Of a stretch of DNA of 64,000 nt, positions 1 to 64,000 are shown piece by piece; within the stretch, counting starts at the first letter, position 1; each line of letters starts with the position of its first letter. The position numbers and the translations under genes were made by a program. Source of the stretch: Streptomyces sp. NBC_00569 (GTDB lineage: Bacteria > Actinomycetota > Actinomycetes > Streptomycetales > Streptomycetaceae); assembly GCF_036345255.1 (NCBI RefSeq), contig NZ_CP107783.1, positions 3,707,501 through 3,771,500 on the forward strand, in the 5' to 3' direction. The notes under the pieces are model-generated. The model saw nothing but the letters and a program-made list of their open reading frames with translations. It made no database searches and was not told the origin of the DNA.

Positions 1-90
1 GCGGGGCTGCTCCGCAGGGGCCGTCCCGGCCACGGCGTCGGTGTGGGTGCTGGTGCGGGTGTCGGTGCTGGTGTCAGCGGTGATGTGCAT
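1..90 (-). CDS. N-terminal fragment of an unidentified protein, cut by window start
   Basis: The minus strand has an ATG at 90 preceded by a purine-rich ribosome binding site (AAGAGGGGG). It opens a Thr/Asp-rich, low-complexity stretch of 30 codons that runs off the window edge. The residues (His, Ile, Thr, Ala, Asp, then Thr repeats) contain no domain, so no function can be given. It lies downstream of the small membrane protein gene at 133-294 on the same strand. The FabR-like regulator at 409 reads the other way, so a lipid enzyme such as a desaturase is possible, but that is only inference from context. Confidence 0.5.
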   Translation of the reverse strand, partial: MHITADTSTDTRTSTHTDAVAGTAPAEQPR

Positions 91-132
91 GGTGGTACCC
101 CCTCTTGGATCAGACGTGATCAGGCTGATGGA

Positions 133-294
133 TCAGTGCTGGTGGCGTCGTCGGGCGGTCCGCTCGCGCACGGCGAAGACGACCAGCCAGACACCGATGA
201 CGGCGGCGGCGACGAGGGTGACGGGAAGAGGCGCGTGGGCCACGGAGCCCAGCGCGACGCCGAGCAGAAGCAGGGCGGCTACGAGGAACAGCAT
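133..294 (-). CDS. Small hydrophobic membrane protein (53 aa)
   Basis: A short frame starts at ATG 294 with AGAGG about 7 bases upstream and ends at TGA 135-133. The protein has two hydrophobic stretches, roughly residues 2-19 and 22-42. It ends in a basic, His-containing tail (residues 43-53, rich in Arg), as expected for a small two-helix inner-membrane protein with a cytoplasmic tail. No family is recognised. It lies between the divergent TetR-type gene at 409 and the partial gene at 1-90, and probably shares a transcript with the latter. Antisense longer frames over it look like shadows. Confidence 0.55.
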   Translation of the reverse strand: MLFLVAALLLLGVALGSVAHAPLPVTLVAAAVIGVWLVVFAVRERTARRRHQH

Positions 295-383
295 GAGTGC
301 CTCTCATGGTCGGGTCGGCGACAGTTGGGATTACAACCGTTCACTGACTCTCGAGTCTAGCGCGCGCACGGCTTCCGAATTAC

Positions 384-401
384 AGAGAACAAGTGTTAAC
401 T
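384..401. promoter_or_regulatory. Candidate operator palindrome upstream of the FabR-like gene
   Basis: An imperfect inverted repeat, AGAGAACA-AG-TGTTAACT (6 of 8 positions symmetric), lies 8 bases before the start codon of the TetR-family gene and in the divergent intergenic region. Size and position suit autoregulation by a TetR-family protein. This is inference; no binding data. Confidence 0.4.
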
Positions 402-408
402 GCATGGC

Positions 409-1026
409 ATGAGTCACACTCTCGGCGTCCGGCAGGCCCAGAAGCAGAAGACCCGACAGGCCCTGCTCGACGCGGCGTTGGAGCTGCTCGAGCACCAGAG
501 CCTGTCGAGCCTGGGGCTGCGCGAGGTCACCCGGGCCGTCGGGGTCGCGCCGACCGCGTTCTACCGGCACTTCGACTCGACGGCCGAGCTCGGCGTCGCC
601 CTCGTCGAGGAGGCGCTCGGCAGCCTGCACGAGACGATCACCACGATGCTGACCACGACGGGGAGCAACGAGGAACGCCTCGGCCGGACAGTCGAGTTGA
701 TCGCCTGCCTGGTCCGCACCCACCCCTCCCACGTGCGCTTCATCGCGCGTGAGCGGCACGGCGGCGTCCAGCGGGTGCGGGATGCCATCGGCGGGCAGCT
801 CGCGCGGTTCGCCGAGGAGGTGGCCGAGGGACTGGCCGCGGACCCCGTGTCCGCCGGCTGGAGCCGCGACGACCTGCGGATGCTCGCCCTGCACTACGTC
901 GAGCACATGGTGATGACCGCGTCCGTCTTCCTGGAGACCCCGCCGGAGCGCATGGACGCGGCGATCGACGTCGCCACGCGGCAGTTGCGCCTCGTCAACC
1001 TCGGCAGGGCGCACTGGCTGGACTGA
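409..1026 (+). CDS. TetR/AcrR-family transcriptional regulator, FabR-like
   Basis: The protein has 205 residues. Its N-terminal region (about 7-55) is a TetR helix-turn-helix: GVRQAQKQKTRQ, then LREVTRAVGVAP and TAFYRHFDSTAELG. This stretch closely follows the N-terminus of FabR, the repressor of unsaturated fatty acid synthesis genes in enterobacteria, including the GVR...QKxKTR opening and the FYRHF recognition helix. The C-terminal two thirds should be the ligand-binding and dimer domain. The ligand in FabR is acyl-ACP or acyl-CoA; here that is inferred. The divergent genes at 1-294 are the likely targets. The start is ATG 409, just after an operator-like palindrome. Confidence 0.8.
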   Translation: MSHTLGVRQAQKQKTRQALLDAALELLEHQSLSSLGLREVTRAVGVAPTAFYRHFDSTAELGVALVEEALGSLHETITTMLTTTGSNEERLGRTVELIACLVRTHPSHVRFIARERHGGVQRVRDAIGGQLARFAEEVAEGLAADPVSAGWSRDDLRMLALHYVEHMVMTASVFLETPPERMDAAIDVATRQLRLVNLGRAHWLD

Positions 1027-1117
1027 AGCCGGCCTGCAGGTGACCCACACCGGCGACCTGCCGCGGACGCCCGCGCCCCCCACGCCCCCGGCCGGGACAA
1101 GCCCTAGCCTGACACGC

Positions 1118-1975
1118 ATGACCGCCGACTGGAATCTCGACCGCTCCTACGCCAGTTCGTCCGGTGACGTCGCCTGGGCCGCGCTCGGCCCTGCGGACGC
1201 GCCGCCGGTCGTCCTCGTCCACGGCACGCCCTTCTCCTCGTACGTCTGGCGCGGCCCGGCCCGCGCGCTCGCCGCCCGGCACCGCGTGTACGTGTGGGAC
1301 CTGCCCGGGTACGGCGCCTCGGCCAAGCACGACGGGCAGGACGTCTCCCTGGCCGCCCACGCCCGCGTCCTGACCGAGCTGCTCGCCCACTGGGGCCTGG
1401 ACCGGCCCGGCGCGGAACCCGCCGTCGCCGCCCATGACTTCGGCGGCTGTGTCGCCCTGCGCGCCCGTCTGCTGCACGGCGCGCGCTACGAGCGGCTCGC
1501 GCTCGTCGACCCGGTGGCGCTCGCCCCGTGGGGCTCCCCCACGTACCGCCTTCTCGGCGCGCACGCCGAGGTGTTCACCCAGCTCCCGTCCGCCCTGCAC
1601 GAGGCACTGGTGCGTGAGTACATCAGGTCGGCGAGCCACCGGGGCCTGCACCCGGCGACACTCGACCGACTGGTCGCACCCTGGTGCACGGCCGAGGGAC
1701 AGCCCGCGTTCTACCGCCAGATCGAGCAGAACGACCAGCGCTTCACCGACGAGATCCAGGACCGGTACGGGGAGTTGGACCTGCCCGTGCTGATCTGCTG
1801 GGGCACCGATGACACCTGGATCCCGGTCGCGCGGGGGCACGAGCTGGCCAAGCTGATCCCCGGCGCCGAGCTGCGGCTGATCGAGGGCGCGGGGCATCTC
1901 GTGCAGGAGGACGCGCCGGCCGAACTGACCGGTGCCGTCACGGAGTTCCTGTGGGCGGACCGTACACGCCGGTGA
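1118..1975 (+). CDS. Alpha/beta-fold hydrolase with Asp nucleophile (epoxide hydrolase/haloalkane dehalogenase type)
   Basis: The 285-residue protein shows the alpha/beta hydrolase layout. An oxyanion motif VHGTPFS lies at about 34-40. The nucleophile elbow is AAHDFGG with Asp at about 107, instead of the GxSxG serine of esterases. The acid region is WGTDDTWIP and the catalytic His sits in GAGHLVQEDAP near the C-terminus. An Asp nucleophile is the hallmark of epoxide hydrolases and haloalkane dehalogenases, which form an ester intermediate; the natural substrate is unknown. The start at ATG 1118 is preferred because the 26 extra residues from 1040 are Pro/Thr-rich and unlike the family. Its 3' end overlaps the convergent WYL gene by 38 bases. 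Confidence 0.78.
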   Translation: MTADWNLDRSYASSSGDVAWAALGPADAPPVVLVHGTPFSSYVWRGPARALAARHRVYVWDLPGYGASAKHDGQDVSLAAHARVLTELLAHWGLDRPGAEPAVAAHDFGGCVALRARLLHGARYERLALVDPVALAPWGSPTYRLLGAHAEVFTQLPSALHEALVREYIRSASHRGLHPATLDRLVAPWCTAEGQPAFYRQIEQNDQRFTDEIQDRYGELDLPVLICWGTDDTWIPVARGHELAKLIPGAELRLIEGAGHLVQEDAPAELTGAVTEFLWADRTRR

Positions 1976-2912
1976 TCGCGGCGGCGCAGCGGGCGAGTTC
2001 CTCACGGATCTCGGGCGGGCCGGTGACCTCGACGTTGTCGGCGAAGGACAGGAGCGAGCGCGTCTCGCGCACCTCCCCGTAGCCGAGGCGCACGATGATC
2101 CACTCGCTGTGGCCGTCGTCATCGGGCGGCGCCGTCAGCGCGTTGCCGCACAGCCGCAGGAACAGGTCGAGGTGGGTGCGCCGCACGCGCGCGGTGGCCT
2201 CGACGGCACCCGGCCTGTCCTCGACCTGGCGCTTCAGCACGGCCCAGGCGTCGGCCAGTTGGACTCCAGGGCGCCGCCGTACGGGCGCGTCCGTGAGGGT
2301 CGCCTCGCGCACCCGGTCCGCCCGGAACAGGTGGGGCGCGGCGCGCCGGTCGGCGACGAGGTACCAGACCCCGGCCTTGGAGACGAGTCCGTACGGGTCG
2401 ACGGTGTAGGTGCGGGGTGTGTCGGTGCCGCTGTGCCGGTAGCGCAGGCGCAGCCGCCGCTCGGCGAGCACCGCCTCCTGGAGCACGCCCAGGTCCACGG
2501 CGGGCATGGGCCCGCCCCTCCAGCGGGACGCCTCCACGAGGATGCGGCGGCTGGTCAGCTCGGCGGCGGGGCGGTGCGGTTCGGGCAGCGCGGCCATCAC
2601 CTTGCGCAGGGCCGAGCGGAACGCGGAGTCGAGACCGAGCGCGCTGTGGGCGCCCTGGGCGGCCAGGATGAACAGGGCCCGCGACTCGTCGGCGGTGAGT
2701 CCGGTGACGTCCGTGCGGTAGCCGGGCAGCAGGGCGATGCCTCCGTGCCGGCCACGCTCGGCGTACACCGGGACGCCACTCGCGGAGAGCGCCTCGATGT
2801 CGCGGTAGATGGTGCGCACGGACACTTCGAGCCGCTCGGCGAGCTCGGGGGCGGCGACCCGCCCACGGGTCTGGAGCAGCAGGAGGATCGAGAGCAGCCG
2901 GTCGGATTTCAC
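1938..2912 (-). CDS. WYL-domain transcriptional regulator (YafY/DeoR-type HTH)
   Basis: A 324-residue regulator. Residues 1-57 form a winged helix (MKSDRLLSILLLLQTRGRV, then ELAERLEVSVRTIYRDIEAL). A WYL sensor domain follows from about 140, seen in the stretch YTVDPYGLVSKAGVWYLVA, and a WCX-like C-terminal region ends the protein. WYL proteins bind nucleic acids or small ligands and act as repressors or activators. No partner is evident: the convergent hydrolase overlaps its 3' end and the thioesterase gene lies 89 bases upstream on the same strand. Confidence 0.85.
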   Translation of the reverse strand: MKSDRLLSILLLLQTRGRVAAPELAERLEVSVRTIYRDIEALSASGVPVYAERGRHGGIALLPGYRTDVTGLTADESRALFILAAQGAHSALGLDSAFRSALRKVMAALPEPHRPAAELTSRRILVEASRWRGGPMPAVDLGVLQEAVLAERRLRLRYRHSGTDTPRTYTVDPYGLVSKAGVWYLVADRRAAPHLFRADRVREATLTDAPVRRRPGVQLADAWAVLKRQVEDRPGAVEATARVRRTHLDLFLRLCGNALTAPPDDDGHSEWIIVRLGYGEVRETRSLLSFADNVEVTGPPEIREELARCAAAITGVYGPPTGTP

Positions 2913-3001
2913 ACGTCAGAGGATCTCGCGACGCGCGTCGTCCGAGGGCGTCGGGCTCACTTCACGCCCCGCCCGGCGCACACCGTGAGGCCGGGCCCCG
3001 G

Positions 3002-3856
3002 TCAGCTCAGCTTCGCCCGCGCGAGCTGCCGGGACTGGGCCACGAGGCGGTCCTGGCTGTCCCAGACCTCGGCGTCCTCCTCCAGGAAGCCGCCCGCGAG
3101 GTTGCGGGTGGTGATGGAGATGCGCAGGGGGCCGGGGGCGGGGCGGCAGCGCACGTGGACGGTCAGTTCGACCGTCGGGACCCAGCCGGTCAGGCCCATC
3201 TCGAACGCGGTCGGGGGCAGCGCGTCCACGGCGAGGAGCAGGGAGAGCGGGTCCGCGTCGCGCCCGTCCGCGAGGCCGAACCAGGCCCGCATCTCGCCCT
3301 TGCCGGAGGGCGAACCGAGCGCCCAGCCGAGCGTCGCCGGATCGAGCTTGAGGGCGAGCCGCTCGGTGATGGCGGAGCTGCCCTTGATCGGCGTGGGGCC
3401 GTCCTGCGCGCCGAAGCACTGCTCGACCGGCGGGAAGTGCGGCGGCTTCGCGGTGGTGCGGACGTCGTCCGGGAGCGCGTCGAGGTCGCCGTAGGAGGCG
3501 AGGACGCGGATCCGCTCGACCTCGGCGCCCTCGTCGTCGTACTGGAAGAGGGAGGCCTGGCCGGTGGAGAGGGTGCGGCCGGTGCGGATCACGTCGGTCC
3601 TGATCACGGCGGGGCCGGGCCGGGACGCGGTCAAGTAGTGCGCGGAGATGGTGAACGGGTCGCTGTGCGGCAGGGCGTCACCGAGGGCGCGGCCGAGTAC
3701 GGCGAGCAGGTAGCCACCGTTGACGGCGCTGATGATCGTCCAGCCGGCCGAGAGGTCGATGTCGTACACGCCGGGCTCGCGCCGGGTGACCGCGGTGTCG
3801 CGGTCGAATTCGCTGTCGCCGATGACCGCCTGCGCGGCGGACGATACCTGTGCCAT
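3002..3856 (-). CDS. Acyl-CoA thioesterase-like double hotdog protein
   Basis: The 284-residue protein resembles TesB-type thioesterases with two hotdog folds. The N-terminal half has WTIISAVNGGYLLAVLGRAL, like the 'NGGYLAA' helix of this family, followed by HYLTASRPGPAVIRTDVIRTGRTLSTGQASL, the typical 'R.G.....A.L' sheet. The C-terminal half has a matching sheet (about residues 215-275). It probably hydrolyses an acyl-CoA in the cytoplasm; the substrate is unknown. The start is ATG 3856; an in-frame TTG at 3871 gives five more residues but has no good ribosome site. A palindrome at 3876-3895 lies just upstream. Confidence 0.7.
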   Translation of the reverse strand: MAQVSSAAQAVIGDSEFDRDTAVTRREPGVYDIDLSAGWTIISAVNGGYLLAVLGRALGDALPHSDPFTISAHYLTASRPGPAVIRTDVIRTGRTLSTGQASLFQYDDEGAEVERIRVLASYGDLDALPDDVRTTAKPPHFPPVEQCFGAQDGPTPIKGSSAITERLALKLDPATLGWALGSPSGKGEMRAWFGLADGRDADPLSLLLAVDALPPTAFEMGLTGWVPTVELTVHVRCRPAPGPLRISITTRNLAGGFLEEDAEVWDSQDRLVAQSRQLARAKLS

Positions 3857-3875
3857 GCAGGTACGGTACAACAGG

Positions 3876-3895
3876 AAACTACTAAGCGGTAGCTT
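3876..3895. promoter_or_regulatory. Candidate operator upstream of the thioesterase gene
   Basis: The plus strand reads AAACTAC-taagcg-GTAGCTT, arms matching at 6 of 7 positions. It lies 20 bases before the thioesterase start, where a promoter or repressor site is expected. Symmetry and spacing suit a TetR- or MarR-type dimer. The cognate regulator is not identified. Confidence 0.4.
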
Positions 3896-3924
3896 TTATC
3901 GCGGGCCGAGCGCCGGGAGCCCGG

Positions 3925-4587
3925 TCAGGGCGTCTCCTCCGCCGCCGACGACCTGCGGTGCCAGGCCCGCGGCGCCCGCCAGTGGTAGCGCATCGCGAGC
4001 AGCCGCAGTACGAACGCCGTGATGACCGCGGCGCCGCTGCTGAACGCGGACAGCACGTCGAAGCGGATGCACAGAACGATGATCGTCGAGCCGACGATCG
4101 CCGGCACCGCGTACAGGTCGCGGTCCCAGCGGACCAGGGACGGGACCTCGTTGGCGATGATGTCGCGCAGCACACCGCCGCCCACGGCGGTCGTGAGGCC
4201 GAGCGCCGCGGAGGCCGTGAGCCCGAGCCCGTAGTCGTACGCCTTGACCGTGCCGGTGACGCAGAACAGGCCGAGGCCCGCCGCGTCGAAGATGTTCACC
4301 GCGACCTGGGTGCGCTCCACCTCGGGGTGCAGGAAGAACACGAGGCCGGCGGCGACCAGCGGGGTCAGGAAGTACCCGAGGTCGGTGAACGCCGCCGGCG
4401 GGACGGCGCCGATGATCACGTCGCGGAACAGCCCTCCGCCCAGCGCGGTGACCTCGGCGAGAACGGCGATGCCGAAGACATCGAAGTTCTTGCGGACCGC
4501 GAGGAGAGCGCCGGAGATCGCGAAGACGAAGATCCCGACGAGGTCCAGCCAATGCTGGACGGAGGGGGTGAAGAGTTCCAGAAGCAC
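3925..4587 (-). CDS. Trimeric intracellular cation (TRIC) channel family protein
   Basis: A 220-residue integral membrane protein with two homologous halves of three helices each. Each half carries the family signature: GGGLFRD at 50-56 and GGGVLRD at 136-142, where the glycines kink the pore helix. This is the prokaryotic TRIC family (old UPF0126), which conducts K+ or other monovalent cations. The start is GTG 4587. The last 18 residues are basic and probably cytosolic. It stands alone between the thioesterase and the M1 peptidase genes, both on the same strand. Confidence 0.87.
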   Translation of the reverse strand: MLLELFTPSVQHWLDLVGIFVFAISGALLAVRKNFDVFGIAVLAEVTALGGGLFRDVIIGAVPPAAFTDLGYFLTPLVAAGLVFFLHPEVERTQVAVNIFDAAGLGLFCVTGTVKAYDYGLGLTASAALGLTTAVGGGVLRDIIANEVPSLVRWDRDLYAVPAIVGSTIIVLCIRFDVLSAFSSGAAVITAFVLRLLAMRYHWRAPRAWHRRSSAAEETP

Positions 4588-4641
4588 CCGACATTGTTAC
4601 GCACTGCCGGGTGCCCCCCTGAGCCAGGTGTGGCGCGTGGC

Positions 4642-6036
4642 CTACAGCGCGGGCTTGCCCTTCGTGTAGAGCCACGTCTGGAAGAGCCCGTCGAGGTCCT
4701 GCCCGGAGACCTTCTCGGCGAGGCGGATGAAGTCGGCGGTCTGCGCGTTGCCGTAGCGGTGTGTGGCGGTCCAGGTACGCAGCAGCTTGAAGAAGTCCTT
4801 GTCGCCGATCCGCTCGCGAAGGACCTGGAGTGTCATCGCGCCGCGGTTGTAGACGGCGCTGTTGAACATGGTGTCGCGCTGCGGGTCGGCGATGACGCTC
4901 TGCCAGAAGGACGAGGAGGCGGGGACGGAGTTGTAGGCGGCCAGGAAGGAGTCATGGGCGCTGGAGCGGCCCTTGTGCTCGTTCCACAGCCAGGGCCCGT
5001 AGCTGGCGAAGCCCTCGTTGAGCCAGATGTCCTTCCACTGCCGCACCGAGACGGAGTCGCCGAACCACTGGTGGGCCAGCTCGTGCACGATCGTGCCCTC
5101 GGAGCGGACGGCGGAGTAGCTCGGCTTGGACTGCGTCTCCAGGGAGAACCCGGCCTGCGGCATGTCGTCGACGACCGCGCCGGTCTCCTCGAACGGGTAG
5201 GGGCCGAACATCTTCGACCAGTAGTCGGTGACCTCGGCCGTGACGCCGTACACGTCGACGTTGTTGCTGTTCTTCAGGACCGGGTCGATGGCGACGTAGA
5301 TCGGAATGCCCGAGGGGGTCCGGCCGGTCTTGACGTCGAACTTCCCTATCGAGGCGGTCGCGAGGTAGGTCGCCATCGGCCGGGACTCGCGCCAGTGGTG
5401 CACGGTCTGCCCGCCCCGGACGTCGTACGTGTCGACGAGGCGGCCGTTGGAGACGCCGGTGAGGCCCTTGGGCGCCTTGATGCGGATGTCGTACGTCGCC
5501 TTGTCCGAGGGGTGGTCGCTGGAGGGGAACCAGGTGGAGGCGGCGTTGGGCTCGCAGGCGACGAAGACGCCGTCGTCGGTCTTCATCCAGCCGTAGTCGG
5601 AGCCGAAGACGATGGGGCCGTTGAGCGCCTCGGGGACGCCACCGTAGGTGACCGTGACCGAGAACGTGCGGTGGTCGCGGATCGCGTCGCGCGGGGTGAC
5701 GCGTATCTCGTCGCCGGAGCGCGTGAAGTGGGCGCGTCTGCCGTTCACTTCGACGGAGGTGACGGTCAGCTTCTGGAGGTCCAGGTCGAAGGAGGAGAGG
5801 TTCTGGGTGGCGCGCGCGGTGACGGTGGTGACGCCGTCGAGGCGGTCGGTCGCGGGGTCGTACGCCACGTTCAGGTCGTAATGGGTGGCGTCGAAGCCGC
5901 CGTTGCCGAGCTGCGGGAAGTACGGGTCGCCGATGCCGTCCGAGCCGGGGGTGGGGGCCGGGGCCGCGGCGACCAGACAGAACGAGGCGGCCGCTGTCGC
6001 GACCGCCGCCAGACGTGCCGAACGGGAGAGTGCCAT
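4642..6036 (-). CDS. Secreted M1-family zinc metallopeptidase (aminopeptidase N-like)
   Basis: From ATG 6036 the protein has 464 residues. It begins with a Sec signal peptide (basic start, then a hydrophobic Ala/Val/Cys stretch to about residue 26). An N-terminal beta domain (about 30-230) is followed by the catalytic thermolysin-like domain. The zinc motif is VHELAHQWFGDS (His at 318 and 322) and the third ligand is in WLNEGFAS (Glu 341). It is shorter than full M1 aminopeptidases because the C-terminal helical domain is missing, as in many secreted actinobacterial members. It should cleave extracellular peptides. The 17 extra residues from 6087 would precede the signal peptide and are rejected. 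Confidence 0.88.
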   Translation of the reverse strand: MALSRSARLAAVATAAASFCLVAAAPAPTPGSDGIGDPYFPQLGNGGFDATHYDLNVAYDPATDRLDGVTTVTARATQNLSSFDLDLQKLTVTSVEVNGRRAHFTRSGDEIRVTPRDAIRDHRTFSVTVTYGGVPEALNGPIVFGSDYGWMKTDDGVFVACEPNAASTWFPSSDHPSDKATYDIRIKAPKGLTGVSNGRLVDTYDVRGGQTVHHWRESRPMATYLATASIGKFDVKTGRTPSGIPIYVAIDPVLKNSNNVDVYGVTAEVTDYWSKMFGPYPFEETGAVVDDMPQAGFSLETQSKPSYSAVRSEGTIVHELAHQWFGDSVSVRQWKDIWLNEGFASYGPWLWNEHKGRSSAHDSFLAAYNSVPASSSFWQSVIADPQRDTMFNSAVYNRGAMTLQVLRERIGDKDFFKLLRTWTATHRYGNAQTADFIRLAEKVSGQDLDGLFQTWLYTKGKPAL

Positions 6037-6131
6037 GAGTCGTCCCTTCGCGCGTGTTCCGATGTAACGGACACGCAGACTCTGCACTCTCCCGTCAGGG
6101 CGTGTACATGACCTGCTCGGTCAAATCCCCG

Positions 6132-7526
6132 CTAACTGCCGGACGACTCCTGTACGTCATCCGTCCCGTCCGCGTCATCCGCATCGTCCGACGGCTGTAC
6201 GTCACTGTCGTCACCGGCGTCGGCTGCCGCCTCGGGAGTCGCGGCAGACTCCTCGGCCGACTCCTTGGCCGGCGCCTCGGCCGACTCCTTGGCCGGCGCC
6301 TCGGCCGACTCCTTGGCCGGCGCCTCGGCCGACTCCGCGACCGGCTCGTCAGGAGCGTCGTCCGTGTCCGTCCGCGACAGCGTCAGCACCTCGATCGCCT
6401 CCTTGGCGACCGCGAGCAGCTTGGTGTCACCCGGCGCCTGGTCCTCGGCGTTCTCCGGGTGGTGGCAGGCCACCTGGCGTCCGGGGGCGAGCTGGAGCAG
6501 CGGCGGTTCGGCCGTCTTGCAGATCTCCGTCGCCTTCCAGCACCGGGTGTGGAAGCGGCAGCCGCTCGGCGGCGAGATCGGCGAGGGCACGTCGCCCTTG
6601 AGCAGGATCCGCTCGCTCTTGGCGCCCCGGCGCTTGGGGTCCGGCACCGGCACGGCCGACATCAGGGCCTTGGTGTACGGGTGCATCGGCGCCTCGTACA
6701 GCGAGGTGCGGTCGGCGAGTTCGACGACCTTGCCGAGGTACATCACCGCGATGCGGTCCGAGACATGGCGGACGACGGAGAGGTCGTGCGCGATGATCAC
6801 GTACGTCAGACCGAGCTCGGACTGCAGGTCGTCCATGAGGTTGACGACCTGCGCCTGGATCGACACGTCGAGCGCGGAGACCGGCTCGTCCGCCACGACC
6901 AGCTTCGGCTTGAGCGCGAGCGCGCGGGCGATGCCGATGCGCTGGCGCTGGCCGCCGGAGAACTCGTGCGGGTAGCGGTTGAAGTGCTCGGGGCTGAGGC
7001 CCACCAGCTCCAGGAGGCGCTGGACCTCCTTCTTCACCCCGCCCTCGGGCTCCACACCCTGGAGCCGGAACGGCGCCGAGACGATCGAGCCGATGGTGTG
7101 CCGGGGGTTCAGGGAGCCGTACGGGTCCTGGAAGATCATCTGGATGTCCCGGCGCAGCGGGCGCATGCCCCGCGTGCCGAGGCCGGTGATGTCCTGGCCC
7201 TCGAACTCGATCTTGCCACTGGTGGGTTCGATCAGCTTCGTGATGACCCGGCCCATGGTCGACTTGCCGCAGCCGGACTCACCGACGACGCCCAGGGTCT
7301 CGCCCTTGCGGACCTCGAAGTCGATCCCGTCGACGGCCTTCACCGCGGCGACCTGCCGCTGGAGGATCCCCTTCTTGATCGGGAAGTGCTTGACCAGGCC
7401 CTCGACCTTGAGCAGCACCTCCCGGTCCTCGGGGGACGCCGCCTGCGCGGGGACCGTAACCGCCGCGGTGCCCGCCGCAATGCCCCCTGCGGTTTCCTTC
7501 TTCGTCTCGCTCACGGGCTCACTCAC
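6132..7526 (-). CDS. Peptide/nickel ABC transporter ATP-binding protein, DppF-like, with repeat tail
   Basis: 464 residues. The ATPase core has Walker [10 protein letters not shown], signature [14 protein letters not shown], Walker B LVVADEP and the C-terminal oligopeptide-type domain with CRFHTRC. It powers import of oligopeptides or similar substrates together with the partner ATPase at 7523. The start GTG 7526 overlaps the stop of that partner (GTGA). The unusual part is the last 90 or so residues: an acidic low-complexity tail with three copies of ESAEAPAK followed by runs of Asp and Ala. The core of the family ends well before this tail. The repeat is visible in the DNA (6252-6336). Confidence 0.9.
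6252..6336. repeat. 24-bp tandem repeat in the DppF-like gene
   Basis: Three perfect direct copies of a 24-base unit (beginning CTCGGCCGACTCCTTGGCCG on the plus strand) start at 6252, 6276 and 6300, with a partial fourth copy at 6324. They encode the ESAEAPAK octapeptide repeats of the ATPase tail. Perfect identity suggests recent slippage expansion. Confidence 0.9.
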
Positions 7527-8623
7527 AGCTTCGGCGCAATCTCTTCGGTCCAGATCCGCGTACGGTCCTCCGGTGAGAGGTGGCAGGCGGAGAAGTGGTC
7601 GCTGCCGACCTCGTGCAGCTCGGGCCGCTGGGTGCGGGTGATGCCGCCCTTGGGCAGGTCCGCGTACGGGCAGCGCGGGTGGAAGGCGCAGCCCGAGGGG
7701 ACGTTGATGAGGGACGGCGGCTGACCCTTGACGGGGATGAGCCGCTCGGTCTGCTCACGGTCGATGCGCGGCATCGATCCGAGCAGACCCCAGGTGTACG
7801 GGTGCTGCGGCTCGGCGAAGATCTTGTCGACGGGACCGCGCTCCACGCAGCGACCGCCGTACATGACCAGGACCTGGTCGGCGATCTCGGCGACGACACC
7901 CAGGTCGTGGGTGATGAGGACGACCGCGGACTCGAACTCCTTCTGCAGATCCCTGATCAGGTCGAGGATCTGCGCCTGGACGGTGACGTCGAGGGCGGTG
8001 GTCGGCTCGTCCGCGATCAGCAGCTGCGGGTTGTTCGCCAGCGACATCGCGATCATCGCGCGCTGGCGCATACCGCCGGAGAACTCGTGCGGGTAGCTGT
8101 CGACGCGCTTGGCCGGCTCGGGGATGCCCACCCGGTCGAGCAGTTCGACGGCCCGCTTGCGCGCGACCTTCTTGCTCACGTCGTTGTGGACGCGGTACGC
8201 CTCCACGATCTGGTTGCCGACCGTGTAGTACGGGTGCATCGCGGACAGCGGATCCTGGAAGATCATCGCCATCTCGCGGCCGCGGAGCCGGCGCACGTCG
8301 TCCGGGGCGGCCGCGACCAGCTCCTTGCCGTCGAGCCAGACCTCGCCGGACATCTTCACGTTCTTGCCGCGCGCGCCGAGCCGGTGCAGGCCCATGATCG
8401 CCAGCGAGGTCACGGACTTGCCGGACCCGGACTCGCCCACGATGGAGAGGGTCTGGCCCTTCTCCAGCTTGAAGCTGAGCCCGTCGACGGACTTGACCAG
8501 GCCGTCGTCGGTCGGGAAGTGCACCTTGAGGTCGCGCACTTCGAGGAAGGCGGTCGGGGGCTTGGCCGGGCCCGCGGCCACCGGCTCGCCCACGGCGGCA
8601 CCGGTTTTGGACAGTTCGGTCAC
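7523..8623 (-). CDS. Peptide/nickel ABC transporter ATP-binding protein, DppD-like
   Basis: 366 residues with Walker [11 protein letters not shown]-loop [11 protein letters not shown], signature [14 protein letters not shown], Walker B LLIADEP and the C-terminal Cys-containing oligopeptide/nickel domain ([10 protein letters not shown]). It pairs with the DppF-like ATPase to drive the importer. The start is GTG 8623, overlapping the stop of the permease gene by four bases, and its own stop overlaps the next start, so the three genes are translationally coupled. Confidence 0.9.
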
Positions 8624-9627
8624 GAGAGCCTCACCCGCGGGTCGGCGGCGGCGTAGAGAAGGTCCACCAGGAGATTGCAGAAGACGACGAAGAACGCGGC
8701 GAGCAGCGTCACGCCGAGCACCTTGGGCAGGTCGTTGTCGGTGATGCCCTGTACCGCGTACTCACCGATGCCGTGCAGCGAGAACACGTTCTCGGTGATC
8801 ACGGCGCCGCCGAGCAGCAGACCGACGTCCATGCCGAACACGGTGACGATCGGGGTGAGTGCGGCGCGCAGGCCGTGGCGGCCCACCACCGTGCGCTCGC
8901 GCAGGCCCTTGGCGCGCGCGGTGCGGATGAAGTCCTCGTTCATCGTCTCCAGCATGCCCGAGCGGGTCAGCCGCGCGTAGATGGCGGAGTACAGCAGAGC
9001 GAGTGAACACCAGGCCGGGAAGAGGGTGTTGGCCCATTGCGCCGGATTTTCCGTCAGCGGTACGTATGTTCGCCCGAAGATCGGAATCTGGTAGGTGAAG
9101 ACGAGCAGCGCCAGCTGGCCCGTGAAGAAGATGGGCAGCGAGACACCGGCCAGGGCGACGCCCATGAACGCACGGTCGAAGAACGATCCTGGCTTGAGTG
9201 CCGAGATCACCCCCACCGTGACGCCGGACACCAGCCAGATGACGGCGGCACCCGCGGCCAGGGACAGGGTGATGGGCAGCCGGTCGGTCAGCTCGGGCCA
9301 CACCGCGACGTGGTTCTTGAAGGAGTAGCCGAAGCACGGAGCGTTGCAGTGGACCGTGGTGGGGCCGAGGTCGTAGGTGGACCCCGCGAAGATCCCCTTG
9401 ATGAAGTGCCAGTACTGGATGTATACGGGCTCGTCCAGGCCGAGGTTGTGCTTGACCGCCGCGATGTCCGCGGCCGAGGGACTCTTGCCGATGTACTGCT
9501 GCGCGAGCTGATCGGCGGACTGGCCGGCGATTCTCGGCAGCAGGAAAAAGATGCAAAACGTGACCGCGGTGACGACCAGCAGCAGGATCACTGCCGCGAT
9601 CAGCCGGCGGATGATGTACGAGATCAC
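8620..9627 (-). CDS. Peptide ABC transporter permease, DppB-like
   Basis: 335-residue integral membrane permease. It opens with a signal-anchor helix (MISYIIRRLIAAVILLLVVTA), typical for DppB/OppB. A large periplasm-facing loop of about 100 residues follows, then five helices and the EAA-type coupling loop (RTARAKGLRERTVVGRHGLRAAL, cytoplasmic). It forms the channel with the DppC-like permease at 11509. It follows the binding-protein gene with a 72-base gap that contains a strong hairpin. Confidence 0.9.
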   Translation of the reverse strand: MISYIIRRLIAAVILLLVVTAVTFCIFFLLPRIAGQSADQLAQQYIGKSPSAADIAAVKHNLGLDEPVYIQYWHFIKGIFAGSTYDLGPTTVHCNAPCFGYSFKNHVAVWPELTDRLPITLSLAAGAAVIWLVSGVTVGVISALKPGSFFDRAFMGVALAGVSLPIFFTGQLALLVFTYQIPIFGRTYVPLTENPAQWANTLFPAWCSLALLYSAIYARLTRSGMLETMNEDFIRTARAKGLRERTVVGRHGLRAALTPIVTVFGMDVGLLLGGAVITENVFSLHGIGEYAVQGITDNDLPKVLGVTLLAAFFVVFCNLLVDLLYAAADPRVRLS

Positions 9628-9640
9628 GGGGACCGGCGCT

Positions 9641-9672
9641 GGTGCCCGCGGACCGTGCGGCCCGCGGGCACC
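9641..9672 (-). terminator. Intra-operon hairpin after the binding-protein gene
   Basis: GGTGCCCGCGG (9641-9651) is perfectly complementary to CCGCGGGCACC (9662-9672), an 11-bp stem with a 10-base loop. It sits between the binding-protein stop (9700) and the permease start (9627). No T-run follows. It may be a partial terminator or a 3' stability element that raises the binding protein above the membrane parts. Confidence 0.65.
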
Positions 9673-9699
9673 AATGCCTTCACCTGCCTTCCGGGGCTG

Positions 9700-11451
9700 C
9701 TACTTCTTCGTGGTGCCGATGTTGAGGTAGTCGTACTGCCCGCTGAAGGCGGCCGTGGACACCAGGTTGGTGGCGTACGGCGAGCGGTACAGCAGGACCT
9801 TGAAGTAGGTCAGCGGGACGAGCGCCGCGTCATCCATGGCCTGCTTGTCGATCTGCGCGTACAGCTTGTTGCGCGTGGCCTCGTCGGGCGCCCCGATGGC
9901 CTCGGCGAGCATCGAGTCGACCTTCTTGTCGTCGAGCTCCGACAGGGCGGTGTTGCCGGACTCGCCGACCGCCTTGCTGTTCAGGATCTGCTGCAGGAAG
10001 CCGTAGCCCGACGGCCAGTCGGCGCCCCACTGCATCATCATGATGCCGACCTTGTTCTTCTGGTTGAACTTCGGGACACCGGCGTAGTCGGTGAAGTACT
10101 TGCCCGACGGGTACTGCTTCAGGCTGGCGTTGATGCCGACCTTCTTCAGCGACTCGATGAGCGCCTGGGCACCGGAGACTTCCTCGTCACGGTCGCTGCG
10201 CGCCGTGATCGTGGTGTTGATCGTCTTCTCGCCGCAGGCCTTCAGGGCGTCCTTGGCCTTGGCCACGTCACCCTTGTTGCCGCTGGTGGCGTAGACGTCT
10301 TCCTTGGCGTAGCCCGTGATGTCCGGGGGCAGGACCGTGGTGGCGACGTCACCGCGGATGGGTCCGCCCTGAGCGGTCTGCACCGAGACCTTGTCGATCG
10401 CGTACTCGACGGCCTTGCGGCAGTCGACGTTCGTGAACGGCTTCAGCTTGGTGTTGATCGCCGCGTAGACGAGACGGCCGCCGTAGGCGTTGTCCGTGTT
10501 CCCCATCTTCGACTTGTCGTTGACCAGCTGCGCCTGCGTCTGGGTGTCGACGCCCTTGCCCTGCATGTCGATCAGGGTGTCGCCGGACTGCAGGTCCTTG
10601 TCGATCGTCTGCTGGTTGACCTTCAGGTTGACGACGATCTTGTTCGGGTACTGCTTGCGCAGCGGGTCGGACTTCGGGTCGAAGTTCTTGTTGCGGACCA
10701 GGACGGCCTGCTTGCCCTCCTGGTAGCTCTGGAACTGGTACGAGCCCGAGGAGACGATGTGCTTGACGTAGTCGATGCCGTCGTCCTTGGCCTTCGGCAC
10801 CGGCGCGGTCTGCGGGGTGGCGACCAGGTAGTCGAACTCCTGGAAGGCCTGGTTCAGGTGGAAGACGATGGTGGTGTCGTCCGGCGTCTCGATGGACTTG
10901 AGGCCCTCGGCGCTCTTGTCCTTGTACGGACCCTTGTACTTGTCGCCGCCCTTGAGGAACTGCTGGAAGTAGTTCGGGCCGAGCGAGAGTACGTCACGCG
11001 CGAAGTTCGAGCGCTCGACGGCGTACTTGACGTCCTTGGACGTGATCGGCGATCCGTCCTGGTACTTGAGACCCTTGCGGATCGTGTACGTCCAGGTCTT
11101 GCCGCCGTCGCTCTGCTCGCCGGGCGCGGAGGCCAGGTCGGGCACGAGCGTGTTGCCCTTCTCGCCGGCGTCCGGCTTGAAGGTCATCAGCGGGCGCGCG
11201 TAGAGCCGGCTGAAGTTGTACATGTAGGCGTAGTACGTGTTACCCGGGTCGAACGAGTCGGGGACGTCCGACATCGCGTAGGTGACCGTGCCGCCCTTCT
11301 TCGTCGAGGCGTTGACGACATCCTTCGTGGCGGCGTTCGCACCGGCCGACTTGTTGCTGCCGTCCGAGCCGTCGTCGGCCTTGCTGCAGCCGGCGAGCAA
11401 CATGCTCACGCTGCCGATGGCCGCAACAGCGGCAAGTGATGACCTTCGCAT
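9700..11451 (-). CDS. Peptide/nickel ABC transporter substrate-binding lipoprotein (SBP family 5)
   Basis: 583 residues from ATG 11451. A lipoprotein signal peptide ends in the lipobox LLAGC (Cys 22), followed by an Asp/Ser/Gly linker. The mature part has the family 5 binding-protein pattern (YLRPLM-like YARPLMTFKPD, then WTYTIRKGLKYQDGSPITSKDVKYAVERS). It would be anchored outside the membrane and deliver oligopeptides or similar ligands to the permeases. The seven residues from 11472 are not needed. It lies after the DppC-like permease gene and before the DppB-like gene. The ligand is unknown. Confidence 0.9.
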   Translation of the reverse strand: MRRSSLAAVAAIGSVSMLLAGCSKADDGSDGSNKSAGANAATKDVVNASTKKGGTVTYAMSDVPDSFDPGNTYYAYMYNFSRLYARPLMTFKPDAGEKGNTLVPDLASAPGEQSDGGKTWTYTIRKGLKYQDGSPITSKDVKYAVERSNFARDVLSLGPNYFQQFLKGGDKYKGPYKDKSAEGLKSIETPDDTTIVFHLNQAFQEFDYLVATPQTAPVPKAKDDGIDYVKHIVSSGSYQFQSYQEGKQAVLVRNKNFDPKSDPLRKQYPNKIVVNLKVNQQTIDKDLQSGDTLIDMQGKGVDTQTQAQLVNDKSKMGNTDNAYGGRLVYAAINTKLKPFTNVDCRKAVEYAIDKVSVQTAQGGPIRGDVATTVLPPDITGYAKEDVYATSGNKGDVAKAKDALKACGEKTINTTITARSDRDEEVSGAQALIESLKKVGINASLKQYPSGKYFTDYAGVPKFNQKNKVGIMMMQWGADWPSGYGFLQQILNSKAVGESGNTALSELDDKKVDSMLAEAIGAPDEATRNKLYAQIDKQAMDDAALVPLTYFKVLLYRSPYATNLVSTAAFSGQYDYLNIGTTKK

Positions 11452-11508
11452 GATGGTCGGAATCCCCTCCATTGTCGGAAACTTGTGGAGCTCTCTGCGC
11501 GGCCGGAC

Positions 11509-12507
11509 TCAGCGACTGCGCGGGTCGAGAGCGTCGCGGAGACCGTCACCGAGCAGGTTGAACGCGAGCACGGTGACGAAGATGGCGAGGCCCGGAACGA
11601 TCATGTACTGCGGATCGACCTGGAAGTAGTCGACGGCCTGGTTGAGCATGCCGCCCCAGGAGGCCTGCGGCGGCTGGATGCCCACGCCCAGGAAGCTGAG
11701 CGACGCCTCGAAGATGATGTTCGTCGGGATCAGCAGGGTCGAGTAGACGATGATCGGCGCGACCAGGTTGGGCATCAGTTCCCGGAACAGGATGTACGGG
11801 CCTCGGGCGCCCATCCCGCGGGCCGCGTCCACGAACTCCCGCTCGCGCAGCGCCAGGGTCTGACCGCGCACGATGCGTCCCAGATAGGGCCAGTTGAAGA
11901 AGCCGATCACGAAGATCAGCACGCAGATGTGCAGCGGCAGCCCGTTCAGACCGAACGCTCCCCCCTGGAGGGTCGCGGAGATCGAGATCGCGAACAGCAG
12001 CAGCGGGAACGCCAGGAAGGTGTCCATCATGCGGCTGATGATCGAGTCGACCCGGCCGCCGTAGTACCCGGCGACGACGCCGAGGATCGCCCCGATCACG
12101 TTCGACAGGACGGTCGCGCCGAAGGCGACGACGAGGGAGACCCAGGACCCTTCGAGGATGCGCGCGAAGATGTCACGGCCGAACTTCGGTTCCACACCGA
12201 GAGGATGGTCGCCGCTCATACCGCCGAGTCCGCCCTTGGGGAGCGAGCTGGTGGGGTCGATCAGGTCCTGGTGGAACGTGTTCGGGTCGAGGCCGAAGAG
12301 ATGCTGGAGGGGGCGTGCCAGGGCGGCGATGAGGATCAGCAGGATTACGACGACGCCGCCGGCGACGGCGACCTTGTCCCTCTTGAAGCGGTTCCAGGCG
12401 ATACGCCCGAGGGAGCGCCCCTCGATCTGCTGCCCCTTGGTGCCGGCGAGCACAGCCTCGGGCTGCACCTCGGCCTGGGCCCCAGTGGTCTCGATCGGTG
12501 CGGTCAC
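11509..12507 (-). CDS. Peptide ABC transporter permease, DppC-like
   Basis: 332 residues starting at GTG 12507. A long cytosolic N-terminus with the SLGRIAWNRFKRDK motif precedes the first helix, as in DppC/OppC. Five more helices follow, with the coupling loop REREFVDAARGMGARGPYILFREL. It is the first gene of the importer operon (permease C, binding protein, permease B, two ATPases). The 186 bases upstream separate it from the phosphopantetheinyl transferase gene on the same strand, so read-through from the cluster is possible. Confidence 0.9.
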   Translation of the reverse strand: MTAPIETTGAQAEVQPEAVLAGTKGQQIEGRSLGRIAWNRFKRDKVAVAGGVVVILLILIAALARPLQHLFGLDPNTFHQDLIDPTSSLPKGGLGGMSGDHPLGVEPKFGRDIFARILEGSWVSLVVAFGATVLSNVIGAILGVVAGYYGGRVDSIISRMMDTFLAFPLLLFAISISATLQGGAFGLNGLPLHICVLIFVIGFFNWPYLGRIVRGQTLALREREFVDAARGMGARGPYILFRELMPNLVAPIIVYSTLLIPTNIIFEASLSFLGVGIQPPQASWGGMLNQAVDYFQVDPQYMIVPGLAIFVTVLAFNLLGDGLRDALDPRSR

Positions 12508-12693
12508 GGTGTGGTTGACCCCTCTCGGCCGACGGTGGCCGGCCCACGCCCGCCGCGGTAGCGGCTTGATCCTGTTTCACTGGCTGGACAGCCCGGGGAC
12601 ATGGCCTCGTAGGTGACCGTTCAGCTCGTACACAGAGTCGAAACCCCGTGTCTGCAGGGAGTCTTCAATGCGCCTGTGACCAGCCGCCAGCCC

Positions 12694-13494
12694 TCACCGT
12701 GAAAGGTTGCGCAACCGTGATGAGGCGGCAGGAGTGCAGTATGCGGACGTGGGAACCGGCTGAGCGGACAATTCGCTCCCGTGACTCCCCTCGGCAGTGG
12801 GTCCGGAATGTGACACCGTGACCGATGTGGCGACAATGCCCCGCGTGATGCGCCAACTGCCCGTGAAACAGGGGGTAATGGCGCTTTGTCCCGGAAGCTG
12901 CGATGCGGGCGGAGCGGGCACCCGGACGCGGACGTCGAAGGCCGCGTCCCGGGGCCGGAGGCGGAGCCGGGCGTCGGTGAAGTCGAGCCAGGTGCCCATG
13001 AGGGGGAACCACGCCTTGAACACACTCTCCTTGGCGGAGAAGAGGAGGGTGTCCCAGTGGACCCGTGGACGCGTGCGCGCGAGACGGGCCAGCGCCGCGC
13101 GCTCGACCGGGTCGGCGACCAGATCGAGGACGCCCGCCGGCAGCGGCTCGTGCGGTTCCGCGTCGATCCCGAGGGAGAGCAGGCGCGTACGGGAGGCGAC
13201 TGCGGCCGCGCGGTAGCCGTGGCAGTGGGTCATGCTCCCCACCACCCCGCCCGGCCAGCGCGGCGCCCGGTCCGCGCCCGGCACCAGCGGCAGCGGGCGG
13301 ATCCCGAGCGCGCCGAGGGCGCGCCGGGCGCAGTGGCGCACCTCGCCGAACTCCCGGCGCCGCGACGCGGCCACGCCCGCGACATACGCGCGCTCCTCGG
13401 GAAACAGGACCGCGCCCGCCGCCTCCCCGAAGGCGCCCGCCACCGCGACGAAGGCGGGCAGAACATCCCGGACGGGCCCGTCGTCCCAGGTCAT
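12694..13494 (-). CDS. 4'-phosphopantetheinyl transferase (EntD/Npt type)
   Basis: 266 residues. It transfers the phosphopantetheine arm of CoA to the serine of carrier proteins and would activate the five T/ACP domains of this cluster. Visible motifs are SMTHCHGYRAA (about 87-97), the magnesium site GIDAEP (Asp 111, Glu 113) and the catalytic SAKESVFKAW (Lys 155, Glu 156). The usual ending (TGSWRITRGIVATSV, about 211-225) is followed here by roughly 40 extra residues rich in Ser, Pro and Thr, as if the ordinary stop had been lost. Its start overlaps the stop of the T-C gene (ATGA). It is the last gene of the biosynthetic operon. Confidence 0.9.
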   Translation of the reverse strand: MTWDDGPVRDVLPAFVAVAGAFGEAAGAVLFPEERAYVAGVAASRRREFGEVRHCARRALGALGIRPLPLVPGADRAPRWPGGVVGSMTHCHGYRAAAVASRTRLLSLGIDAEPHEPLPAGVLDLVADPVERAALARLARTRPRVHWDTLLFSAKESVFKAWFPLMGTWLDFTDARLRLRPRDAAFDVRVRVPAPPASQLPGQSAITPCFTGSWRITRGIVATSVTVSHSGPTAEGSHGSELSAQPVPTSAYCTPAASSRLRNLSR

Positions 13495-15062
13495 GACCAG
13501 GGCAGTCGCGCGGCCGCCTCCTCGTCGGTGACCAGGGCGTGGATCGCGGCGAGCAGGCCCTCGACGAGCCGGCCCGGCAGCTCCTCGCCGAAGCGGTGCA
13601 CGTCCGCGGTGACGTGCACGCTCAGTCCGCCGCCCTCGGGGTCGTCGAGGGCCTCGATCCGCACCGGCAGGCTCGTGTGGTCGCGCATGTCCTCGTCGGC
13701 GGCCAGGAGGCCGGCGGCGAGGAGCTCGTCGCGCGGGTGGAAGTGGACATAGTTGAAGGTCACTTCGAACGGGTTACGGCCGAGCAGCCGGCGCAGCTCC
13801 GAGTGCGGGAAGCGGCGGTGCGGCAGCAGGGCGTTCTCCGCGTCGAGGGCACGGCGGGCCGCGGTGCGCCAGTCGGCGTCCCGCAGGTCGAGGCGCATGG
13901 GCAGCTGGTTGAGGAACAGACCGAGGGTGACGTCCGCACCCGTGCGCTCCGGCCGCCCGTTGAGGAGAAGGCCGACGGCCGGGGTCTCGGTCTCCCAGGC
14001 GGCGCCCACCGCCACGCAGTTGGCGGCGAGCAGCAGGCTCTTGACCGGCAGCCCCCAGCGCGCGGACATCTCACCGAGACGCCGGGCGTCCTCGGCGGGC
14101 ACGTCGGCGCTCGCCTTGCGGTGCTCGGGCTCCGCCGAGGACGCCTCCCGCTGCGGCGGCAACTCCGCCTGGAGGTCACGGAAGTGCCGTACGGACTGCT
14201 CGTCGCGCACCGCCTCACGCTCCAGGCGCACGAATTCCGCGTACGGGACGGGGTCGGCGAACTCGGGCCGGGTGCCGTCGAGAAGGGCCGCGTAGGCGAC
14301 GACCAGCTCGTTGAAGAAGACCGACTCGCTCCAGCCGTCCAGGATCGCGTGGTGGAAGGAGTAGGAGAGCCGGAACGAGCCGGGTGCCTTGGCGGCGGCG
14401 TGGACGCGCAGCAGCGGGGCGCTCTCCGCGTCGTAGGGCTCGGCGAGCTCCGTCATCACCCGCTCGTACGCCTCCGTGGCCGCCGCCCCGGTCAGGTGCC
14501 CGTGGTCCGCGACGACCAGCGGGATCGGCGCCTCCTTCTGCACGAGCTGCATCGGCTCGCTGAAGGTGCCCAGGTCGAAGCGGGTGCGCAGGAGGGGGTG
14601 CCGGGCGGACAGCAGGTCGAGGGCCGCGCGCAGGGCCACCGGGTCGAGGGGGCGCAGGACCGTGCGGGAGATGACGTCGAGGTAGAAGGCGCCGTCACTG
14701 ACCAGGCTCTCGTAGATCAGGCCGAGCTGGAGCCTGGCCGCCGGGTAGGCGTCCTCGGCGTCGGCGGGCACCCGGGCCCGGTCCAGGACGGAGAGCTGGT
14801 CGAGGGCACCGTGTGCCGGGCGGTCCGTGGCCCGGGTCAGGGACCGGCACGCGCCGCGCGGCGTCGGGTTCTTGAACAGGTCGAGGAGGGAGAGGGACAG
14901 GCCCTGCTCCTGGGCGGCGCCGATGACCTTCAGGGCCAGCAGCGAGTCCCCGCCGAGGGAGAAGAAGTCGTCGTCGGGACCGACCTCGCCGACGCCGAGG
15001 ATCTCCTTCCAGATGTCCGCGAGCAGGACCTCGGGCGCCACGGTCGTCGTGCTGTCGTTCAC
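13491..15062 (-). CDS. NRPS didomain: carrier protein-condensation (T-C), no adenylation domain
   Basis: 523 residues from GTG 15062, chosen because GGAG lies 7 bases upstream; ATG 15074 is the alternative. A carrier domain fills about 10-75, with the phosphopantetheine Ser in LGGDSLLAL (Ser 40). A condensation domain follows from about 105 with the intact catalytic motif SFHHAILDGWS (His 237-238, Asp 242). There is no adenylation domain, so its carrier must be charged in trans, by one of the two A-T proteins, or via the ATP-grasp enzyme encoded just upstream. A C-terminal C domain could form the last amide or ester bond or release the chain. The stop overlaps the start of the transferase gene. 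Confidence 0.88.
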   Translation of the reverse strand: MNDSTTTVAPEVLLADIWKEILGVGEVGPDDDFFSLGGDSLLALKVIGAAQEQGLSLSLLDLFKNPTPRGACRSLTRATDRPAHGALDQLSVLDRARVPADAEDAYPAARLQLGLIYESLVSDGAFYLDVISRTVLRPLDPVALRAALDLLSARHPLLRTRFDLGTFSEPMQLVQKEAPIPLVVADHGHLTGAAATEAYERVMTELAEPYDAESAPLLRVHAAAKAPGSFRLSYSFHHAILDGWSESVFFNELVVAYAALLDGTRPEFADPVPYAEFVRLEREAVRDEQSVRHFRDLQAELPPQREASSAEPEHRKASADVPAEDARRLGEMSARWGLPVKSLLLAANCVAVGAAWETETPAVGLLLNGRPERTGADVTLGLFLNQLPMRLDLRDADWRTAARRALDAENALLPHRRFPHSELRRLLGRNPFEVTFNYVHFHPRDELLAAGLLAADEDMRDHTSLPVRIEALDDPEGGGLSVHVTADVHRFGEELPGRLVEGLLAAIHALVTDEEAAARLPWS

Positions 15063-15093
15063 GGGTTTCTCCATTCGCTGTGCTGGGGCGTGG

Positions 15094-16398
15094 TCACAGG
15101 GCGCCCAGTTCCGCGCCGGTGACCTCGGTCGTCGTGGGGCGGGTGTCCGGGGTGTCGTCGTCGCCTTCGAAGGCGAAGCGGTAGCGCAGCGTCGACTCGA
15201 TGTCCTTGGCGAGCACCGCGAGTTCGGCCAGGTCGCGGGCCTCCCCCATCACGATGTCGAGTTCCAGGGTCTGCACCCCGCCGGGGAAGCGGGTGCCGGG
15301 CCTGGCGTAGGGGCGGTGCAGGGTGACGCCCGGAATCCGCTTGACCTCGTCGCTGCCGTCGATGCCGAGGAGCGTGCCGGGGCGGCGGGGTGCGGGGTGG
15401 AAGAGCTGGAAGCAGGCGCGGCCGGTGTAGAGGGCCGGCAGCTGCGGGTGCTCGCCGAGGGCGGTGCGGCCGGCGAGTTCGATGAGGTCGAGGCCCTGGG
15501 AGCGGACGGACAGCTCGTTGATGCCGCCCCCCAGCCGGCCGTTGACCTCGATGAGCCGGGGCCCGTCGGGGGTCAGTTTGATCTCGGTGTGGGTGAGGCC
15601 CTCTCGGATCCCGAGCGCCTCGACGGAGCGCCGCGCCAGGTCCCGCGCCAGGTGCTCCTCCGCCGGTTCCAGGGGCGAGGGCCAGAAGCGGCCGGTCTCC
15701 CGGAAGGGCGGCACCATGGGGAACTTGCCGGTCACGGCGATGTCGAGGACCGTGCCGTCGCGTACGACGCTCTCGACCGACACGTAGTCGCCGAACGCTC
15801 CGGTGTCCCGGCCCGGCAGGTACTCCTCGAGGACCAGAGTGCCGCCGGCGACGAGTCCGGGCCGGTCCTCGGCGAGGAGGGTACGGGCGAGCGCCAGGCC
15901 CTCCCCGGCGTCCTCCACGAAGAACGTGTTGCGGCTGCCGCCGCCGTGCGCGGGTTTGAGGACGGCGGGCAGGCCCGTCTCGGCGACCGCGTCCGCCCAG
16001 TCCTCGACGCTGTCGATGCGGCGGCACCGCACCGCGTCGACCCCGGCGGCCCGCAGCGCGTCCCGCTGCTGCCACTTGTCGGTCAGCAGGCCGACGGTGC
16101 GCCGGCCGTGGAACGGCAGCCCGAGCGCCTCGGCCAGCTCGCCCGTGTACGCCAGTGCCCGCTCGCTGTACGTGACGATGCCCTCGGGCTCGTACGCCCG
16201 CACCTTCGCGGCGGCCTGGGCCGGGGACCCGGCCGTCACGACGGGCCCGAACCCGGCGAGCAGGGGCTCCATGGCCCGGGTGTGGTCGTCGGGGGCCGTG
16301 ACGAAGACGCAGCGGGCCCAGTCGGCGAGGCCGACGGCGATGTCGCCGGGGTGGGCCGCGCCGTCCGCGTACACCACGATGAGGGTCTTGCGCATCAT
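15094..16398 (-). CDS. ATP-grasp domain ligase of the biosynthetic cluster
   Basis: 434 residues. ATP-grasp enzymes form amide bonds through acyl phosphates. Seen here are the preATP-grasp domain (residues 1-100, MMRKTLIVVYADG), the lysine strand VLKPAHGGGSRNTFF, the glutamate of the hinge LVLEEYLPGRDTG and the magnesium site PRLIEVNGRLGGG. This arrangement matches stand-alone amino-acid or peptide ligases seen in antibiotic pathways (DdaF/BacD-like). Substrate cannot be read. The start ATG 16398 overlaps the thioesterase stop (ATGATG) and follows GGAGG by 4-5 bases. The long frame upstream of it to 16623 is antisense noise over the thioesterase gene. It could link an amino acid to the carrier-made unit. 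Confidence 0.85.
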   Translation of the reverse strand: MMRKTLIVVYADGAAHPGDIAVGLADWARCVFVTAPDDHTRAMEPLLAGFGPVVTAGSPAQAAAKVRAYEPEGIVTYSERALAYTGELAEALGLPFHGRRTVGLLTDKWQQRDALRAAGVDAVRCRRIDSVEDWADAVAETGLPAVLKPAHGGGSRNTFFVEDAGEGLALARTLLAEDRPGLVAGGTLVLEEYLPGRDTGAFGDYVSVESVVRDGTVLDIAVTGKFPMVPPFRETGRFWPSPLEPAEEHLARDLARRSVEALGIREGLTHTEIKLTPDGPRLIEVNGRLGGGINELSVRSQGLDLIELAGRTALGEHPQLPALYTGRACFQLFHPAPRRPGTLLGIDGSDEVKRIPGVTLHRPYARPGTRFPGGVQTLELDIVMGEARDLAELAVLAKDIESTLRYRFAFEGDDDTPDTRPTTTEVTGAELGAL

Positions 16399-17198
16399 GC
16401 CTCCTGTCCGTGGCGCGGGCCGGCCGCCGGTACCCGGTCGGCGGCAGGGCGCAGGCAGTCCCTGACCGTCCGGCAGAAGTCGTCGGTGCGGTCCCGGTAG
16501 TAGAAGTGGCCGCCGGGCAGCAGCCGGCCGGTGAACGCGCCGGTCGTCCACGCCTGCCAGGCGTCCAGGTAGGCGCGGGCGACCCACGGGTCGTCCGCTC
16601 CCCCCGTGGCGAGCAGCGGGCACGCCACCGGCCTGCGGGGGCCGGGAGCGTAGCGGGCCAGCAGGAGGTAGTCGGCGCGCAGGACCGGGATCATCAGGTC
16701 GACGATGTCGGCGAGCGCGCCCTCCCCGATGTCGGCGTTGCCGCCGGTGGCCAGCTCCGTCAGCCAGTCGTCCCGGGTCATCGCGAGCACGGCGGCCGGG
16801 TCGAGGCGCTGGAGGTCCGGGGGCCTGGCCGCCGAGACGGCGAGGAGTTCGAGGTCGCGGCCCGCGGTCTCCAGGCGGTGGGCGATCTCGTACGAGAGCA
16901 CGGCGCCCAGGCTGTGGCCGACCAGCACGAGGGGCCCCTCCGTGTGGGCGTCGATCTCGCGGGCGGCCTGGGCGGCGAGTTCCGTGAGGAGTTCGGCCGG
17001 CGGTTCGCCGGCCCTGGGGCCGCGGCCGGGGTACTGGAGGGCGAGCGCGCTCTCGCCGTCAGCCAGGAGCCCGGGCAGCCATTCCGCGAGGGCGTAGGCG
17101 CTGCCGCCGCCGAAGGGGGCGAGGACGAACGTCCGCGCCGGGGACGGCGAGTCCTCCCCGAACTGCCAGAGGAGCGGGGTGAGCCGACGGCGCTTCAT
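16395..17198 (-). CDS. Type II thioesterase (Ser nucleophile)
   Basis: 267 residues, alpha/beta fold. The N-terminal APFGGGSAYALAEW and QYPGRG motifs are typical of external thioesterases of NRPS/PKS clusters. The nucleophile is Ser 96 in GHSLGA, the acid lies in TGGADDPWV and the His in PGGHFYYRD. It would clear mis-loaded acyl or aminoacyl groups from carrier proteins. Its ATG overlaps the stop of the small MbtH-like frame by ACATGA, and its own stop overlaps the ATP-grasp start, so translation is coupled on both sides. Confidence 0.9.
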   Translation of the reverse strand: MKRRRLTPLLWQFGEDSPSPARTFVLAPFGGGSAYALAEWLPGLLADGESALALQYPGRGPRAGEPPAELLTELAAQAAREIDAHTEGPLVLVGHSLGAVLSYEIAHRLETAGRDLELLAVSAARPPDLQRLDPAAVLAMTRDDWLTELATGGNADIGEGALADIVDLMIPVLRADYLLLARYAPGPRRPVACPLLATGGADDPWVARAYLDAWQAWTTGAFTGRLLPGGHFYYRDRTDDFCRTVRDCLRPAADRVPAAGPRHGQEA

Positions 17199-17275
17199 GT
17201 CGCCTCGCCCGGGGTGCGGTGCGTCGGCCGGAGGGAGTGGGATCCCTCCTCGTCGACCACGACGGCATGGGTCAT
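17195..17275 (-). CDS. 26-residue MbtH-like remnant, coupled to the thioesterase gene
   Basis: A short frame starts at ATG 17275 with GGAAGGGTGA about 7 bases upstream and ends in TGA overlapping the thioesterase ATG. Residues 5-16 (VVVDEEGSHSLR) followed by a Pro and, a few residues later, a Pro-Gly pair match the core of MbtH proteins, whose signature runs N-x-E-x-Q-x-S-x-W-P-x5-P-x-G-W. Here the Trp of WP is Arg and the protein stops where the second half (Trp, Leu, WTDxRP) should follow. I read it as a truncated MbtH, perhaps kept as a leader for coupling. A full MbtH has about 65-75 residues. The match is short, so chance is not excluded. Confidence 0.5.
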   Translation of the reverse strand: MTHAVVVDEEGSHSLRPTHRTPGEAT

Positions 17276-17312
17276 GGGGCGGTCACCCTTCCTGGGGTGG
17301 TGGCGGTGGTGG

Positions 17313-19166
17313 TCACAGCTCGACGACGGCCGGTGCGGGCGCCGTGTCCGTCGCGCCGGTGCCGTCGAGTTCCGCGGCGAGCGCCGCGATCGTCGCGTGC
17401 GCGTACAGCTGCGCGATCACGAGCTTCGGGTGGTGCTTGCGCAGGCGCGCGAAGACGGTCAGCGCCTTGAAGGAGTCGCCGCCGATCTCCAGGAACCGCT
17501 CGTTACGGCCGAGCGCGTCACGGCCCAGCGCCTGCGCCCAGATGTCCGCGATCAGCTGCTCGGTGCCGGGCCGCGGCGGCTCGGCGGGCGCGCCGTCCGT
17601 GGAGGTGCGGGCGGCGGCTTCCACGGCGGCCCGCAGCGCGGTGAAGTCGGCCTTGCCGTTGAGGTTCACGGGGATGGCGGGCACCACGTGGAGCCGGCTG
17701 GGGACGAGCGCGGCGGACAGGGTGGCGCGCAGCTCCCGGGTCAGCTCCCTCGGGTCCGCCTCGCCCACTAGGTACGCGACGAGCTCCAACGGGGCTTCGG
17801 GGGCGGGCCGTTCACCCGTCACGACGGCCTGCCGGACGCCGGGCAGCGCGAGCAGCGCGCTCTCCACCTCGCCGGGCTCGACGCGGTTGCCCCTGACCTT
17901 GAGCTGCCGGTCGGCGCGCCCCAGGTAGTCGAGGACACCGCCGGGCTCCCTGACGACGAGGTCGTCGGTGCAGTAGAAGACTCCTCCCTGCGGTCCGTCC
18001 GGCGCCACGAACTTGGCCGCGGTGAGCTCGGGCTCGCCCAGGTAGCCGGCGGCCGCGCAGGCACCGCCGAGGTACAGGATCCCCGGGGTGCCGTCGGGCA
18101 CGGCGCGGCCGTCCGCGCCGAGCACCCGGGCGCGGACCCCGGCGAGCGGGGTGCCCACGGGGACGCGGGCCCGCCCGCCGTCGGTGAGGTCCACGCGGTG
18201 CGTGGTGGCGAGGATGGTGGCCTCCGAGGGCCCGTAGCCGTTGTGGACCTCCAGGTCGGGCCGTACGCGCAGGACCGCTTCCGCGAGCCGGGGCGGGAAC
18301 GCCTCCCCCGCGACCACGAGCACCCGCTCGGGCAGCAGCGCCGCGAGGTCCCCCTCGGCACCGAGGGCCTCCAGTTGCGACGGCGTGTAGGTGAGGCAGT
18401 CCGCGGGGTGCGCCTTGAGGTCGGCGGCGAGCGCGGCCGGGTCGAGCGTGGTGTCGCGCGGGTACACGTCGAGGCGGGCGCCGGACAGGAGCGCCCCGTA
18501 CACCGACACCTTGCCGAGGTCGGCGGCGAACGTCGTGGCGAGGCCGAAGCTGTCGAGGGCGTCGGGGGTGATCCGCTCCCAGAACGCGTCGCAGTAGTTC
18601 AGGAGGGCGCTGTGCTGGACGACGACCGCCTTCGGCGTGCCCGTCGAGCCCGAGGTGCACACCAGGTAGGCGACGTCGGCGGGGTCCAGGTCCGGGCCGA
18701 TCTCGTACGGGGCGCCCTGCGCCGCGTCGGGAACGGTGCGGGAGGGGCGCCCGTGCGGGTCCCGCACGCGTGGCGCGTTGCGTTCGTCGGTGACGACGGC
18801 GCGGGCTCCGGTCGTCGCGAGGAGCGTGGCGACGCGCGGGTCCGGGTCGGTGGCCTCCAGGTGGACGTAGGCGGCGCCGACGGCCCATGCGCCGAGGACG
18901 GCGGCCATGCAGCGGGGCGAGCGGTCCATGAGCGTGGCCACGACGTCGCCCCGCCCGACGCCCTGTTCCCGCAGCCAGCGGGCCACGCCGCCCGCCGACC
19001 GGGCCAACTCCTCGTAGGTGTACGTCGCATCGCCCTGGCGGAGCGCGGGGCACGCGCCGCTGCGGGCGGCGATGCCGAGGAATCGGTGAGCCGCCGTGCC
19101 GGACAATGTCCGCGGTGCGGTCTCGGGCGCCATGGCGGGTTCCTCCCTGAGCAGTTCTGCGGTCAT
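17313..19166 (-). CDS. NRPS adenylation-carrier didomain (A-T), unusual specificity pocket
   Basis: 617 residues. It activates an acid with ATP and loads it on its own carrier domain. Motifs: YLVCTSGSTGTPK (about 167-179), NGYGPSEATI (309-318), YCTDDLV, GRADRQLKVRGNRVEPGEVE, catalytic Lys 505 in NLNGKADF, and carrier IGGDSFKAL with Ser 565. In the pocket the sequence FAADLGKVSVYGALL replaces the usual FDxS pattern, so the Asp that holds the alpha-amino group is displaced or absent. The substrate may therefore not be an ordinary alpha-amino acid; I cannot predict it. The start overlaps the ACP stop (ATGA) and has GGGAGG 8 bases upstream. An MbtH-like remnant lies just downstream. Confidence 0.88.
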   Translation of the reverse strand: MTAELLREEPAMAPETAPRTLSGTAAHRFLGIAARSGACPALRQGDATYTYEELARSAGGVARWLREQGVGRGDVVATLMDRSPRCMAAVLGAWAVGAAYVHLEATDPDPRVATLLATTGARAVVTDERNAPRVRDPHGRPSRTVPDAAQGAPYEIGPDLDPADVAYLVCTSGSTGTPKAVVVQHSALLNYCDAFWERITPDALDSFGLATTFAADLGKVSVYGALLSGARLDVYPRDTTLDPAALAADLKAHPADCLTYTPSQLEALGAEGDLAALLPERVLVVAGEAFPPRLAEAVLRVRPDLEVHNGYGPSEATILATTHRVDLTDGGRARVPVGTPLAGVRARVLGADGRAVPDGTPGILYLGGACAAAGYLGEPELTAAKFVAPDGPQGGVFYCTDDLVVREPGGVLDYLGRADRQLKVRGNRVEPGEVESALLALPGVRQAVVTGERPAPEAPLELVAYLVGEADPRELTRELRATLSAALVPSRLHVVPAIPVNLNGKADFTALRAAVEAAARTSTDGAPAEPPRPGTEQLIADIWAQALGRDALGRNERFLEIGGDSFKALTVFARLRKHHPKLVIAQLYAHATIAALAAELDGTGATDTAPAPAVVEL

Positions 19167-19468
19167 GACCGGCCTCCCGTGGGGCCGGTCGCGATCATCC
19201 GGGCGAGGCCGTCCACGGTCTCGGTGGCGAGGTAGGCGCGCAGGTTCAGCCGGACCCCGAACGCGTCCTCGACGGCGGTGAGCAGGCGCAGGGCGGCGAG
19301 GCTGCTCCAGTTGTCGAGCTCGTCGAACCGGGAGGCGCCGGTGAGGGTTCCCGCGGGGGCGTCGGTGACGGCCGAGATGACCCGCACCAGTTCGTCCGTG
19401 CGAGGGGCGTCGGCCGTGGCGGGGGTGTCGGTGGCGGCGGTGGTCGGGTCGGTCATCGCGTGCGTCAT
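19163..19468 (-). CDS. Discrete acyl carrier protein next to FkbH
   Basis: 101 residues starting at ATG 19468, which overlaps the FkbH stop (GGATGA); ATG 19456 is also possible. The carrier motif is LDNWSSLAALRLL: the Ser before Leu would bear phosphopantetheine, in the place of the usual DSL. The next helix (VEDAFGVRLNLRAYLATETVDGLARMI) is typical for ACPs of FkbH systems, which start with FDELDNWSSL-like sequence. It is the probable acceptor of the glyceryl group. A Thr/Ala-rich N-terminus precedes the fold. Confidence 0.85.
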   Translation of the reverse strand: MTHAMTDPTTAATDTPATADAPRTDELVRVISAVTDAPAGTLTGASRFDELDNWSSLAALRLLTAVEDAFGVRLNLRAYLATETVDGLARMIATGPTGGRS

Positions 19469-21357
19469 CCTTCGGTGGGGACGGGGCGTTCGTCGCGTAC
19501 GGAGATCCACGCGGGAGCGAGCGCCGGGGCGGGTTCGAGGGGAAGTACGTGGCGGACCGTGCCGTCGGCCGCGGGGGCGTCCCGCGGGGTGAATCCGGCG
19601 TCGGCGAGGAAGCGGGCGGCGGGTCCGTTGCGCCCGCTGTCGCGGAAGTCGGCTTCGATACGGGTGGCTCCGGCGGCGCGGGCCGCGTCGGCGACGGCGG
19701 CCAGGACCGCGAACTCGATGCCGCGGGAGAAGACCCGGCAGCTCATCACCGCGTTCTGGACGATCCAGTGGTCGGGGTGGCGGGCGATCCAGAGCGCGCC
19801 GACGACCCCCTCGTCGCCGAACCGGTCACGGACCGCGAAGCCGAGCACCTCGTGGTCGTCGGACCCGGCCATGCGCCGCGTCTCGGCCTCCGCGTGCGCG
19901 CCCCCCGTGAGGTTGAACTGGTTGGTGCGGCCGCCCAGTTGGATGACGCGCGGCAGTAGATAGGCGTCGGCCGCGCGGACCGTGACCTCCAGGCCGAGGC
20001 CCTCCAGATAGTCGGCCGGCGAGGCCTGGTCCTGACGTTCGGTCCACTCCCGGCGTTCCACCCTGGCGCGGTAGAGGTCCGTGCGCCGCGCGTCGGTGAC
20101 GGTGGTGTCGAGGACGTCGAAGTGCCCTCCGGACAGGAGCGTGTTGACGTGCTGTGCGGGGTCCCCGGCCGCCCGGACGACCTCGACCTGGGGCAGCGTG
20201 CTGCGCACGAGGTCGCATTCGAAGGGCGAGTCGTCGAGGAAGACCATGCTGTCGAGGCCGATGTTGAGCTCGTCGGCGATGGCTCTGATGCTGCCGTCCT
20301 TGGCGTCCCAGTTCGCGTGCACGGACACGAAGTCGTCGCGGCGCAGGACGAGTTCGGGGTGTTCGCCGAGAACGCGCGCCACGAGGCCGGGGTCGTTCTT
20401 GCTGGCGACCGCGAGCAGGACACCCTGGCGGCGCAGGGCGAGGGCGGTGCGCTGGACCGCCGCATAGGCGTTGCCGGGGTACATCGGTCCGATCTCGATG
20501 TTCTCCGGCCCGTCGTCGCCGAGCACCCCGCCCCACAGGGTGTTGTCCAGGTCGAGGACCAGGCACTTCTTGCCGAGCCCGGCCAGCGCGCGCCCGTACC
20601 CGGCGGCCTCCTGGGCGTACAGCCGCTCCACGGCCGGGGCCCACGCCATGCTCGCGAAGCGGAAGAGCCGCTCGTCGCGCAGAGGTGAGGGGCAGTCGGC
20701 GAGCAGGGTCTCCAGGTCGAGCGCGTCGACGGACGCGGTGCGCTCGGCGAGGTCGAGGAGGCGCAGGTTCAGCTCGCGCCACAGCCTGCCGATCCCGGCC
20801 CGGGACCGGTGGGAGGTGACCGTGCGCGGCCAGGCGGACGGGAGCGGGACGGTGTGCAGGAGGACGCTGCCGGTGGTCCGTGCGGCGAAGGAGGCGACGG
20901 CGGCGGTGTACCGCTCCGCGCGCTCGTCGACGGCGGCCGCGAGGCCCGCGAGGTCCGTGGGGTCCCAGTCCCGCGGCAGGAAGACGTCCTCGTGGGTGAG
21001 GCAGAGCGTGAGGTCGGGGGCGAAGTCGTCGAGCGGCGAGCCGGGGCGGCCCAGGACCATCAACTGCTGGTCGGGCGCCGCGAGATGGAACGTGGGGGCG
21101 ATGCCGGCGGCGAGCAGGCCGACACGCAGCAGCGGCAGCACGTTGTCGGCCGTGAACGAGGGGACGACGGCGACGCGCAGGGGGCGCGGGGCGCGGCCCG
21201 GCGGCGTCACGAGCCGGGAGTCGAGCGCGGCGAGGTGCCGTCCCGCCTCTCGTACGAGGGTGACGTCCTGGCTGCGGGCCAGCTCGGCGAGGAGGGCGGG
21301 GTCAGGTGCCGCTTCGGGTCCGGCGAGGCGCCGCACCCGCTGGAGCAGGTCGTCCAC
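19465..21357 (-). CDS. FkbH-like glyceryltransferase/phosphatase (HAD plus GNAT-like region)
   Basis: 630 residues from GTG 21357 (GGAAGGA about 9 bases upstream). FkbH proteins take 1,3-bisphosphoglycerate, remove a phosphate and load the glyceryl unit on an ACP. Here an N-terminal region (about 60-240, VAVVPSFTADNVLPLLR) precedes the HAD domain with the catalytic DLDNT (269-273, LVLDLDNTLWGGVLGDDG), then VASKNDPGLV and MVFLDDSPFECD. The C-terminal part (about 480-610) is GNAT-like, as in most FkbH proteins. No FkbG/I/K-type dehydrogenases for methoxymalonyl-ACP lie nearby, so glyceryl-ACP itself is the likely product. The ACP gene overlaps its stop and a KASIII-like gene precedes it. Confidence 0.9.
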   Translation of the reverse strand: MDDLLQRVRRLAGPEAAPDPALLAELARSQDVTLVREAGRHLAALDSRLVTPPGRAPRPLRVAVVPSFTADNVLPLLRVGLLAAGIAPTFHLAAPDQQLMVLGRPGSPLDDFAPDLTLCLTHEDVFLPRDWDPTDLAGLAAAVDERAERYTAAVASFAARTTGSVLLHTVPLPSAWPRTVTSHRSRAGIGRLWRELNLRLLDLAERTASVDALDLETLLADCPSPLRDERLFRFASMAWAPAVERLYAQEAAGYGRALAGLGKKCLVLDLDNTLWGGVLGDDGPENIEIGPMYPGNAYAAVQRTALALRRQGVLLAVASKNDPGLVARVLGEHPELVLRRDDFVSVHANWDAKDGSIRAIADELNIGLDSMVFLDDSPFECDLVRSTLPQVEVVRAAGDPAQHVNTLLSGGHFDVLDTTVTDARRTDLYRARVERREWTERQDQASPADYLEGLGLEVTVRAADAYLLPRVIQLGGRTNQFNLTGGAHAEAETRRMAGSDDHEVLGFAVRDRFGDEGVVGALWIARHPDHWIVQNAVMSCRVFSRGIEFAVLAAVADAARAAGATRIEADFRDSGRNGPAARFLADAGFTPRDAPAADGTVRHVLPLEPAPALAPAWISVRDERPVPTEG

Positions 21358-21377
21358 AGCCAGCGTTTCCTTCCGGG

Positions 21378-21456
21378 TCGGTGATCTGCGTCGGTGATCT
21401 GAGTGGGGGTCCAGGCCGGGGTCCCAGGTCCAGGGGTCCAGGTCCGGTGGTCCAGG
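21378..21456. repeat. Short direct repeats between the KASIII-like and FkbH genes
   Basis: Two perfect copies of TCGGTGATCTG (21378 and 21391) are followed by four copies of GGTCCAGG (21408, 21427, 21435, 21449). They fill most of the 116-base gap, the longest internal gap but one in an otherwise tightly packed operon. Function unknown. Confidence 0.7.
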
Positions 21457-21473
21457 TCGGCGTTCCGTGCCGG

Positions 21474-22490
21474 TCAGACGCGCAGGAGGGTGCAGGTCCA
21501 GTGCATGCCGCTGCCCATGCTCAGGAGGGCCACCGTGTCGCCGGTGACGAGCTCTCCGGCGGCCTGCAGCCTTTCCAGGCTGATCAGTTGGTCGGCGGGA
21601 CCGAAGTGACCGAGCTCCATGGCGACATCGGCGTTGGTGCGGTCGAGGGGGACGCCGAGTTCCTTGGCGAGTTCCTCGAAGGCCTTGCGGTTGTCGTGCA
21701 GGTACAGGACGCGTTCGACGGACCCGACGGGCGTCCCGGTGCGCGCGCAGACCCGTTCGAGGACCTCGCGGTTGCGCGTGTTCACGAGGGTGGCGAACTC
21801 GTACGTGGCCCTGCCGTCGCCCTCGAAGAAGGCGTCCATCCGGTCGACGACGCTCGCCACGGCCGGGCTCGCGGGGCTCTCGGGCGTGAAGGGACGGGCC
21901 GCTCCCCCGCTCTCCATGCGCATGAAGTCGGCGTACCGGCCGTCGGTGAGGGTCTCGGTGGCGAGCCATGCGCACGCGTCGTGCCCGCGGCGCAGCACGA
22001 CGGCGGCCGCACCGTCCGAGGTGAGGGAGGTACCGCTGCCGGCGCGGTCCCAGTACGGCTCCGCCACCCGGCTCGCGGCGACGACGAGGGCCGTCCGGTG
22101 GTCGGGATGGGTGGCGAACCGGCCGGCCACCGTGTCGAAGGCGGTGACGCCGCCGCCGCAGGCCTGGCTCAGGAGCACGGCCTCCGCGCGGTGCACCCCG
22201 AGCCGCCCCTGGAGGGCCGCGGCGGGGTCCCAGTACAGGTACTCGGCGATGTCGGGGATGGCGAGGACGACCAGGTCGACCTCGTCGGCGGCGACGCCGG
22301 CCCGGCGCAGCGCGGCCGCGGCGGCGCGGACCGCCAGGTCGGTGAGGCCCACGCCGTCGTCGGCGCGGTGGAAGCGCCGGTAGCCCCAGGTCGCGAGCTT
22401 TCGGGCATCGGCGCCCCCATGGGCCACCAGCTCGTCCACGGTGACCGGGGCGCCCAGCGCGTGGCCCGAGGCCACGATCCCAAATGACAT
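21474..22490 (-). CDS. KASIII-like (FabH family) condensing or acyltransfer enzyme
   Basis: 338 residues from ATG 22490, with GGGAGGAA upstream. Thiolase-fold enzyme of the FabH/KASIII branch. The nucleophile is Cys 111 in LLSQACGGGVTAFD. The His of the family appears in LYLHDNRKAFEEL (His 265). The usual third residue Asn is replaced by His 295 in ELGHFGPADQL, a Cys-His-His set known from KASIII-like proteins with altered chemistry. In tetronate pathways such an enzyme works beside FkbH and ACP to join glyceryl-ACP to a beta-ketoacyl thioester. The same trio of genes is present here (KASIII, FkbH, ACP), which supports that role; it is inference. Confidence 0.85.
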   Translation of the reverse strand: MSFGIVASGHALGAPVTVDELVAHGGADARKLATWGYRRFHRADDGVGLTDLAVRAAAAALRRAGVAADEVDLVVLAIPDIAEYLYWDPAAALQGRLGVHRAEAVLLSQACGGGVTAFDTVAGRFATHPDHRTALVVAASRVAEPYWDRAGSGTSLTSDGAAAVVLRRGHDACAWLATETLTDGRYADFMRMESGGAARPFTPESPASPAVASVVDRMDAFFEGDGRATYEFATLVNTRNREVLERVCARTGTPVGSVERVLYLHDNRKAFEELAKELGVPLDRTNADVAMELGHFGPADQLISLERLQAAGELVTGDTVALLSMGSGMHWTCTLLRV

Positions 22491-22591
22491 CCGTCGTTCC
22501 TCCCGGGAGGCGGACCGGGGCCTGTCCGAAGACTCCGCTCGGGCGGCCCCGGTCCGGTGTGCGCGGTGAACTGCTGCTCGTACGGCGGGTG

Positions 22592-24082
22592 TTACTGCTG
22601 CGACGCCGCCGCGCCGTTGATGTCCGAGGTGTGGACGGCGAACCGGCCGACGGCCCAGGCCATCGAGCGGCCGTTCTGGTCGAAGATCGTCTTGTTGACG
22701 TTGGCGAGCGTGTCGCAGGCCTGGTGGTAGCAGGGGTCGAGCATCTGCCCGGCCGTGCCGCCGAACAGGTCCGCCCACTCCTGCGACTTCACGGTGTCCG
22801 AGCCGGCGTTGACGCCGCCCGCGGGTATGCCGGCCGTGATGAACGGCGAGTGGTCGGAGCGGCCGTCCAGGACGAGCGGCACGGTCGGCAGGTGACGGTC
22901 CGCGAAGTAGCCGGTGACGAGCTCGGAGATCCGCTGCGAGCCGGCCGGGGCGGGCCCGGTCGCGGTCTGGCCGTTGTAGACCTGGCGGGCGAAGTTCGGC
23001 GAACCGATCATCTCCAGGTTCAGGTACAGCGCGGTCTGCCGGCGCTGCTCGGGCGAGAGCTGGTCGACGTAGAACTGCGAGCCGGACAGGCCCTTCTCCT
23101 CCGCGGACCACCAGGCGAACCGCACGCGGTTCTTGACGTGATTGCGGTGCGGGGCGAGCTTGAGCGCGGTCTCCAGGACCATCGCGGCCGCGGCGCCGTT
23201 GTCGTTCGCGCCCGCCGTGGTGTCCACGGTGTCGAGGTGCGCGCCCATGACCACGGTGTTGTCGGCCCGGCCGGTCGGGGTGTCGGCCAGCAGGTTGTAC
23301 GTCTTGGTCATCTTGTTGTTGCCGCGCAGGTCGAGGCGGAGCGAGACGGGGCCCTCGGCGGCGTCGGCGCGCAGCGCCTCGGACTCGGCCCGCGACAGGG
23401 TGCCCGTGGGAATCCGGGCGTCGGTCGGCGGGACCATCCGGTAGCGCAGATTGAGGTCGGGGTTGGGCGAGTTGACGTTCATGAGCATCGCCGAGGCGCC
23501 CAGCTCCGAGAGGACCAGCTGCTTCTGCGTGATGAAGCAGTCGGTGCCCACGTCGACCAGGACGATCTTGCCCTTGACGTCGGTGCCCGCGTAGTCGTCG
23601 GCGCTGCAGCCGGTGCTCTTGCCGGACGGCTGCGCGAGGTCGGCGGTCAGACCGCCGTCCGGCGTGGACACGGAGAACCGGGCGATGGTCGGGTGCAGGG
23701 TCCTGGCCTCGGGCGCCACGACGGAGCCCTGCTCGGACAGGATGTCGTAGTCGAGGAACTCGAACTCCTGCTTCTTGACCTGGTATCCGGCCTTGGTGAG
23801 CTCGCGCGTGATGTAGGCGGCGCTCGCGTCGTAGCCGGGGGTCCCCGAGACGCGGGTGCCTCCGTTGTCGAGGGTCGCCTTGTTGATCGCCTGGAGGTGG
23901 CGCCAGGCGCCCGGCCCGGTGACCTCGTCGGCCATCTTCCGGGCGAGGACGTCCGCGGGCATGCCGTCGGCGTCCGCCGCGTGCGCGGGGCCGTTCACTC
24001 CGAGAGGGAGCAGGGCCGCGCCGAGGGCGAGGGCGGCCAGGGGCCTGAGCCGGAAGAATCTCTTCCGGGGTGTCGCGGTCAT
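22592..24082 (-). CDS. Secreted M28-family zinc aminopeptidase inside the cluster
   Basis: 496 residues from ATG 24082 (AGGAG about 10 bases upstream). A Sec signal peptide (about 1-36, ending PAHAAD) leads to a PA insert (about 130-255) and an M28 catalytic domain. Zinc-site motifs: MGAHLDTVD (His 282), AGANDNGAA (Asp 294), SAEEKGLSG (Glu 328-329), LNLEMIGSPN and GRSDHSPFITAGIPAGG. The fourth motif has Glu 357 where Asp is usual. It should trim N-terminal residues outside the cell. Its place between two biosynthetic genes on the same strand suggests a link to the product (maturation of a peptidyl precursor, or protection), which is inferred. Confidence 0.9.
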   Translation of the reverse strand: MTATPRKRFFRLRPLAALALGAALLPLGVNGPAHAADADGMPADVLARKMADEVTGPGAWRHLQAINKATLDNGGTRVSGTPGYDASAAYITRELTKAGYQVKKQEFEFLDYDILSEQGSVVAPEARTLHPTIARFSVSTPDGGLTADLAQPSGKSTGCSADDYAGTDVKGKIVLVDVGTDCFITQKQLVLSELGASAMLMNVNSPNPDLNLRYRMVPPTDARIPTGTLSRAESEALRADAAEGPVSLRLDLRGNNKMTKTYNLLADTPTGRADNTVVMGAHLDTVDTTAGANDNGAAAAMVLETALKLAPHRNHVKNRVRFAWWSAEEKGLSGSQFYVDQLSPEQRRQTALYLNLEMIGSPNFARQVYNGQTATGPAPAGSQRISELVTGYFADRHLPTVPLVLDGRSDHSPFITAGIPAGGVNAGSDTVKSQEWADLFGGTAGQMLDPCYHQACDTLANVNKTIFDQNGRSMAWAVGRFAVHTSDINGAAASQQ

Positions 24083-24159
24083 GGGATCGCTACTCCTAGC
24101 TGGATGGGCGGAAGTTCCTGTACGGGCCTGATCCCGTACCGGACGGATGGGGGGAGCGG

Positions 24160-27100
24160 TCAGGTGCCGAGGGCCGCGCCGAAGGCGTTCGCCAGGTCCT
24201 GGATCCGCGCGGCGGTGAACAACTCGCCGCTGAAGCGCCAGCGCACGGTCAGACGGCCGTCGGTGAGGCTGGGGTAGACCTCGACGGGGCAGGGCCGTTC
24301 CATGTCGAACGGCCGGTCCCTTCCGACGAGTTCGGTGCGTACGCCGGTGAGGACACCTTCCTCGTCGCCGGCCTGTCCGGCGTCGAGGAAGGCCGGGCGG
24401 CCCCAGAAGGAGAAGAGCACCCCCGGCACCTCGATGGCGCCGAGCGCGCGCCGCGCTCCCGGGTCCGGGTGGTGGTGGCGCAGCGCCTCGAAGCCGAAGC
24501 CGGCCTGTGGCACCGACCGCAACTCCCGTGCGACGTAAGCGGTGTGGTCGGCGGCGGCGCGGCGTCCGGGCAGGGCGAGCGCGAAGGGATAGGTCGAGTT
24601 GAAGTAGCCCACGGTGCGGCCGAGGTCGACTCCGGCGTCCGCGCCGGCCGGGGCGCCCTCGGAGAACAGGTCCTCCCGCCCGTGCCCGACGAGCTGCACG
24701 GCGACCTCTCCGCCGCGTACGCCCAGCCAGTCCTGGAAGGCGGCGCCGAGCGCAGCGAGCAGACGTTCGTACAGGGTGACGCCCTGGCCCGCGGTGTCCG
24801 GCACGGGAAGGTCGGTGACCAGTTCCTGGGTGTTGCCCTCGACGCCGCGCGGGCCCTCGGGGACCGTCGCCCGCTGCGCGCCGTCGCCCCAGGTGTGGTC
24901 CAGCCAGTACGAGCCGTCGAAGTCGTCGGGACGTTCGGCGACGTGGCGGGCCAGACGGCGCGCCCAGTGGAAGTAGGAGGGACCCGCCGGGGCGAGCGCC
25001 CGGTCGTCGCCGTCGCGCAGGAGCGCCGACAGTTCCTCGGTGAGGACGTTCCACGAGTAGAGGTCGACCACGACGTGGTGGACGACGAGGACGAGTTCGT
25101 CGGGCAGCCCGGCCGGGAGGCGGAACAGGCCCGCCCGGCAGACGGGTCCCTCCCGCAGGTCGAGCGACTCGTGCAGCTCGGTGGCGCGCGCGTCGACGGT
25201 CTCGGCGATGCGCCCGGCGTCCGCGCCGCGCAGGTCGAACTCGGTCACGGGCGGGGCCTCGGGCCCGGCCGACTGGCGCCACAGGCCTTCGTCCTCGCGC
25301 AGTCTGGCGCGCAGCACCGGGTGCCGGCGCGCGAGCGTCCGCAGGGCGCGCCCCACTTCGGCCGCGTCCAGGGGGCGGCGGGCGCGGTAGAGCACGCCGT
25401 GATTCCAGTGGTCGGGCCTGGCGGCGCCCCGCGCGAGGAACTCCAGCTGCGGTGGGGTGAGTTCGACGGGCTCGTTCTCGTCCGGGGTGTCAGCGGCGGC
25501 GAGCGCGGCCATGTGGTCCGGACGTGCGGGAGCGGGTTCGGCGCGCGTCGTCCGGGTCGCGGCCGCCGCGACCGTACGCAGCTCCAGGACGGTCCTCGGC
25601 CGCAGGGCGAGGCCGCGGCGTGCGGCCTCGGAGGCGATCGCGATGGCGGTGATCGAGTCGCCGCCGAGGTCGAAGAAGTCGTCGGTGGCCCCGACCCGGT
25701 CCCGCTTGAGGAACTGGGCCCAGAGCGCGGCGAGTTCGCGTTCGACGGGCGTGCGTGGGGCCACGTGTCCCGCGCCGTCGGCCTCGTCCGCTGTTTCTTC
25801 TGCTTCTCCGGCTTCTCCCGCGCCGGTGACGTCGGTCGCCCGCACGGGCGCGGGACCGCCCGCCAGGTCCGCCGTGCGGGCGCCCGTGCCCTGTTCGGCG
25901 ACGGATTCGAGCAGCGAGCGGTAGGCGTCGAGCCAGCCCTCGACCGTCGTGGCGCGGAATCGGTCGGGCGTGTACTGGACACCGGCCCGCGTCTCCTCGC
26001 CGTATTCGAGGACGGCGACGCTCACGGGGAAGGCCGGGGCTCCCTGGCCCACGTCGAGGAGTTCGACGGCCGGTCCGTCGGGCCCGATGCGCCGCAGTGG
26101 CGCGACACCGCTGTTGAAGCCGAACATCGTGGCGGCGAGCGGCTCGGCCGAGCCGGGACGCGCGGTGCGGCGGATGCGGTCGGTGGGCAGGTCCTGGTGG
26201 GCGAGCGTGGCCAGCGAGGCCTCGCGCACCGCGGCGAGCAGCGCGGAGAACGGCTCGTCGGGCCGCACCCGCACGCGCAGCACCAGGGTGTTGGCGTAGT
26301 TGCCGACCACGGGTTCGTCCGCCGGCGCGCGCCCCGCCGCCGGTACGGCCACCGTCACGTCCGTCTCTCCGGTGATGCGCCACAGCAGGGCCGCCCAGGC
26401 CGCGAGGAACACCATGTTGGACGTGGCGCGTTCACGCCGGGCGAGCTCGCGCAGCCGCTCGGCGAGCCGCGGCGCGACGGGCAGTTCCAGGACGGCGGCG
26501 CCGGGGGCGGCCGCGTCCGCCGGGTCCTCGGGCAGCGGCGCGGGGCGGGAGCCGCTGAGATAGCCGGACCAGAACGCCTCCAGGGTGCGCCCGGTCTCCT
26601 GTCCGAGGCGTTCGCGCTGTTCGGTCACGTGGTCGAGGTAGTGGCGGCCGGGCTCGGGAGACTCGGGGGCCGTACCGGCCAGGTCCTCGAACAGGAGCCG
26701 CCACGACCAGCCGTCCACGAAGAGGTGGTGGTACGTGAGCAGCAGGACGTGCCGCTCGCCGTCGGCGAAGCGCGCGCGGATCAGCTGGTGGCGGGCCGCG
26801 GGCCGGCTGTACGGCGAGAGGGGGGCCGCGACGAGGGCGCGCAGCCGTTCCAGCAGGGCGCCTTCGCCGCTGGACAGGGTGTGGTCCGAGAGGTCCGACT
26901 CGATGTGCTCCAGGACGGCTTCGGCCCCGTCGGCCGGCGCGACGCACTGCACGGGACCCTCCGGCGTGTCCCGCACGAAGGCCCGCAGCATCGGGTGCCG
27001 GCGCACCAGCGTGGTGAGCCGGGCCGCGAGCGCCCGGGGGTCGGGCTCGCCGTCGAGGAGCAGCGCGGCCGGCACGTTGTACGCGCCCGACTCGGGGTCG

Positions 27101-29667
27101 AGCTGCTGTGCGGCCCAGATGGCGGTCTGCTGCCCGCACAGAGGGCCTTCCCGCACATCGCCGCCCCCGGCTCCCCGCGCCGTGCCTTCTTCCTGTCCGC
27201 CGGCCGGCCGGGGCGTCGCCGCCTGCGGGGCGGCCCCGGCCACGGCGTCCGCGAGGGAGCGCAGGTCCGGCAGGTCGAACAGGTCGAGGACCTCGAAGTC
27301 GGTGCCGAAGCGCTCGTTGATCCTGGCGACGAGCCGGGTGCCGTTCAGCGAGTTCCCGCCCGCGTCGAAGAAGTCGTCGTCCTCGCCGAGCCCCGGCTCC
27401 TTGAGGACGTCCCGGGCGAAGCCGAGCACGATGTCCGTGACACTGCCCCCGGCGGCCGTCTCCGGCTCGGCAGTCTCCGGCTCGGGTGCGTCCGGCGCGT
27501 CTTGGACCGCCGCCATGGCGGGCCAGCAGTGCTCCTCCGCCAGGGCCGCGACGGGCAGCGGTACGCGGCGCACCGGCGGCCGCCCGAGCGCGGCCCGCCA
27601 GTCCACGGTGTGCCCGTGTGCGAAGGCCAGGGCCAGGGCCTGTACGGGGGTGGTGGCGACGGCCGTGACGGGCTGGGCGGCGAGGAGCCCGGACAGGGCG
27701 CCGCCGGGTGCCAGGTCGACGACCAGGGGGTGCCCGGCGAGCCCGGACAGGGCGCCGCGCAGGGCCTCGGGGTTGGGCGGCGCGGACTCCGCGGGCGGAT
27801 CCCCGAGCGCGCCCAGTGCCGTGGCGAGGTCCGTCTCCCCCCGCAGTACGCGGGCCGCGTGGGCGCCGACGCCGTGGGCGAGTACGAGGGCGGGCGCGAG
27901 GCCGGCCCGCGCGAGCATCGCGTGCCCGCCGACCAGCCGCACCAGCGTGCGCTGCGCGGCGTTCCACTCGCCCGCGGGCAGCGCCCGCGCAGCCTCCTCG
28001 TGGACGTCGGCGAAGGCGGGGTGTCCGGCGGCGCAGGCGCGCAGGTCCTCGACCGTCGTGGCGACCGTGTCGCCGAGTGCCACGACGAGGGGCGGCGTCG
28101 TGCCGGGCACGGGCGCCTGGCCGGGCCCGTGAAGTACGGCGTCCAGACGGCCGAGGAGTTCGGTGGTGTCGCGCGCCGTCCACGCGTGCCGCAGCGGGAA
28201 GTGTTCGCGCGCCGCCGTGAGGACCTCGCCGGCCGCGGCCAGGTCGAAGCCGGTGACGTCGGCGGCGATCAGGTCACGCAGCCGGCGCACCTGGCGGTCG
28301 AGGCCCGACAGGTCGCGCGCGGAGAGCACGAAGGGGCGCTCGGCCTTCGTGTACGGGGGTGGCGGCGGGGCGGCCGGCCCCTCCTCGACGACCATGTGGG
28401 CGTTGGTGCCGCTGAGACCGAAGCTGCTGATGCCCGCGCGGCGGGGGCCACGGCCGGTGGGCCACGGCTCGGCGCCGGCGGCGATCCGCAGCATCTCCGC
28501 AGGCAGGGCGAGCAGTGGGTTCGCCTCGCGGAAGTGCGCGGTGGGGAAGATCTCGCCGGCCCTGAACTGGGCGATGACGCGCATCAGTCCGGCGAACGAG
28601 GCCATGGAGCCGAGGTGCCCGAGATTGCCCTTGACCGAGGACACGGGCCGTGCGCCGGTGGCGTCCCGCGCTGCGGCGAACGCTCCGGCGAGGCCCTGGA
28701 TCTCGATGGGGTCGCCGATCTTCGTGGCGGTGCCGTGCGCCTCGACGTAGCCGATGGTCGCGGGTTCGACGCCCGCGTCCTGCCAGGCGGCGGTGATGAC
28801 CTCGCTCTGCGCGGCGGGGCTGGGGGCGGTGAGGCCGGTGCTGCGTCCGGCGTCCTGGTTGACGGCGCTGCCGCGGACGACCGCGCAGATGGTGTCGCCG
28901 TCGCGCACGGCGTCCTCGTACCGCTTGACCAGGACGAATCCGCCGCCCTCCCCGTAGGTCGTGCCGTCGGCCGCGCTGTCGAAGGGACGGCAGCGGTCCT
29001 CCGCCGACAGGACGCCGAGGCCGTCCGTGCCAGTGGTGCGGCGCGGCAGCGGGCCGAGGACGAGTTCGAAGCCGCCGACGAGGGCGAGGTCGCACTCACC
29101 GCGCGCCAGCTTCCAGCGGGCCTCGTGCAGCGCGACGAGGAAGGACGAGCAGGACGTGTCGATGACCTCGGCGGGGCCGCGCAGGTCGAGGTGGTAGGCG
29201 ACCCGGCCCGCCGCGTACGCGTGCAGGCTGCCCGTCATCGCGGGCCCGGCGCCCTGCTGCCCGGCGGGCAGGAGGTTGTACAGGCTCGGATGCGGGGCGC
29301 CGTAGCCGGCCACGAGGACCGCCGTGTCGCTGCCCGCCAGCTCGCCGGGCGCGTATCCGGCCTCTCCGATCGCGCGCACGGCGAGTTGGAGCATGCGGCG
29401 CTGGCGCGGGTCGGTCAGCTCGGCGTCGGCCTTGGAGATGCCGAAGTAGCGGTGGTCGAAGCCGGTGACGTCGTCGATCCAGCCGCCTTCGCGGTCGCTC
29501 GCGGTGCGCACGACGCCGGTGGACTCCGCGCGCTTCTGCGGCAGCCCGCGCAACGTGTCGCGGCCCTCGCGCAGCAGCGCGGTCAGCGTGTCCCAGTCGG
29601 CGCACTGGGGGAATTCGAAAGCCGCGCCGACGACGGCGAGCGCCGCTCCCTCTTCGATCGTGCCCAT
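24160..29667 (-). CDS. Hybrid PKS-NRPS: KS, vestigial AT, T, C, T, epimerisation-like domain
   Basis: 1835 residues from ATG 29667. Domains: ketosynthase (about 8-430) with intact Cys 173 (DTSCSS), His 311 (EAHGT) and His 351 (GNLGH). A shrunken acyltransferase region (about 525-715) has AHGVGA where GHSxG should be, and lacks the middle of the fold. Carrier (Ser 773, GGNSL) and condensation domain (HHLFVDG, His 980-981) follow. A second carrier (Ser 1338, GGDSI) comes next. The last domain (about 1400-1835) is epimerisation-like: HHVVVDLYSW, RTVGYFN, but VGHGRE at 1660-1665 has Val where the catalytic Glu of epimerases lies. No adenylation domain is present, so both carriers must be charged in trans. 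Confidence 0.92.
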   Translation of the reverse strand: MGTIEEGAALAVVGAAFEFPQCADWDTLTALLREGRDTLRGLPQKRAESTGVVRTASDREGGWIDDVTGFDHRYFGISKADAELTDPRQRRMLQLAVRAIGEAGYAPGELAGSDTAVLVAGYGAPHPSLYNLLPAGQQGAGPAMTGSLHAYAAGRVAYHLDLRGPAEVIDTSCSSFLVALHEARWKLARGECDLALVGGFELVLGPLPRRTTGTDGLGVLSAEDRCRPFDSAADGTTYGEGGGFVLVKRYEDAVRDGDTICAVVRGSAVNQDAGRSTGLTAPSPAAQSEVITAAWQDAGVEPATIGYVEAHGTATKIGDPIEIQGLAGAFAAARDATGARPVSSVKGNLGHLGSMASFAGLMRVIAQFRAGEIFPTAHFREANPLLALPAEMLRIAAGAEPWPTGRGPRRAGISSFGLSGTNAHMVVEEGPAAPPPPPYTKAERPFVLSARDLSGLDRQVRRLRDLIAADVTGFDLAAAGEVLTAAREHFPLRHAWTARDTTELLGRLDAVLHGPGQAPVPGTTPPLVVALGDTVATTVEDLRACAAGHPAFADVHEEAARALPAGEWNAAQRTLVRLVGGHAMLARAGLAPALVLAHGVGAHAARVLRGETDLATALGALGDPPAESAPPNPEALRGALSGLAGHPLVVDLAPGGALSGLLAAQPVTAVATTPVQALALAFAHGHTVDWRAALGRPPVRRVPLPVAALAEEHCWPAMAAVQDAPDAPEPETAEPETAAGGSVTDIVLGFARDVLKEPGLGEDDDFFDAGGNSLNGTRLVARINERFGTDFEVLDLFDLPDLRSLADAVAGAAPQAATPRPAGGQEEGTARGAGGGDVREGPLCGQQTAIWAAQQLDPESGAYNVPAALLLDGEPDPRALAARLTTLVRRHPMLRAFVRDTPEGPVQCVAPADGAEAVLEHIESDLSDHTLSSGEGALLERLRALVAAPLSPYSRPAARHQLIRARFADGERHVLLLTYHHLFVDGWSWRLLFEDLAGTAPESPEPGRHYLDHVTEQRERLGQETGRTLEAFWSGYLSGSRPAPLPEDPADAAAPGAAVLELPVAPRLAERLRELARRERATSNMVFLAAWAALLWRITGETDVTVAVPAAGRAPADEPVVGNYANTLVLRVRVRPDEPFSALLAAVREASLATLAHQDLPTDRIRRTARPGSAEPLAATMFGFNSGVAPLRRIGPDGPAVELLDVGQGAPAFPVSVAVLEYGEETRAGVQYTPDRFRATTVEGWLDAYRSLLESVAEQGTGARTADLAGGPAPVRATDVTGAGEAGEAEETADEADGAGHVAPRTPVERELAALWAQFLKRDRVGATDDFFDLGGDSITAIAIASEAARRGLALRPRTVLELRTVAAAATRTTRAEPAPARPDHMAALAAADTPDENEPVELTPPQLEFLARGAARPDHWNHGVLYRARRPLDAAEVGRALRTLARRHPVLRARLREDEGLWRQSAGPEAPPVTEFDLRGADAGRIAETVDARATELHESLDLREGPVCRAGLFRLPAGLPDELVLVVHHVVVDLYSWNVLTEELSALLRDGDDRALAPAGPSYFHWARRLARHVAERPDDFDGSYWLDHTWGDGAQRATVPEGPRGVEGNTQELVTDLPVPDTAGQGVTLYERLLAALGAAFQDWLGVRGGEVAVQLVGHGREDLFSEGAPAGADAGVDLGRTVGYFNSTYPFALALPGRRAAADHTAYVARELRSVPQAGFGFEALRHHHPDPGARRALGAIEVPGVLFSFWGRPAFLDAGQAGDEEGVLTGVRTELVGRDRPFDMERPCPVEVYPSLTDGRLTVRWRFSGELFTAARIQDLANAFGAALGT

Positions 29668-29714
29668 GGGTCCTGCCCCCTGTGAGTGTGGAAGGTCGAG
29701 CGGTCCGGACGGAT

Positions 29715-30950
29715 TCAGGCGACGCGCACGTCGGGCTCGGCGCGGTTGGTGATGGCGCGGGCGTCGGGCAGCGCGAGGCACGCCAGGTTGGCCACGGCGA
29801 CGAGTGCCGCGGTGACGAGGAGCGGCGCGGCGGACCCGGTGAGGGCGGCGACCGGAGCGGCGACGGCGAGCCCGAGCGGTCTGGCCGCGAAGGACAGCAG
29901 GGCGTCGTACGAGTCGGCCCTGGCCAGCGCGTGCGGCGGGAAGTGGCGCTGCATGGTGGTCTGCCACAGCGTGTTGAGGACCCCGATGCCGAGCATGGCG
30001 ATCCCGTAGGCGACCGCGTTCACCCACACGGCCAGCGGCACCGCGAACGTGATCATGGGGAGGGCGAACAGCGCGCCGCACACCGACGTCACGACCAGGG
30101 GACGTGTGGCCTTCAGGCGCGGGGCGACGAACGCGCCCGCCAGCATGCCGGCCATACCCGCCTGGTAGACGACGACCCAGGAGATCTCTCCGCCGAGCCG
30201 CTCGATGGCGATGAGCGGTCCGAGCGTCATGAGCACCCCGGCCGCGAGGTTGGACACCCCGTGCCCGACGAGGTTGGTCCAGAACCAGGGGCGGCTGCGC
30301 ACCTCCTGCCAGCCTTCGGCGAGTTCCCTGAAGAACGTCGGGGTGTGCGCCTTCGCCTCCCTGGGCTCGGTCCGCAGGCCGCCCAGGGTGACGGCGCCGA
30401 CGCCGAAGACGATCGCGGTGAACACGAAGGCCCAGCCCGCGCCGACGGCGACGACCAGGACTCCCGCGATGCCGGGCCCCGCCACGAGGGCGAAGCCGCG
30501 GGCCACGCCGAGGTGGGCGTTGGCGCGCAGCCGCGCCTCCTGCGGAACGGTGGCGGCGACCAGCGGGGACATGGTCGGCGTACCGAAGGCGATGGCGGCG
30601 CCGGTGACGGCGGAGAGCACCGCGAGGTCCCCGATCCGCACGGCACCGAGCAACAGCTCGGCCCCGATGGCGAGTTGGGCGATGCCGCGCACCAGGTCGG
30701 CGGCGAACGCCACCCGCTGGGCGGGGAAGCGGTCGGCGAGCACGCCGCCGACGGGCAGCAGCACGAGCTGGGGCACGAGTTCGGCGGCCAGCACGATCCC
30801 CAGGTCGCCTGCGCTGCCCGTCGCCCTGATCACCGCGAGGGTGAGCGCCGTCGGCACGAGCGCCGTGGCCAGGAAGGACAGGGTGCGCCCGACGAGCAGG
30901 CGCCGGAAGCCGGGCACGCGGAACACGTCCACGTCATGCTGTGAACGCAT
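29715..30950 (-). CDS. MFS efflux transporter (EntS/MFS_3 type)
   Basis: 411 residues with about twelve hydrophobic helices, e.g. LVPTALTLAVIRATGSAGDLGIVLAAELVPQ, and the loop motif GGVLADRFPAQRV between helices 2 and 3 (MFS motif A, D-R). The family includes siderophore and antibiotic exporters. In this cluster it is the likely product exporter and self-protection gene. The start ATG 30950 lies inside the 3' end of the Cys-thioesterase gene (17-base overlap), and the megasynthase starts 48 bases after its stop. Confidence 0.88.
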   Translation of the reverse strand: MRSQHDVDVFRVPGFRRLLVGRTLSFLATALVPTALTLAVIRATGSAGDLGIVLAAELVPQLVLLPVGGVLADRFPAQRVAFAADLVRGIAQLAIGAELLLGAVRIGDLAVLSAVTGAAIAFGTPTMSPLVAATVPQEARLRANAHLGVARGFALVAGPGIAGVLVVAVGAGWAFVFTAIVFGVGAVTLGGLRTEPREAKAHTPTFFRELAEGWQEVRSRPWFWTNLVGHGVSNLAAGVLMTLGPLIAIERLGGEISWVVVYQAGMAGMLAGAFVAPRLKATRPLVVTSVCGALFALPMITFAVPLAVWVNAVAYGIAMLGIGVLNTLWQTTMQRHFPPHALARADSYDALLSFAARPLGLAVAAPVAALTGSAAPLLVTAALVAVANLACLALPDARAITNRAEPDVRVA

Positions 30951-31698
30951 CGGCCAGCCGTTCCATCAGAGCGTCGGGGGCCTTCAGGAAGTCGTAGTGC
31001 CCGCCGTCGAGTACGGGGAAGGCGACTCCGTCGGCGTACGCGTCCCAGCCCTTGAGCTCGTCGTGGGTGACCTCGGGGTCGTCGGACCAGTGCAGGACGG
31101 TGATGCCGAACGGCACCCGTACCGGTCGCTCCGTTCCGTACACCCGGTTGGCGCCGAGGTCCTCGCGCAGCACGGCGAGGCCGAGCTCGATGAGCGCGGG
31201 GTGGGCGGTGCCGCCGCGGGAGACCGCGAGGAACTCCAGCTCGGCCTTCAGTTCGTCGTCCGTCATGTCGAGGAAGCGGTCGTGCGGGCAGTCGTGCGGC
31301 GCGACCTGCGCCGACACGAACACCGTCTCGGGAAGGGGCAGTTCACGCGCGGCGAGCAGCCGCGCCGTCTCGAACGCCGGCAGCGATCCCGCGCAGTGCC
31401 CGAAGAACGCGAAGGGCCGGTCGAGGTAGGGCGTCAGAGCCTCGACGAGGTGCCCGGCGAGCTCCTCGTACGTGCCGTAGTGGGGCTCGCGCATCCGGTT
31501 CTCGCGGCCGGGCAGCTGGACCGCGCACACCTCGACGCCGTCGTCGGCGCCGAAGCGGGCGGGCCACGCGTTGAACATCGACGCGCCGACCCCGGAGTAG
31601 GGGAAGCAGAAGACGCGCGCCGCGGCGTCCTGCGACGGTTTCCTCAGCAGCCAGGGCGTGGTGGCCCTGACGCCGGCGGACACGGGATTCACAGACAT
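30934..31698 (-). CDS. Stand-alone thioesterase with Cys nucleophile
   Basis: 254 residues. The fold and motifs follow type II thioesterases (RVFCFPYSGVGAS, VQLPGRENR, and His 234 in DGGHYDF). The nucleophile elbow, however, is FFGHCAGS: Cys 102 replaces the usual Ser of GHSxG. Cys thioesterases are known in some NRPS release steps where a more reactive thioester is needed. It follows the P450 and the A-T gene, an order like nikkomycin-type beta-hydroxy amino acid cassettes where a thioesterase frees the hydroxylated amino acid from the carrier. That parallel is inference. The start ATG 31698 has GGTGGAG just upstream. Confidence 0.88.
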   Translation of the reverse strand: MSVNPVSAGVRATTPWLLRKPSQDAAARVFCFPYSGVGASMFNAWPARFGADDGVEVCAVQLPGRENRMREPHYGTYEELAGHLVEALTPYLDRPFAFFGHCAGSLPAFETARLLAARELPLPETVFVSAQVAPHDCPHDRFLDMTDDELKAELEFLAVSRGGTAHPALIELGLAVLREDLGANRVYGTERPVRVPFGITVLHWSDDPEVTHDELKGWDAYADGVAFPVLDGGHYDFLKAPDALMERLADAFTA

Positions 31699-31753
31699 AC
31701 TCCACCTGTCTCGGTGTGCTTCGGGGGCTTGAGGCGGCCGGTTCGCGCGGGCG

Positions 31754-32998
31754 TCAGCGCGGCGCGGTCACGACGGGAAGGCTGGTCATCCCGGCGATGA
31801 AGACCGACTTCAGGTGCTGCGGCGGCCCGGCGGGTTCGACGGACCGGAACCCGGCGAGGAACTCCTCGAAGAGGATCCGGAAGGTGACGCGGGCGAGTGT
31901 GGCGCCCAGGCAGTAGTGCGGGCCGTGCCCGAAGGCGATGTGCCGGTTGTCGGCACGCAGCACGTCGAACCGGTACGGGTCGGTGAACACGCTCTCGTCA
32001 CGGTTGGCCGAGCCGATCCACACGGCGACGGCCTCGCCCGCGGGCACCCGCCCCCCGCTGAGTTCGGTGTCCTCGACCGCGTACCGCAGGAAACTGCTCG
32101 CGGGGGACGTCCAGCGCAGCCCCTCCTCCACCAGGCCGGGGATCAGCGCGGTGTCGTCGGCGACCTTGCGCAGCTGGTCCTCGTGCTCGGAGAGGGCGAG
32201 CAGCGTGCCCGAGACGGTGTGCGGTGTCGTGGCGTTGGCCCCCAGCAGGAGGCTGTAGCAGTTGTAGATGACCTCCGCGTCGCTCAGCTTCGCGCCGCCG
32301 GCGTCCATGGTCATCAGATGGCCGACGAGGTTCTCGCCCGGTCCTTCGGTGCGGCGCGTGCGCAGCGTCTGCGCGAAGTACTCGAAGAGCTGGTGGTGCG
32401 CGATGGCCAGCGTCGCCGCCCCGCTGGTGCCGACGCGGAAGGTCTCGTCCTCCGGCGCCGCCGCCATCGCGGTCCACCGCACGAGGTCGTCCCAGTCGGA
32501 CTCCGGTACGCCCATCAGCGCGCCGGCCACGGTCATCGGCAGGTCGTAGGCGCGCCTCGCCACGTCCCAGACGCCGCCGTCGCGGGCGGGGGCGAGGAAG
32601 TGGGTGACGGCCTGCCGGATCCTGCCCTCCCAGTCGGCGAGCGCGCGGGCGGTGAGCTTCCCGTTGAGGGGGCGGCGCAGTTCGCCGTGGCGCGGCGGGT
32701 CGGTGGAGACCAGCATCTGGCCGGCGGAGGTGTCGTCGTGGCCGAGCTGGGTGAGGATGCTGCCGCGTTCGGAGGTGAAGGCACGGTGGTCGCCGAGGAC
32801 GCGACAGGCGTCCGCGTAACGGGTGACCGAGGTGAACGCGCGTCCGTCGGGCAGCACTCGGCGGTGCAGCGGCGCGTCGGTCCGCATGCGCGCCCACACG
32901 GCATGGAGGTCACCGTCCGCGTGGAACCCGGGATCGAAGAGATCGGCCTTCGCGAGGTCCGCGGCCGGGACGGGAACGCATCCGGCGGTGATCCTCAC
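31754..32998 (-). CDS. Cytochrome P450 monooxygenase of the cluster
   Basis: 414 residues from GTG 32998, overlapping the A-T stop (GTGA). Heme-binding loop FGHGPHYCLGATLAR (Cys 363), ExxR motif EGLR (292-295) and the PERF-like stretch are clear. In the I helix the motif is GANATTPH, with Ala where most P450s have Asp or Glu before Thr. Translational coupling to a valine-type A-T didomain and a thioesterase suggests that it hydroxylates the carrier-bound amino acid, as NovI- and NikQ-type enzymes do. Ferredoxin and reductase are not encoded nearby. Substrate assignment is inferred. Confidence 0.9.
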   Translation of the reverse strand: MRITAGCVPVPAADLAKADLFDPGFHADGDLHAVWARMRTDAPLHRRVLPDGRAFTSVTRYADACRVLGDHRAFTSERGSILTQLGHDDTSAGQMLVSTDPPRHGELRRPLNGKLTARALADWEGRIRQAVTHFLAPARDGGVWDVARRAYDLPMTVAGALMGVPESDWDDLVRWTAMAAAPEDETFRVGTSGAATLAIAHHQLFEYFAQTLRTRRTEGPGENLVGHLMTMDAGGAKLSDAEVIYNCYSLLLGANATTPHTVSGTLLALSEHEDQLRKVADDTALIPGLVEEGLRWTSPASSFLRYAVEDTELSGGRVPAGEAVAVWIGSANRDESVFTDPYRFDVLRADNRHIAFGHGPHYCLGATLARVTFRILFEEFLAGFRSVEPAGPPQHLKSVFIAGMTSLPVVTAPR

Positions 32999-34767
32999 GC
33001 GGCGTCCCGCGCCTTCTCGACGGCCGCGGCGAGGCCCGCCGGGGTCGGGTCGAGGTAGAAGGCGACGGGGGATATCTCCACGCCGTACTCGCGCTGGAGG
33101 TCCGCCGTGATGCGGACGCCGATCAGGGAGTGGCCGCCGAGTTCGAAGAAGTCGTCGTCGGCGCCGACGCCGTCGATGCCGAGGTGGTCGCTCCACAGAC
33201 GGGCGACGGCCGTCTGGGTCCCGGACGCCGGTTCCCTGTACGCCGCCGCGAGTTCGGGCCTGCCGGGCGACCGCTCGGCGGTGAGCGCGGGGCGGTCGAC
33301 CTTCCCGTTCGCCGTCAGGGGCAGCGCGTCGACGATCCGGACCCGGGACGGGATCGTGTACTCCGGCAGCACGTCGGCGAGGCGCCTGCGCAGGTCGAGG
33401 GTGGACAGCTCCTCGCCGGGACGGCCCGTGACGAACGCGACGAGGCTCTTGCCGCCGGCCGGCTGCGGCTGGGCCACGACGGCCGCCTCGGCCACACCGG
33501 GCAGGGTCGCGAGGGCGGACTCCACCTCGCCGGGTTCGATGCGGAAGCCGCGGATCTTCACCTGCTGGTCGGCGCGCCCGTGGTACTCGAGGACGCCGTC
33601 GGGGCGCCTGCGCACCAGGTCGCCGGTGCGGTACATCCGGGCGCCCGGCCGGGTCGCGTACGGGTCGGGCAGGAAGCGCTCGGCGGTCAGCTCCGGACTG
33701 CCGAGGTAGCCGTGGGCCAGTCCCTCGCCCGTCGCGAAGAGCTCGCCGGTCTCCCCGTCGGGGACGGGACGCAGATCGGCGTCGAGTACGTGGACGCCGG
33801 TTCCGCGGATCGGCCGGCCGATCGGCACGGCTCCCGTCACGGGCCCGGTGATGGTGTGGCAGCAGGTGAAGGTGGTGTTCTCGGTGGGGCCGTAGCCGTT
33901 GATGAGTGTGGTGCCGGGCAGTGCGGCGACGGCGCGGTTCACGTGGGGCGGCGACAGGACGTCCCCGCCGGCGAGCAGGACGCGCAGCCCGCGCAGGTCG
34001 TCGAGACCGGACTCGACGACCTGCTGGAAGAGGCCGGCGGTCAGCCAGAGCACGGTCGCGCCCGAGTGCTGTACCAGCTTGGTGAGTTCGCTGACGGACA
34101 GGTCGCGGTCGGGGGCGAGGTCCAGGCGCGCGCCGTTGAGGAGCGGCGCCCAGATCTCCAGGGTGGACGCGTCGAAGGCCATCGGCGCGTACTGCAGGAA
34201 CACGTCGTCCTCGGTGGTGGCGAGGAAGTCGGCGCCGAGCACGAGGCGCGACACGGCGCGGTGCGGGACGCAGACGCCCTTCGGCGCGCCGGTCGACCCC
34301 GAGGTGTAGGCGAGGTAGGCGGAGTCGGCGGGGGTCACCCCGGGGTCGGCGGGTACCCGCGCGGGCAGGTCCGCTTCGAGCGGCAGGGCCGTGCACCCGG
34401 GAGGCAACTCCCCGGACGCGCCGGGCGCGGTGAGGACGAACGGGGCGCCCGCGTCCTCGAGGATCAGCCGGCGCCGCTCCGGCGGATAGCGGCGTTCGAG
34501 CGCGAGATAGGCGGCGCCCGCCTTGAGGACGCCGAGCAGTCCCACGACGGCGGCGACGGAGCGCCCGGCGTCCAGGGCGACGACGTCGCCGACGATCACC
34601 CCGAGGTCCTGGAGATGCCGGGCGAGACGGTCGGAGCGGTCGTCCAGTTCGCCGTAGGTCAGTTCCCCGTCGTCACCGCGGACCGCGGTCCTGTCGGGCG
34701 TCAGGCGGGCCTGCCGGGCGAAGGCCGCCCCGATCGGCAGGGGGTGCGAAGGGTACGGCGCGTCCAC
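32995..34767 (-). CDS. NRPS adenylation-carrier didomain (A-T), valine-type code
   Basis: 590 residues from GTG 34767, which has GGAGG 7 bases upstream; GTG 34878 would add 37 low-complexity residues. Motifs: AYTSGSTGAPKG, NGYGPTENTTF, MYRTGDLV, GRADQQVKIRGFRIEPGEVE, Lys 489 in LTANGKVDR, and carrier LGGHSLIGV with Ser 547. Aligned by eye to GrsA, the ten pocket residues read DALWLGGTFK (Asp 199, Ala 200, Leu 203, Trp 241, Leu 265, Gly 267, Gly 291, Thr 299, Phe 300, Lys). This differs by one residue from the well-known valine code DALWIGGTFK. It is the first gene of the operon; P450 and thioesterase follow. Confidence 0.9.
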   Translation of the reverse strand: MDAPYPSHPLPIGAAFARQARLTPDRTAVRGDDGELTYGELDDRSDRLARHLQDLGVIVGDVVALDAGRSVAAVVGLLGVLKAGAAYLALERRYPPERRRLILEDAGAPFVLTAPGASGELPPGCTALPLEADLPARVPADPGVTPADSAYLAYTSGSTGAPKGVCVPHRAVSRLVLGADFLATTEDDVFLQYAPMAFDASTLEIWAPLLNGARLDLAPDRDLSVSELTKLVQHSGATVLWLTAGLFQQVVESGLDDLRGLRVLLAGGDVLSPPHVNRAVAALPGTTLINGYGPTENTTFTCCHTITGPVTGAVPIGRPIRGTGVHVLDADLRPVPDGETGELFATGEGLAHGYLGSPELTAERFLPDPYATRPGARMYRTGDLVRRRPDGVLEYHGRADQQVKIRGFRIEPGEVESALATLPGVAEAAVVAQPQPAGGKSLVAFVTGRPGEELSTLDLRRRLADVLPEYTIPSRVRIVDALPLTANGKVDRPALTAERSPGRPELAAAYREPASGTQTAVARLWSDHLGIDGVGADDDFFELGGHSLIGVRITADLQREYGVEISPVAFYLDPTPAGLAAAVEKARDAA

Positions 34768-34900
34768 GGACCAGCCTCCATGCCCGGGGGGCGCCCGGGC
34801 CTCGTCGGATGACGGCGCCTGTGCCGGCGCCGGGGAGTTCGAGGATCTGTCGGCCGACGCTGCTCCGGCCGCCGTCACGCATCATCACCACGAGCCCTAC

Positions 34901-34921
34901 TGGTCCGCTGCTGCCGCGGAC
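34901..34921. repeat. Inverted repeat upstream of the first biosynthetic gene
   Basis: GGTCCGC (34901-34907) and GCGGACC (34915-34921) form a perfect 7-bp inverted repeat with a 7-base loop, in the region where the promoter or leader of the operon should lie. It could be an operator or an RNA hairpin. No convincing -10/-35 pair for the minus strand is visible beside it. Confidence 0.4.
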
Positions 34922-34960
34922 CCGTTCGGCCGTCGCCGCCGGTGCCGTCGCCGGTGGCGC

Positions 34961-34995
34961 AGCGATAGCTGAGTGATAGCGGGGTCGCCTACGAT
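34961..34995 (+). promoter_or_regulatory. Candidate SARP box and -10 for the small secreted peptide gene
   Basis: Two direct repeats AGCGATAGC (34961) and AGTGATAGC (34972) lie exactly 11 bases apart, and a -10-like TACGAT (34990-34995) follows 9 bases after the second repeat. SARP regulators such as AfsR and ActII-ORF4 bind direct repeats with 11-base period located about 8 bases before the -10 of target promoters. The orientation drives the plus strand, toward the peptide gene at 35053; a SARP gene lies next door. The same site may also act on the operon reading left. Confidence 0.6.
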
Positions 34996-35052
34996 CCACG
35001 GGCTGGGTCCGGGCAGAGGTCCGGGCCCGTTCACAAGGGAAAGCGGGAACAC

Positions 35053-35256
35053 GTGCGTAGGACCACCACGTTCACCCTGGCAGCACTCGTCGCAGCGGCC
35101 GTCCTGCCCCTCACACTGGGCCTGGGCGCGACCACCGACGACACTCCGTGGCCCGGCCCACAGGCCGGCACCACCGCTGCCGCGCACAGCACCGTCACAC
35201 CGTTGGACACTCCGTGGCCGGGCCCGGGCTCCAACTCGGCCGAGGGCGCCGCCTAG
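35053..35256 (+). CDS. Small secreted protein with two DTPWPGP repeats
   Basis: 67 residues from GTG 35053 (GCGGGAA upstream). Residues 1-25 are a Sec signal peptide (MRRTTT, then a hydrophobic Leu/Ala stretch). The rest is short and Thr/Gly/Pro-rich and carries DTPWPGP twice (about residues 30-36 and 52-58). The DNA of the copies is nearly identical (18 of 20 bases). The mature part of about 40 residues has no Cys and no enzyme motif. It lies downstream of SARP-box-like repeats and converges on the SARP gene. AfsS, also small and under a SARP, has repeats too, but is not secreted and differs in sequence. Role unknown: signal, wall-associated peptide or precursor are all possible. Confidence 0.75.
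   Translation: MRRTTTFTLAALVAAAVLPLTLGLGATTDDTPWPGPQAGTTAAAHSTVTPLDTPWPGPGSNSAEGAA
35140..35225. repeat. Direct repeat encoding the DTPWPGP motif
   Basis: The 20-base sequences at 35140-35159 (GACACTCCGTGGCCCGGCCC) and 35206-35225 (GACACTCCGTGGCCGGGCCC) are identical at 18 positions, in the same frame and 66 bases (22 codons) apart. This suggests internal duplication in the small secreted protein gene. Confidence 0.85.
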
Positions 35257-35269
35257 TACGACGAAGGCC

Positions 35270-38200
35270 CTAGGGCCTGTCCGGCAGACCGTCGCCCCGG
35301 GTCCGGCCCGGGCCGGCGGTGTTCGTCGGACCGGCCGGTCCACCGGTGCGGCAGACGACACCACCGTGGTCGCCGAGGAGCATGCGGTCCTCGATGGCGA
35401 CCTCCAGCTGAGCGAGTTCCAGGCGCGCCTCGGCCGCGCCGACCCGGTCCATGATCCGCTCGCGGATCGCGATGGCCTCACGCAGCCGGCCCTGGGCGAC
35501 CCCGGTGCGGCCGAGCCGGGCGTTGACCAGTCCGAGTCGGTGCAGGATGCGCGACTCCCCAGCCATGTCCCGGCGCTCGCGGACCTGGCGCAGGATGCCC
35601 GTGAGGATCTCCTCGGCTTCCGTGTAGCGGCCCTGGCGCTGGCGCAGCACGCTGAGTACGTAGCGGACCTGCACCTCCACCCGCTGGCTTCCGGTGGCAC
35701 GGCAGATCGTCAGGGCCTCGGAGAGATGGGCGCCCGCGGCGTCGGCGTTGTCGCGGTCGATCTCCATGCTCGCCATGTGCACGAGGACGCTCGCGGCGCC
35801 GACCGAGTCACCGGCCGAGCGGAACTCCTCGAGTGCGGGCCGGTACTGCGCGAGGGCCGCCTCGTTGTTGCCGCGCCGCTGGTCGAGCAGGGCGAGGTTG
35901 CGCCGGGTCATGGCCTGCCCGTGCACGTCGCCGAGTTCGGCGAAGACGTCGCGGGCCACGGCGAGCCGCTGTCCGGCCGCGGTCAGCTGCGAGCGGCTGA
36001 TGTGCAGGGATCCCAGCGAGCACATGAGGGCGCCGTACCCGCGCCGCGCGCCCGCCTCACGCACGCAGTCGAGGGCCCACAGATGGGTCTGCTCCCAGTC
36101 CTCGAAATAGCAGCGGGCCTCGAAGAGCGAGACGAGGCTGACGGCCAGGTCCCAGCAGGCCTCGGCCTCACCCGCGTCGGCCGCGAGCCGGATCGCCGCA
36201 CACGCGTTGGCGCGCTCGGACTCCAGCCAGCCGAGCGGATCGGCGAGCACACGGTCGAAGTACCCGGCGGGGAACCGCAGGCGCGGCGCCGTACCGTGCA
36301 GGACCGTGAAGTGGCCGCCGTAGATGCGGCGGTGGGCCTCCTCCACCGCGGCCAGCCAGCCGCCGACGACGCGGGCGACCGCCGCGCGCTGCTCCTCGGG
36401 CCCCTCGCTGCGGTCCAGCTCCTCGCGGGCGAACAGACGTATGAGCCCGTTGAGTTTGTAGCGGGGCGACCCCGTCGGGTCGGTCCCCTCGACGTGCAGG
36501 ATCTGCGCGTCGACGAGGAGCTCCAGCAGGTCGGCCGCTCGGGGCAGACCCGTGTCGAGCAGGGCGGCGGCCGTCCAGGCCGGGATCGACGTGCCGTCGA
36601 GGAGGCTGAGGAGCCGCAGCAGACGGCGCGCGTCGTCGTCGAGCCCGTTGTACATCAGGGCGAGGCTGGTCCTGATCGCCAGGTCGCCGTGCGCCAGTTC
36701 GTCCAGGGTGCGGTGCTGGTCGGAGAGGCGTTCCACCATCCAGGCGAGGGACCAGTGCGGGCGGGCGGCGAGGCGCGCGGCGACGATCCGCAGCGCGAGC
36801 GGCAGCCGCCCGACCATGTGCCCGAGGGTCTCCGCCGCGGCCGCCTCGTCGCGTACGCGCTGCGGCCCGATGACCCCTTCGAGCATTTCGAGGACCTCGG
36901 CGTTCTCGAACACGTCGACGTTGAACGCACGGGCCCCGGCGAGCCCGGTGATCCGCGGGCCTCCCGTGATCAGTACGGCGCAACTGGCGCTGCCGGGCAG
37001 CAGCATGCGCAGCTGGCGTTCGCTGCGAACGTTGTCGAGGACGACGAGGACCCGGCGGTCGGCGAGCAGATGCCGGAACATCTCCGCACGCTCGTCCACG
37101 TCGTCCGGCAGCGCTGCGCCGGGCACCCCGAGAGCGCGCAGGAACCGGCCGAGTACGGCGGCGGGGGTCAGCGGCTGGGCGCGGGTGCCGCCGACGTCGC
37201 AGTACAGCTGGCCGTGCGGGAAACGGGCGGCGACACGGTGGGCGACGTGGACGGCGAGGGTGCTCTTGCCCGCGCCCGGCGGCCCGGTCAGTGTCACGAT
37301 GCGGGTGGCCTGGTTGCCGTCGTCGCGCAGGGCCTGGTCGATCCCCTCGATCAGGGCGGCCCGGCCCGTGAACCCGGCCGTGTCGGAGGGCAGTTGGAAC
37401 GGCACCAGCGGCGGGACGGACACCGGTGCCCCGGGGTCGGCGACGCGCTCCGGTGCGGGAGGGGCCGCCGGCTCCGCCTCCCGCGGCGCGGTGACGGGCT
37501 CGGGGGCGGGGTGCAGCGCCGCCTCGCCCGACAGGACGGCGAGTTCCAGCCGCTTGAGTTCGTCGCTCGGTTCGAGTCCGAGCTCCTCGATCGCGAGGAG
37601 CCGTCCGGCGCGGTACGTCTCCAGTGCCTCCGCCTGTCGGCCGGAGCGGTAGAGGGCCAGCATCAGCTGGCCGCGCACGCGTTCGCGCAGCGGGTGCTCG
37701 GCGACGAGCGCGCGCAGCGAGCCGACCAGTCGGCCGGCCCGCCCCGACGCCAACTCGAGGTCCGTGTACGTCTCCAGGGCTACCAGCCGGTTTTCGTCGA
37801 GCTCCGACGCCTTCGACAGCAATTTGCTGCTGACAACTCCGCTCAGGGCACGTCCACGCCAGAGGCCGAGCGCTTCGTCGAGCAATTCGGCGGCGCCCGT
37901 GTTCCCTTCGGCAATCAGGGAGTTGGCCTCGGAGACTTTCTTAGCGAAAACTTGACTGTCGATCTGCTGATCGCCGACCTGGATCACATATCCGGGATCC
38001 CGGGTCACGATCGCGTCGCCTTCACCGATTTCCCCGAGAGCGCTGCGCAGCGAAGAGATGCAGGCCTGTATCTGGGTACGCGCCGTGGATGGCGGAAAAT
38101 CGCCCCACACGGCGGTGATCAGGCTCTCCGCGCTCACGACACGGTTGGCCTCCAGGAGCAGCATGCCCAGGATCACCTGCTGCCTGCCGCGCGCGATGCG

Positions 38201-38275
38201 GCATTCCAGCAGATCGCCGCCGATGACTTCGAGCGGACCGAGAATTCGGTAACTCGCTGTTGTTTCTGCTGTCAC
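35270..38275 (-). CDS. AfsR-like SARP regulator with NB-ARC and TPR domains
   Basis: 1001 residues from GTG 38275 (GGGGGGAG upstream). Residues 8-100 are an OmpR-type winged helix (YRILGPLEV, ANRVVSAESLITAVWGDFPP, YVIQVGDQQID), followed by the bacterial transcriptional activator domain (to about 250). A Pro/Glu linker leads to an NB-ARC ATPase with Walker A GPPGAGKST (331-339) and VLVVLDNV. TPR-like repeats fill about 690-970. This is the AfsR layout; such proteins activate antibiotic genes. Position next to the cluster and to SARP-box repeats at 34961 makes it the likely cluster activator. Its first 150 codons have lower G+C third positions than neighbours. Confidence 0.92.
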   Translation of the reverse strand: MTAETTASYRILGPLEVIGGDLLECRIARGRQQVILGMLLLEANRVVSAESLITAVWGDFPPSTARTQIQACISSLRSALGEIGEGDAIVTRDPGYVIQVGDQQIDSQVFAKKVSEANSLIAEGNTGAAELLDEALGLWRGRALSGVVSSKLLSKASELDENRLVALETYTDLELASGRAGRLVGSLRALVAEHPLRERVRGQLMLALYRSGRQAEALETYRAGRLLAIEELGLEPSDELKRLELAVLSGEAALHPAPEPVTAPREAEPAAPPAPERVADPGAPVSVPPLVPFQLPSDTAGFTGRAALIEGIDQALRDDGNQATRIVTLTGPPGAGKSTLAVHVAHRVAARFPHGQLYCDVGGTRAQPLTPAAVLGRFLRALGVPGAALPDDVDERAEMFRHLLADRRVLVVLDNVRSERQLRMLLPGSASCAVLITGGPRITGLAGARAFNVDVFENAEVLEMLEGVIGPQRVRDEAAAAETLGHMVGRLPLALRIVAARLAARPHWSLAWMVERLSDQHRTLDELAHGDLAIRTSLALMYNGLDDDARRLLRLLSLLDGTSIPAWTAAALLDTGLPRAADLLELLVDAQILHVEGTDPTGSPRYKLNGLIRLFAREELDRSEGPEEQRAAVARVVGGWLAAVEEAHRRIYGGHFTVLHGTAPRLRFPAGYFDRVLADPLGWLESERANACAAIRLAADAGEAEACWDLAVSLVSLFEARCYFEDWEQTHLWALDCVREAGARRGYGALMCSLGSLHISRSQLTAAGQRLAVARDVFAELGDVHGQAMTRRNLALLDQRRGNNEAALAQYRPALEEFRSAGDSVGAASVLVHMASMEIDRDNADAAGAHLSEALTICRATGSQRVEVQVRYVLSVLRQRQGRYTEAEEILTGILRQVRERRDMAGESRILHRLGLVNARLGRTGVAQGRLREAIAIRERIMDRVGAAEARLELAQLEVAIEDRMLLGDHGGVVCRTGGPAGPTNTAGPGRTRGDGLPDRP

Positions 38276-38408
38276 GACGGCTCCCCCCTAAGGAGTGGAC
38301 CGGACGCGGGCGTCCCATCCACCCCCGTCGGCCACCGAATCAATGTGACTATACAGCGGTGATCGCGAGTTGCGAGTCTCCACCGGAGCGCTCGAAACCT
38401 GGTCAGGG

Positions 38409-38490
38409 CATTACGTAAGCGCTCTCACCTGGTATCCACGTGAACTGCGGAAGGGCGGTTCATTTACGTTCAACCAAGCGTTCCGTAATG
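38409..38490. promoter_or_regulatory. Long interrupted inverted repeat upstream of the SARP gene
   Basis: CATTACG-taag-CGCT (38409-38423) is mirrored by AGCG-ttc-CGTAATG (38477-38490), 53 bases between the arms. It lies in the 235-base gap between the SseB-like gene (minus, stop 38511) and the SARP gene (start 38275), where the SARP promoter should be. It may be a pair of operator half sites or a looping site; it is also too far apart for a normal terminator. Confidence 0.4.
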
Positions 38491-38510
38491 TCACTTGAGG
38501 ACCGAACAGT

Positions 38511-39311
38511 TCAGTACGTCCCGTGCGGCGGCGGGTACCCGTAGCCCGCGACGGGGGCGGGCGCGGGCGGGGCCGCGTGGGCCTCGCGGTCGTAGAACGG
38601 GCGGGCGGTGGCGCGCATCCACATGGCGACGGGGTCGTGCTCGTCGGACATCGCGACCGTGGAGACGGGCAGCCCGTCGGGCACGGCGACGACCGACTGC
38701 TGCATCATCGCGCGCACCGCGTCCACGGACACCGGCGACGTGTCGTACACATCGAGGCCGATCGCCAGATAGGGCGCGCCGAGCGTCGGCTGGACCCAGG
38801 CGCGGCGCAGCGAGCGGATCGCGGTGGTGCGGTGCGCGTTCTGCGTCAGCAGGGCGTAGAACTGGGGGATTTCGATGGCGGGGTCGCTCAGCCGCAGGGG
38901 CCCGGCGGGCTGGCGGTCGAGGCCGCCCGCGATCCGGCGCAGGTCGAGCCACGGGATGCCGACGCCGCCGCCCGGCGCGTGCGGGTTGAGCCAGAGACCG
39001 TAGTGGTCGGGGTAGAGCGTGCGGGCCGCGTCGACCCCGCCGACGACCTCGTACGCGCGGCTCCAGCCGGAGGCGGACAACTCCTGGGCCGAGGTGACGC
39101 AGGGGGCGTACGAGGAGCCGTCGACCTCCATGTTCCCGTACTGCGCGTCGGGGGATCCTGCCTGGCCGTGCCAGAGCAGCATCCACACCTGGCCGGCGCC
39201 CGGGTCCGCGAGCGCGTTGAGCAGCGCCTCGTAGGCGTCGTAACGCCCCGGCGTCACCTGGCGCAGCATGTGCTCGACCTGACCGGCCGCGGCCGTGCCC
39301 GACGCACTCAC
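38511..39311 (-). CDS. SseB-like protein (enhanced serine sensitivity family), first of two
   Basis: 266 residues from GTG 39311 (GAAGGGG 9 bases upstream). The N-terminal half resembles the SseB N-terminal domain (VEHMLRQVTPGRYDAYEALLNALADP, YAPCVTSAQELSA) and the second half the C-terminal domain (GLDVYDTSPVSVDAVRAMMQQS, then WMRATARPFYDREAH). A Pro/Ala/Tyr tail ends it. SseB was named for a serine-sensitivity effect of overexpression in E. coli; in Streptomyces these are mostly described as type VII or unknown-role proteins. A paralogue follows upstream; glycine/serine genes lie close by. Molecular role unknown. Confidence 0.75.
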   Translation of the reverse strand: MSASGTAAAGQVEHMLRQVTPGRYDAYEALLNALADPGAGQVWMLLWHGQAGSPDAQYGNMEVDGSSYAPCVTSAQELSASGWSRAYEVVGGVDAARTLYPDHYGLWLNPHAPGGGVGIPWLDLRRIAGGLDRQPAGPLRLSDPAIEIPQFYALLTQNAHRTTAIRSLRRAWVQPTLGAPYLAIGLDVYDTSPVSVDAVRAMMQQSVVAVPDGLPVSTVAMSDEHDPVAMWMRATARPFYDREAHAAPPAPAPVAGYGYPPPHGTY

Positions 39312-39480
39312 CCGTAACCGCCCCTTCGTGACGTACCCGACGTTTTCGACCCGCTCCCCGTGGCGGGACCGCCCAGACAGGTCATGAAACCAGCTTAAGC
39401 GGCGATCCTGACACCGACTTGACGTACGCGCGGTCGACCGCTTTTCCGTGTTCTCCCGAACGGGGACCGGCGCCCGGCTT

Positions 39481-40248
39481 TCAGTGACCCTGCGTGTAGA
39501 ACGGCCGCAGCGTGGCGCGCATCCAGTCACCGACGGGGTCCTGGGTGATGTCGAGCAGGACGAGGTTCACCGGCCAGGGCGCCGGAACCCGGCCCAGGGC
39601 GCGGCCCAGGGCGTCCATGGGCAGGTTGCGCGCGGGGCCCTCCCACTGCGACAGCTCGACGCCGACGAAGAGGACGGGGTCGCCGCCCTCGACGCTGGCG
39701 AGGCAGCGGCGGGCGGTGAGGACGACACCGGCCGCCTCGAACTCCTCACGCACGGCGGCCAGGAAGTCGACCGGGTCGTTCTGCCAGTCGGGCTCGTAGA
39801 GGCTGACCCGGCCGCCCGAGGCGGGCCCGTCCAGCGGCGTACGGCCGGACCTGCACAGCTCGGCGACGGCGGGCGGGGGCAGCGGGACGCCGACGGCGCC
39901 GTCCGGGTTCACCGCGATGCCGACCTGCGGGGGCAGCCCGCGCGCGAACTCGACGGCCGGCGCGACCGTGCAGCCCATCCGGTCGCCGACGACCGCGAGG
40001 AACTGCTCCTCCGAGCTGAAGACGGGCACATAGGCCTGGCCCTCGATCTCCAGCGTCGGCAGGTCGAGGTTCGGGCTGCCGGGCCCGCCGCCCTGGGGCA
40101 GCGGTATCCACACCTGACTGCGCCCGAGGACCTCGACGATCCGGCCGCCCGCCGAGTCGACCCCGAGGGAGGCGGCGAGCACCTCCTCCAGCTCGTTGGC
40201 CGGCCACCCGCCGTACGGATGTGCATGAGCCTGCGCCGGAATGTCCAT
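39481..40248 (-). CDS. SseB-like protein, second paralogue
   Basis: 255 residues from ATG 40248. Same architecture as the neighbour: WPANELEEVLAASLGVD, LEIEGQAYVPVFSSEEQFLAVVGDRM, then VLFVGVELSQWEG and the shared ending GDWMRATLRPFYTQGH, matching WMRATARPFYDREAH in the other copy. The two genes lie in tandem 169 bases apart, so a local duplication is likely, though the proteins have diverged widely. Function unknown; the link with serine is only by family name and by the nearby glyA and sdaA genes. Confidence 0.75.
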   Translation of the reverse strand: MDIPAQAHAHPYGGWPANELEEVLAASLGVDSAGGRIVEVLGRSQVWIPLPQGGGPGSPNLDLPTLEIEGQAYVPVFSSEEQFLAVVGDRMGCTVAPAVEFARGLPPQVGIAVNPDGAVGVPLPPPAVAELCRSGRTPLDGPASGGRVSLYEPDWQNDPVDFLAAVREEFEAAGVVLTARRCLASVEGGDPVLFVGVELSQWEGPARNLPMDALGRALGRVPAPWPVNLVLLDITQDPVGDWMRATLRPFYTQGH

Positions 40249-40354
40249 GTGCCTACCACCCGCTCTGGAACCGCTCTGTCTGCGGCCGAACCCTAGCGCG
40301 TGCGGATGACACGACACCCTCCGTATCCGCACACTCACAGGAGGTCGCGGGGCG

Positions 40355-41026
40355 TCAACCGCCCTCGAAGGCGATCCCGTTCAGCACGTCCGTCGCGTCC
40401 CGGTCGAGCAGCACCGCGGACGCGCAGCCCCACGGCAGGTCACCGCGCTCGGCCGACTCCACCAGACCCGCGACCGCGCGGCGGTGCCGGGCGAACGCGT
40501 AGCGCGAGACCCCACGGCCGCGGTCCCGCTGGCCCGCGAGCGCCGTGTCGGCGTCGACGTCGAGCAGCATCAGATGCAGGTCCGCGCCACGGCGCCCGGC
40601 CTCCCTGGCCAGCCAGCGCCGGACCCAGGCCTGCGTCCCGCAGTCGTGCAGGACGACGCTGCCTCCCGAGCGCAGGGCCCGTCGCAGTCCGGCGAAGTGC
40701 GCGAGCCGCACGAGCGGGCGGTACACGGCGTACGGGAGGAGCCGGGGCAGCCGGGCGGCCCAGCGGTCACGGGCGTCCTGCGAGTCGATGCGCACGGCTC
40801 CCCCGGCGCCGACCACACGGCGCATCAGCGTGGACTTGCCGCTGCCCGGGAGCCCCGAGACCACGATCAGGTCACCCCGCGCGAAGCCGAGGCGCCTCGG
40901 CGTGCGGCCGCCTCTGCCGCGCAGATCCCTGACGACCGGACCGCGCCCCGTCACCGACCTCGGGCGGGGCATCGCGCGCTGTCCGACCCCTGCCGCCGCG
41001 TACGCACCCGCCGCTGCCTTGTGCAC
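40355..41026 (-). CDS. P-loop AAA-type kinase-like protein
   Basis: 223 residues from GTG 41026, with GGGAGG about 9 bases upstream. A Walker A motif GLPGSGKST lies at about 48-56, followed by RIDSQDARDRW and, later, LMLLDVDADTALAGQRDRGRGVSRYAFARHRRA, the lid-like Arg-rich stretch of small-molecule or nucleoside kinases in the zeta-toxin/Cmk-like group. It probably phosphorylates a small molecule; the substrate is not evident. The basic N-terminus (about 1-40) is unique. It lies divergent to the glycine riboswitch and gcvT. Confidence 0.7.
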   Translation of the reverse strand: MHKAAAGAYAAAGVGQRAMPRPRSVTGRGPVVRDLRGRGGRTPRRLGFARGDLIVVSGLPGSGKSTLMRRVVGAGGAVRIDSQDARDRWAARLPRLLPYAVYRPLVRLAHFAGLRRALRSGGSVVLHDCGTQAWVRRWLAREAGRRGADLHLMLLDVDADTALAGQRDRGRGVSRYAFARHRRAVAGLVESAERGDLPWGCASAVLLDRDATDVLNGIAFEGG

Positions 41027-41173
41027 CGTGATCGTCCTCCCCGTTCCGGTCACGCCACCCTTGCCCGTCAAGTGTAAAGAGACGGTAATGCCGTACAAGT
41101 GGTTTCCCCGAACGGTCGGCATGCAATGATGTGCGCGCCAAGAGCACGACCAACTGCATACCGGCCGCTTGAA

Positions 41174-41384
41174 TCCGCGCGGGAGAGCTCCCCGGACGCC
41201 TACGCGTCCCCGGGGGCGCCGAAGGAGCAAGTTCCTCCCTTGAATCTCTCAGGCCCCGTACCGCGCGGGCGAGGCATATCTGAAAAGCGGGCGGCCCCTG
41301 GCCGCTCCACCCAAGGTGCAAGCCGCGACCACCTGTACGTGTGGCGCCGGCGAACCTCTCAGGTTCCGATGACAGATGGGGAGG
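41174..41384 (+). promoter_or_regulatory. Tandem glycine riboswitch upstream of gcvT
   Basis: The 406-base gap 41027-41432 holds the hallmark glycine aptamer core twice. First: GCGGGAGAGCTCC near 41178, GGGCGCCGAAGGAGCAA near 41213 and AATCTCTCAGGC near 41242. Second: CCAAGGTGCAAGCC near 41312, GCGCCGGCGAACCTCTCAGG near 41344 and GATGACAGATGGGGA at 41369-41383. Both aptamers end about 50 bases before the gcvT start. This RNA binds glycine and switches glycine cleavage genes on; high confidence from motifs. The promoter should lie before 41174 but is not resolved. Confidence 0.92.
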
Positions 41385-41432
41385 AAGACCATCGCCCTCG
41401 TCTGTCATGCCTGGGATCCTGGAGCACCACTC

Positions 41433-42572
41433 ATGAGCAACGCCCCCCGTAAGACCGCCCTCGACGCCCTGCACCGCTCGCTGGGCGCGACGATGACCGA
41501 CTTCGCGGGCTGGGACATGCCGCTGCGGTACGGCAGCGAGCGCGACGAGCACATCGCGGTCCGCACCAAGGCGGGCCTGTTCGACCTCTCGCACATGGGC
41601 GAGATCACCGTCACCGGGCCGCAGGCCGTCGACCTCCTCGACTACGCCCTCGTCGGCAACATGTCCACGATCGGCCCCGGCCGCGCCCGCTACACCATGA
41701 TCTGCCAGGAGGACGGCGGGATCGTCGACGACCTGATCGTCTACCGCCTGGGCGAGCAGGAGGCCGGTCTTCCTGAGTACATGGTCGTCGCCAACGCGGG
41801 CAACGCGCAGATCGTCCTCGACGCGATCACCGAGCGCGCCGAGGGCTTCGACGCCGAGGTCCGCGACGACCGCGACGCCTACGCGCTGATCGCCGTCCAG
41901 GGCCCCGAGTCCCCCGGCATCCTGAAGTCCCTCACGGACGCCGACCTGGACGGTCTCAAGTACTACGCGGGCCTGCCCGGCACCGTCGCCGGCGTCCCGG
42001 CCCTCATCGCCCGCACCGGCTACACCGGCGAGGACGGCTTCGAGCTGTTCGTCGCCCCGGAGCACGCCGAGAAGCTGTGGCAGGCACTGACCGACGCGGG
42101 CGCGCCGGTCGGGCTCGTCCCCGCCGGCCTCTCCTGCCGCGACACGCTGCGCCTGGAGGCCGGCATGCCGCTGTACGGGCACGAGCTGACGACGGCGCTG
42201 ACCCCGTTCGACGCCGGTCTCGGCCGCGTCGTGAAGTTCGAGAAGACGGGCAACGAGGGCCGCTTCGTGGGCCGCGAGGCGCTCGAGGCCGCCGCCGAGC
42301 GCGCCGAGACCGCCCCGCCGCGCAAGCTCGTCGGCCTGATCGCCGAGGGCCGCCGGGTGCCGCGCGCCGGGATGTCCGTGGTCGCCGACGGCCAGGTGAT
42401 CGGCGAGGTCACCTCCGGCGCCCCCTCCCCCACCCTCGGCAAGCCGATCGCCATCGCCTACGTCGACGCGACGCACGCCGCCCCCGGCACCGAGGGCGTC
42501 GGCGTGGACATCCGCGGCGCCCACGAGCCGTACGAGGTCGTGGCGCTGCCGTTCTACAAGCGCCAGAAGTAG
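41433..42572 (+). CDS. gcvT: Glycine cleavage system aminomethyltransferase (T protein)
   Basis: 379 residues from ATG 41433 (GGAG about 9 bases upstream). It transfers the methylene group of glycine from lipoylated H protein to tetrahydrofolate. Typical features: [33 protein letters not shown] at the N-terminus, FDLSHMGEI, the folate-binding stretch NRY-equivalent [26 protein letters not shown] (broken here for length), and [21 protein letters not shown] at the C-terminus. It follows the glycine riboswitch and starts the operon gcvT-gcvH-glyA. The P protein is not in this window. Confidence 0.97.
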
Positions 42573-42663
42573 CCCGTCCGGTCCTCACGGGGGCGCGGGA
42601 AGTAACCCAGCGCACACCCCCCTCGTTCCGCAGCACCCCTTCGCGTACAGGAGAATTCAGATC

Positions 42664-43047
42664 ATGAGCAACCCCCAGCAGCTGCGCTACAGCAAGGAGC
42701 ACGAGTGGCTGTCGGGCGCCGAGGACGGCGTCTCGACGGTCGGCATCACCGAGTTCGCGGCCAACGCGCTCGGCGATGTCGTCTACGCCCAGCTCCCCGA
42801 GGTCGGTGACACGGTGACCGCGGGCGAGACCTGCGGCGAACTCGAGTCGACGAAGTCCGTCAGCGACCTGTACTCCCCGGTCACCGGCGAGGTCGTCGAG
42901 GCCAACCAGGATGTCGTGGACGACCCGGCGCTGGTGAACTCCGCTCCGTTCGAGGGCGGCTGGCTGTTCAAGGTCCGCATCTCGGACGAGCCGAAGGACC
43001 TGCTCTCCGCGGACGAGTACGACGCGTTCTCCGGCTCCGGCAACTAG
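42664..43047 (+). CDS. gcvH: Glycine cleavage system H protein
   Basis: 127 residues from ATG 42664 (AGGAGA about 10 bases upstream). It carries lipoic acid on Lys in the segment [20 protein letters not shown] (about 57-76; the Lys of STKS is the lipoylation site) and shuttles the aminomethyl group between P, T and L proteins. The C-terminal [14 protein letters not shown] is standard. Second gene of the riboswitch-controlled operon, 91 bases after gcvT. Confidence 0.97.
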
Positions 43048-43060
43048 GGACACCACGACC

Positions 43061-44335
43061 ATGTCGCTCATGAACACCCCCCTGCACGAGCTCGACCCGG
43101 ACGTCGCCGCCGCGGTCGACGCCGAACTGCAGCGCCAGCAGTCCACCCTCGAGATGATCGCGTCGGAGAACTTCGCTCCGGTCGCCGTCATGGAGGCGCA
43201 GGGCTCGGTCCTGACCAACAAGTACGCCGAGGGCTACCCCGGCCGGCGCTACTACGGCGGCTGCGAGCACGTCGACGTCACCGAGCAGATCGCCATCGAC
43301 CGGGTCAAGGACCTCTTCGGCGCCGAGTACGCCAACGTCCAGCCCCACTCCGGCGCCTCCGCCAACCAGGCCGCCCTCTTCGCGCTCGCCAAGCCCGGCG
43401 ACACGATCCTGGGCCTGGACCTGGCGCACGGCGGCCACCTCACCCACGGCATGCGCCTGAACTTCTCCGGCAAGCAGTTCGACGTCGTGGCCTACCACGT
43501 CGACGAGGCCGGTCTGGTGGACATGGCCGAGGTCGAGCGCCTCGCCAAGGAGCACCGCCCCAAGGTCATCATCGCGGGCTGGTCCGCCTACCCGCGCCAG
43601 CTGGACTTCGCCGCGTTCCGCCGCATCGCGGACGAGACCGGCGCCTTCCTGTGGGTCGACATGGCCCACTTCGCCGGCCTCGTCGCGGCCGGGCTGCACC
43701 CGAACCCGGTCGAGTACGCCGACGTGGTCACCTCCACCACGCACAAGACCCTCGGCGGGCCGCGCGGCGGGATCATCCTCGCGAAGAAGGACTTCGCGAA
43801 GAAGCTGAACTCCTCCGTCTTCCCCGGCTTCCAGGGCGGCCCCCTGGAGCACGTGATCGCCGCCAAGGCCGTCTCCTTCAAGGTCGCCGCGAGCGAGGAC
43901 TTCAAGGAGCGCCAGCAGCGCACCATCGAGGGCGCCCAGATCCTCGCCGCCCGCCTGACCTCGGACGACGCGCGCGCCGTGGGCGTGAACGTGCTGTCCG
44001 GCGGCACGGATGTGCACCTGGTCCTGGTCGACCTGCGCGAGTCCGAGCTCGACGGTCAGCAGGCCGAGGACCGTCTCCACGAGGTCGGCATCACCGTCAA
44101 CCGCAACGCGGTCCCGAACGACCCGCGCCCGCCGATGGTCACCTCCGGCCTGCGGATCGGCACCCCGGCCCTGGCCACCCGTGGCTTCCAGGCCGAGGAC
44201 TTCACCGAGGTCGCCGACATCATCGCCGAAGCGCTGAAGGCCCCCGCTCCGTTCGGGGACGCTGAGGCGGCTCCTCTCAAGGCCCGCGTCACGGCTCTCG
44301 CCGACAAGTACCCCCTGTACCCCGGCCTGAAGTAG
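43061..44335 (+). CDS. glyA: Serine hydroxymethyltransferase
   Basis: 424 residues. Converts serine and tetrahydrofolate to glycine and methylene-THF using pyridoxal phosphate. Visible: [26 protein letters not shown], the PLP-lysine motif [12 protein letters not shown], and [12 protein letters not shown]. It starts 13 bases after gcvH and may use ATG 43061 or 43070. In this operon it would handle the glycine-to-serine exchange that balances the cleavage system. Confidence 0.97.
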
Positions 44336-44361
44336 TTTCGTACGCATTTGTACGTATGAAA
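44336..44361. promoter_or_regulatory. Imperfect palindrome between glyA and sdaA
   Basis: TTTCGTACG (44336-44344) and CGTATGAAA (44353-44361) form an inverted repeat with 8 of 9 positions paired and an 8-base centre. It begins directly after the glyA stop, 126 bases before the sdaA start. It could be an operator, or a weak terminator of the gcv-glyA transcript; the AT-rich character argues for a binding site. Confidence 0.35.
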
Positions 44362-44486
44362 TTTCGGGGCACCGCGCACACTGGACAGTGAGAGCGGTGC
44401 CCCGCCCCATGCACCGCCCCCGTATGAACCTGCGCACCACCCGGCGGACAACGGCGTCCGCCGAAACCCCACCTAGGAGTTACCCC

Positions 44487-45872
<1,386 letters not shown>

Positions 45873-45901
45873 GGATCAGCGGGGCTTGAGGGCGGCGGCG
45901 G

Positions 45902-46915
45902 TCACAGGGTCGCCGTCGTGCCCTCCCCCGCCCCGCTCCCCGCGAGCCACTGGTCCCAGCTCAGGTTGAAGGCCGCGTAGCCGTTGTCGGCCGGAGCCTT
46001 GGCCCGCGGCGAGCCCGTGATCGTGACGGGGTCGCCCTGCTTGACCTGGCCGTAGAACCACTTGGCGTCGGCCAGCGACAGGTGGACGCAGCCGTGCGAG
46101 CCACGGGCGGAGCCGCTGCCCGGGTTCGGGTCACCGGTCGAGTAGTGGACGTACGTGCCGGACTGGGTGAGGTGGACGTCCCAGGGCAGCGTCAGGTCGT
46201 AGTAGTTGGCGCTGCCCTTGTTGCAGCTGATGCCGACGCTGCAGGAGGTCATGTGGACCTTCTCCTGCTTGTCGATGACGGCCATCGTGCCGTTCCAGGT
46301 CGGGAACTCGGCGCTGCCGGCGTTGATCGACAGCGTGCGCACGGCCTGGCCGTTCTTGGTCACCTTCATGGTGTGCCCGGTGACGGAGACGTCGGCCCGG
46401 ACGTCGTCGCCCACCGTGAAGGAGTGCGTGTAACCGTGCACGCCGTAGCGGCCGTTGCCGTTGCTGACACCCTTCATGTCGGCGTCGATCTTCACCTTCG
46501 TACCGGCGGGCCAGTACGTCTTCGGACGCCAGTCCGCGCGCTTGTCGCCGAACCAGTGCCAGGCACCGGCCACCGGCTGCGAAGTGCTGACCTTCATGTG
46601 CTTCTCGACGGAGGCGCGCGCCTTGGCGGCCACCGGATTGGTGAAGACCACCGAGATCGGCATCGCCACGCCGACCTTGGCGTCGTTCAGCGGAGTGATG
46701 GTCTCAAGGAGCATCGGCGGCCCCTTGGGCTTCGCCGGTGTCGGCGAGGCGCTCACGCCCGGCTTGCCCGCCGCCTTCTCGTCGTCACCGCCCGCTTTCT
46801 TGTCGCCACCGCCGCCGCCGCAGGCGCTCGCGCCCACCAGCACCGCGACCGTCATGAGCGCGATCCCTATTCCGCCCTTGCGCCGTCCCACGACCTGCTC
46901 CACTCTCAAGATCAC
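45902..46915 (-). CDS. L,D-transpeptidase lipoprotein (Ig-like plus YkuD domains), first of three
   Basis: 337 residues. A signal peptide ends in the lipobox GASAC (Cys about 32), then a Gly/Lys/Asp linker. Ig-like domain(s) (about 65-165) lead to the YkuD catalytic domain with YVHYSTGDPNPG...RGSHGCVHLS, where the Cys of SHGCV attacks the peptide cross-link. It should make 3-3 cross-links in peptidoglycan outside the membrane. The tail FNLSWDQW matches the paralogues at 57182 and 58569. Start could be GTG 46915 or a GTG 12 bases later. Confidence 0.88.
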   Translation of the reverse strand: MILRVEQVVGRRKGGIGIALMTVAVLVGASACGGGGGDKKAGGDDEKAAGKPGVSASPTPAKPKGPPMLLETITPLNDAKVGVAMPISVVFTNPVAAKARASVEKHMKVSTSQPVAGAWHWFGDKRADWRPKTYWPAGTKVKIDADMKGVSNGNGRYGVHGYTHSFTVGDDVRADVSVTGHTMKVTKNGQAVRTLSINAGSAEFPTWNGTMAVIDKQEKVHMTSCSVGISCNKGSANYYDLTLPWDVHLTQSGTYVHYSTGDPNPGSGSARGSHGCVHLSLADAKWFYGQVKQGDPVTITGSPRAKAPADNGYAAFNLSWDQWLAGSGAGEGTTATL

Positions 46916-46942
46916 CCCATGCCCCCCAACGGGACCAACTCC

Positions 46943-46958
46943 CTGTCAGACAGTGACA
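46943..46958. promoter_or_regulatory. Short palindrome upstream of the L,D-transpeptidase gene
   Basis: CTGTCAGACAG (46943-46953) is a perfect 11-base palindrome around a central A; TGACA follows. It lies about 28 bases before the transpeptidase start, in its promoter region, and could be a regulator site. Low confidence. Confidence 0.25.
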
Positions 46959-47135
46959 CAGCTCCGGCAGTTGCACGAAGCCGTGTAAAGCGTGTTCCAA
47001 GACTTCGGCCGACAAAACGTCCTGGCGGCGCCGCATCGCACCGGCGGATCAACGTGCGGAAAGAGGTACCCCGACGGGACGGGATCGGGGACGATGGACA
47101 TTCGACCTCGTCGCCCCACCGACCAGGAGGCCAGC

Positions 47136-47687
47136 ATGCTGCGCGGTATCGACGTCAGCTCGTACCAGTCCACCTTCGACACGGAGGGCCAGTCGTTCGT
47201 CTTCATCAAGGCGACGGAGGGGCGTTCGTACGTCAATCCGCGGCTCACGGCGCAGACGAAACTGGCCCGCGACGGCGGCTGCGTCGTCGGCTTCTACCAC
47301 TTCCTGTGGCCGGGCAACCTCACGGCCCAGGCCGAGTACTTCGTGAGCAAGGCCCCGGAGAAGTCGGGGGACTTGCTCGCCGTGGACTGGGAGACGACCG
47401 GGGAGGGCACCCGCGCGAGCAACGCGGAGAAGGACCGCTTCATCCGCGAGGTGAAGCGCCTGCGCCCCCATCACCGGGTGCTGCTCTACACGAACCGCAA
47501 TTTCTGGCTGACCGTCGACACGACGTCCTACGCCGGTGACGGGCTCTGGATCGCCGACTACACGACGGCCGGCAAGCCGCGTATCAAGGCGGCCTGGAAG
47601 TTCCATCAGTACACGGACAGTCCCCTCGACAAGGATGTGGCCCAGTTCACGAGCAAGGGCGCGCTGCGGGACTGGGCCACCCCGTGA
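47136..47687 (+). CDS. GH25-family lysozyme-like hydrolase, no signal peptide
   Basis: 183 residues from ATG 47136 (AGGAGG 5 bases upstream). Glycoside hydrolase family 25 pattern: MLRGIDVSSYQ, FVFIKATEGRSYVNP, FYHFLWPG, the catalytic Asp-x-Glu in LAVDWETTGEG, YTNRNFW, LWIADYTT and the C-terminal WKFHQYTDSPLDKDVAQF. Such enzymes cleave muramic acid-glucosamine bonds. The absence of a signal peptide or wall-binding domain means export is unexplained. Confidence 0.85.
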   Translation: MLRGIDVSSYQSTFDTEGQSFVFIKATEGRSYVNPRLTAQTKLARDGGCVVGFYHFLWPGNLTAQAEYFVSKAPEKSGDLLAVDWETTGEGTRASNAEKDRFIREVKRLRPHHRVLLYTNRNFWLTVDTTSYAGDGLWIADYTTAGKPRIKAAWKFHQYTDSPLDKDVAQFTSKGALRDWATP

Positions 47688-47708
47688 CGCGCCCTCGCAC
47701 CGGGTGAC

Positions 47709-48368
47709 TCAGGCGCGCCACTCCGCCGTTCGTTCCGGGGACGCCTCCGCGAGGGCCTTGCGGACGGTGTCCGCGTCCGCAGCGAGGCCGTAGACGGGGG
47801 TGCCGGGCTGCTGGCGCCAGGACTCGTCCAGGCCGCCCGTGTCCACGGAGTCGAATCCGATCCCGTCGAGCAGGCCGCGTACGACGGTCTTGGCCGTGTC
47901 GTCGTCGCCGGCGACGGGCAGGGCGATGCGCTCGGGGTCGCCCTTGGGGCGCGGCCTGTCGAGGAGTTCGTGGGCGTAGGTGCCGTTGAAGACCTTGACG
48001 ACCGGGTGGCCGAGCTGGAGCTCGGTCCAGCGGCTCTCGGGCATGCCCTCCTCGATGGCGGCGATCCGGCCGTCGCGCTGCTGCGGGTAGTAGTTGCCGG
48101 TGTCGATCACGGTGACGCCCTCCGGCGCGTCGTCGAGGAGGTCACCGGGCAGGCCGGGGACGGCCTTCATGGGGACAGTGACCACGACGACGTCGGCGCC
48201 GCGGGCCGCCTCGGCGACGGTCACCGGCGTGGCACCGGTCTCCGCGGCGAGGTCGCGCAGGGTCTCGGGGCCGCGCGAGTTGGCCACGGACACGTCGTGG
48301 CCGGCCGCGGTGAAACGGCGGGTGAGATTGCCGCCGATGTTGCCGGCGCCGATGATGCCGATCTTCAT
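47709..48368 (-). CDS. NADPH-dependent F420 reductase-like oxidoreductase
   Basis: 219 residues from ATG 48368. The N-terminus is a Rossmann motif for NAD(P): MKIGIIGAGNIGGNL. The middle strand ADVVVVTVPMKAV and the following VIDTGNYYPQ fit the F420:NADP+ oxidoreductase/dinucleotide-binding group. It probably moves hydride between NADPH and a substrate (F420 in the name-giving members). It ends close to the GH25 gene and converges with it; the GntR gene lies upstream on the same strand. Confidence 0.75.
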   Translation of the reverse strand: MKIGIIGAGNIGGNLTRRFTAAGHDVSVANSRGPETLRDLAAETGATPVTVAEAARGADVVVVTVPMKAVPGLPGDLLDDAPEGVTVIDTGNYYPQQRDGRIAAIEEGMPESRWTELQLGHPVVKVFNGTYAHELLDRPRPKGDPERIALPVAGDDDTAKTVVRGLLDGIGFDSVDTGGLDESWRQQPGTPVYGLAADADTVRKALAEASPERTAEWRA

Positions 48369-48477
48369 GTGAAGCCCTTCCGGAGGAGCGTGCGGTCCGC
48401 GCGTGGTCACGTACCTCCGGGCCGCCCTGGCCATGCCGGTCTCGCGCGGGTGCCACACGAACGGGGCCGCACCTGCC

Positions 48478-49170
48478 TCAGTCCTGGCGTGCCAGTGCGC
48501 CCCGCATCACGGCCAGTTCCTCCCGCGCCTCGCGTTCCGCGGCGTCCTCGTCGCCCGACGCGACGGCGTCCACGAGCGCGGTGTGCGCCGCGTCGCCGTG
48601 GCCGGCCTCGGCGGCGCGTACGTCGACGAGGTCGAGCAGGTCGATGAGGCCCTGGCGCAGGGCGGGCGCGAACTCGGCGAAGAGGTCGGTGAGTACGGGG
48701 TTGTGGGCGGCGGCCACGACCGCCGCGTGGAGCGCGATGTCGGCGTCCACGAACACGGCGCCGCCCTCCTCGGCCGTCGCTCTGCGCGCGTCGAGGGCGG
48801 CGCGCATCGCCGTGACGTCCTCGGGGGTGCGACGGCGTGCGGCGAGGCGCGCGGCCTGGACCTCCATCAGGACGCGGACCTCGTAGACGTCGGCGACAGC
48901 GGCGGCGCGCAGCCGCGCGGGCCAGTCCTCGACGGGCCGGTCGGCGGTCACGAAGACGCCCGCGCCCTGCCGGGCCCGGACCAGACCGGCCCCGGCGAGA
49001 GCGCGCAGCGCCTCGCGGACCGTGGAGCGGCCGACGCCGAGTTCGCCGGCGAGGGTCGTCTCGCCGGGCAGCTTGGTGCCGACCGGCCAGTGCCCCGACG
49101 CGATCTGCTCGCGCAGCCGCTCGGCGGCCTGTTCGACCAGAGGGCTGGGACGGAGCGCGCCGAGCGCCAT
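48478..49170 (-). CDS. GntR-family regulator (FadR/FCD type)
   Basis: 230 residues from ATG 49170. N-terminal winged helix (LVEQAAERLREQIASGHWPVGTKLPGE, then GVGRSTVREALRALAGAGLVRARQGAGVFV) and a C-terminal all-helical FCD ligand domain with a metal-binding His (ADIALHAAVVAAAHNPVL). It is divergent from leuA. A palindrome at 49277-49295 is the candidate operator. Whether it controls itself, the oxidoreductase gene downstream, or leuA is not settled. Confidence 0.85.
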   Translation of the reverse strand: MALGALRPSPLVEQAAERLREQIASGHWPVGTKLPGETTLAGELGVGRSTVREALRALAGAGLVRARQGAGVFVTADRPVEDWPARLRAAAVADVYEVRVLMEVQAARLAARRRTPEDVTAMRAALDARRATAEEGGAVFVDADIALHAAVVAAAHNPVLTDLFAEFAPALRQGLIDLLDLVDVRAAEAGHGDAAHTALVDAVASGDEDAAEREAREELAVMRGALARQD

Positions 49171-49276
49171 GGGAATCACCTGCTCTTCCTGAACACCGCT
49201 GTCGAACACCGCGGGTCGTTCTGGACACCGGGTGAACGCGGAGACTTTATCCCCCGCACCGGACCCTTTCCTTTTC

Positions 49277-49295
49277 CTCAAACAACTTGTCTGAG
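49277..49295. promoter_or_regulatory. Candidate GntR operator between gntR and leuA
   Basis: CTCAAACAA-C-TTGTCTGAG is a 19-base palindrome with 8 of 9 paired positions. It lies 107 bases upstream of the GntR start and 11 bases before the leader-peptide start of leuA. Size, symmetry and the TTGT core fit the FadR-subfamily operators. Confidence 0.5.
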
Positions 49296-49305
49296 GACCT
49301 GAGCT

Positions 49306-49371
49306 GTGACTAGCCTACTGCTCGTGATCTTCCGCGGTCTCCTTCTTCTCGGCTGCCGCGGCGGGGCCTGA
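49306..49371 (+). CDS. leuA leader peptide (21 aa, 7 Leu codons)
   Basis: A short frame starts at GTG 49306 (GAGG about 10 bases upstream) and ends at TGA 49369-49371, 73 bases before leuA. It has a run CTA-CTG-CTC (Leu 4-6) and a second run CTC-CTT-CTT-CTC (Leu 12-15). Leucine codons of rare type (CTA, CTT) in consecutive positions just before a leucine synthesis gene are the hallmark of ribosome-mediated attenuation. The mutually exclusive hairpins that follow support it. Confidence 0.8.
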
Positions 49372-49423
49372 CACGACCGGCACCCCGCCGCGGGATGCCG
49401 TGCTGCCGGTCGTCGTCCGACCG
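49356..49423 (+). promoter_or_regulatory. leuA attenuator: mutually exclusive hairpins
   Basis: Hairpin A pairs 49356-49366 (CCGCGGCGGGG) with 49383-49393 (CCCCGCCGCGG), 11 perfect pairs. Hairpin B pairs 49373-49382 (ACGACCGGCA) with 49404-49413 (TGCCGGTCGT), 10 perfect pairs. The two cross, so only one can form. A third stem, CGGTCG/CGACCG (49407-49423), competes with B. A ribosome stalled at the leader Leu codons would decide which forms. No T-run is seen, so the block may act on termination or on ribosome access to leuA. Confidence 0.75.
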
Positions 49424-49444
49424 AGCCGAAGGACACGTCACCCC

Positions 49445-51169
49445 ATGACCACCACCCATGACTGGAACCCGCAGCAGCCGGGCCCCATGCCGTACCACCG
49501 CTACCGCCCGCACCACGAACGCGTCGACGTCCCCGTGCGGGAGCGGACCTGGCCGGGCGCCCGGATCGAGCGGGCGCCCCTGTGGGTCCCCGTCGACCTG
49601 CGCGACGGCAACCAGGCGCTGGCCGAACCGATGGACACCGGCCGCAAGCGCCGCTTCTTCGACCTGCTCGTCCGCACGGGCTTCAAGGAGATCGAGGTCG
49701 GCTACCCGTCGGCGAGCCGCACCGACTTCGACTTCGTACGCCACCTGGTGACGTCGGGAGCCGTCCCCGACGACGTCACGCCCGTCGTCTTCACGCCCGC
49801 GCGGCGCGATCTGATCGAGCGCACCTTCGCCTCGATCGAGGGCCTGCCGCGCGCGGTCGTCCATCTGTACATCCCGACCTCCCGCGTCTGGCGCGACGTC
49901 GTGCTCGGCCGTGACCGCGCGCAGGTGTGGGAGACGGTGCGGGACGCCGCCGCGCACATGGCGCGCCTCGCGGACGCCCGGCCCGGCGCTCACATCCGCT
50001 TCCAGTTCGCCCCGGAGACCTTCAACCTCACGGAGCCGGACTTCGTCCTGGAGATCTGCGACGGCCTGACCGAGCTGTGGGACGCGAGCCCCGACCGGCC
50101 GGTCACGCACAACCTCCCGGCGACGGTCGAGATCGCGACGCCGAACGTGTACGCCGACCAGATCGAGTACATGCACAGGAACCTGTCCCGCCGCGACGCC
50201 GTGATCCTCTCCGTGCATCCGCACAACGACCGCGGCACGGGCGTCGCCTGCGCCGAACTCGCGGTCCTCGCGGGCGCCCAGCGCGTCGAGGGCTGCCTCT
50301 TCGGCAACGGTGAGCGCACCGGCAACGTCGACCTGGTCACCCTGGCCATGAACCTGTACGCGCAGGGCGTCGACCCGATGGTCGACTTCTCCGACATCGA
50401 CGCCGTACGGGAGGTGGTCGAGCACTGCAACCGGCTGCCCGTGCATCCCCGCCACCCCTACGGGGGCGACCTCGTCTACACGGCCTTCTCCGGGACCCAC
50501 CAGGACGCGATCAGCAAGGGCCTCGCCCATCACGCGGCGGCGGCAGCGGCGGCCGGGGTCCCGGCGCAGGAGGCCCGCTGGGACGTGCCGTACCTGCCGA
50601 TCGACCCTGCGGACGTGGGCCGCAGCTACGAGGCCGTGATCCGCGTCAACTCACAGTCGGGCAAGGGCGGAATGGCGTATCTGCTCGCCACGCACCACGG
50701 CGTCGACCTGCCGGCGCGGATGCGGCCCGAGTTCGCGCGGGTGGTCCAGGAGGCCACGGACGACAGCGGGCACGAGGCGACCCCCAAGGACCTGTACGAG
50801 CTGTTCCGCTCGACCTACCTGGGGCCGGGGCGCGGCGCCGGGCACGTGTCCCTGACGGCGTGGTCGACGGACGGCGAGGGGCAGGCGCACCGGTTCGTGT
50901 GCACCCTCCAAGTGGGCGACCGCGCGGGCGACTTCGAGGGGCGGGGCGGCGGGACCCTGTCCGCCTTCGTGGACGCGCTCGCGGCGGCCGGGGTCGGCGT
51001 CGACATCGTCGACTTCACCGAGGACGCGCACGGCGAGGAGGCGACGGCGTACGCGCAGTGCCGGGCCGACGGCGTGACGGCATGGGGCGCGGGCCGCGAC
51101 CCCTCGCCGCTGGTGGCGTCGGTCCAGGCCGTCCTGGCGGCCGTGAACCGGGCGGTGGCGGCGCGGTAG
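49445..51169 (+). CDS. leuA: 2-isopropylmalate synthase
   Basis: 574 residues from ATG 49445 (GAAGGA about 11 bases upstream). First committed step of leucine synthesis: acetyl-CoA plus 2-oxoisovalerate gives isopropylmalate. Motifs: [10 protein letters not shown] (metal-binding Asp), the HxH metal motif [26 protein letters not shown], and a C-terminal LeuA regulatory domain (about 430-570) that binds leucine for feedback. The valine precursor 2-oxoisovalerate is shared with valine, also predicted as a substrate of the cluster. Controlled by the leader peptide and attenuator upstream. Confidence 0.96.
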
Positions 51170-51188
51170 CAACGCGGCACGAAGCGCA

Positions 51189-51222
51189 GGGGGCGCCCGC
51201 CGGGAGTCCGGCGGGCGCCCCC
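51189..51222. terminator. Strong bidirectional hairpin between leuA and the EF-hand gene
   Basis: GGGGGCGCCCGCCGG (51189-51203) pairs perfectly with CCGGCGGGCGCCCCC (51208-51222): a 15-bp stem with a 4-base loop. It lies 20 bases after the leuA stop and 32 bases after the stop of the convergent EF-hand gene, so it can end both transcripts. Confidence 0.88.
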
Positions 51223-51253
51223 CTCGAAGACGCTGGAGCCGGGGTATCGGCGC

Positions 51254-51469
51254 TCAGGCCTTGTTCAGGTTCGCCCAGAACTCGTCGAACGAGAGGACCT
51301 TGTCCCCGTTGGCGTCCTGCCGGGCGATGAGCGCCTCGGCGACCGACTCGGTGACGTTGAAGTCGCCCATCTGAGCCATCGCGCTCTTGTACTCGGCCGC
51401 CGTGATGAAGCCGTCGCCGTCCGCGTCGAACCGCTGGAACGCCTTGCGTGCTTCCTCGATGTCCGCCAC
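51254..51469 (-). CDS. Small EF-hand calcium-binding protein
   Basis: 71 residues from GTG 51469 (GAAGGGG about 8 bases upstream). Two EF hands: DADGDGFITAAE (canonical) and DANGDKVLSFDE, where Lys stands in the position usually held by Gly, which may weaken binding. The sequence opening ADIEEARKAFQRF is typical of the calerythrin/CabC-type calcium sensors of Streptomyces, linked in that genus with spore development. No partner is encoded next to it. Confidence 0.85.
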   Translation of the reverse strand: MADIEEARKAFQRFDADGDGFITAAEYKSAMAQMGDFNVTESVAEALIARQDANGDKVLSFDEFWANLNKA

Positions 51470-51510
51470 CGGGTCCACCCCTTCTTGCTGTAACACTGAC
51501 GGAGGTCAGA

Positions 51511-52428
51511 TTAACGGGCGGTACGAGCGCGCAGTGCGGCGACCACCCACGCGAACTCCTCGTTGTGCCGGGGCAGCGTCTCCAGGCCCCGCACCAGGGA
51601 CACCAGGTCACGGAAACGGGCCACGTCTGCGTTGGCCGCGGCCTCCATGCGCTCCAGTACGGCGGCCAGGTCGGCGCCGGCGCCGAGCAGCCCCCGCAGC
51701 ACCTCCTCCGCCTCGGGCGACTCGGGCGCGACGCCGCGCTCCCGTGCCTCCCCGGCGAGCTGCACCAGGCGGCTCATGAACCACAGGGAGCTGCCCGGCG
51801 GCACGTCGGGCCCCCGGTCGGCGGCGTTGAACTCGATCATGCTGCGCATGTGCGCCCGGAAGCCCGGGTCCTGCATCAGCTCGGCCAGCTCCACCCACGC
51901 GTCGACCTGCTCGGTCGTCGGGTCGTCCGGCAGGTCGGGGACCATGACCCGCATCCGGGTGCGGATGTCCGGGTCTGCGGCGTCCAGGCCGCCGAAGGTC
52001 TGCTCCATGAAGTCGTCGATGATCTGCTTGCGCTCGGCGGCGCTCAGCCGCGCCAGCTTGTTCATCAGGGCCATCTCCTCTGCGTTCGAGTTCCTCTTCG
52101 CGACGGTCGAAAGGACGGCCCGGTTCAGCCGCAGCGAGCGGATCTGCGCGTCCAGCGCCGCCACGTGCGCGGCGGCCACGGACGCGATGTCCGACTCCCC
52201 GTCCACCACGCTGCGTACGTCGTCCAGGCCGAGGCCCAACTCCCGCAGGGTGCGGATGAGTTCGAGCCGGGCGAGGGACTGCGCGTCGTACAGTCGGTAG
52301 CCGCCCGGGCTGCGCCCGACGGGCGGCAGGGCGCCCACGTCGGACCAGTAGCGGATGGTGCGCACCGACAGGCCGGTGCGCCGGGACAGCTGCCCGATGG
52401 TGAGCAGCCGCGGGCCGTCGTCGATCAT
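51511..52428 (-). CDS. MerR-family transcriptional regulator
   Basis: 305 residues from ATG 52428. N-terminal MerR helix-turn-helix and coiled coil (LLTIGQLSRRTGLSVRTIRYWSDVGALPPVGRSPGGYRLYD). A long C-terminal part (about 110-305) carries no recognised metal-binding Cys pattern, so a small-molecule or drug-type sensor like TipAS is more likely than a metal. It is divergent from the GNAT gene at 52486 with a 57-base gap holding a palindromic operator. Confidence 0.88.
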   Translation of the reverse strand: MIDDGPRLLTIGQLSRRTGLSVRTIRYWSDVGALPPVGRSPGGYRLYDAQSLARLELIRTLRELGLGLDDVRSVVDGESDIASVAAAHVAALDAQIRSLRLNRAVLSTVAKRNSNAEEMALMNKLARLSAAERKQIIDDFMEQTFGGLDAADPDIRTRMRVMVPDLPDDPTTEQVDAWVELAELMQDPGFRAHMRSMIEFNAADRGPDVPPGSSLWFMSRLVQLAGEARERGVAPESPEAEEVLRGLLGAGADLAAVLERMEAAANADVARFRDLVSLVRGLETLPRHNEEFAWVVAALRARTAR

Positions 52429-52434
52429 GTCGAG

Positions 52435-52464
52435 GAGTCTGGGCCTTCCAGTGGGTGGAGACTC
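52435..52464. promoter_or_regulatory. MerR-type operator in the divergent promoter
   Basis: The perfect inverted repeat GAGTCT (52435-52440) and AGACTC (52459-52464) frames a core CTTCCAGTGGGTGGAG with TCCA/TGGA symmetry. It fills the short gap between the MerR gene and the GNAT gene, as expected for a MerR protein acting on a promoter with long spacer. Confidence 0.55.
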
Positions 52465-52485
52465 AAGCGAGCCGAGGGGAACGCC

Positions 52486-53130
52486 ATGCCAGGCACGGTG
52501 CGGAACATTCTGGACGCCGCGGCGCGAGGGGTCTTCCCCCCGCCGGACGGGGGCACGACGGTGGTGCCGCAGGCGGATCACCGGGACGCGGGTGTGCTGT
52601 CCTTCACCGCCCACTCGGTGGTGTTCACCGACGAGGACCCCGGGTGGGTGCACGAGACGCTGCGCGGCCTGGACTGCGATCCGCTGGCGGCGACGATGAA
52701 TCCGCGGTTCCTCGGCGCCCTCATGGAGCGCACCGGGCGCCGTCATGACACGACGGACCTGCTCACGGTGGCTCCGGCGCTGCCGGGCGGGCCGCCGGTG
52801 GCCCTGAAGGAGATCGCGGACCCGGAGCATCCGCGGGTGGCGCGGGCGCGGCTGCGCCGCGACGACGTGCGGATGTGGGCGGCGGACGGCGGGGTGCTGG
52901 TCCTCGGGCGCGGCGTCGCGGGCCGCTGGGAGACGGCGATCGAGGTCGACGAGGAGGCGCGCCACCGGGGCCTCGGCCGCCTTCTCGCGGTGTCCGCCCG
53001 GCATCTGGTCCCGGACGGCGGACCCGTGTGGTCCCAGCAGTCCCCCGGGAACGCCCGCAGTGTGCGGGCGTTCCAGGCGGCCGGATATCGTCCCGTCGGC
53101 GCGGAGGCGCTGTTCACCGCGCCCCGGTAG
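52486..53130 (+). CDS. GNAT-family N-acetyltransferase
   Basis: 214 residues from ATG 52486. The acetyl-CoA binding motif A reads EVDEEARHRGLGRLLAVSARHL (R-x-x-G-x-G/A pattern), and PVWSQQSPGNARSVRAFQAAGYRPVGAEALF is the typical C-terminal region. It would acetylate a small molecule or protein. Divergent from a MerR regulator, an arrangement common for drug-responsive resistance genes; substrate unknown. Confidence 0.82.
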   Translation: MPGTVRNILDAAARGVFPPPDGGTTVVPQADHRDAGVLSFTAHSVVFTDEDPGWVHETLRGLDCDPLAATMNPRFLGALMERTGRRHDTTDLLTVAPALPGGPPVALKEIADPEHPRVARARLRRDDVRMWAADGGVLVLGRGVAGRWETAIEVDEEARHRGLGRLLAVSARHLVPDGGPVWSQQSPGNARSVRAFQAAGYRPVGAEALFTAPR

Positions 53131-53203
53131 CGGCGGGTTCCAGGGTCTTTCGCTCGGGTCGGGCCGGACCCCCGCGAGCCCAGCTCGATCCGAACGGGAC
53201 GCC

Positions 53204-54388
53204 CTAGCGGAAGATGCCGGTGTGGCCGAGCGAGTAGCGGCCGGGCTGCGGATACACGGCCAGGCCGTGCGGGCCGTCCCCGACGGGGATGCGGGCGATC
53301 TGCTTCCCCGTACGCGTGTCGATGGCGTACACCTCGGAGTCGTAGCGGCCGGACAGCCAGAGGACCTTGCCGTCGGAGGAGACGCCGCCCATGTCGGGGC
53401 TGCCGCCGTCGGGCAGCCTCCACTTGTCGGTCAGCTTCTTCTTCGCGAAGTCGAAGATGGAGATGGTGCCCTCGCCGCGGTTGGAGATGTACATCTCGCG
53501 GGAGTCCCGGCTGACGTAGAGCCCGTGGGTGCCCTTGCCGGTGGGCAGGAGTTCAGGGGTCGTGAAGTTCTTGCCGTCCAGGACCCACATGCCGTTGGCG
53601 ACCATGTCGGCGATGTAGAACGTCTTGCCGTCCGGGGAGATCTTGACGTCCTGCGGCATCGCGCCCTTGAAGGGCAGCCGCTCCTGGCCGACGACCTTCA
53701 TCTTCGCGGTGTCGACCTTGAGGAGTTCGCCGCTGAACTCGCAGGAGACGATGAAGTACCGGCCGTCGGCCGAGAAGTCGGCGTGGTTGACGCCGTAGCA
53801 GCTGACGGGCACGGTCTTGACCGTCTTCATGGTGTGCGCGTCGCGGAAGACCAGCTCACGGTCGAGCGAGGCCATCACGATGGAGTACTTGCCGTCGGGC
53901 GTGAAGTAGAGGTTGTACGGGTCGTGCACGTCCACCGTCCTGCCGACCTTGCCGGTCTTCGGGTCGATGGGCGTCAGCGTGTTGCCCTTGTCGTTGTTGA
54001 CCCACAGCGTCTTCATGTCCCAGGACGGCACGACGTGCTGCGGCTGGCGGCCGACGGGGATCGTCTCGATGACCTTGTACGTCCTGGGGTCGATGACGGA
54101 GACGGTGTCGGACTCGGTGTTGGGCACGTAGACGCGGGACGGGAAGTCCTTGACGACCGGCGACAGCTTGTCGGGACGGTCGGCCGCGTAGAGGTCCTTG
54201 GGGTCGAGGACGGGCGGCATGCCGGGCAGGCCCCGGTCGACCGGCTTCGGCTTCGGCTCGACGGCCTTCACCCCTTGCGTACCGATCGCCTCGGCGGCCC
54301 GGTGCGCCTTGGGCTCGGAGCTGCAGCCCGCGAGGGCCCCGAGAACGGTGGCGGCGATCAGTGCTGCGGTGGTGCGGCGCGGTGTCAT
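53204..54388 (-). CDS. YncE-like beta-propeller lipoprotein
   Basis: 394 residues. A lipoprotein signal peptide ends GALAGC (Cys 22). Repeats of the YVPNTESDTVSVIDPRTYKVIETIPVG type recur (about residues 85, 130, 170, 210, 255, 300, 350), the 'YVTN' beta-propeller family. These proteins bind ligands or act as scaffolds outside the membrane; no enzymatic motif is seen. Its start overlaps the stop of the polysaccharide deacetylase gene (ATGA), so the two are co-translated. Confidence 0.85.
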   Translation of the reverse strand: MTPRRTTAALIAATVLGALAGCSSEPKAHRAAEAIGTQGVKAVEPKPKPVDRGLPGMPPVLDPKDLYAADRPDKLSPVVKDFPSRVYVPNTESDTVSVIDPRTYKVIETIPVGRQPQHVVPSWDMKTLWVNNDKGNTLTPIDPKTGKVGRTVDVHDPYNLYFTPDGKYSIVMASLDRELVFRDAHTMKTVKTVPVSCYGVNHADFSADGRYFIVSCEFSGELLKVDTAKMKVVGQERLPFKGAMPQDVKISPDGKTFYIADMVANGMWVLDGKNFTTPELLPTGKGTHGLYVSRDSREMYISNRGEGTISIFDFAKKKLTDKWRLPDGGSPDMGGVSSDGKVLWLSGRYDSEVYAIDTRTGKQIARIPVGDGPHGLAVYPQPGRYSLGHTGIFR

Positions 54389-55170
54389 GTCAGCAGCTCC
54401 GTGGTGGTCACCGCGGCCAGGCCACGGCGGTCGAGGTCTTCCAGGAGGGCGGGCAGCGCGGCGACCGTGTCCGCGTAACCGAAGTGCAGGCTCACGACCG
54501 AGCCTTCGCGGATCTGCGAGGTGACTTTGCGGGTCACCTCGGCGGCGCCCGGCGAGGTGAAGTCGAGGGAGTCGACGTCGTACGACAGGACGTGCGGGTA
54601 ACCGGCGGCGGCGGCCAGGCTCACGACGAGCGGGGTCGCCTGCTGGGTGCGCGAGGGCCGGAACCAGGTGCCGATGGAGCCGGTGAGCCGGCGGATGCGG
54701 TCGGCGCAGCCGGTGATCTCCGCTCGCGCCCGGGCCTCGGACATCGTGTTGATGTCACGGTGGTTCAGGGTGTGGTTGCCCAGGTCGTGGCCGCCGTCGA
54801 GGATGCGCCGGGCCACGGCGGGGTGCTCGTCGAGCCAGGTGCCCACGGCCAGGACCGTCACCCTGGCGTGGGCCCGCTCGGCCTCCTTGAGGAGGGCGTA
54901 CGCGATCGCCGGGTCGCCCTGGCCGTGGAAGGTGAGGGCGACGCGGGGGCGGTTGCGGGGGCCGTGATCGATCTGGGCGGGCTGCCCGGGGAATCGGCGG
55001 GGGCCCGGGGCCGCCGGGGCGGCGCGCGCGGGGCGGGCCGGGCTCGCGGAGTGCCCGGCGACCACCGGGTCGCGGGCGGCGGTGGAGCAGCCGGTGGTGA
55101 GGGCGGCGGCGGTGAGTCCGGCGCCGAAGCGAAGGGCTCCGCGGCGGTCGGTCGTGGTCACCTGCCTCAT
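54385..55170 (-). CDS. Polysaccharide deacetylase-like lipoprotein with altered catalytic motif
   Basis: 261 residues from ATG 55170. The signal peptide has a twin-arginine-like DRRGALRFGAG and a lipobox TTGC (Cys about 28). The deacetylase fold is visible: LTFHGQG (about 82-88), HDLGNHTLNH (zinc His pair), WFRPSRT and YDVDSLDF. The first motif normally reads TFDDGP, with catalytic and metal Asp residues; here it is TFHGQG, so both Asp are gone. It may be a pseudoenzyme or use a different chemistry. It is coupled to the YncE-like gene downstream. Confidence 0.8.
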   Translation of the reverse strand: MRQVTTTDRRGALRFGAGLTAAALTTGCSTAARDPVVAGHSASPARPARAAPAAPGPRRFPGQPAQIDHGPRNRPRVALTFHGQGDPAIAYALLKEAERAHARVTVLAVGTWLDEHPAVARRILDGGHDLGNHTLNHRDINTMSEARARAEITGCADRIRRLTGSIGTWFRPSRTQQATPLVVSLAAAAGYPHVLSYDVDSLDFTSPGAAEVTRKVTSQIREGSVVSLHFGYADTVAALPALLEDLDRRGLAAVTTTELLT

Positions 55171-55397
55171 TGAAGGCCAATCCGGCACAAAAGGGACTTA
55201 CCGACCCGAGGGTCTTAACAATTACTGGACGCGGTCATTAATAAATCTTCATTTGCCAGGCCCGTGGTTCACATCACCGAGGATTCATTTGGTCTCGCGG
55301 GCCGAGGTCTGCCATAGTCGGGATCACGACCCCCATTGACCCGGGCTCGGTCGTCGACAGCGGCCGTGGATAACACCCCCCACCTTCCACGGCGCTC

Positions 55398-55446
55398 CAC
55401 GAAAGCCCCCGCGGCGCCCCACAAGGCGAAAACGGGGGCTTTCGTG
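55398..55446. terminator. Strong hairpin downstream of the RsbW-like gene
   Basis: CACGAAAGCCCCCG (55398-55411) pairs perfectly with CGGGGGCTTTCGTG (55433-55446), 14 bp with a 21-base loop, 45 bases beyond the stop of the minus-strand RsbW-like gene. The remaining part of the gene-free stretch 55171-55397 holds an AT-rich patch (near 55230) that is the probable promoter of the deacetylase gene; I see no other gene in it. Confidence 0.85.
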
Positions 55447-55490
55447 TACCCCCGGACGCCCCGGTGTCGCACTGCCGCCGGGCCCCGCAC

Positions 55491-55994
55491 TCAGCGGTCG
55501 GCGACCCGCATCTCGAACCAGGTGGTCTTGCCGCGCGGCAGCAGATCCACGCCCCAGCGGTCGGAGAGCTTGTCGACCAGACAGAGTCCGCGCCCGCTGA
55601 TGTCGAGTTCGTGGACGGGCATCAGACAGGGGAGGCCGCGCGAGGGATCCCGCACCTCGACCCTGATCCAGCCGCGCCTGCGGACCATCCGTAACCCGAA
55701 GATCCTGGCCCCCGTGTGCCGCACCGCGTTGCCGACGAGCTCGGAGACGAGCAGCACGACATCCTCGGTCATCTTCGGGGAGAGCCCCCAGTGCCGCAGG
55801 ACGACCACCTGGGCGAGCCTGCGCGCGGTCGCCGCCGACTCGGGCCGCGACGGCAGCGGCACCTCCGCCTCGGCCGGATTCCCGAACAACTCCAGTGCCT
55901 TCAGAGCCCGTTCGTCCTCGACCGCAGGCGACCAGCGCGCCGCGGTCGCACTCCCGTGCCTCCGCGGCTGTTCGATACCCTCCAGCCCCGCCAT
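55491..55994 (-). CDS. RsbW-like anti-sigma factor / histidine-kinase-type ATPase
   Basis: About 167 residues from ATG 55994 (ATG 56003 or 56006 also possible; the ribosome site is not clear). The GHKL ATPase fold shows the N box LLVSELVGNAVRHTG, DPSRGLP (G1), and GRGLCLVDKLSDRWG (G2). Streptomyces has many such stand-alone proteins that phosphorylate anti-anti-sigma factors or bind sigma factors. The upstream 331 bases hold several palindromes (56047-56199). Confidence 0.8.
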   Translation of the reverse strand: MAGLEGIEQPRRHGSATAARWSPAVEDERALKALELFGNPAEAEVPLPSRPESAATARRLAQVVVLRHWGLSPKMTEDVVLLVSELVGNAVRHTGARIFGLRMVRRRGWIRVEVRDPSRGLPCLMPVHELDISGRGLCLVDKLSDRWGVDLLPRGKTTWFEMRVADR

Positions 55995-56046
55995 GCCCCC
56001 CATCATGGCTGCCCAGCGCGCGTTCCGGGGCCGTTCCTGCCGAATA

Positions 56047-56077
56047 AGCCCCCCGGAACCTTCCGTTCCGGGGGGCT
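56047..56077 (-). terminator. Hairpin upstream of the RsbW-like gene
   Basis: AGCCCCCCGGAAC (56047-56059) pairs perfectly with GTTCCGGGGGGCT (56065-56077), a 13-bp stem with a 5-base loop, followed on the minus strand by TTATTC. It lies between the enoyl-CoA hydratase and the RsbW-like gene and would stop or slow transcription coming from the former. Confidence 0.75.
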
Positions 56078-56081
56078 GGTT

Positions 56082-56093
56082 TGGCATATGCCA
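56082..56093. promoter_or_regulatory. 12-bp perfect palindrome next to the hairpin
   Basis: TGGCATATGCCA is a perfect palindrome at 56082-56093, in the upstream region of the RsbW-like gene. It may be a dimer-binding site. No known consensus is claimed. Confidence 0.4.
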
Positions 56094-56178
56094 CTGGCAG
56101 TTAGACCCTTGCCGCACCCCTGATGAGCTGCGGCGATCGCGCGATTCGACCCGATCACCGACCTCTGCGACCCGAACG

Positions 56179-56199
56179 GCCTTAAGGTTCACTTAAGGC
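56179..56199. promoter_or_regulatory. Palindrome GCCTTAAG-gttca-CTTAAGGC
   Basis: An 8-bp perfect inverted repeat with a 5-base spacer, in the gene-free stretch 55995-56325 upstream of the RsbW-like gene. AT-rich and symmetric, in a GC-rich genome, so an operator is likely. The rest of this stretch holds only the two terminator hairpins and the shorter palindrome. Confidence 0.5.
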
Positions 56200-56289
56200 T
56201 GCGATAAACCGCCCCAACGAGGGACGGCGGTGAGACATCCCGTCAACTGCAAGCGGATCGGGGGAAGTTGACACGAGCCTCTCGCGCGG

Positions 56290-56317
56290 CCGGTGAGCCC
56301 GGCACCGGGCTCACCGG
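56290..56317 (-). terminator. Terminator hairpin after the enoyl-CoA hydratase gene
   Basis: CCGGTGAGCCCGG (56290-56302) pairs perfectly with CCGGGCTCACCGG (56305-56317), 9 bases after the hydratase stop at 56326. Typical Streptomyces terminator without a T-run. Confidence 0.8.
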
Positions 56318-56325
56318 CACACCGG

Positions 56326-57093
56326 CTAGAGGAACTTGGCCTTGCCCGGACCCTCTTCGACGAAGCTCCGCATGCCGCGCTCGCGGTCCTCGGTGGCGAA
56401 CAGGCCCGCGAACCAGTTCCGCTCGACGGCGAGACCGGTGTCGATGTCCGTCTCCAGGCCCACGTCGATGGACTCCTTCGCGGCGCGCAGCGCGAGCGCC
56501 GGCCCCTGCGCCAGCTTCGCGGCCCAGGCGTGCGCCTGCTCGTAGACCTCCGCGGCGGGCACGACCCGGTCCACCAGGCCGATGGCGAGGGCCTCTTCGG
56601 CCTTCACGTGACGGCCGGTGAAGATGAGGTCCTTCGCCTTGGAGGGACCGACCAGGCGCGCGAGGCGCTGCGTGCCACCGGCGCCGGGGATCAGGCCGAG
56701 CAGGATCTCGGGCTGGCCCAGCCGGGCGTCGTCGGCGGCGATGCGGAAGTCGGCGCACAGCGCGAGCTCGCAGCCGCCGCCGAGCGCGTAGCCGGTGACC
56801 GCGGCGACGACCGGCTTGGGGATGCGCGCGACGGCCGTGAACGAGTCCTGCAGGGCGCGGGAGCGCACGATCATGGCCGCGTGGTCCATGGCCTGCATCT
56901 CTTTGATGTCCGCGCCGGCGGCGAACGCCTTGTCGCTGCCGCGGACGACCACGGCGCGCACGTCGTCGCGGCGCGAGGCCTCCTCGGCGAGCTCCTTGAT
57001 GCGGTCCTGGGTGGCGATGTCCAGAGCGTTCATCGGCGGCCGGTCGAGCCGGATCGTGCCGACGCCTTCGGCGACTTCGAGGTAGGCAGTCAT
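56326..57093 (-). CDS. Enoyl-CoA hydratase/isomerase family protein
   Basis: 255 residues from ATG 57093. Crotonase fold: AFAAGADIKEM forms part of the oxyanion hole, ALGGGCELALCADFRIA the second, and EILLGLIPGAGGTQRL holds the catalytic Glu. It hydrates trans-2-enoyl-CoA to 3-hydroxyacyl-CoA in fatty acid or amino acid breakdown. It stands alone between two terminators. Confidence 0.92.
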   Translation of the reverse strand: MTAYLEVAEGVGTIRLDRPPMNALDIATQDRIKELAEEASRRDDVRAVVVRGSDKAFAAGADIKEMQAMDHAAMIVRSRALQDSFTAVARIPKPVVAAVTGYALGGGCELALCADFRIAADDARLGQPEILLGLIPGAGGTQRLARLVGPSKAKDLIFTGRHVKAEEALAIGLVDRVVPAAEVYEQAHAWAAKLAQGPALALRAAKESIDVGLETDIDTGLAVERNWFAGLFATEDRERGMRSFVEEGPGKAKFL

Positions 57094-57121
57094 GGACAGC
57101 AGGTTAGTGCGCGTTAACGGG

Positions 57122-57160
57122 AGAGGCCCGGTGCACTTGGTCACAGTGCGCCGGGCCTCT
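57122..57160 (-). terminator. Terminator hairpin after the L,D-transpeptidase gene
   Basis: AGAGGCCCGG (57122-57131) pairs with CCGGGCCTCT (57151-57160), with a second inner GCACT/AGTGC pairing. It sits between the transpeptidase stop (57182) and the hydratase start (57093), so it ends the transpeptidase transcript. Confidence 0.75.
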
Positions 57161-57181
57161 TCGCTCAAGGGCGGAAGGGGG

Positions 57182-58384
57182 TCAGGCCTTCCACTTCTCC
57201 CAGGACATGTTCCAGCCGTTGAAGCCGTTGTCCGGGGCCACCGTCCGGTCCTGCGAGTTCTTCACCTCGACGACGTCACCGATCATCGAGCTGTTGAAGA
57301 ACCAGGCCGCGGGCACCTTGCTGTCGTAGCCGCCGCGCACGTCGCGCAGGCCCACGCAGCCGTGGCTGGCGTTGTAGTTGCCGAAGGCGCCGCCGCCCCA
57401 GTAGTTGCCGTGGATGAACGTGCCGGACGTCGTCAGGCGCATCGCGTGCGGCACGTCCTTGATGTCGTACTCGCCGCCGTAGCCCACCGTTTCGCCGTTC
57501 ATACGGGTCACGGTGAGCTTCTCGCTGATGACCATCTGGCCGTTCCACGTGGAGTAGCCCGGCTTGCCCGTGGTGATCGGGACCTTCTTGATCGTCTTGC
57601 CGTCGCGCTTCACGGTCATCATGTGCGTCTTGGCGTCGACCGTGGAGACCTGGCTGCGGCCGATCGTGAACTTCACGGTCTTGGCCTGCTTGCCGTAGAC
57701 GCCCGGCCGGCCCTCGACGCCGTCGAGGTTGAGCTTGACGGTCACCTCGGTGCCCGCGGCCCAGTACTTCTCGGGGCGGAAGTCGAGGCGGTCGTTGCCG
57801 AACCAGTGGCCCTCGACCGGCACGGACGGCTCCGTCGTGATCTCGATGGCCTTCTCCACGTCCTCCGGGTGCGTGATGCCCCGTGTGAAGTGGACCGAGA
57901 ACGGCATGCCGACGCCGACCTTCGAACCGTCCTCCGGCGTGAACTGGCCGATGAACGTGTTCTTCGGGACCAGCGTCGTGAACGCGACGTCCTTCGCGGA
58001 CGCGCGGCCCTCGGAGTCCTTGGCGACCGCGTGCACCTTGTACTTGGTGGAGGCGGCCAGGTGGTGGGCGGGCGTCCAGCCGGCACCGCCGTCCACGATC
58101 TTTCCCTCGACCGGGTTGCCCTTGGTGTCGGCGACCTTCACCTCGGTCAACTTGCCCTTGTCGGCGGTGATCCGGAGGTCTCCGCTGGTGGCCACGCCGT
58201 CCGCGCCGTCCTTCGGGGCGATGGTGACGACGGCCTGGGACGGCTTGTTGGTGTCCGCCTTCCCCGAGTCGCCGCCCTTGCCGTCACTCCCCGCACCGGA
58301 GCCGCCGCCCCCTCCGCCGCAAGCCGTGGCCAGCAGCAGAGCGGCCCCCAGCAGAGCCCCCGATATCGGTCGTCGCCCGTTCAC
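57182..58384 (-). CDS. L,D-transpeptidase lipoprotein, second of three
   Basis: 400 residues. Lipobox LLATAC (Cys 22) and a Gly-rich linker lead to two Ig-like domains (about 50-140 and 150-250). The YkuD catalytic domain follows with IHGNYW...NYNASHGCVGL (Cys of SHGCV). The C-terminal tail FNGWNMSWEKW follows. It cross-links peptidoglycan by 3-3 bonds outside the membrane and is a paralogue of the next gene at 58569; both have the same domain order, so they arose by tandem duplication. Confidence 0.93.
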   Translation of the reverse strand: MNGRRPISGALLGAALLLATACGGGGGGSGAGSDGKGGDSGKADTNKPSQAVVTIAPKDGADGVATSGDLRITADKGKLTEVKVADTKGNPVEGKIVDGGAGWTPAHHLAASTKYKVHAVAKDSEGRASAKDVAFTTLVPKNTFIGQFTPEDGSKVGVGMPFSVHFTRGITHPEDVEKAIEITTEPSVPVEGHWFGNDRLDFRPEKYWAAGTEVTVKLNLDGVEGRPGVYGKQAKTVKFTIGRSQVSTVDAKTHMMTVKRDGKTIKKVPITTGKPGYSTWNGQMVISEKLTVTRMNGETVGYGGEYDIKDVPHAMRLTTSGTFIHGNYWGGGAFGNYNASHGCVGLRDVRGGYDSKVPAAWFFNSSMIGDVVEVKNSQDRTVAPDNGFNGWNMSWEKWKA

Positions 58385-58568
58385 GATCTTGTCTCCCCTC
58401 GCGCAAGGCCGGTCAGGCCCGCACCCCAGCGCGTCCTAGCGCGCACTGCGACAGATAACCACACGACCTGCAGTTATGGATCCCCAGGTATGTCACCGTT
58501 CAGTCCCAACTGGACCGGCTTTGACGGGGCGTGGGGTGAGGCATGGGCCGGGCCGGCCCTCGCGGGGT

Positions 58569-59774
58569 TCAGTGCGTGACCGCGCCCGCCTTCCAGTCCT
58601 TCCAGTTCATGTTCCAGCCGCCGAGGCCGTTGTCGGGTGCGACCACCTTGTCCTTGCTGTTGACCACTTCGATGACGTCGCCGACGAGGGTGCGGTCGAA
58701 GAACCAACCCGCGGGCGAATCCGAGCTGCCGCCCCTGTCATCGGCCAGCCCGATGCAGCCGTGGCTGATGTTGCGGTTGCCGAAGGCGTCCGATGTCCAG
58801 TAGTTGCCGTGCAGGAACGTTCCGGACTTCGTCAGCCGGATGGCGTGCGGCACGTCGGGGACGTTGTACTCGCCGCCGAACCCGACGGTGCGGCTGTCCA
58901 TCCGGGTCATCTCGAGCATCTCGCTGACGACCATCTTCCCGTTGTACGTGGGGGTCTTGGTCGTCCCGGCGGTGATGGGGATGGTGTCCAGGAGTTCGCC
59001 GTCGCGGCGTACCTCCATGGTGTCGTCGTCCGCGTCCACCACGCTGATCTGGCTGCGACCGATGGTGAAGCCGATCTTCTTGTGCTGCACGCCGTACACA
59101 CCGGGGGCCGACTCCACGTCGCGCAGCCCCAGGTCGACGGTGACCTCCGTGCCCGGCTTCCAGTAGTCGCGCGGCCGGAAGTCGAGGCGGGACTTGCCGA
59201 ACCAGTGCGGGGCGATGTCCACGGCGGGCTTCGCCGTGACGTGGATGGCGCGCTGGACGGCGGCCCGGTTCTCGATGGCCCTGTTGAACTCGAGCGAAAC
59301 GATCATGCCGGTGCCGACGGTGGACCGGTCCTCCGGCGTGAGGTAGCCGACGAACCGCTTGGCGGGGACGGCCGTGGTGAAGGTGGTGTGGCGGGCCGAG
59401 CGATGTTTGTCCTCGTCGCGCGCGACCACGTCCACGGTGTACTTGGCGGCTTGCGAGAGCCGCCGTTCGCCGGTCGGCCGCCATCGCGTGCCGTCGTCGT
59501 CGATCCGGCCCTTGACCGGGACCTCCTCTCCGTCCTGGAGCTTCACGACCTTGACCGATTCCAGGTGCCCGTCCGGCACCGTCACCTCGATCGACCGGTC
59601 GGCCGCTACGTTCTTGGTCCCGTTGGCCGGGACGACCTTGATCGCTTCCTCGGGGGACCGCGACTTGCCGAACAGATCTCCCGCGGCGGTGCATCCGGTG
59701 ACCCCGGTCAGCACCACCGCCCAGGTCAGCACGGCGGCCAGCGTGGCCCCTGCGTGTCTCACAGCTGTTTTCAC
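58569..59774 (-). CDS. L,D-transpeptidase lipoprotein, third of three
   Basis: 401 residues. Lipobox LTGVTGC (Cys about 28), two Ig-like domains and a YkuD domain with LHGNYW and NISHGCIGL (catalytic Cys). Ending GLGGWNMNWKDWK. The gap to the paralogue (184 bases) holds no gene. The two may differ in substrate or timing; nothing in the sequence tells which. Confidence 0.93.
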   Translation of the reverse strand: MKTAVRHAGATLAAVLTWAVVLTGVTGCTAAGDLFGKSRSPEEAIKVVPANGTKNVAADRSIEVTVPDGHLESVKVVKLQDGEEVPVKGRIDDDGTRWRPTGERRLSQAAKYTVDVVARDEDKHRSARHTTFTTAVPAKRFVGYLTPEDRSTVGTGMIVSLEFNRAIENRAAVQRAIHVTAKPAVDIAPHWFGKSRLDFRPRDYWKPGTEVTVDLGLRDVESAPGVYGVQHKKIGFTIGRSQISVVDADDDTMEVRRDGELLDTIPITAGTTKTPTYNGKMVVSEMLEMTRMDSRTVGFGGEYNVPDVPHAIRLTKSGTFLHGNYWTSDAFGNRNISHGCIGLADDRGGSSDSPAGWFFDRTLVGDVIEVVNSKDKVVAPDNGLGGWNMNWKDWKAGAVTH

Positions 59775-59936
59775 ACTCGATCAACGACCGTCACCCCGCC
59801 GGGGAAACGTGAGTGCGACCCAAGCTCTGGGCAGAACACTGGGGAGGACGACGCGACGGGGAGCCGCGGCCGGGACGCCGCACGCCCTTCCCCTGCCGGT
59901 GGCGCCGGCCCGACCGAGCCGCGGGAGGCATGACAG

Positions 59937-62231
59937 GTGGCGAGCGCACCCGAGCAGGAGGCACCACAGGATGCCCTGGTGGAACGGCCCGCGGGGATTC
60001 CGCAGGCGCGCTCCGCGACCGAGCGGAAGGGCCGCCGCACGAGAGAGAGGCCGCCGCCCGTCGAGCCCGTGTGGCCGGGCGCCCCGACCCCGCTGGGCGC
60101 GCGCTTCCGGGTCGGGCCGGACGGCACTGCGGGCACCAACTTCGCGCTCTGGGCGGGCGGCGCGGAGTCGGTCGACCTCTGCCTCTTCGACGACGCGGGC
60201 CGCGAGCGGCGCGCCCCGCTGACCGAGCTGACGCACGAGATCTGGCACGGCTTCGTACCGGACGTGCTGCCGGGGCAGCGGTACGGGTTCCGGGTGCACG
60301 GCCGCTGGGACCCGTGGACGGGCGCACGCTGGAACCCGGCGAAGCTGCTCCTCGACCCGTACGCGCGGGCCGTGGACGGGGAGTTCGTGCTGCCGCCCGA
60401 GGTCTACGGCCATGTGCGCGACTGGCCCGAGCAGCATGTGGCCGACACCGTGCGCGACGAGCGGGACTCGGCACCGTACGTCCCCAAGGGGGTGGTCGTG
60501 CACGACGACGCACCCGACGACGAGTGGGCCGACGACCGGCGGCCGAAGACGCCGTGGGCGGACTCGGTGATCTACGAGCTGCATGTGAAGGGGTTCACCC
60601 AGCGGCACCCGGGGATCCCCGAGGAGCTGCGGGGGACGTACGCGGGGCTCGCGCATCCCGCGGCCGTGGAGCATCTGGTGAAGCTGGGTGTGACGGCGGT
60701 CGAGCTGCTTCCCGTGCACCAGTTCGCCCATGAGGACCACCTGCTCAGGCGGGGCCTGCGCAACTACTGGGGCTACAACTCGATCGGCTACTTCGCCCCG
60801 CACGCGGCGTACGCGGCGTCGGGGACGGGCGGGCAGCAGGTCGGCGAGTTCCGGCGGATGGTGCGGGCGCTGCACGAGGCCGGCATCGAGGTCATCCTGG
60901 ACGTGGTCTACAACCACACGGCGGAGGCGGGCGAGCTCGGCCCGACGCTGTCCCTGAAGGGCATCGACAATCGCGGCTACTACCGCCTCCAGGGCGACGC
61001 GCGCCGGTACGCGGACTACACGGGCTGCGGCAACACCCTGCACGTCGTGCAGCCGCACGTGCTGCGCCTGCTCACCGACTCCCTGCGCTACTGGGTGACG
61101 GAGATGGGCGTGGACGGCTTCCGCTTCGACCTGGCGGCGGCGCTCGCCCGCTCGATGCACGACGTGGACATGCTGTCGCCGTTCCTCGCGGTGATAGCGC
61201 AGGACCCGGTCCTGCGGCGGGTGAAGCTGATCGCGGAGCCCTGGGACGTGGGCTCGGGCGGCTACCAGGTCGGCGCCTTCCCACCGCTGTGGACCGAATG
61301 GAACGACCGCTACCGCAATGCCGTACGGGACTTCTGGCGCGGCGCCCTGCCCGATGTGCGGGACCTGGGCTACCGCCTGTCCGGCTCGAGCGACCTGTAC
61401 GCGTGGGGCGGGCGCCGCCCGTACGCGTCGGTCAACTTCGTCACCGCCCACGACGGGTTCACGCTGCGCGACCTCGTGTCGTACGGCCGCAAGCACAACG
61501 AGGCCAACGGCGAGGGCAACCGCGACGGCACCGACGACAACCGGGCCTGGAACTGCGGCGCGGAGGGCGAGACCGCGGACGAGGGCGTGCTCGCCCTGCG
61601 CAGGCGGCAGTTGAGAAATCTGGTGACGACGCTGCTGCTGTCCACCGGGGTGCCGATGCTCGTCGCCGGTGACGAGCTCGGGCGCACACAGCGCGGCAAC
61701 AACAACGCGTACTGCCAGGACAACGAGATCAGCTGGGTGGACTGGTCACTCCTCGAAGAGCCGGGCTGGCGGGCCCTGTTCGACCTCACGTCGCGGCTGA
61801 TCGCCCTGCGGCACGCGCATCCGGTGCTGCGGCGGCGCGCGTTCTTCTCGGGGCGCGCGCACTCGGCGGACGGGCTGCGGGACCTCGCGTGGTTCACGGC
61901 CGGCGGCACGGAGATGACGGAGCGGGACTGGTACGCGCCCGCGGCCACGCTCGGGATGTACCTCTCCGGGCGCGACATCCCGGGCCGCGACGCACTGGGC
62001 ACGCCCGTCACGGACGACAGCTTCCTCGCGGTCCTGCACGCCGGGGACCGGCCGGTGAGCTGTGTCCTGCCCGGCGGACCGTGGGCACGTGCGTACGAGG
62101 TCGTGGTGGACACGTCACTGGAGGAGCAGCAGGACGCACCGGCGGTGACGCACGCGGCGGGGGCGGCCATCACCGTGCCGGGGCGCACGGTCCTGCTGCT
62201 GCGGGCGCTCCCCTCGGACGGGGAGGGCTGA
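59937..62231 (+). CDS. glgX: Glycogen debranching enzyme (GlgX type)
   Basis: 764 residues. Start GTG 59937 (GGGAGG about 8 bases upstream) gives a basic N-terminal extension. An N-terminal CBM48 domain (GARFRVGPDGTAGTNFALWAGGAESV) precedes the GH13 barrel: ILDVVYNHTAEAG, the nucleophile DGFRFDLA, the acid in KLIAEPWD, and FVTAHDGFTLRD. It removes alpha-1,6 branches from glycogen or maltodextrin. It lies alone, convergent with the response regulator, the stops 5 bases apart. Confidence 0.93.
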   Translation: MASAPEQEAPQDALVERPAGIPQARSATERKGRRTRERPPPVEPVWPGAPTPLGARFRVGPDGTAGTNFALWAGGAESVDLCLFDDAGRERRAPLTELTHEIWHGFVPDVLPGQRYGFRVHGRWDPWTGARWNPAKLLLDPYARAVDGEFVLPPEVYGHVRDWPEQHVADTVRDERDSAPYVPKGVVVHDDAPDDEWADDRRPKTPWADSVIYELHVKGFTQRHPGIPEELRGTYAGLAHPAAVEHLVKLGVTAVELLPVHQFAHEDHLLRRGLRNYWGYNSIGYFAPHAAYAASGTGGQQVGEFRRMVRALHEAGIEVILDVVYNHTAEAGELGPTLSLKGIDNRGYYRLQGDARRYADYTGCGNTLHVVQPHVLRLLTDSLRYWVTEMGVDGFRFDLAAALARSMHDVDMLSPFLAVIAQDPVLRRVKLIAEPWDVGSGGYQVGAFPPLWTEWNDRYRNAVRDFWRGALPDVRDLGYRLSGSSDLYAWGGRRPYASVNFVTAHDGFTLRDLVSYGRKHNEANGEGNRDGTDDNRAWNCGAEGETADEGVLALRRRQLRNLVTTLLLSTGVPMLVAGDELGRTQRGNNNAYCQDNEISWVDWSLLEEPGWRALFDLTSRLIALRHAHPVLRRRAFFSGRAHSADGLRDLAWFTAGGTEMTERDWYAPAATLGMYLSGRDIPGRDALGTPVTDDSFLAVLHAGDRPVSCVLPGGPWARAYEVVVDTSLEEQQDAPAVTHAAGAAITVPGRTVLLLRALPSDGEG

Positions 62232-62235
62232 ACCG

Positions 62236-62880
62236 CTAGCCGAGGATCTTCCGGTCGTACGCCACGGCGACCGCCGCCGCGCGGTCCTTCACGCCCAACT
62301 TGCCGTAGACATGGGTGAGATGGGTCTTCACCGTCGCCTCGCTGATGAACAGGACGCGGGCGATCTCCTTGTTCGACGTGCCCTTGGCGACCAGGGCGAG
62401 GACCTCGCGCTCCCGGGCCGAGAGGGGTTCGCCGGCGGGGGCGGCCGGGGTGCGGACCGCGGTGACCAGGCGGGAGGCGACCGCCGGGGACAGCACGGTG
62501 CGGCCGTCGGCGGCGGCGCGTACGGCCGTGAACAGCTCCTCGCGCGGGGCGTCCTTGAGGAGGTAGCCGGTGGCGCCCGCCTCGATCGCGGGCAGCGTGT
62601 CCGAGTCCGTGTCGTACGTGGTCAGGACGAGGACGCGGGAGCGGGCACCGCGGCGGGCGAGTTCCTTGATGGCGTCGACGCCGTTCCCGCCGGGCATGCG
62701 CAGGTCCATGAGGACGACGTCCGGGTCGAGGCGGGCGGTCAGTTCGACGGCCTCGACGCCGTTCGACGCCTCGCCGAGGACCGTGAAGTCGCCGGCCGAC
62801 TCGAACATGCCGCGCAGGCCGTCCCGTACGACGGGGTGGTCGTCGACGATCAGCAGGGAGATGAGGGAGTCACTGGTCAT
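62236..62880 (-). CDS. NarL/LuxR-type response regulator
   Basis: 214 residues. Receiver domain with DDH (about 13-15), phospho-acceptor Asp in LDPDVVLMDLRMPG, and Lys in LLKDA. C-terminal LuxR helix-turn-helix: SAREREVLALVAKGTSNKEIARVLFISEATVKTHLTHVYGKLGV. Target genes unknown. Its start lies inside the histidine kinase gene end (11-base overlap), so the two are a pair. Confidence 0.93.
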   Translation of the reverse strand: MTSDSLISLLIVDDHPVVRDGLRGMFESAGDFTVLGEASNGVEAVELTARLDPDVVLMDLRMPGGNGVDAIKELARRGARSRVLVLTTYDTDSDTLPAIEAGATGYLLKDAPREELFTAVRAAADGRTVLSPAVASRLVTAVRTPAAPAGEPLSAREREVLALVAKGTSNKEIARVLFISEATVKTHLTHVYGKLGVKDRAAAVAVAYDRKILG

Positions 62881-64000
62881 GGCGGACCAACGGTACGCGA
62901 GCCGAGACGGCCGTGCCGCCGCCGGGCTCCGACTCCACCGTCAGTGCGCCCGCGATGCGTTCGGCCCTGGCCCGCATCCCGTCCAGGCCGAACCCGCCGG
63001 TGCCGGTGCGGGCGGGCAGCTCCAGGGGGTCGAAGCCGCGGCCGTCGTCGCGTACGTCGAGGGTGACCTCGCCCGCCATGTAGGAGAGCGTCACGCCGAG
63101 CCGTCCGGCGTGGGCGTGCCGGGCGGCGTTCGACAGGGCCTCCTCGGCGATGCGCAGCAAGGTCGCCTCGATCTCGTCGTGCAGCTGCTCGGTGGTGCCG
63201 GTGACGGTGAACTCGGCGCGTACGCCGGTGCGCCGGGACCACTCCGTGACGGTCTTCTTCAGCGCCTCGGACAGGGAGGCGTTCTCCAGGGCCGCCGGGG
63301 AGAGGTTGTGCACGGAGCGGCGGGCCTCTCCGAGGCTGTGCCGGGCGAGGTCGGCGGCGCGGTCGAGGTGCTGGCGGGCCTGTTCCGGGTCGGTGGTGCC
63401 CGCGACGACCTGGAGCTGGGCGATGATCCCGGTCAGGCCCTGCGCGATGGTGTCGTGGATCTCGGCGGCGAGCCGGCGGCGCTCGTCGGCGACACCGGCT
63501 TCCCTTGCCTGGACGAGGAGTTGGGTGTGCAGGGCGGCGTTCTCGCTCATGGCGTCCTGGAGGGCCTTGTTCGTGCGCTCCAGTTCGGCGATGGTCTCGG
63601 CCTGGACGCGGTTGCGCTCCTCCTCCTTGACGTTGATGTGCATCATGACGGAGACGAGACCCATGTTCACGGCGAGCAGCGCACCGAAGACGGCCCAGGT
63701 GAGCGGACCCTTCGGCGGGAACCCGCCGGCCTCGGAGCCGGCCATGACGACGGCCGTGGCGAACAGTCCGGTGCGCACGAACCGGCGCGGCAGCAGCCGG
63801 TCGGCGCTGAAGTAGCCGATGACGGCGTAGAACACGAAGAACGGGTTGAGCCAGGCCAGGACGAAGGCGATGGCCCAGCGCACCGTGTAGTAGCCGGCGC
63901 CCGTCGCGGAGGGGCCGGGGTGGCGCAGCGCCCTCCTGCCCCACACGCTCTCCAGGAGCAGGGCCGCCGCGACGAGGACGCCGGCGAGGTACCACTGGAA
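62870..64000 (-). CDS. Sensor histidine kinase (HisKA_3), N-terminus beyond window
   Basis: At least 377 codons; the frame runs on past base 64000 through a hydrophobic segment, so the true start is not visible (GTG 63946 is inside the protein). Several N-terminal helices form a membrane sensor. A coiled coil (KEEERNRVQAETIAELERTNKALQ) leads to the HisKA_3 domain with phospho-His in RRLAAEIHDTIAQGL. The ATPase has N box EEALSNAARHA and G boxes DDGRGFDPLE and GGFGLDGM. It would phosphorylate the overlapping response regulator. Signal unknown. Confidence 0.93.
   Translation of the reverse strand, partial: FQWYLAGVLVAAALLLESVWGRRALRHPGPSATGAGYYTVRWAIAFVLAWLNPFFVFYAVIGYFSADRLLPRRFVRTGLFATAVVMAGSEAGGFPPKGPLTWAVFGALLAVNMGLVSVMMHINVKEEERNRVQAETIAELERTNKALQDAMSENAALHTQLLVQAREAGVADERRRLAAEIHDTIAQGLTGIIAQLQVVAGTTDPEQARQHLDRAADLARHSLGEARRSVHNLSPAALENASLSEALKKTVTEWSRRTGVRAEFTVTGTTEQLHDEIEATLLRIAEEALSNAARHAHAGRLGVTLSYMAGEVTLDVRDDGRGFDPLELPARTGTGGFGLDGMRARAERIAGALTVESEPGGGTAVSARVPLVRHDQ

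Follow-up and report, generated by a model that had tools for sequence, protein, structure and literature searches.

A gene cluster in the genome of Streptomyces sp. NBC_00569 (10,324,489 bases, one contig) holds genes for an FkbH protein, a discrete acyl carrier protein (ACP) and a protein of the KASIII fold, here termed KAS3, together with genes of peptide-polyketide assembly. The loading of glyceryl on ACP by FkbH is established for the family. In a preliminary description of this DNA the three genes were taken as the known tetronate core, in which the KASIII joins glyceryl-ACP to a beta-ketoacyl thioester. The question was therefore whether KAS3 has this function or passes the glyceryl unit to the assembly line in another way. 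The window referred to below is the whole stretch of 64,000 nucleotides that was analysed.

Gene content of the cluster

Between positions 12694 and 34767 of the window 14 genes were counted by the ORF listing and codon-based gene calling, every one of them on the minus strand and with gaps of at most 116 bp (Table 1). Gene calling picked 13 of the 14 genes, the frame of the 4′-phosphopantetheinyl transferase (PPTase) was taken from the ORF listing, and gene starts are those chosen by the script. Genes were assigned with Pfam and NCBIfam. The single-strand, near-gapless operon of the preliminary description was thus recovered, with 14 genes instead of the 15 frames given there; all elements named in it were found on the minus strand, and the gene content supports its reading as a hybrid of peptide and polyketide assembly that includes a glyceryl-ACP pair. 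As in that description, where no known product had been recognised, a characterised counterpart was not found in a limited literature search conducted outside MIBiG. Resormycin, malonomycin, nikkomycin and others were weighed as product candidates and none was adopted. The SARP/AfsR-type regulator located just upstream of the cluster is probably the pathway regulator; relatives of 65-68% identity precede the equivalent genes in S. rhizoryzae and Streptomyces NRRL F-4489.

Table 1. Features of the cluster and its upstream regulator (window positions)
Feature	Position	Strand	Basis or remark
SARP/AfsR-type regulator (Trans_reg_C, BTAD, NB-ARC, TPR)	35270..38176	-	Pfam; just outside 12694-34767, upstream
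AT2, stand-alone A-T	32995..34767	-	Pfam
Cytochrome P450, paired with AT2	31754..32998	-	Pfam
TE2, thioesterase, Cys in nucleophile position (GHCAG)	30934..31692	-	Pfam
MFS exporter	29715..30932	-	Pfam, NCBIfam
Megasynthase, 1835 aa, KS - AT remnant - T1 - C - T2 - E	24160..29667	-	Pfam, NCBIfam, domain map
KS domain of megasynthase	28378..29667	-	Pfam; motifs DTSCSS, EAHGTA, NLGH
AT remnant of megasynthase	27508..28140	-	Motif AHGVG
T2 of megasynthase, carrier domain	25528..25767	-	GGDS motif in translation
E-type domain of megasynthase	24163..25470	-	HHxxxD kept
M28 metallopeptidase with PA domain	22592..24082	-	Pfam; signal peptide read by eye
KAS3, KASIII-fold, putative acyltransferase type (C111, H295, D300)	21474..22490	-	Sequence, tree, PDB matches
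FkbH, glyceryl transferase/phosphatase	19465..21357	-	TIGR01686, HAD-IIIC
Discrete ACP	19163..19456	-	Pfam; NWSSL phosphopantetheine site by eye
AT1, stand-alone A-T	17313..19166	-	Pfam
TE1, thioesterase, GHSLG	16395..17198	-	Pfam
ATP-grasp ligase, L-amino-acid-ligase type	15094..16395	-	Pfam/NCBIfam; PDB best match BacD
T-C didomain protein	13491..15062	-	Pfam
PPTase	12694..13494	-	Pfam

Relatives of the cluster

A scan with the ATP-grasp protein, using one genome per species, found 210 relatives, and the 80 best loci were retained. In six of these 80 the genes for FkbH, ACP, KAS3, M28, AT1, ATP-grasp and T-C were found together at 47-80% identity (S. rhizoryzae, Streptomyces NRRL F-4489, Nocardia suismassiliense, N. 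colli, N. ninae and Amycolatopsis NBRC 101858), and longer stretches of these six also contained the AT2-P450-TE2-MFS side. The nearest ATP-grasp protein in 149 other Streptomyces genomes had 50% identity, and the cluster is therefore rare in that sample. The last gene common to the cluster and its relatives is T-C. Since no match to the PPTase was obtained beside the relatives' clusters in the stretches searched, and the downstream Opp transporter/M1 peptidase genes were likewise unmatched there except for Opp matches of 33-52% at one locus (L025), these genes were not retained as conserved members. The cluster is real, rare and conserved.

FkbH, ACP and accessory enzymes

FkbH scored 296 bits against the NCBIfam model TIGR01686 (cut-off 147), was the sole match in its own genome at E 0.001, and showed 37% identity to the FkbH of a spirotetronate-type operon and 55% to that of Micromonospora. 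From their sequences FkbH and ACP resemble a glyceryl-ACP pair of the usual kind, and this part of the proposed tetronate core was retained.

The pocket code of AT2, DALWLAGTFK, recurred unchanged in 9 of 11 AT2 rows and with one substitution in each of the other two; it is valine-like. AT1 has the code DLVTLVGILK, to which no substrate was matched. That AT1 might activate something other than an amino acid was considered and dropped, as D235 is present in the alignment. The pairing of AT2 with P450 is conserved among the relatives of the cluster and also in the broader set of ATP-grasp loci, for example L039 and L080. Both TE1 and TE2 are thioesterase-family alpha/beta hydrolases according to Pfam, and the GHCAG or GHCGG motif of TE2 was read in 11 of 12 family members, the twelfth being a fragment. 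The ATP-grasp ligase matched BacD with 83 bits, and the M28 peptidase has 66-81% identity in those cluster relatives that possess it.

KAS3 and the tetronate route

In sequence, active-site pattern and predicted fold, KAS3 groups with the acyltransferase-type KASIII proteins DpsC, ChlB3 and CerJ. The active-site pattern consists of Cys and His-x4-Asp, the latter aligned with and shared by ChlB3 and DpsC. The fold is common to DpsC, ChlB3, CerJ and NatS, but the identity of KAS3 to these four is only 23-28%. Against the KASIII structure 5by7 KAS3 scored 25 bits, whereas the spirotetronate-type KASIII of locus L112 scored 430 bits; that 5by7 was not among the 50 structure matches listed for KAS3 was given no weight. 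A BLAST comparison with the spirotetronate-type KASIII yielded 26% local identity and 32 bits, and in the tree KAS3 was placed outside the tetronate KASIII group. On the PDB scores, BLAST, the tree and the active-site residues an assignment as AbyA1/RkD-type tetronate KASIII was rejected, and KAS3 is regarded as grouping with the acyltransferase-type KASIII proteins and not with the tetronate enzymes.

According to classical tetronate logic, the KS would make a beta-ketoacyl thioester, and KAS3 would couple it to glyceryl-ACP through a C-C and a C-O bond and release a 3-acyl tetronate. The cluster resembles the tetronate glycerate operons (abyA1-A5; mad7, 8, 16, 17, 18) in that FkbH, a discrete ACP and a KASIII-fold protein are encoded side by side, and the Cys-His-His catalytic motifs of the KS are present in the megasynthase. 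It differs from them in the branch of its KASIII, in a chain carried on an NRPS/PKS that ends with C-T-E, and in that no 2-oxoacid-dehydrogenase-type acyltransferase of the Agg4 kind was among the Pfam matches of the 14 genes. The Agg4-type acyltransferase serves the exocyclic methylene and does not belong to every tetronate. A further member of the tetronate operon is an alpha/beta hydrolase of the Agg5 type. As BLAST, the tree, the Cys and His-x4-Asp pattern and the co-occurring loss of an A domain described below all speak against the joining reaction assumed in the preliminary description, this route is considered quite improbable.

Megasynthase domains and possible exchange in sister clusters

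An A domain was detected in the megasynthase neither with Pfam and NCBIfam nor in the domain map. In its acyltransferase remnant AHGVG takes the place of GHSxG and no Pfam acyltransferase match was obtained; AHGxG was read in 7 of 12 family members, the other five being not readable by the search pattern. The C-terminal domain is labelled by Pfam as a second condensation domain, a label that was rejected since a comparison confirmed the fold and the motifs of the epimerisation type. The Glu of the EGHGRE motif is catalytic in epimerisation domains. It is present in PvdL, which was used for comparison, whereas the 10 aligned members carry Val (7, including the window) or Gly (3) at this position. 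A T domain without its own A domain thus adjoins a putative glyceryl-ACP system, a combination that was taken in this study to define NRPSs fed by an alpha-hydroxyacyl-ACP.

Four sister clusters without the cassette of FkbH, ACP and KAS3 genes were found in S. olivaceoviridis, S. canus, Streptosporangium KLBMP 9127 and Actinomadura 6K520. All four contain AT1, KS-x-T-C, ATP-grasp, T-C and AT2-P450-TE2-MFS, with the AT1 gene directly upstream of that for the KS protein; TE1 was seen in three of them and M28 in two. FkbH, ACP and KAS3 were absent from the stretches searched, and a search with KAS3, which detected an orthologue in 6 of 25 genomes, found none in the whole genomes of the four. Where the window has T2-E, all four sisters have a separate protein composed of a C-like N-terminal piece, A, T and E. 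In three sisters this A-T-E protein is followed by a 59-aa gene of MbtH size, and an SHMT-family gene is present in three, the gene at that place in S. canus lying outside the scan. S. sp. S3 (L028) resembles S. canus by tblastn.

The A domain before the last T is accordingly absent in seven of seven clusters with the cassette and present in four of four mapped clusters without it, a distribution by which A domain and cassette are mutually exclusive. The domain maps of the Nocardia megasynthases are partial, and the A domain is counted as missing there because the span of 5.5-6.0 kb leaves no room for it. The count leaves out S. sp. S3, seen by tblastn only, and NBRC 110611 (L021/L103), where AT1 and KS-AT remnant only were found, with no T-C or T-E on the contig end searched. 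The swap in the family of the window may be a single event, so that the clusters are not independent cases.

The reading towards which we lean slightly is that KAS3 carries glyceryl from ACP to the A-less T2 and that glycerate thereby replaces an amino acid in the hybrid line; in the sisters, an ordinary A domain would load an amino acid on the equivalent T domain. Since loading in trans by A domains is known and two stand-alone A-T proteins are encoded in the cluster, T2 might also be charged by AT1 or AT2 through their A domains, with glyceryl-ACP used elsewhere, for example as starter or extender. The sisters, in which the last T is served by an A domain of its own, encode AT1 and AT2 as well, so that the two must already have other roles there; we judge a charging of T2 by them to be distinctly unlikely.

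KAS3 and FkbH in other genomes

Strong KAS3 relatives (E 1e-60) were detected in 8 of 394 genomes of the class, its own included, and relatives at E 1e-90 in 14 of 151 genomes of the genus of Micromonospora rubida, from which 15 short loci were taken. FkbH (54-55% identity) lies directly beside KAS3 in L130, L131 and L134 (KAS3 57-61%) and in L143 (KAS3 51%). Only the other flank of KAS3, with a weak FkbH-like piece, was covered in L129, L132 and L133, a gene read as E1-type is located beside KAS3 in L136-L142 (KAS3 50-53%), and neither FkbH nor an E1-type gene was seen in the short locus L135. In all, KAS3 homologues of 47-61% identity stand beside transketolase-type genes in L122, L123, L136-L142, L144, L146 and L148; transketolase and E2 domains were confirmed by Pfam in L122 and L144 and read by eye in the others.

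Several of these loci include modules without A domains. In the Micromonospora loci L144, L146 and L148 an adjacent NRPS of roughly 2,200 aa has C, T and E and zero A domains, as seen in the domain map of each locus and with Pfam in L144 and L148. About 330-370 aa of unassigned sequence, the two copies of which are weakly alike, occupy the expected A-domain sites. L122 has two A-less C-T units. In the domain maps of the stretches of L123 and L147 no A-less T was found, and L145 was left out of the scoring owing to broken gene calls. Distant KAS3 relatives of 37-42% identity (L124-L127) adjoin, as read by eye, AMP-ligase genes in phenazine-type or amidase-type loci with no FkbH in view.

FkbH matches at E 1e-100 or better were obtained in 26 of 150 Streptomyces genomes, the own genome included; without it they split into two genomes at 53-54% identity and others at 43% or less. 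It was forecast beforehand that a KASIII of the acyltransferase type and a T lacking its A would both occur at loci of the former group and be missing from those of the latter. Five loci were inspected, namely both genomes at 53-54% and 3 of the 23 others. G047 fits both parts of the forecast: C-A-T-KS is followed by AT-T-C-T-reductase with the A missing before the second T, and KAS3, FkbH and ACP are encoded downstream. G005 has the motif and an ACP, with C-A-T-TE and no A-less T in the stretch seen; its KASIII is 26% like KAS3 and in an alignment by eye has Ser at the position of the KAS3 Cys. Of the controls, G103 lacked KAS3 as forecast. The forecast failed in the other two, as G124 has a stand-alone C, KAS3, FkbH and ACP, and G085 has KAS3, FkbH and ACP with no NRPS in a domain map of 20 kb. 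The distribution of KAS3-FkbH pairs thus extends beyond that of A-less NRPSs, and the acceptor may differ between clusters.

These loci bear on two further readings. KAS3 might be a tailoring O- or N-acyltransferase that places glyceryl on a hydroxyl of the peptide, such as that of beta-hydroxyvaline, or on an amine, with T2 loaded otherwise. Among its closest solved relatives, ChlB3, DpsC and CerJ, are enzymes that act on hydroxyls, which is consistent with this, as is the NRPS-free stretch of G085; the distribution of A domain and cassette would be left unexplained, as would the modules lacking A next to KAS3 in Micromonospora and G047, and we regard the tailoring function as unlikely. The adjoining stand-alone C gene in G124 would suit a C domain that takes glyceryl directly off the discrete ACP, KAS3 then being no more than an aid to editing or transfer. 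That arrangement would leave T2 without a role despite its GGDS site and is considered extremely improbable. The transfer of glyceryl to T2 by KAS3 itself has to be set against L123, L147 and G005 with no A-less T in the stretches seen, against G085, against the KAS3 homologues with AMP-ligase genes, and against the E-type domain after T2, which would not be expected with a glyceryl unit, even if this domain has lost its Glu.

Proposed pathway and implications

With KAS3 charging T2, the pathway may proceed as follows. FkbH would charge the discrete ACP with glyceryl derived from 1,3-bisphosphoglycerate, and KAS3 would take the glyceryl on Cys111 and hand it to T2 of the megasynthase. AT1 would load an amino acid and pass it to the KS, which may extend the chain by one malonate; a trans acyltransferase is assumed for the malonate because the built-in AT looks dead. 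The C domain would then join the chain to glyceryl-T2, probably as an ester. AT2 and P450 would provide T-bound beta-hydroxyvaline by beta-hydroxylation. This residue could be released by TE2, T-C and the ATP-grasp ligase, which would couple either it or a different amino acid to the amino end. The signal peptide of the M28 peptidase points to export, in which case the enzyme may trim the amino end outside the cell. A tetronate ring could arise via the C-domain ester followed by Dieckmann closure.

The supply of beta-hydroxy amino acids by A-T, P450 and thioesterase with an ATP-grasp ligase is known as nikkomycin-type logic. The cluster shares AT2-P450-TE2 and ATP-grasp with it and differs in the valine-like code of AT2 and in being set within a hybrid megasynthase line.

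For the naphthyridinomycin NRPS a supply of glycolyl has been proposed (PMC5384830). Set against that description, the cluster seems to work in the same way with FkbH in the place of the transketolase: an alpha-hydroxyacyl unit on a discrete ACP would feed an NRPS, but the unit would be glyceryl made by FkbH and not glycolyl made by a transketolase. Transketolase/E2 genes for glycolyl-ACP were not among the Pfam matches of the 14 genes, where FkbH stands in their place.

A more inclusive interpretation, which we hold to be rather unlikely as a whole, combines the exchange of an A domain for a portable FkbH-ACP-KASIII cassette, a convergent route to tetronates and Micromonospora NRPSs operating on hydroxyacyl cassettes alone. 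One assembly line would then exist in two forms, with an amino acid introduced by an A domain or glycerate introduced by the cassette; if the chain on T1 is beta-ketoacyl, a tetramate-type line would become a tetronate-type one through esterification by the C domain and Dieckmann closure.

If the transfer of glyceryl to T2 by KAS3 is true, charging of a carrier with glycerate by a KASIII-fold protein would be a portable alternative to adenylation domains, with a cassette that nature has apparently already exchanged between sister clusters, and swaps of an amide for an ester or tetronate link would become testable. FkbH-ACP-KASIII triads should not be called tetronate genes by neighbourhood alone, and the branch of the KASIII should be checked.

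Thioesterase TE2 and genes outside the cluster

Genes outside the cluster are listed together with its thioesterase TE2 in the table below. Opp-like genes (33-52%) were also found nearby in one relative locus, L025. In the Actinomadura 6K520 sister cluster (L104), additional T-C and A-T-E pieces as well as a second P450 (44%) were present, which suggests a longer product. The nucleophile position of TE2 is a Cys (GHCAG), kept across the family. Products with strained rings are known from thioesterases of this Cys type, so conversion of beta-hydroxyvaline to a beta-lactone via TE2 is possible.

Positions of TE2 and of window genes outside the cluster
Feature	Position	Strand	Location
TE2	30934-31692	-	within cluster
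Oligopeptide ABC transporter (Opp) set	6132-12507	cluster strand	directly downstream
M1 peptidase	4642-6036	cluster strand	downstream with Opp set
L,D-transpeptidase, Ig-like domains	45902-46903		
L,D-transpeptidase, Ig-like domains	57182-58384		
L,D-transpeptidase, Ig-like domains	58569-59732		

KAS3 homologues in other gene settings

Transketolase-type (E1/E2) genes, Pfam-confirmed in L122 and assigned by eye in L123 and L136-L142, adjoin homologues of the KASIII-fold protein KAS3, as does an ACP gene where called; these loci are candidate naphthyridinomycin-like glycolyl loci. In L124 and L125, an AMP-ligase and a KAS3 homologue lie within loci read by eye as phenazine-type genes. KAS3-FkbH-ACP in L160 (genome G085) occur with an oxidoreductase, a tRNA-synthetase-family protein and an ATP-grasp-like protein, and no NRPS was seen in the 20 kb covered.

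One compact operon type was shared by L144, L146 and L148 (genomes G617, G680 and G692, genus of Micromonospora rubida), comprising genes for a TE, an NRPS, an MFS protein, an ACP, an FkbH-like protein (no HAD match in L144), KAS3, FkbH, a further ACP, an E1-type pair and an E2. The NRPS has the domain order C-x-T-C-x-T-E without an A domain, the two unassigned x stretches of 330-370 aa being located at the expected A-domain places. Hydroxyacyl-ACP units seem to be the sole feed of these synthetases.
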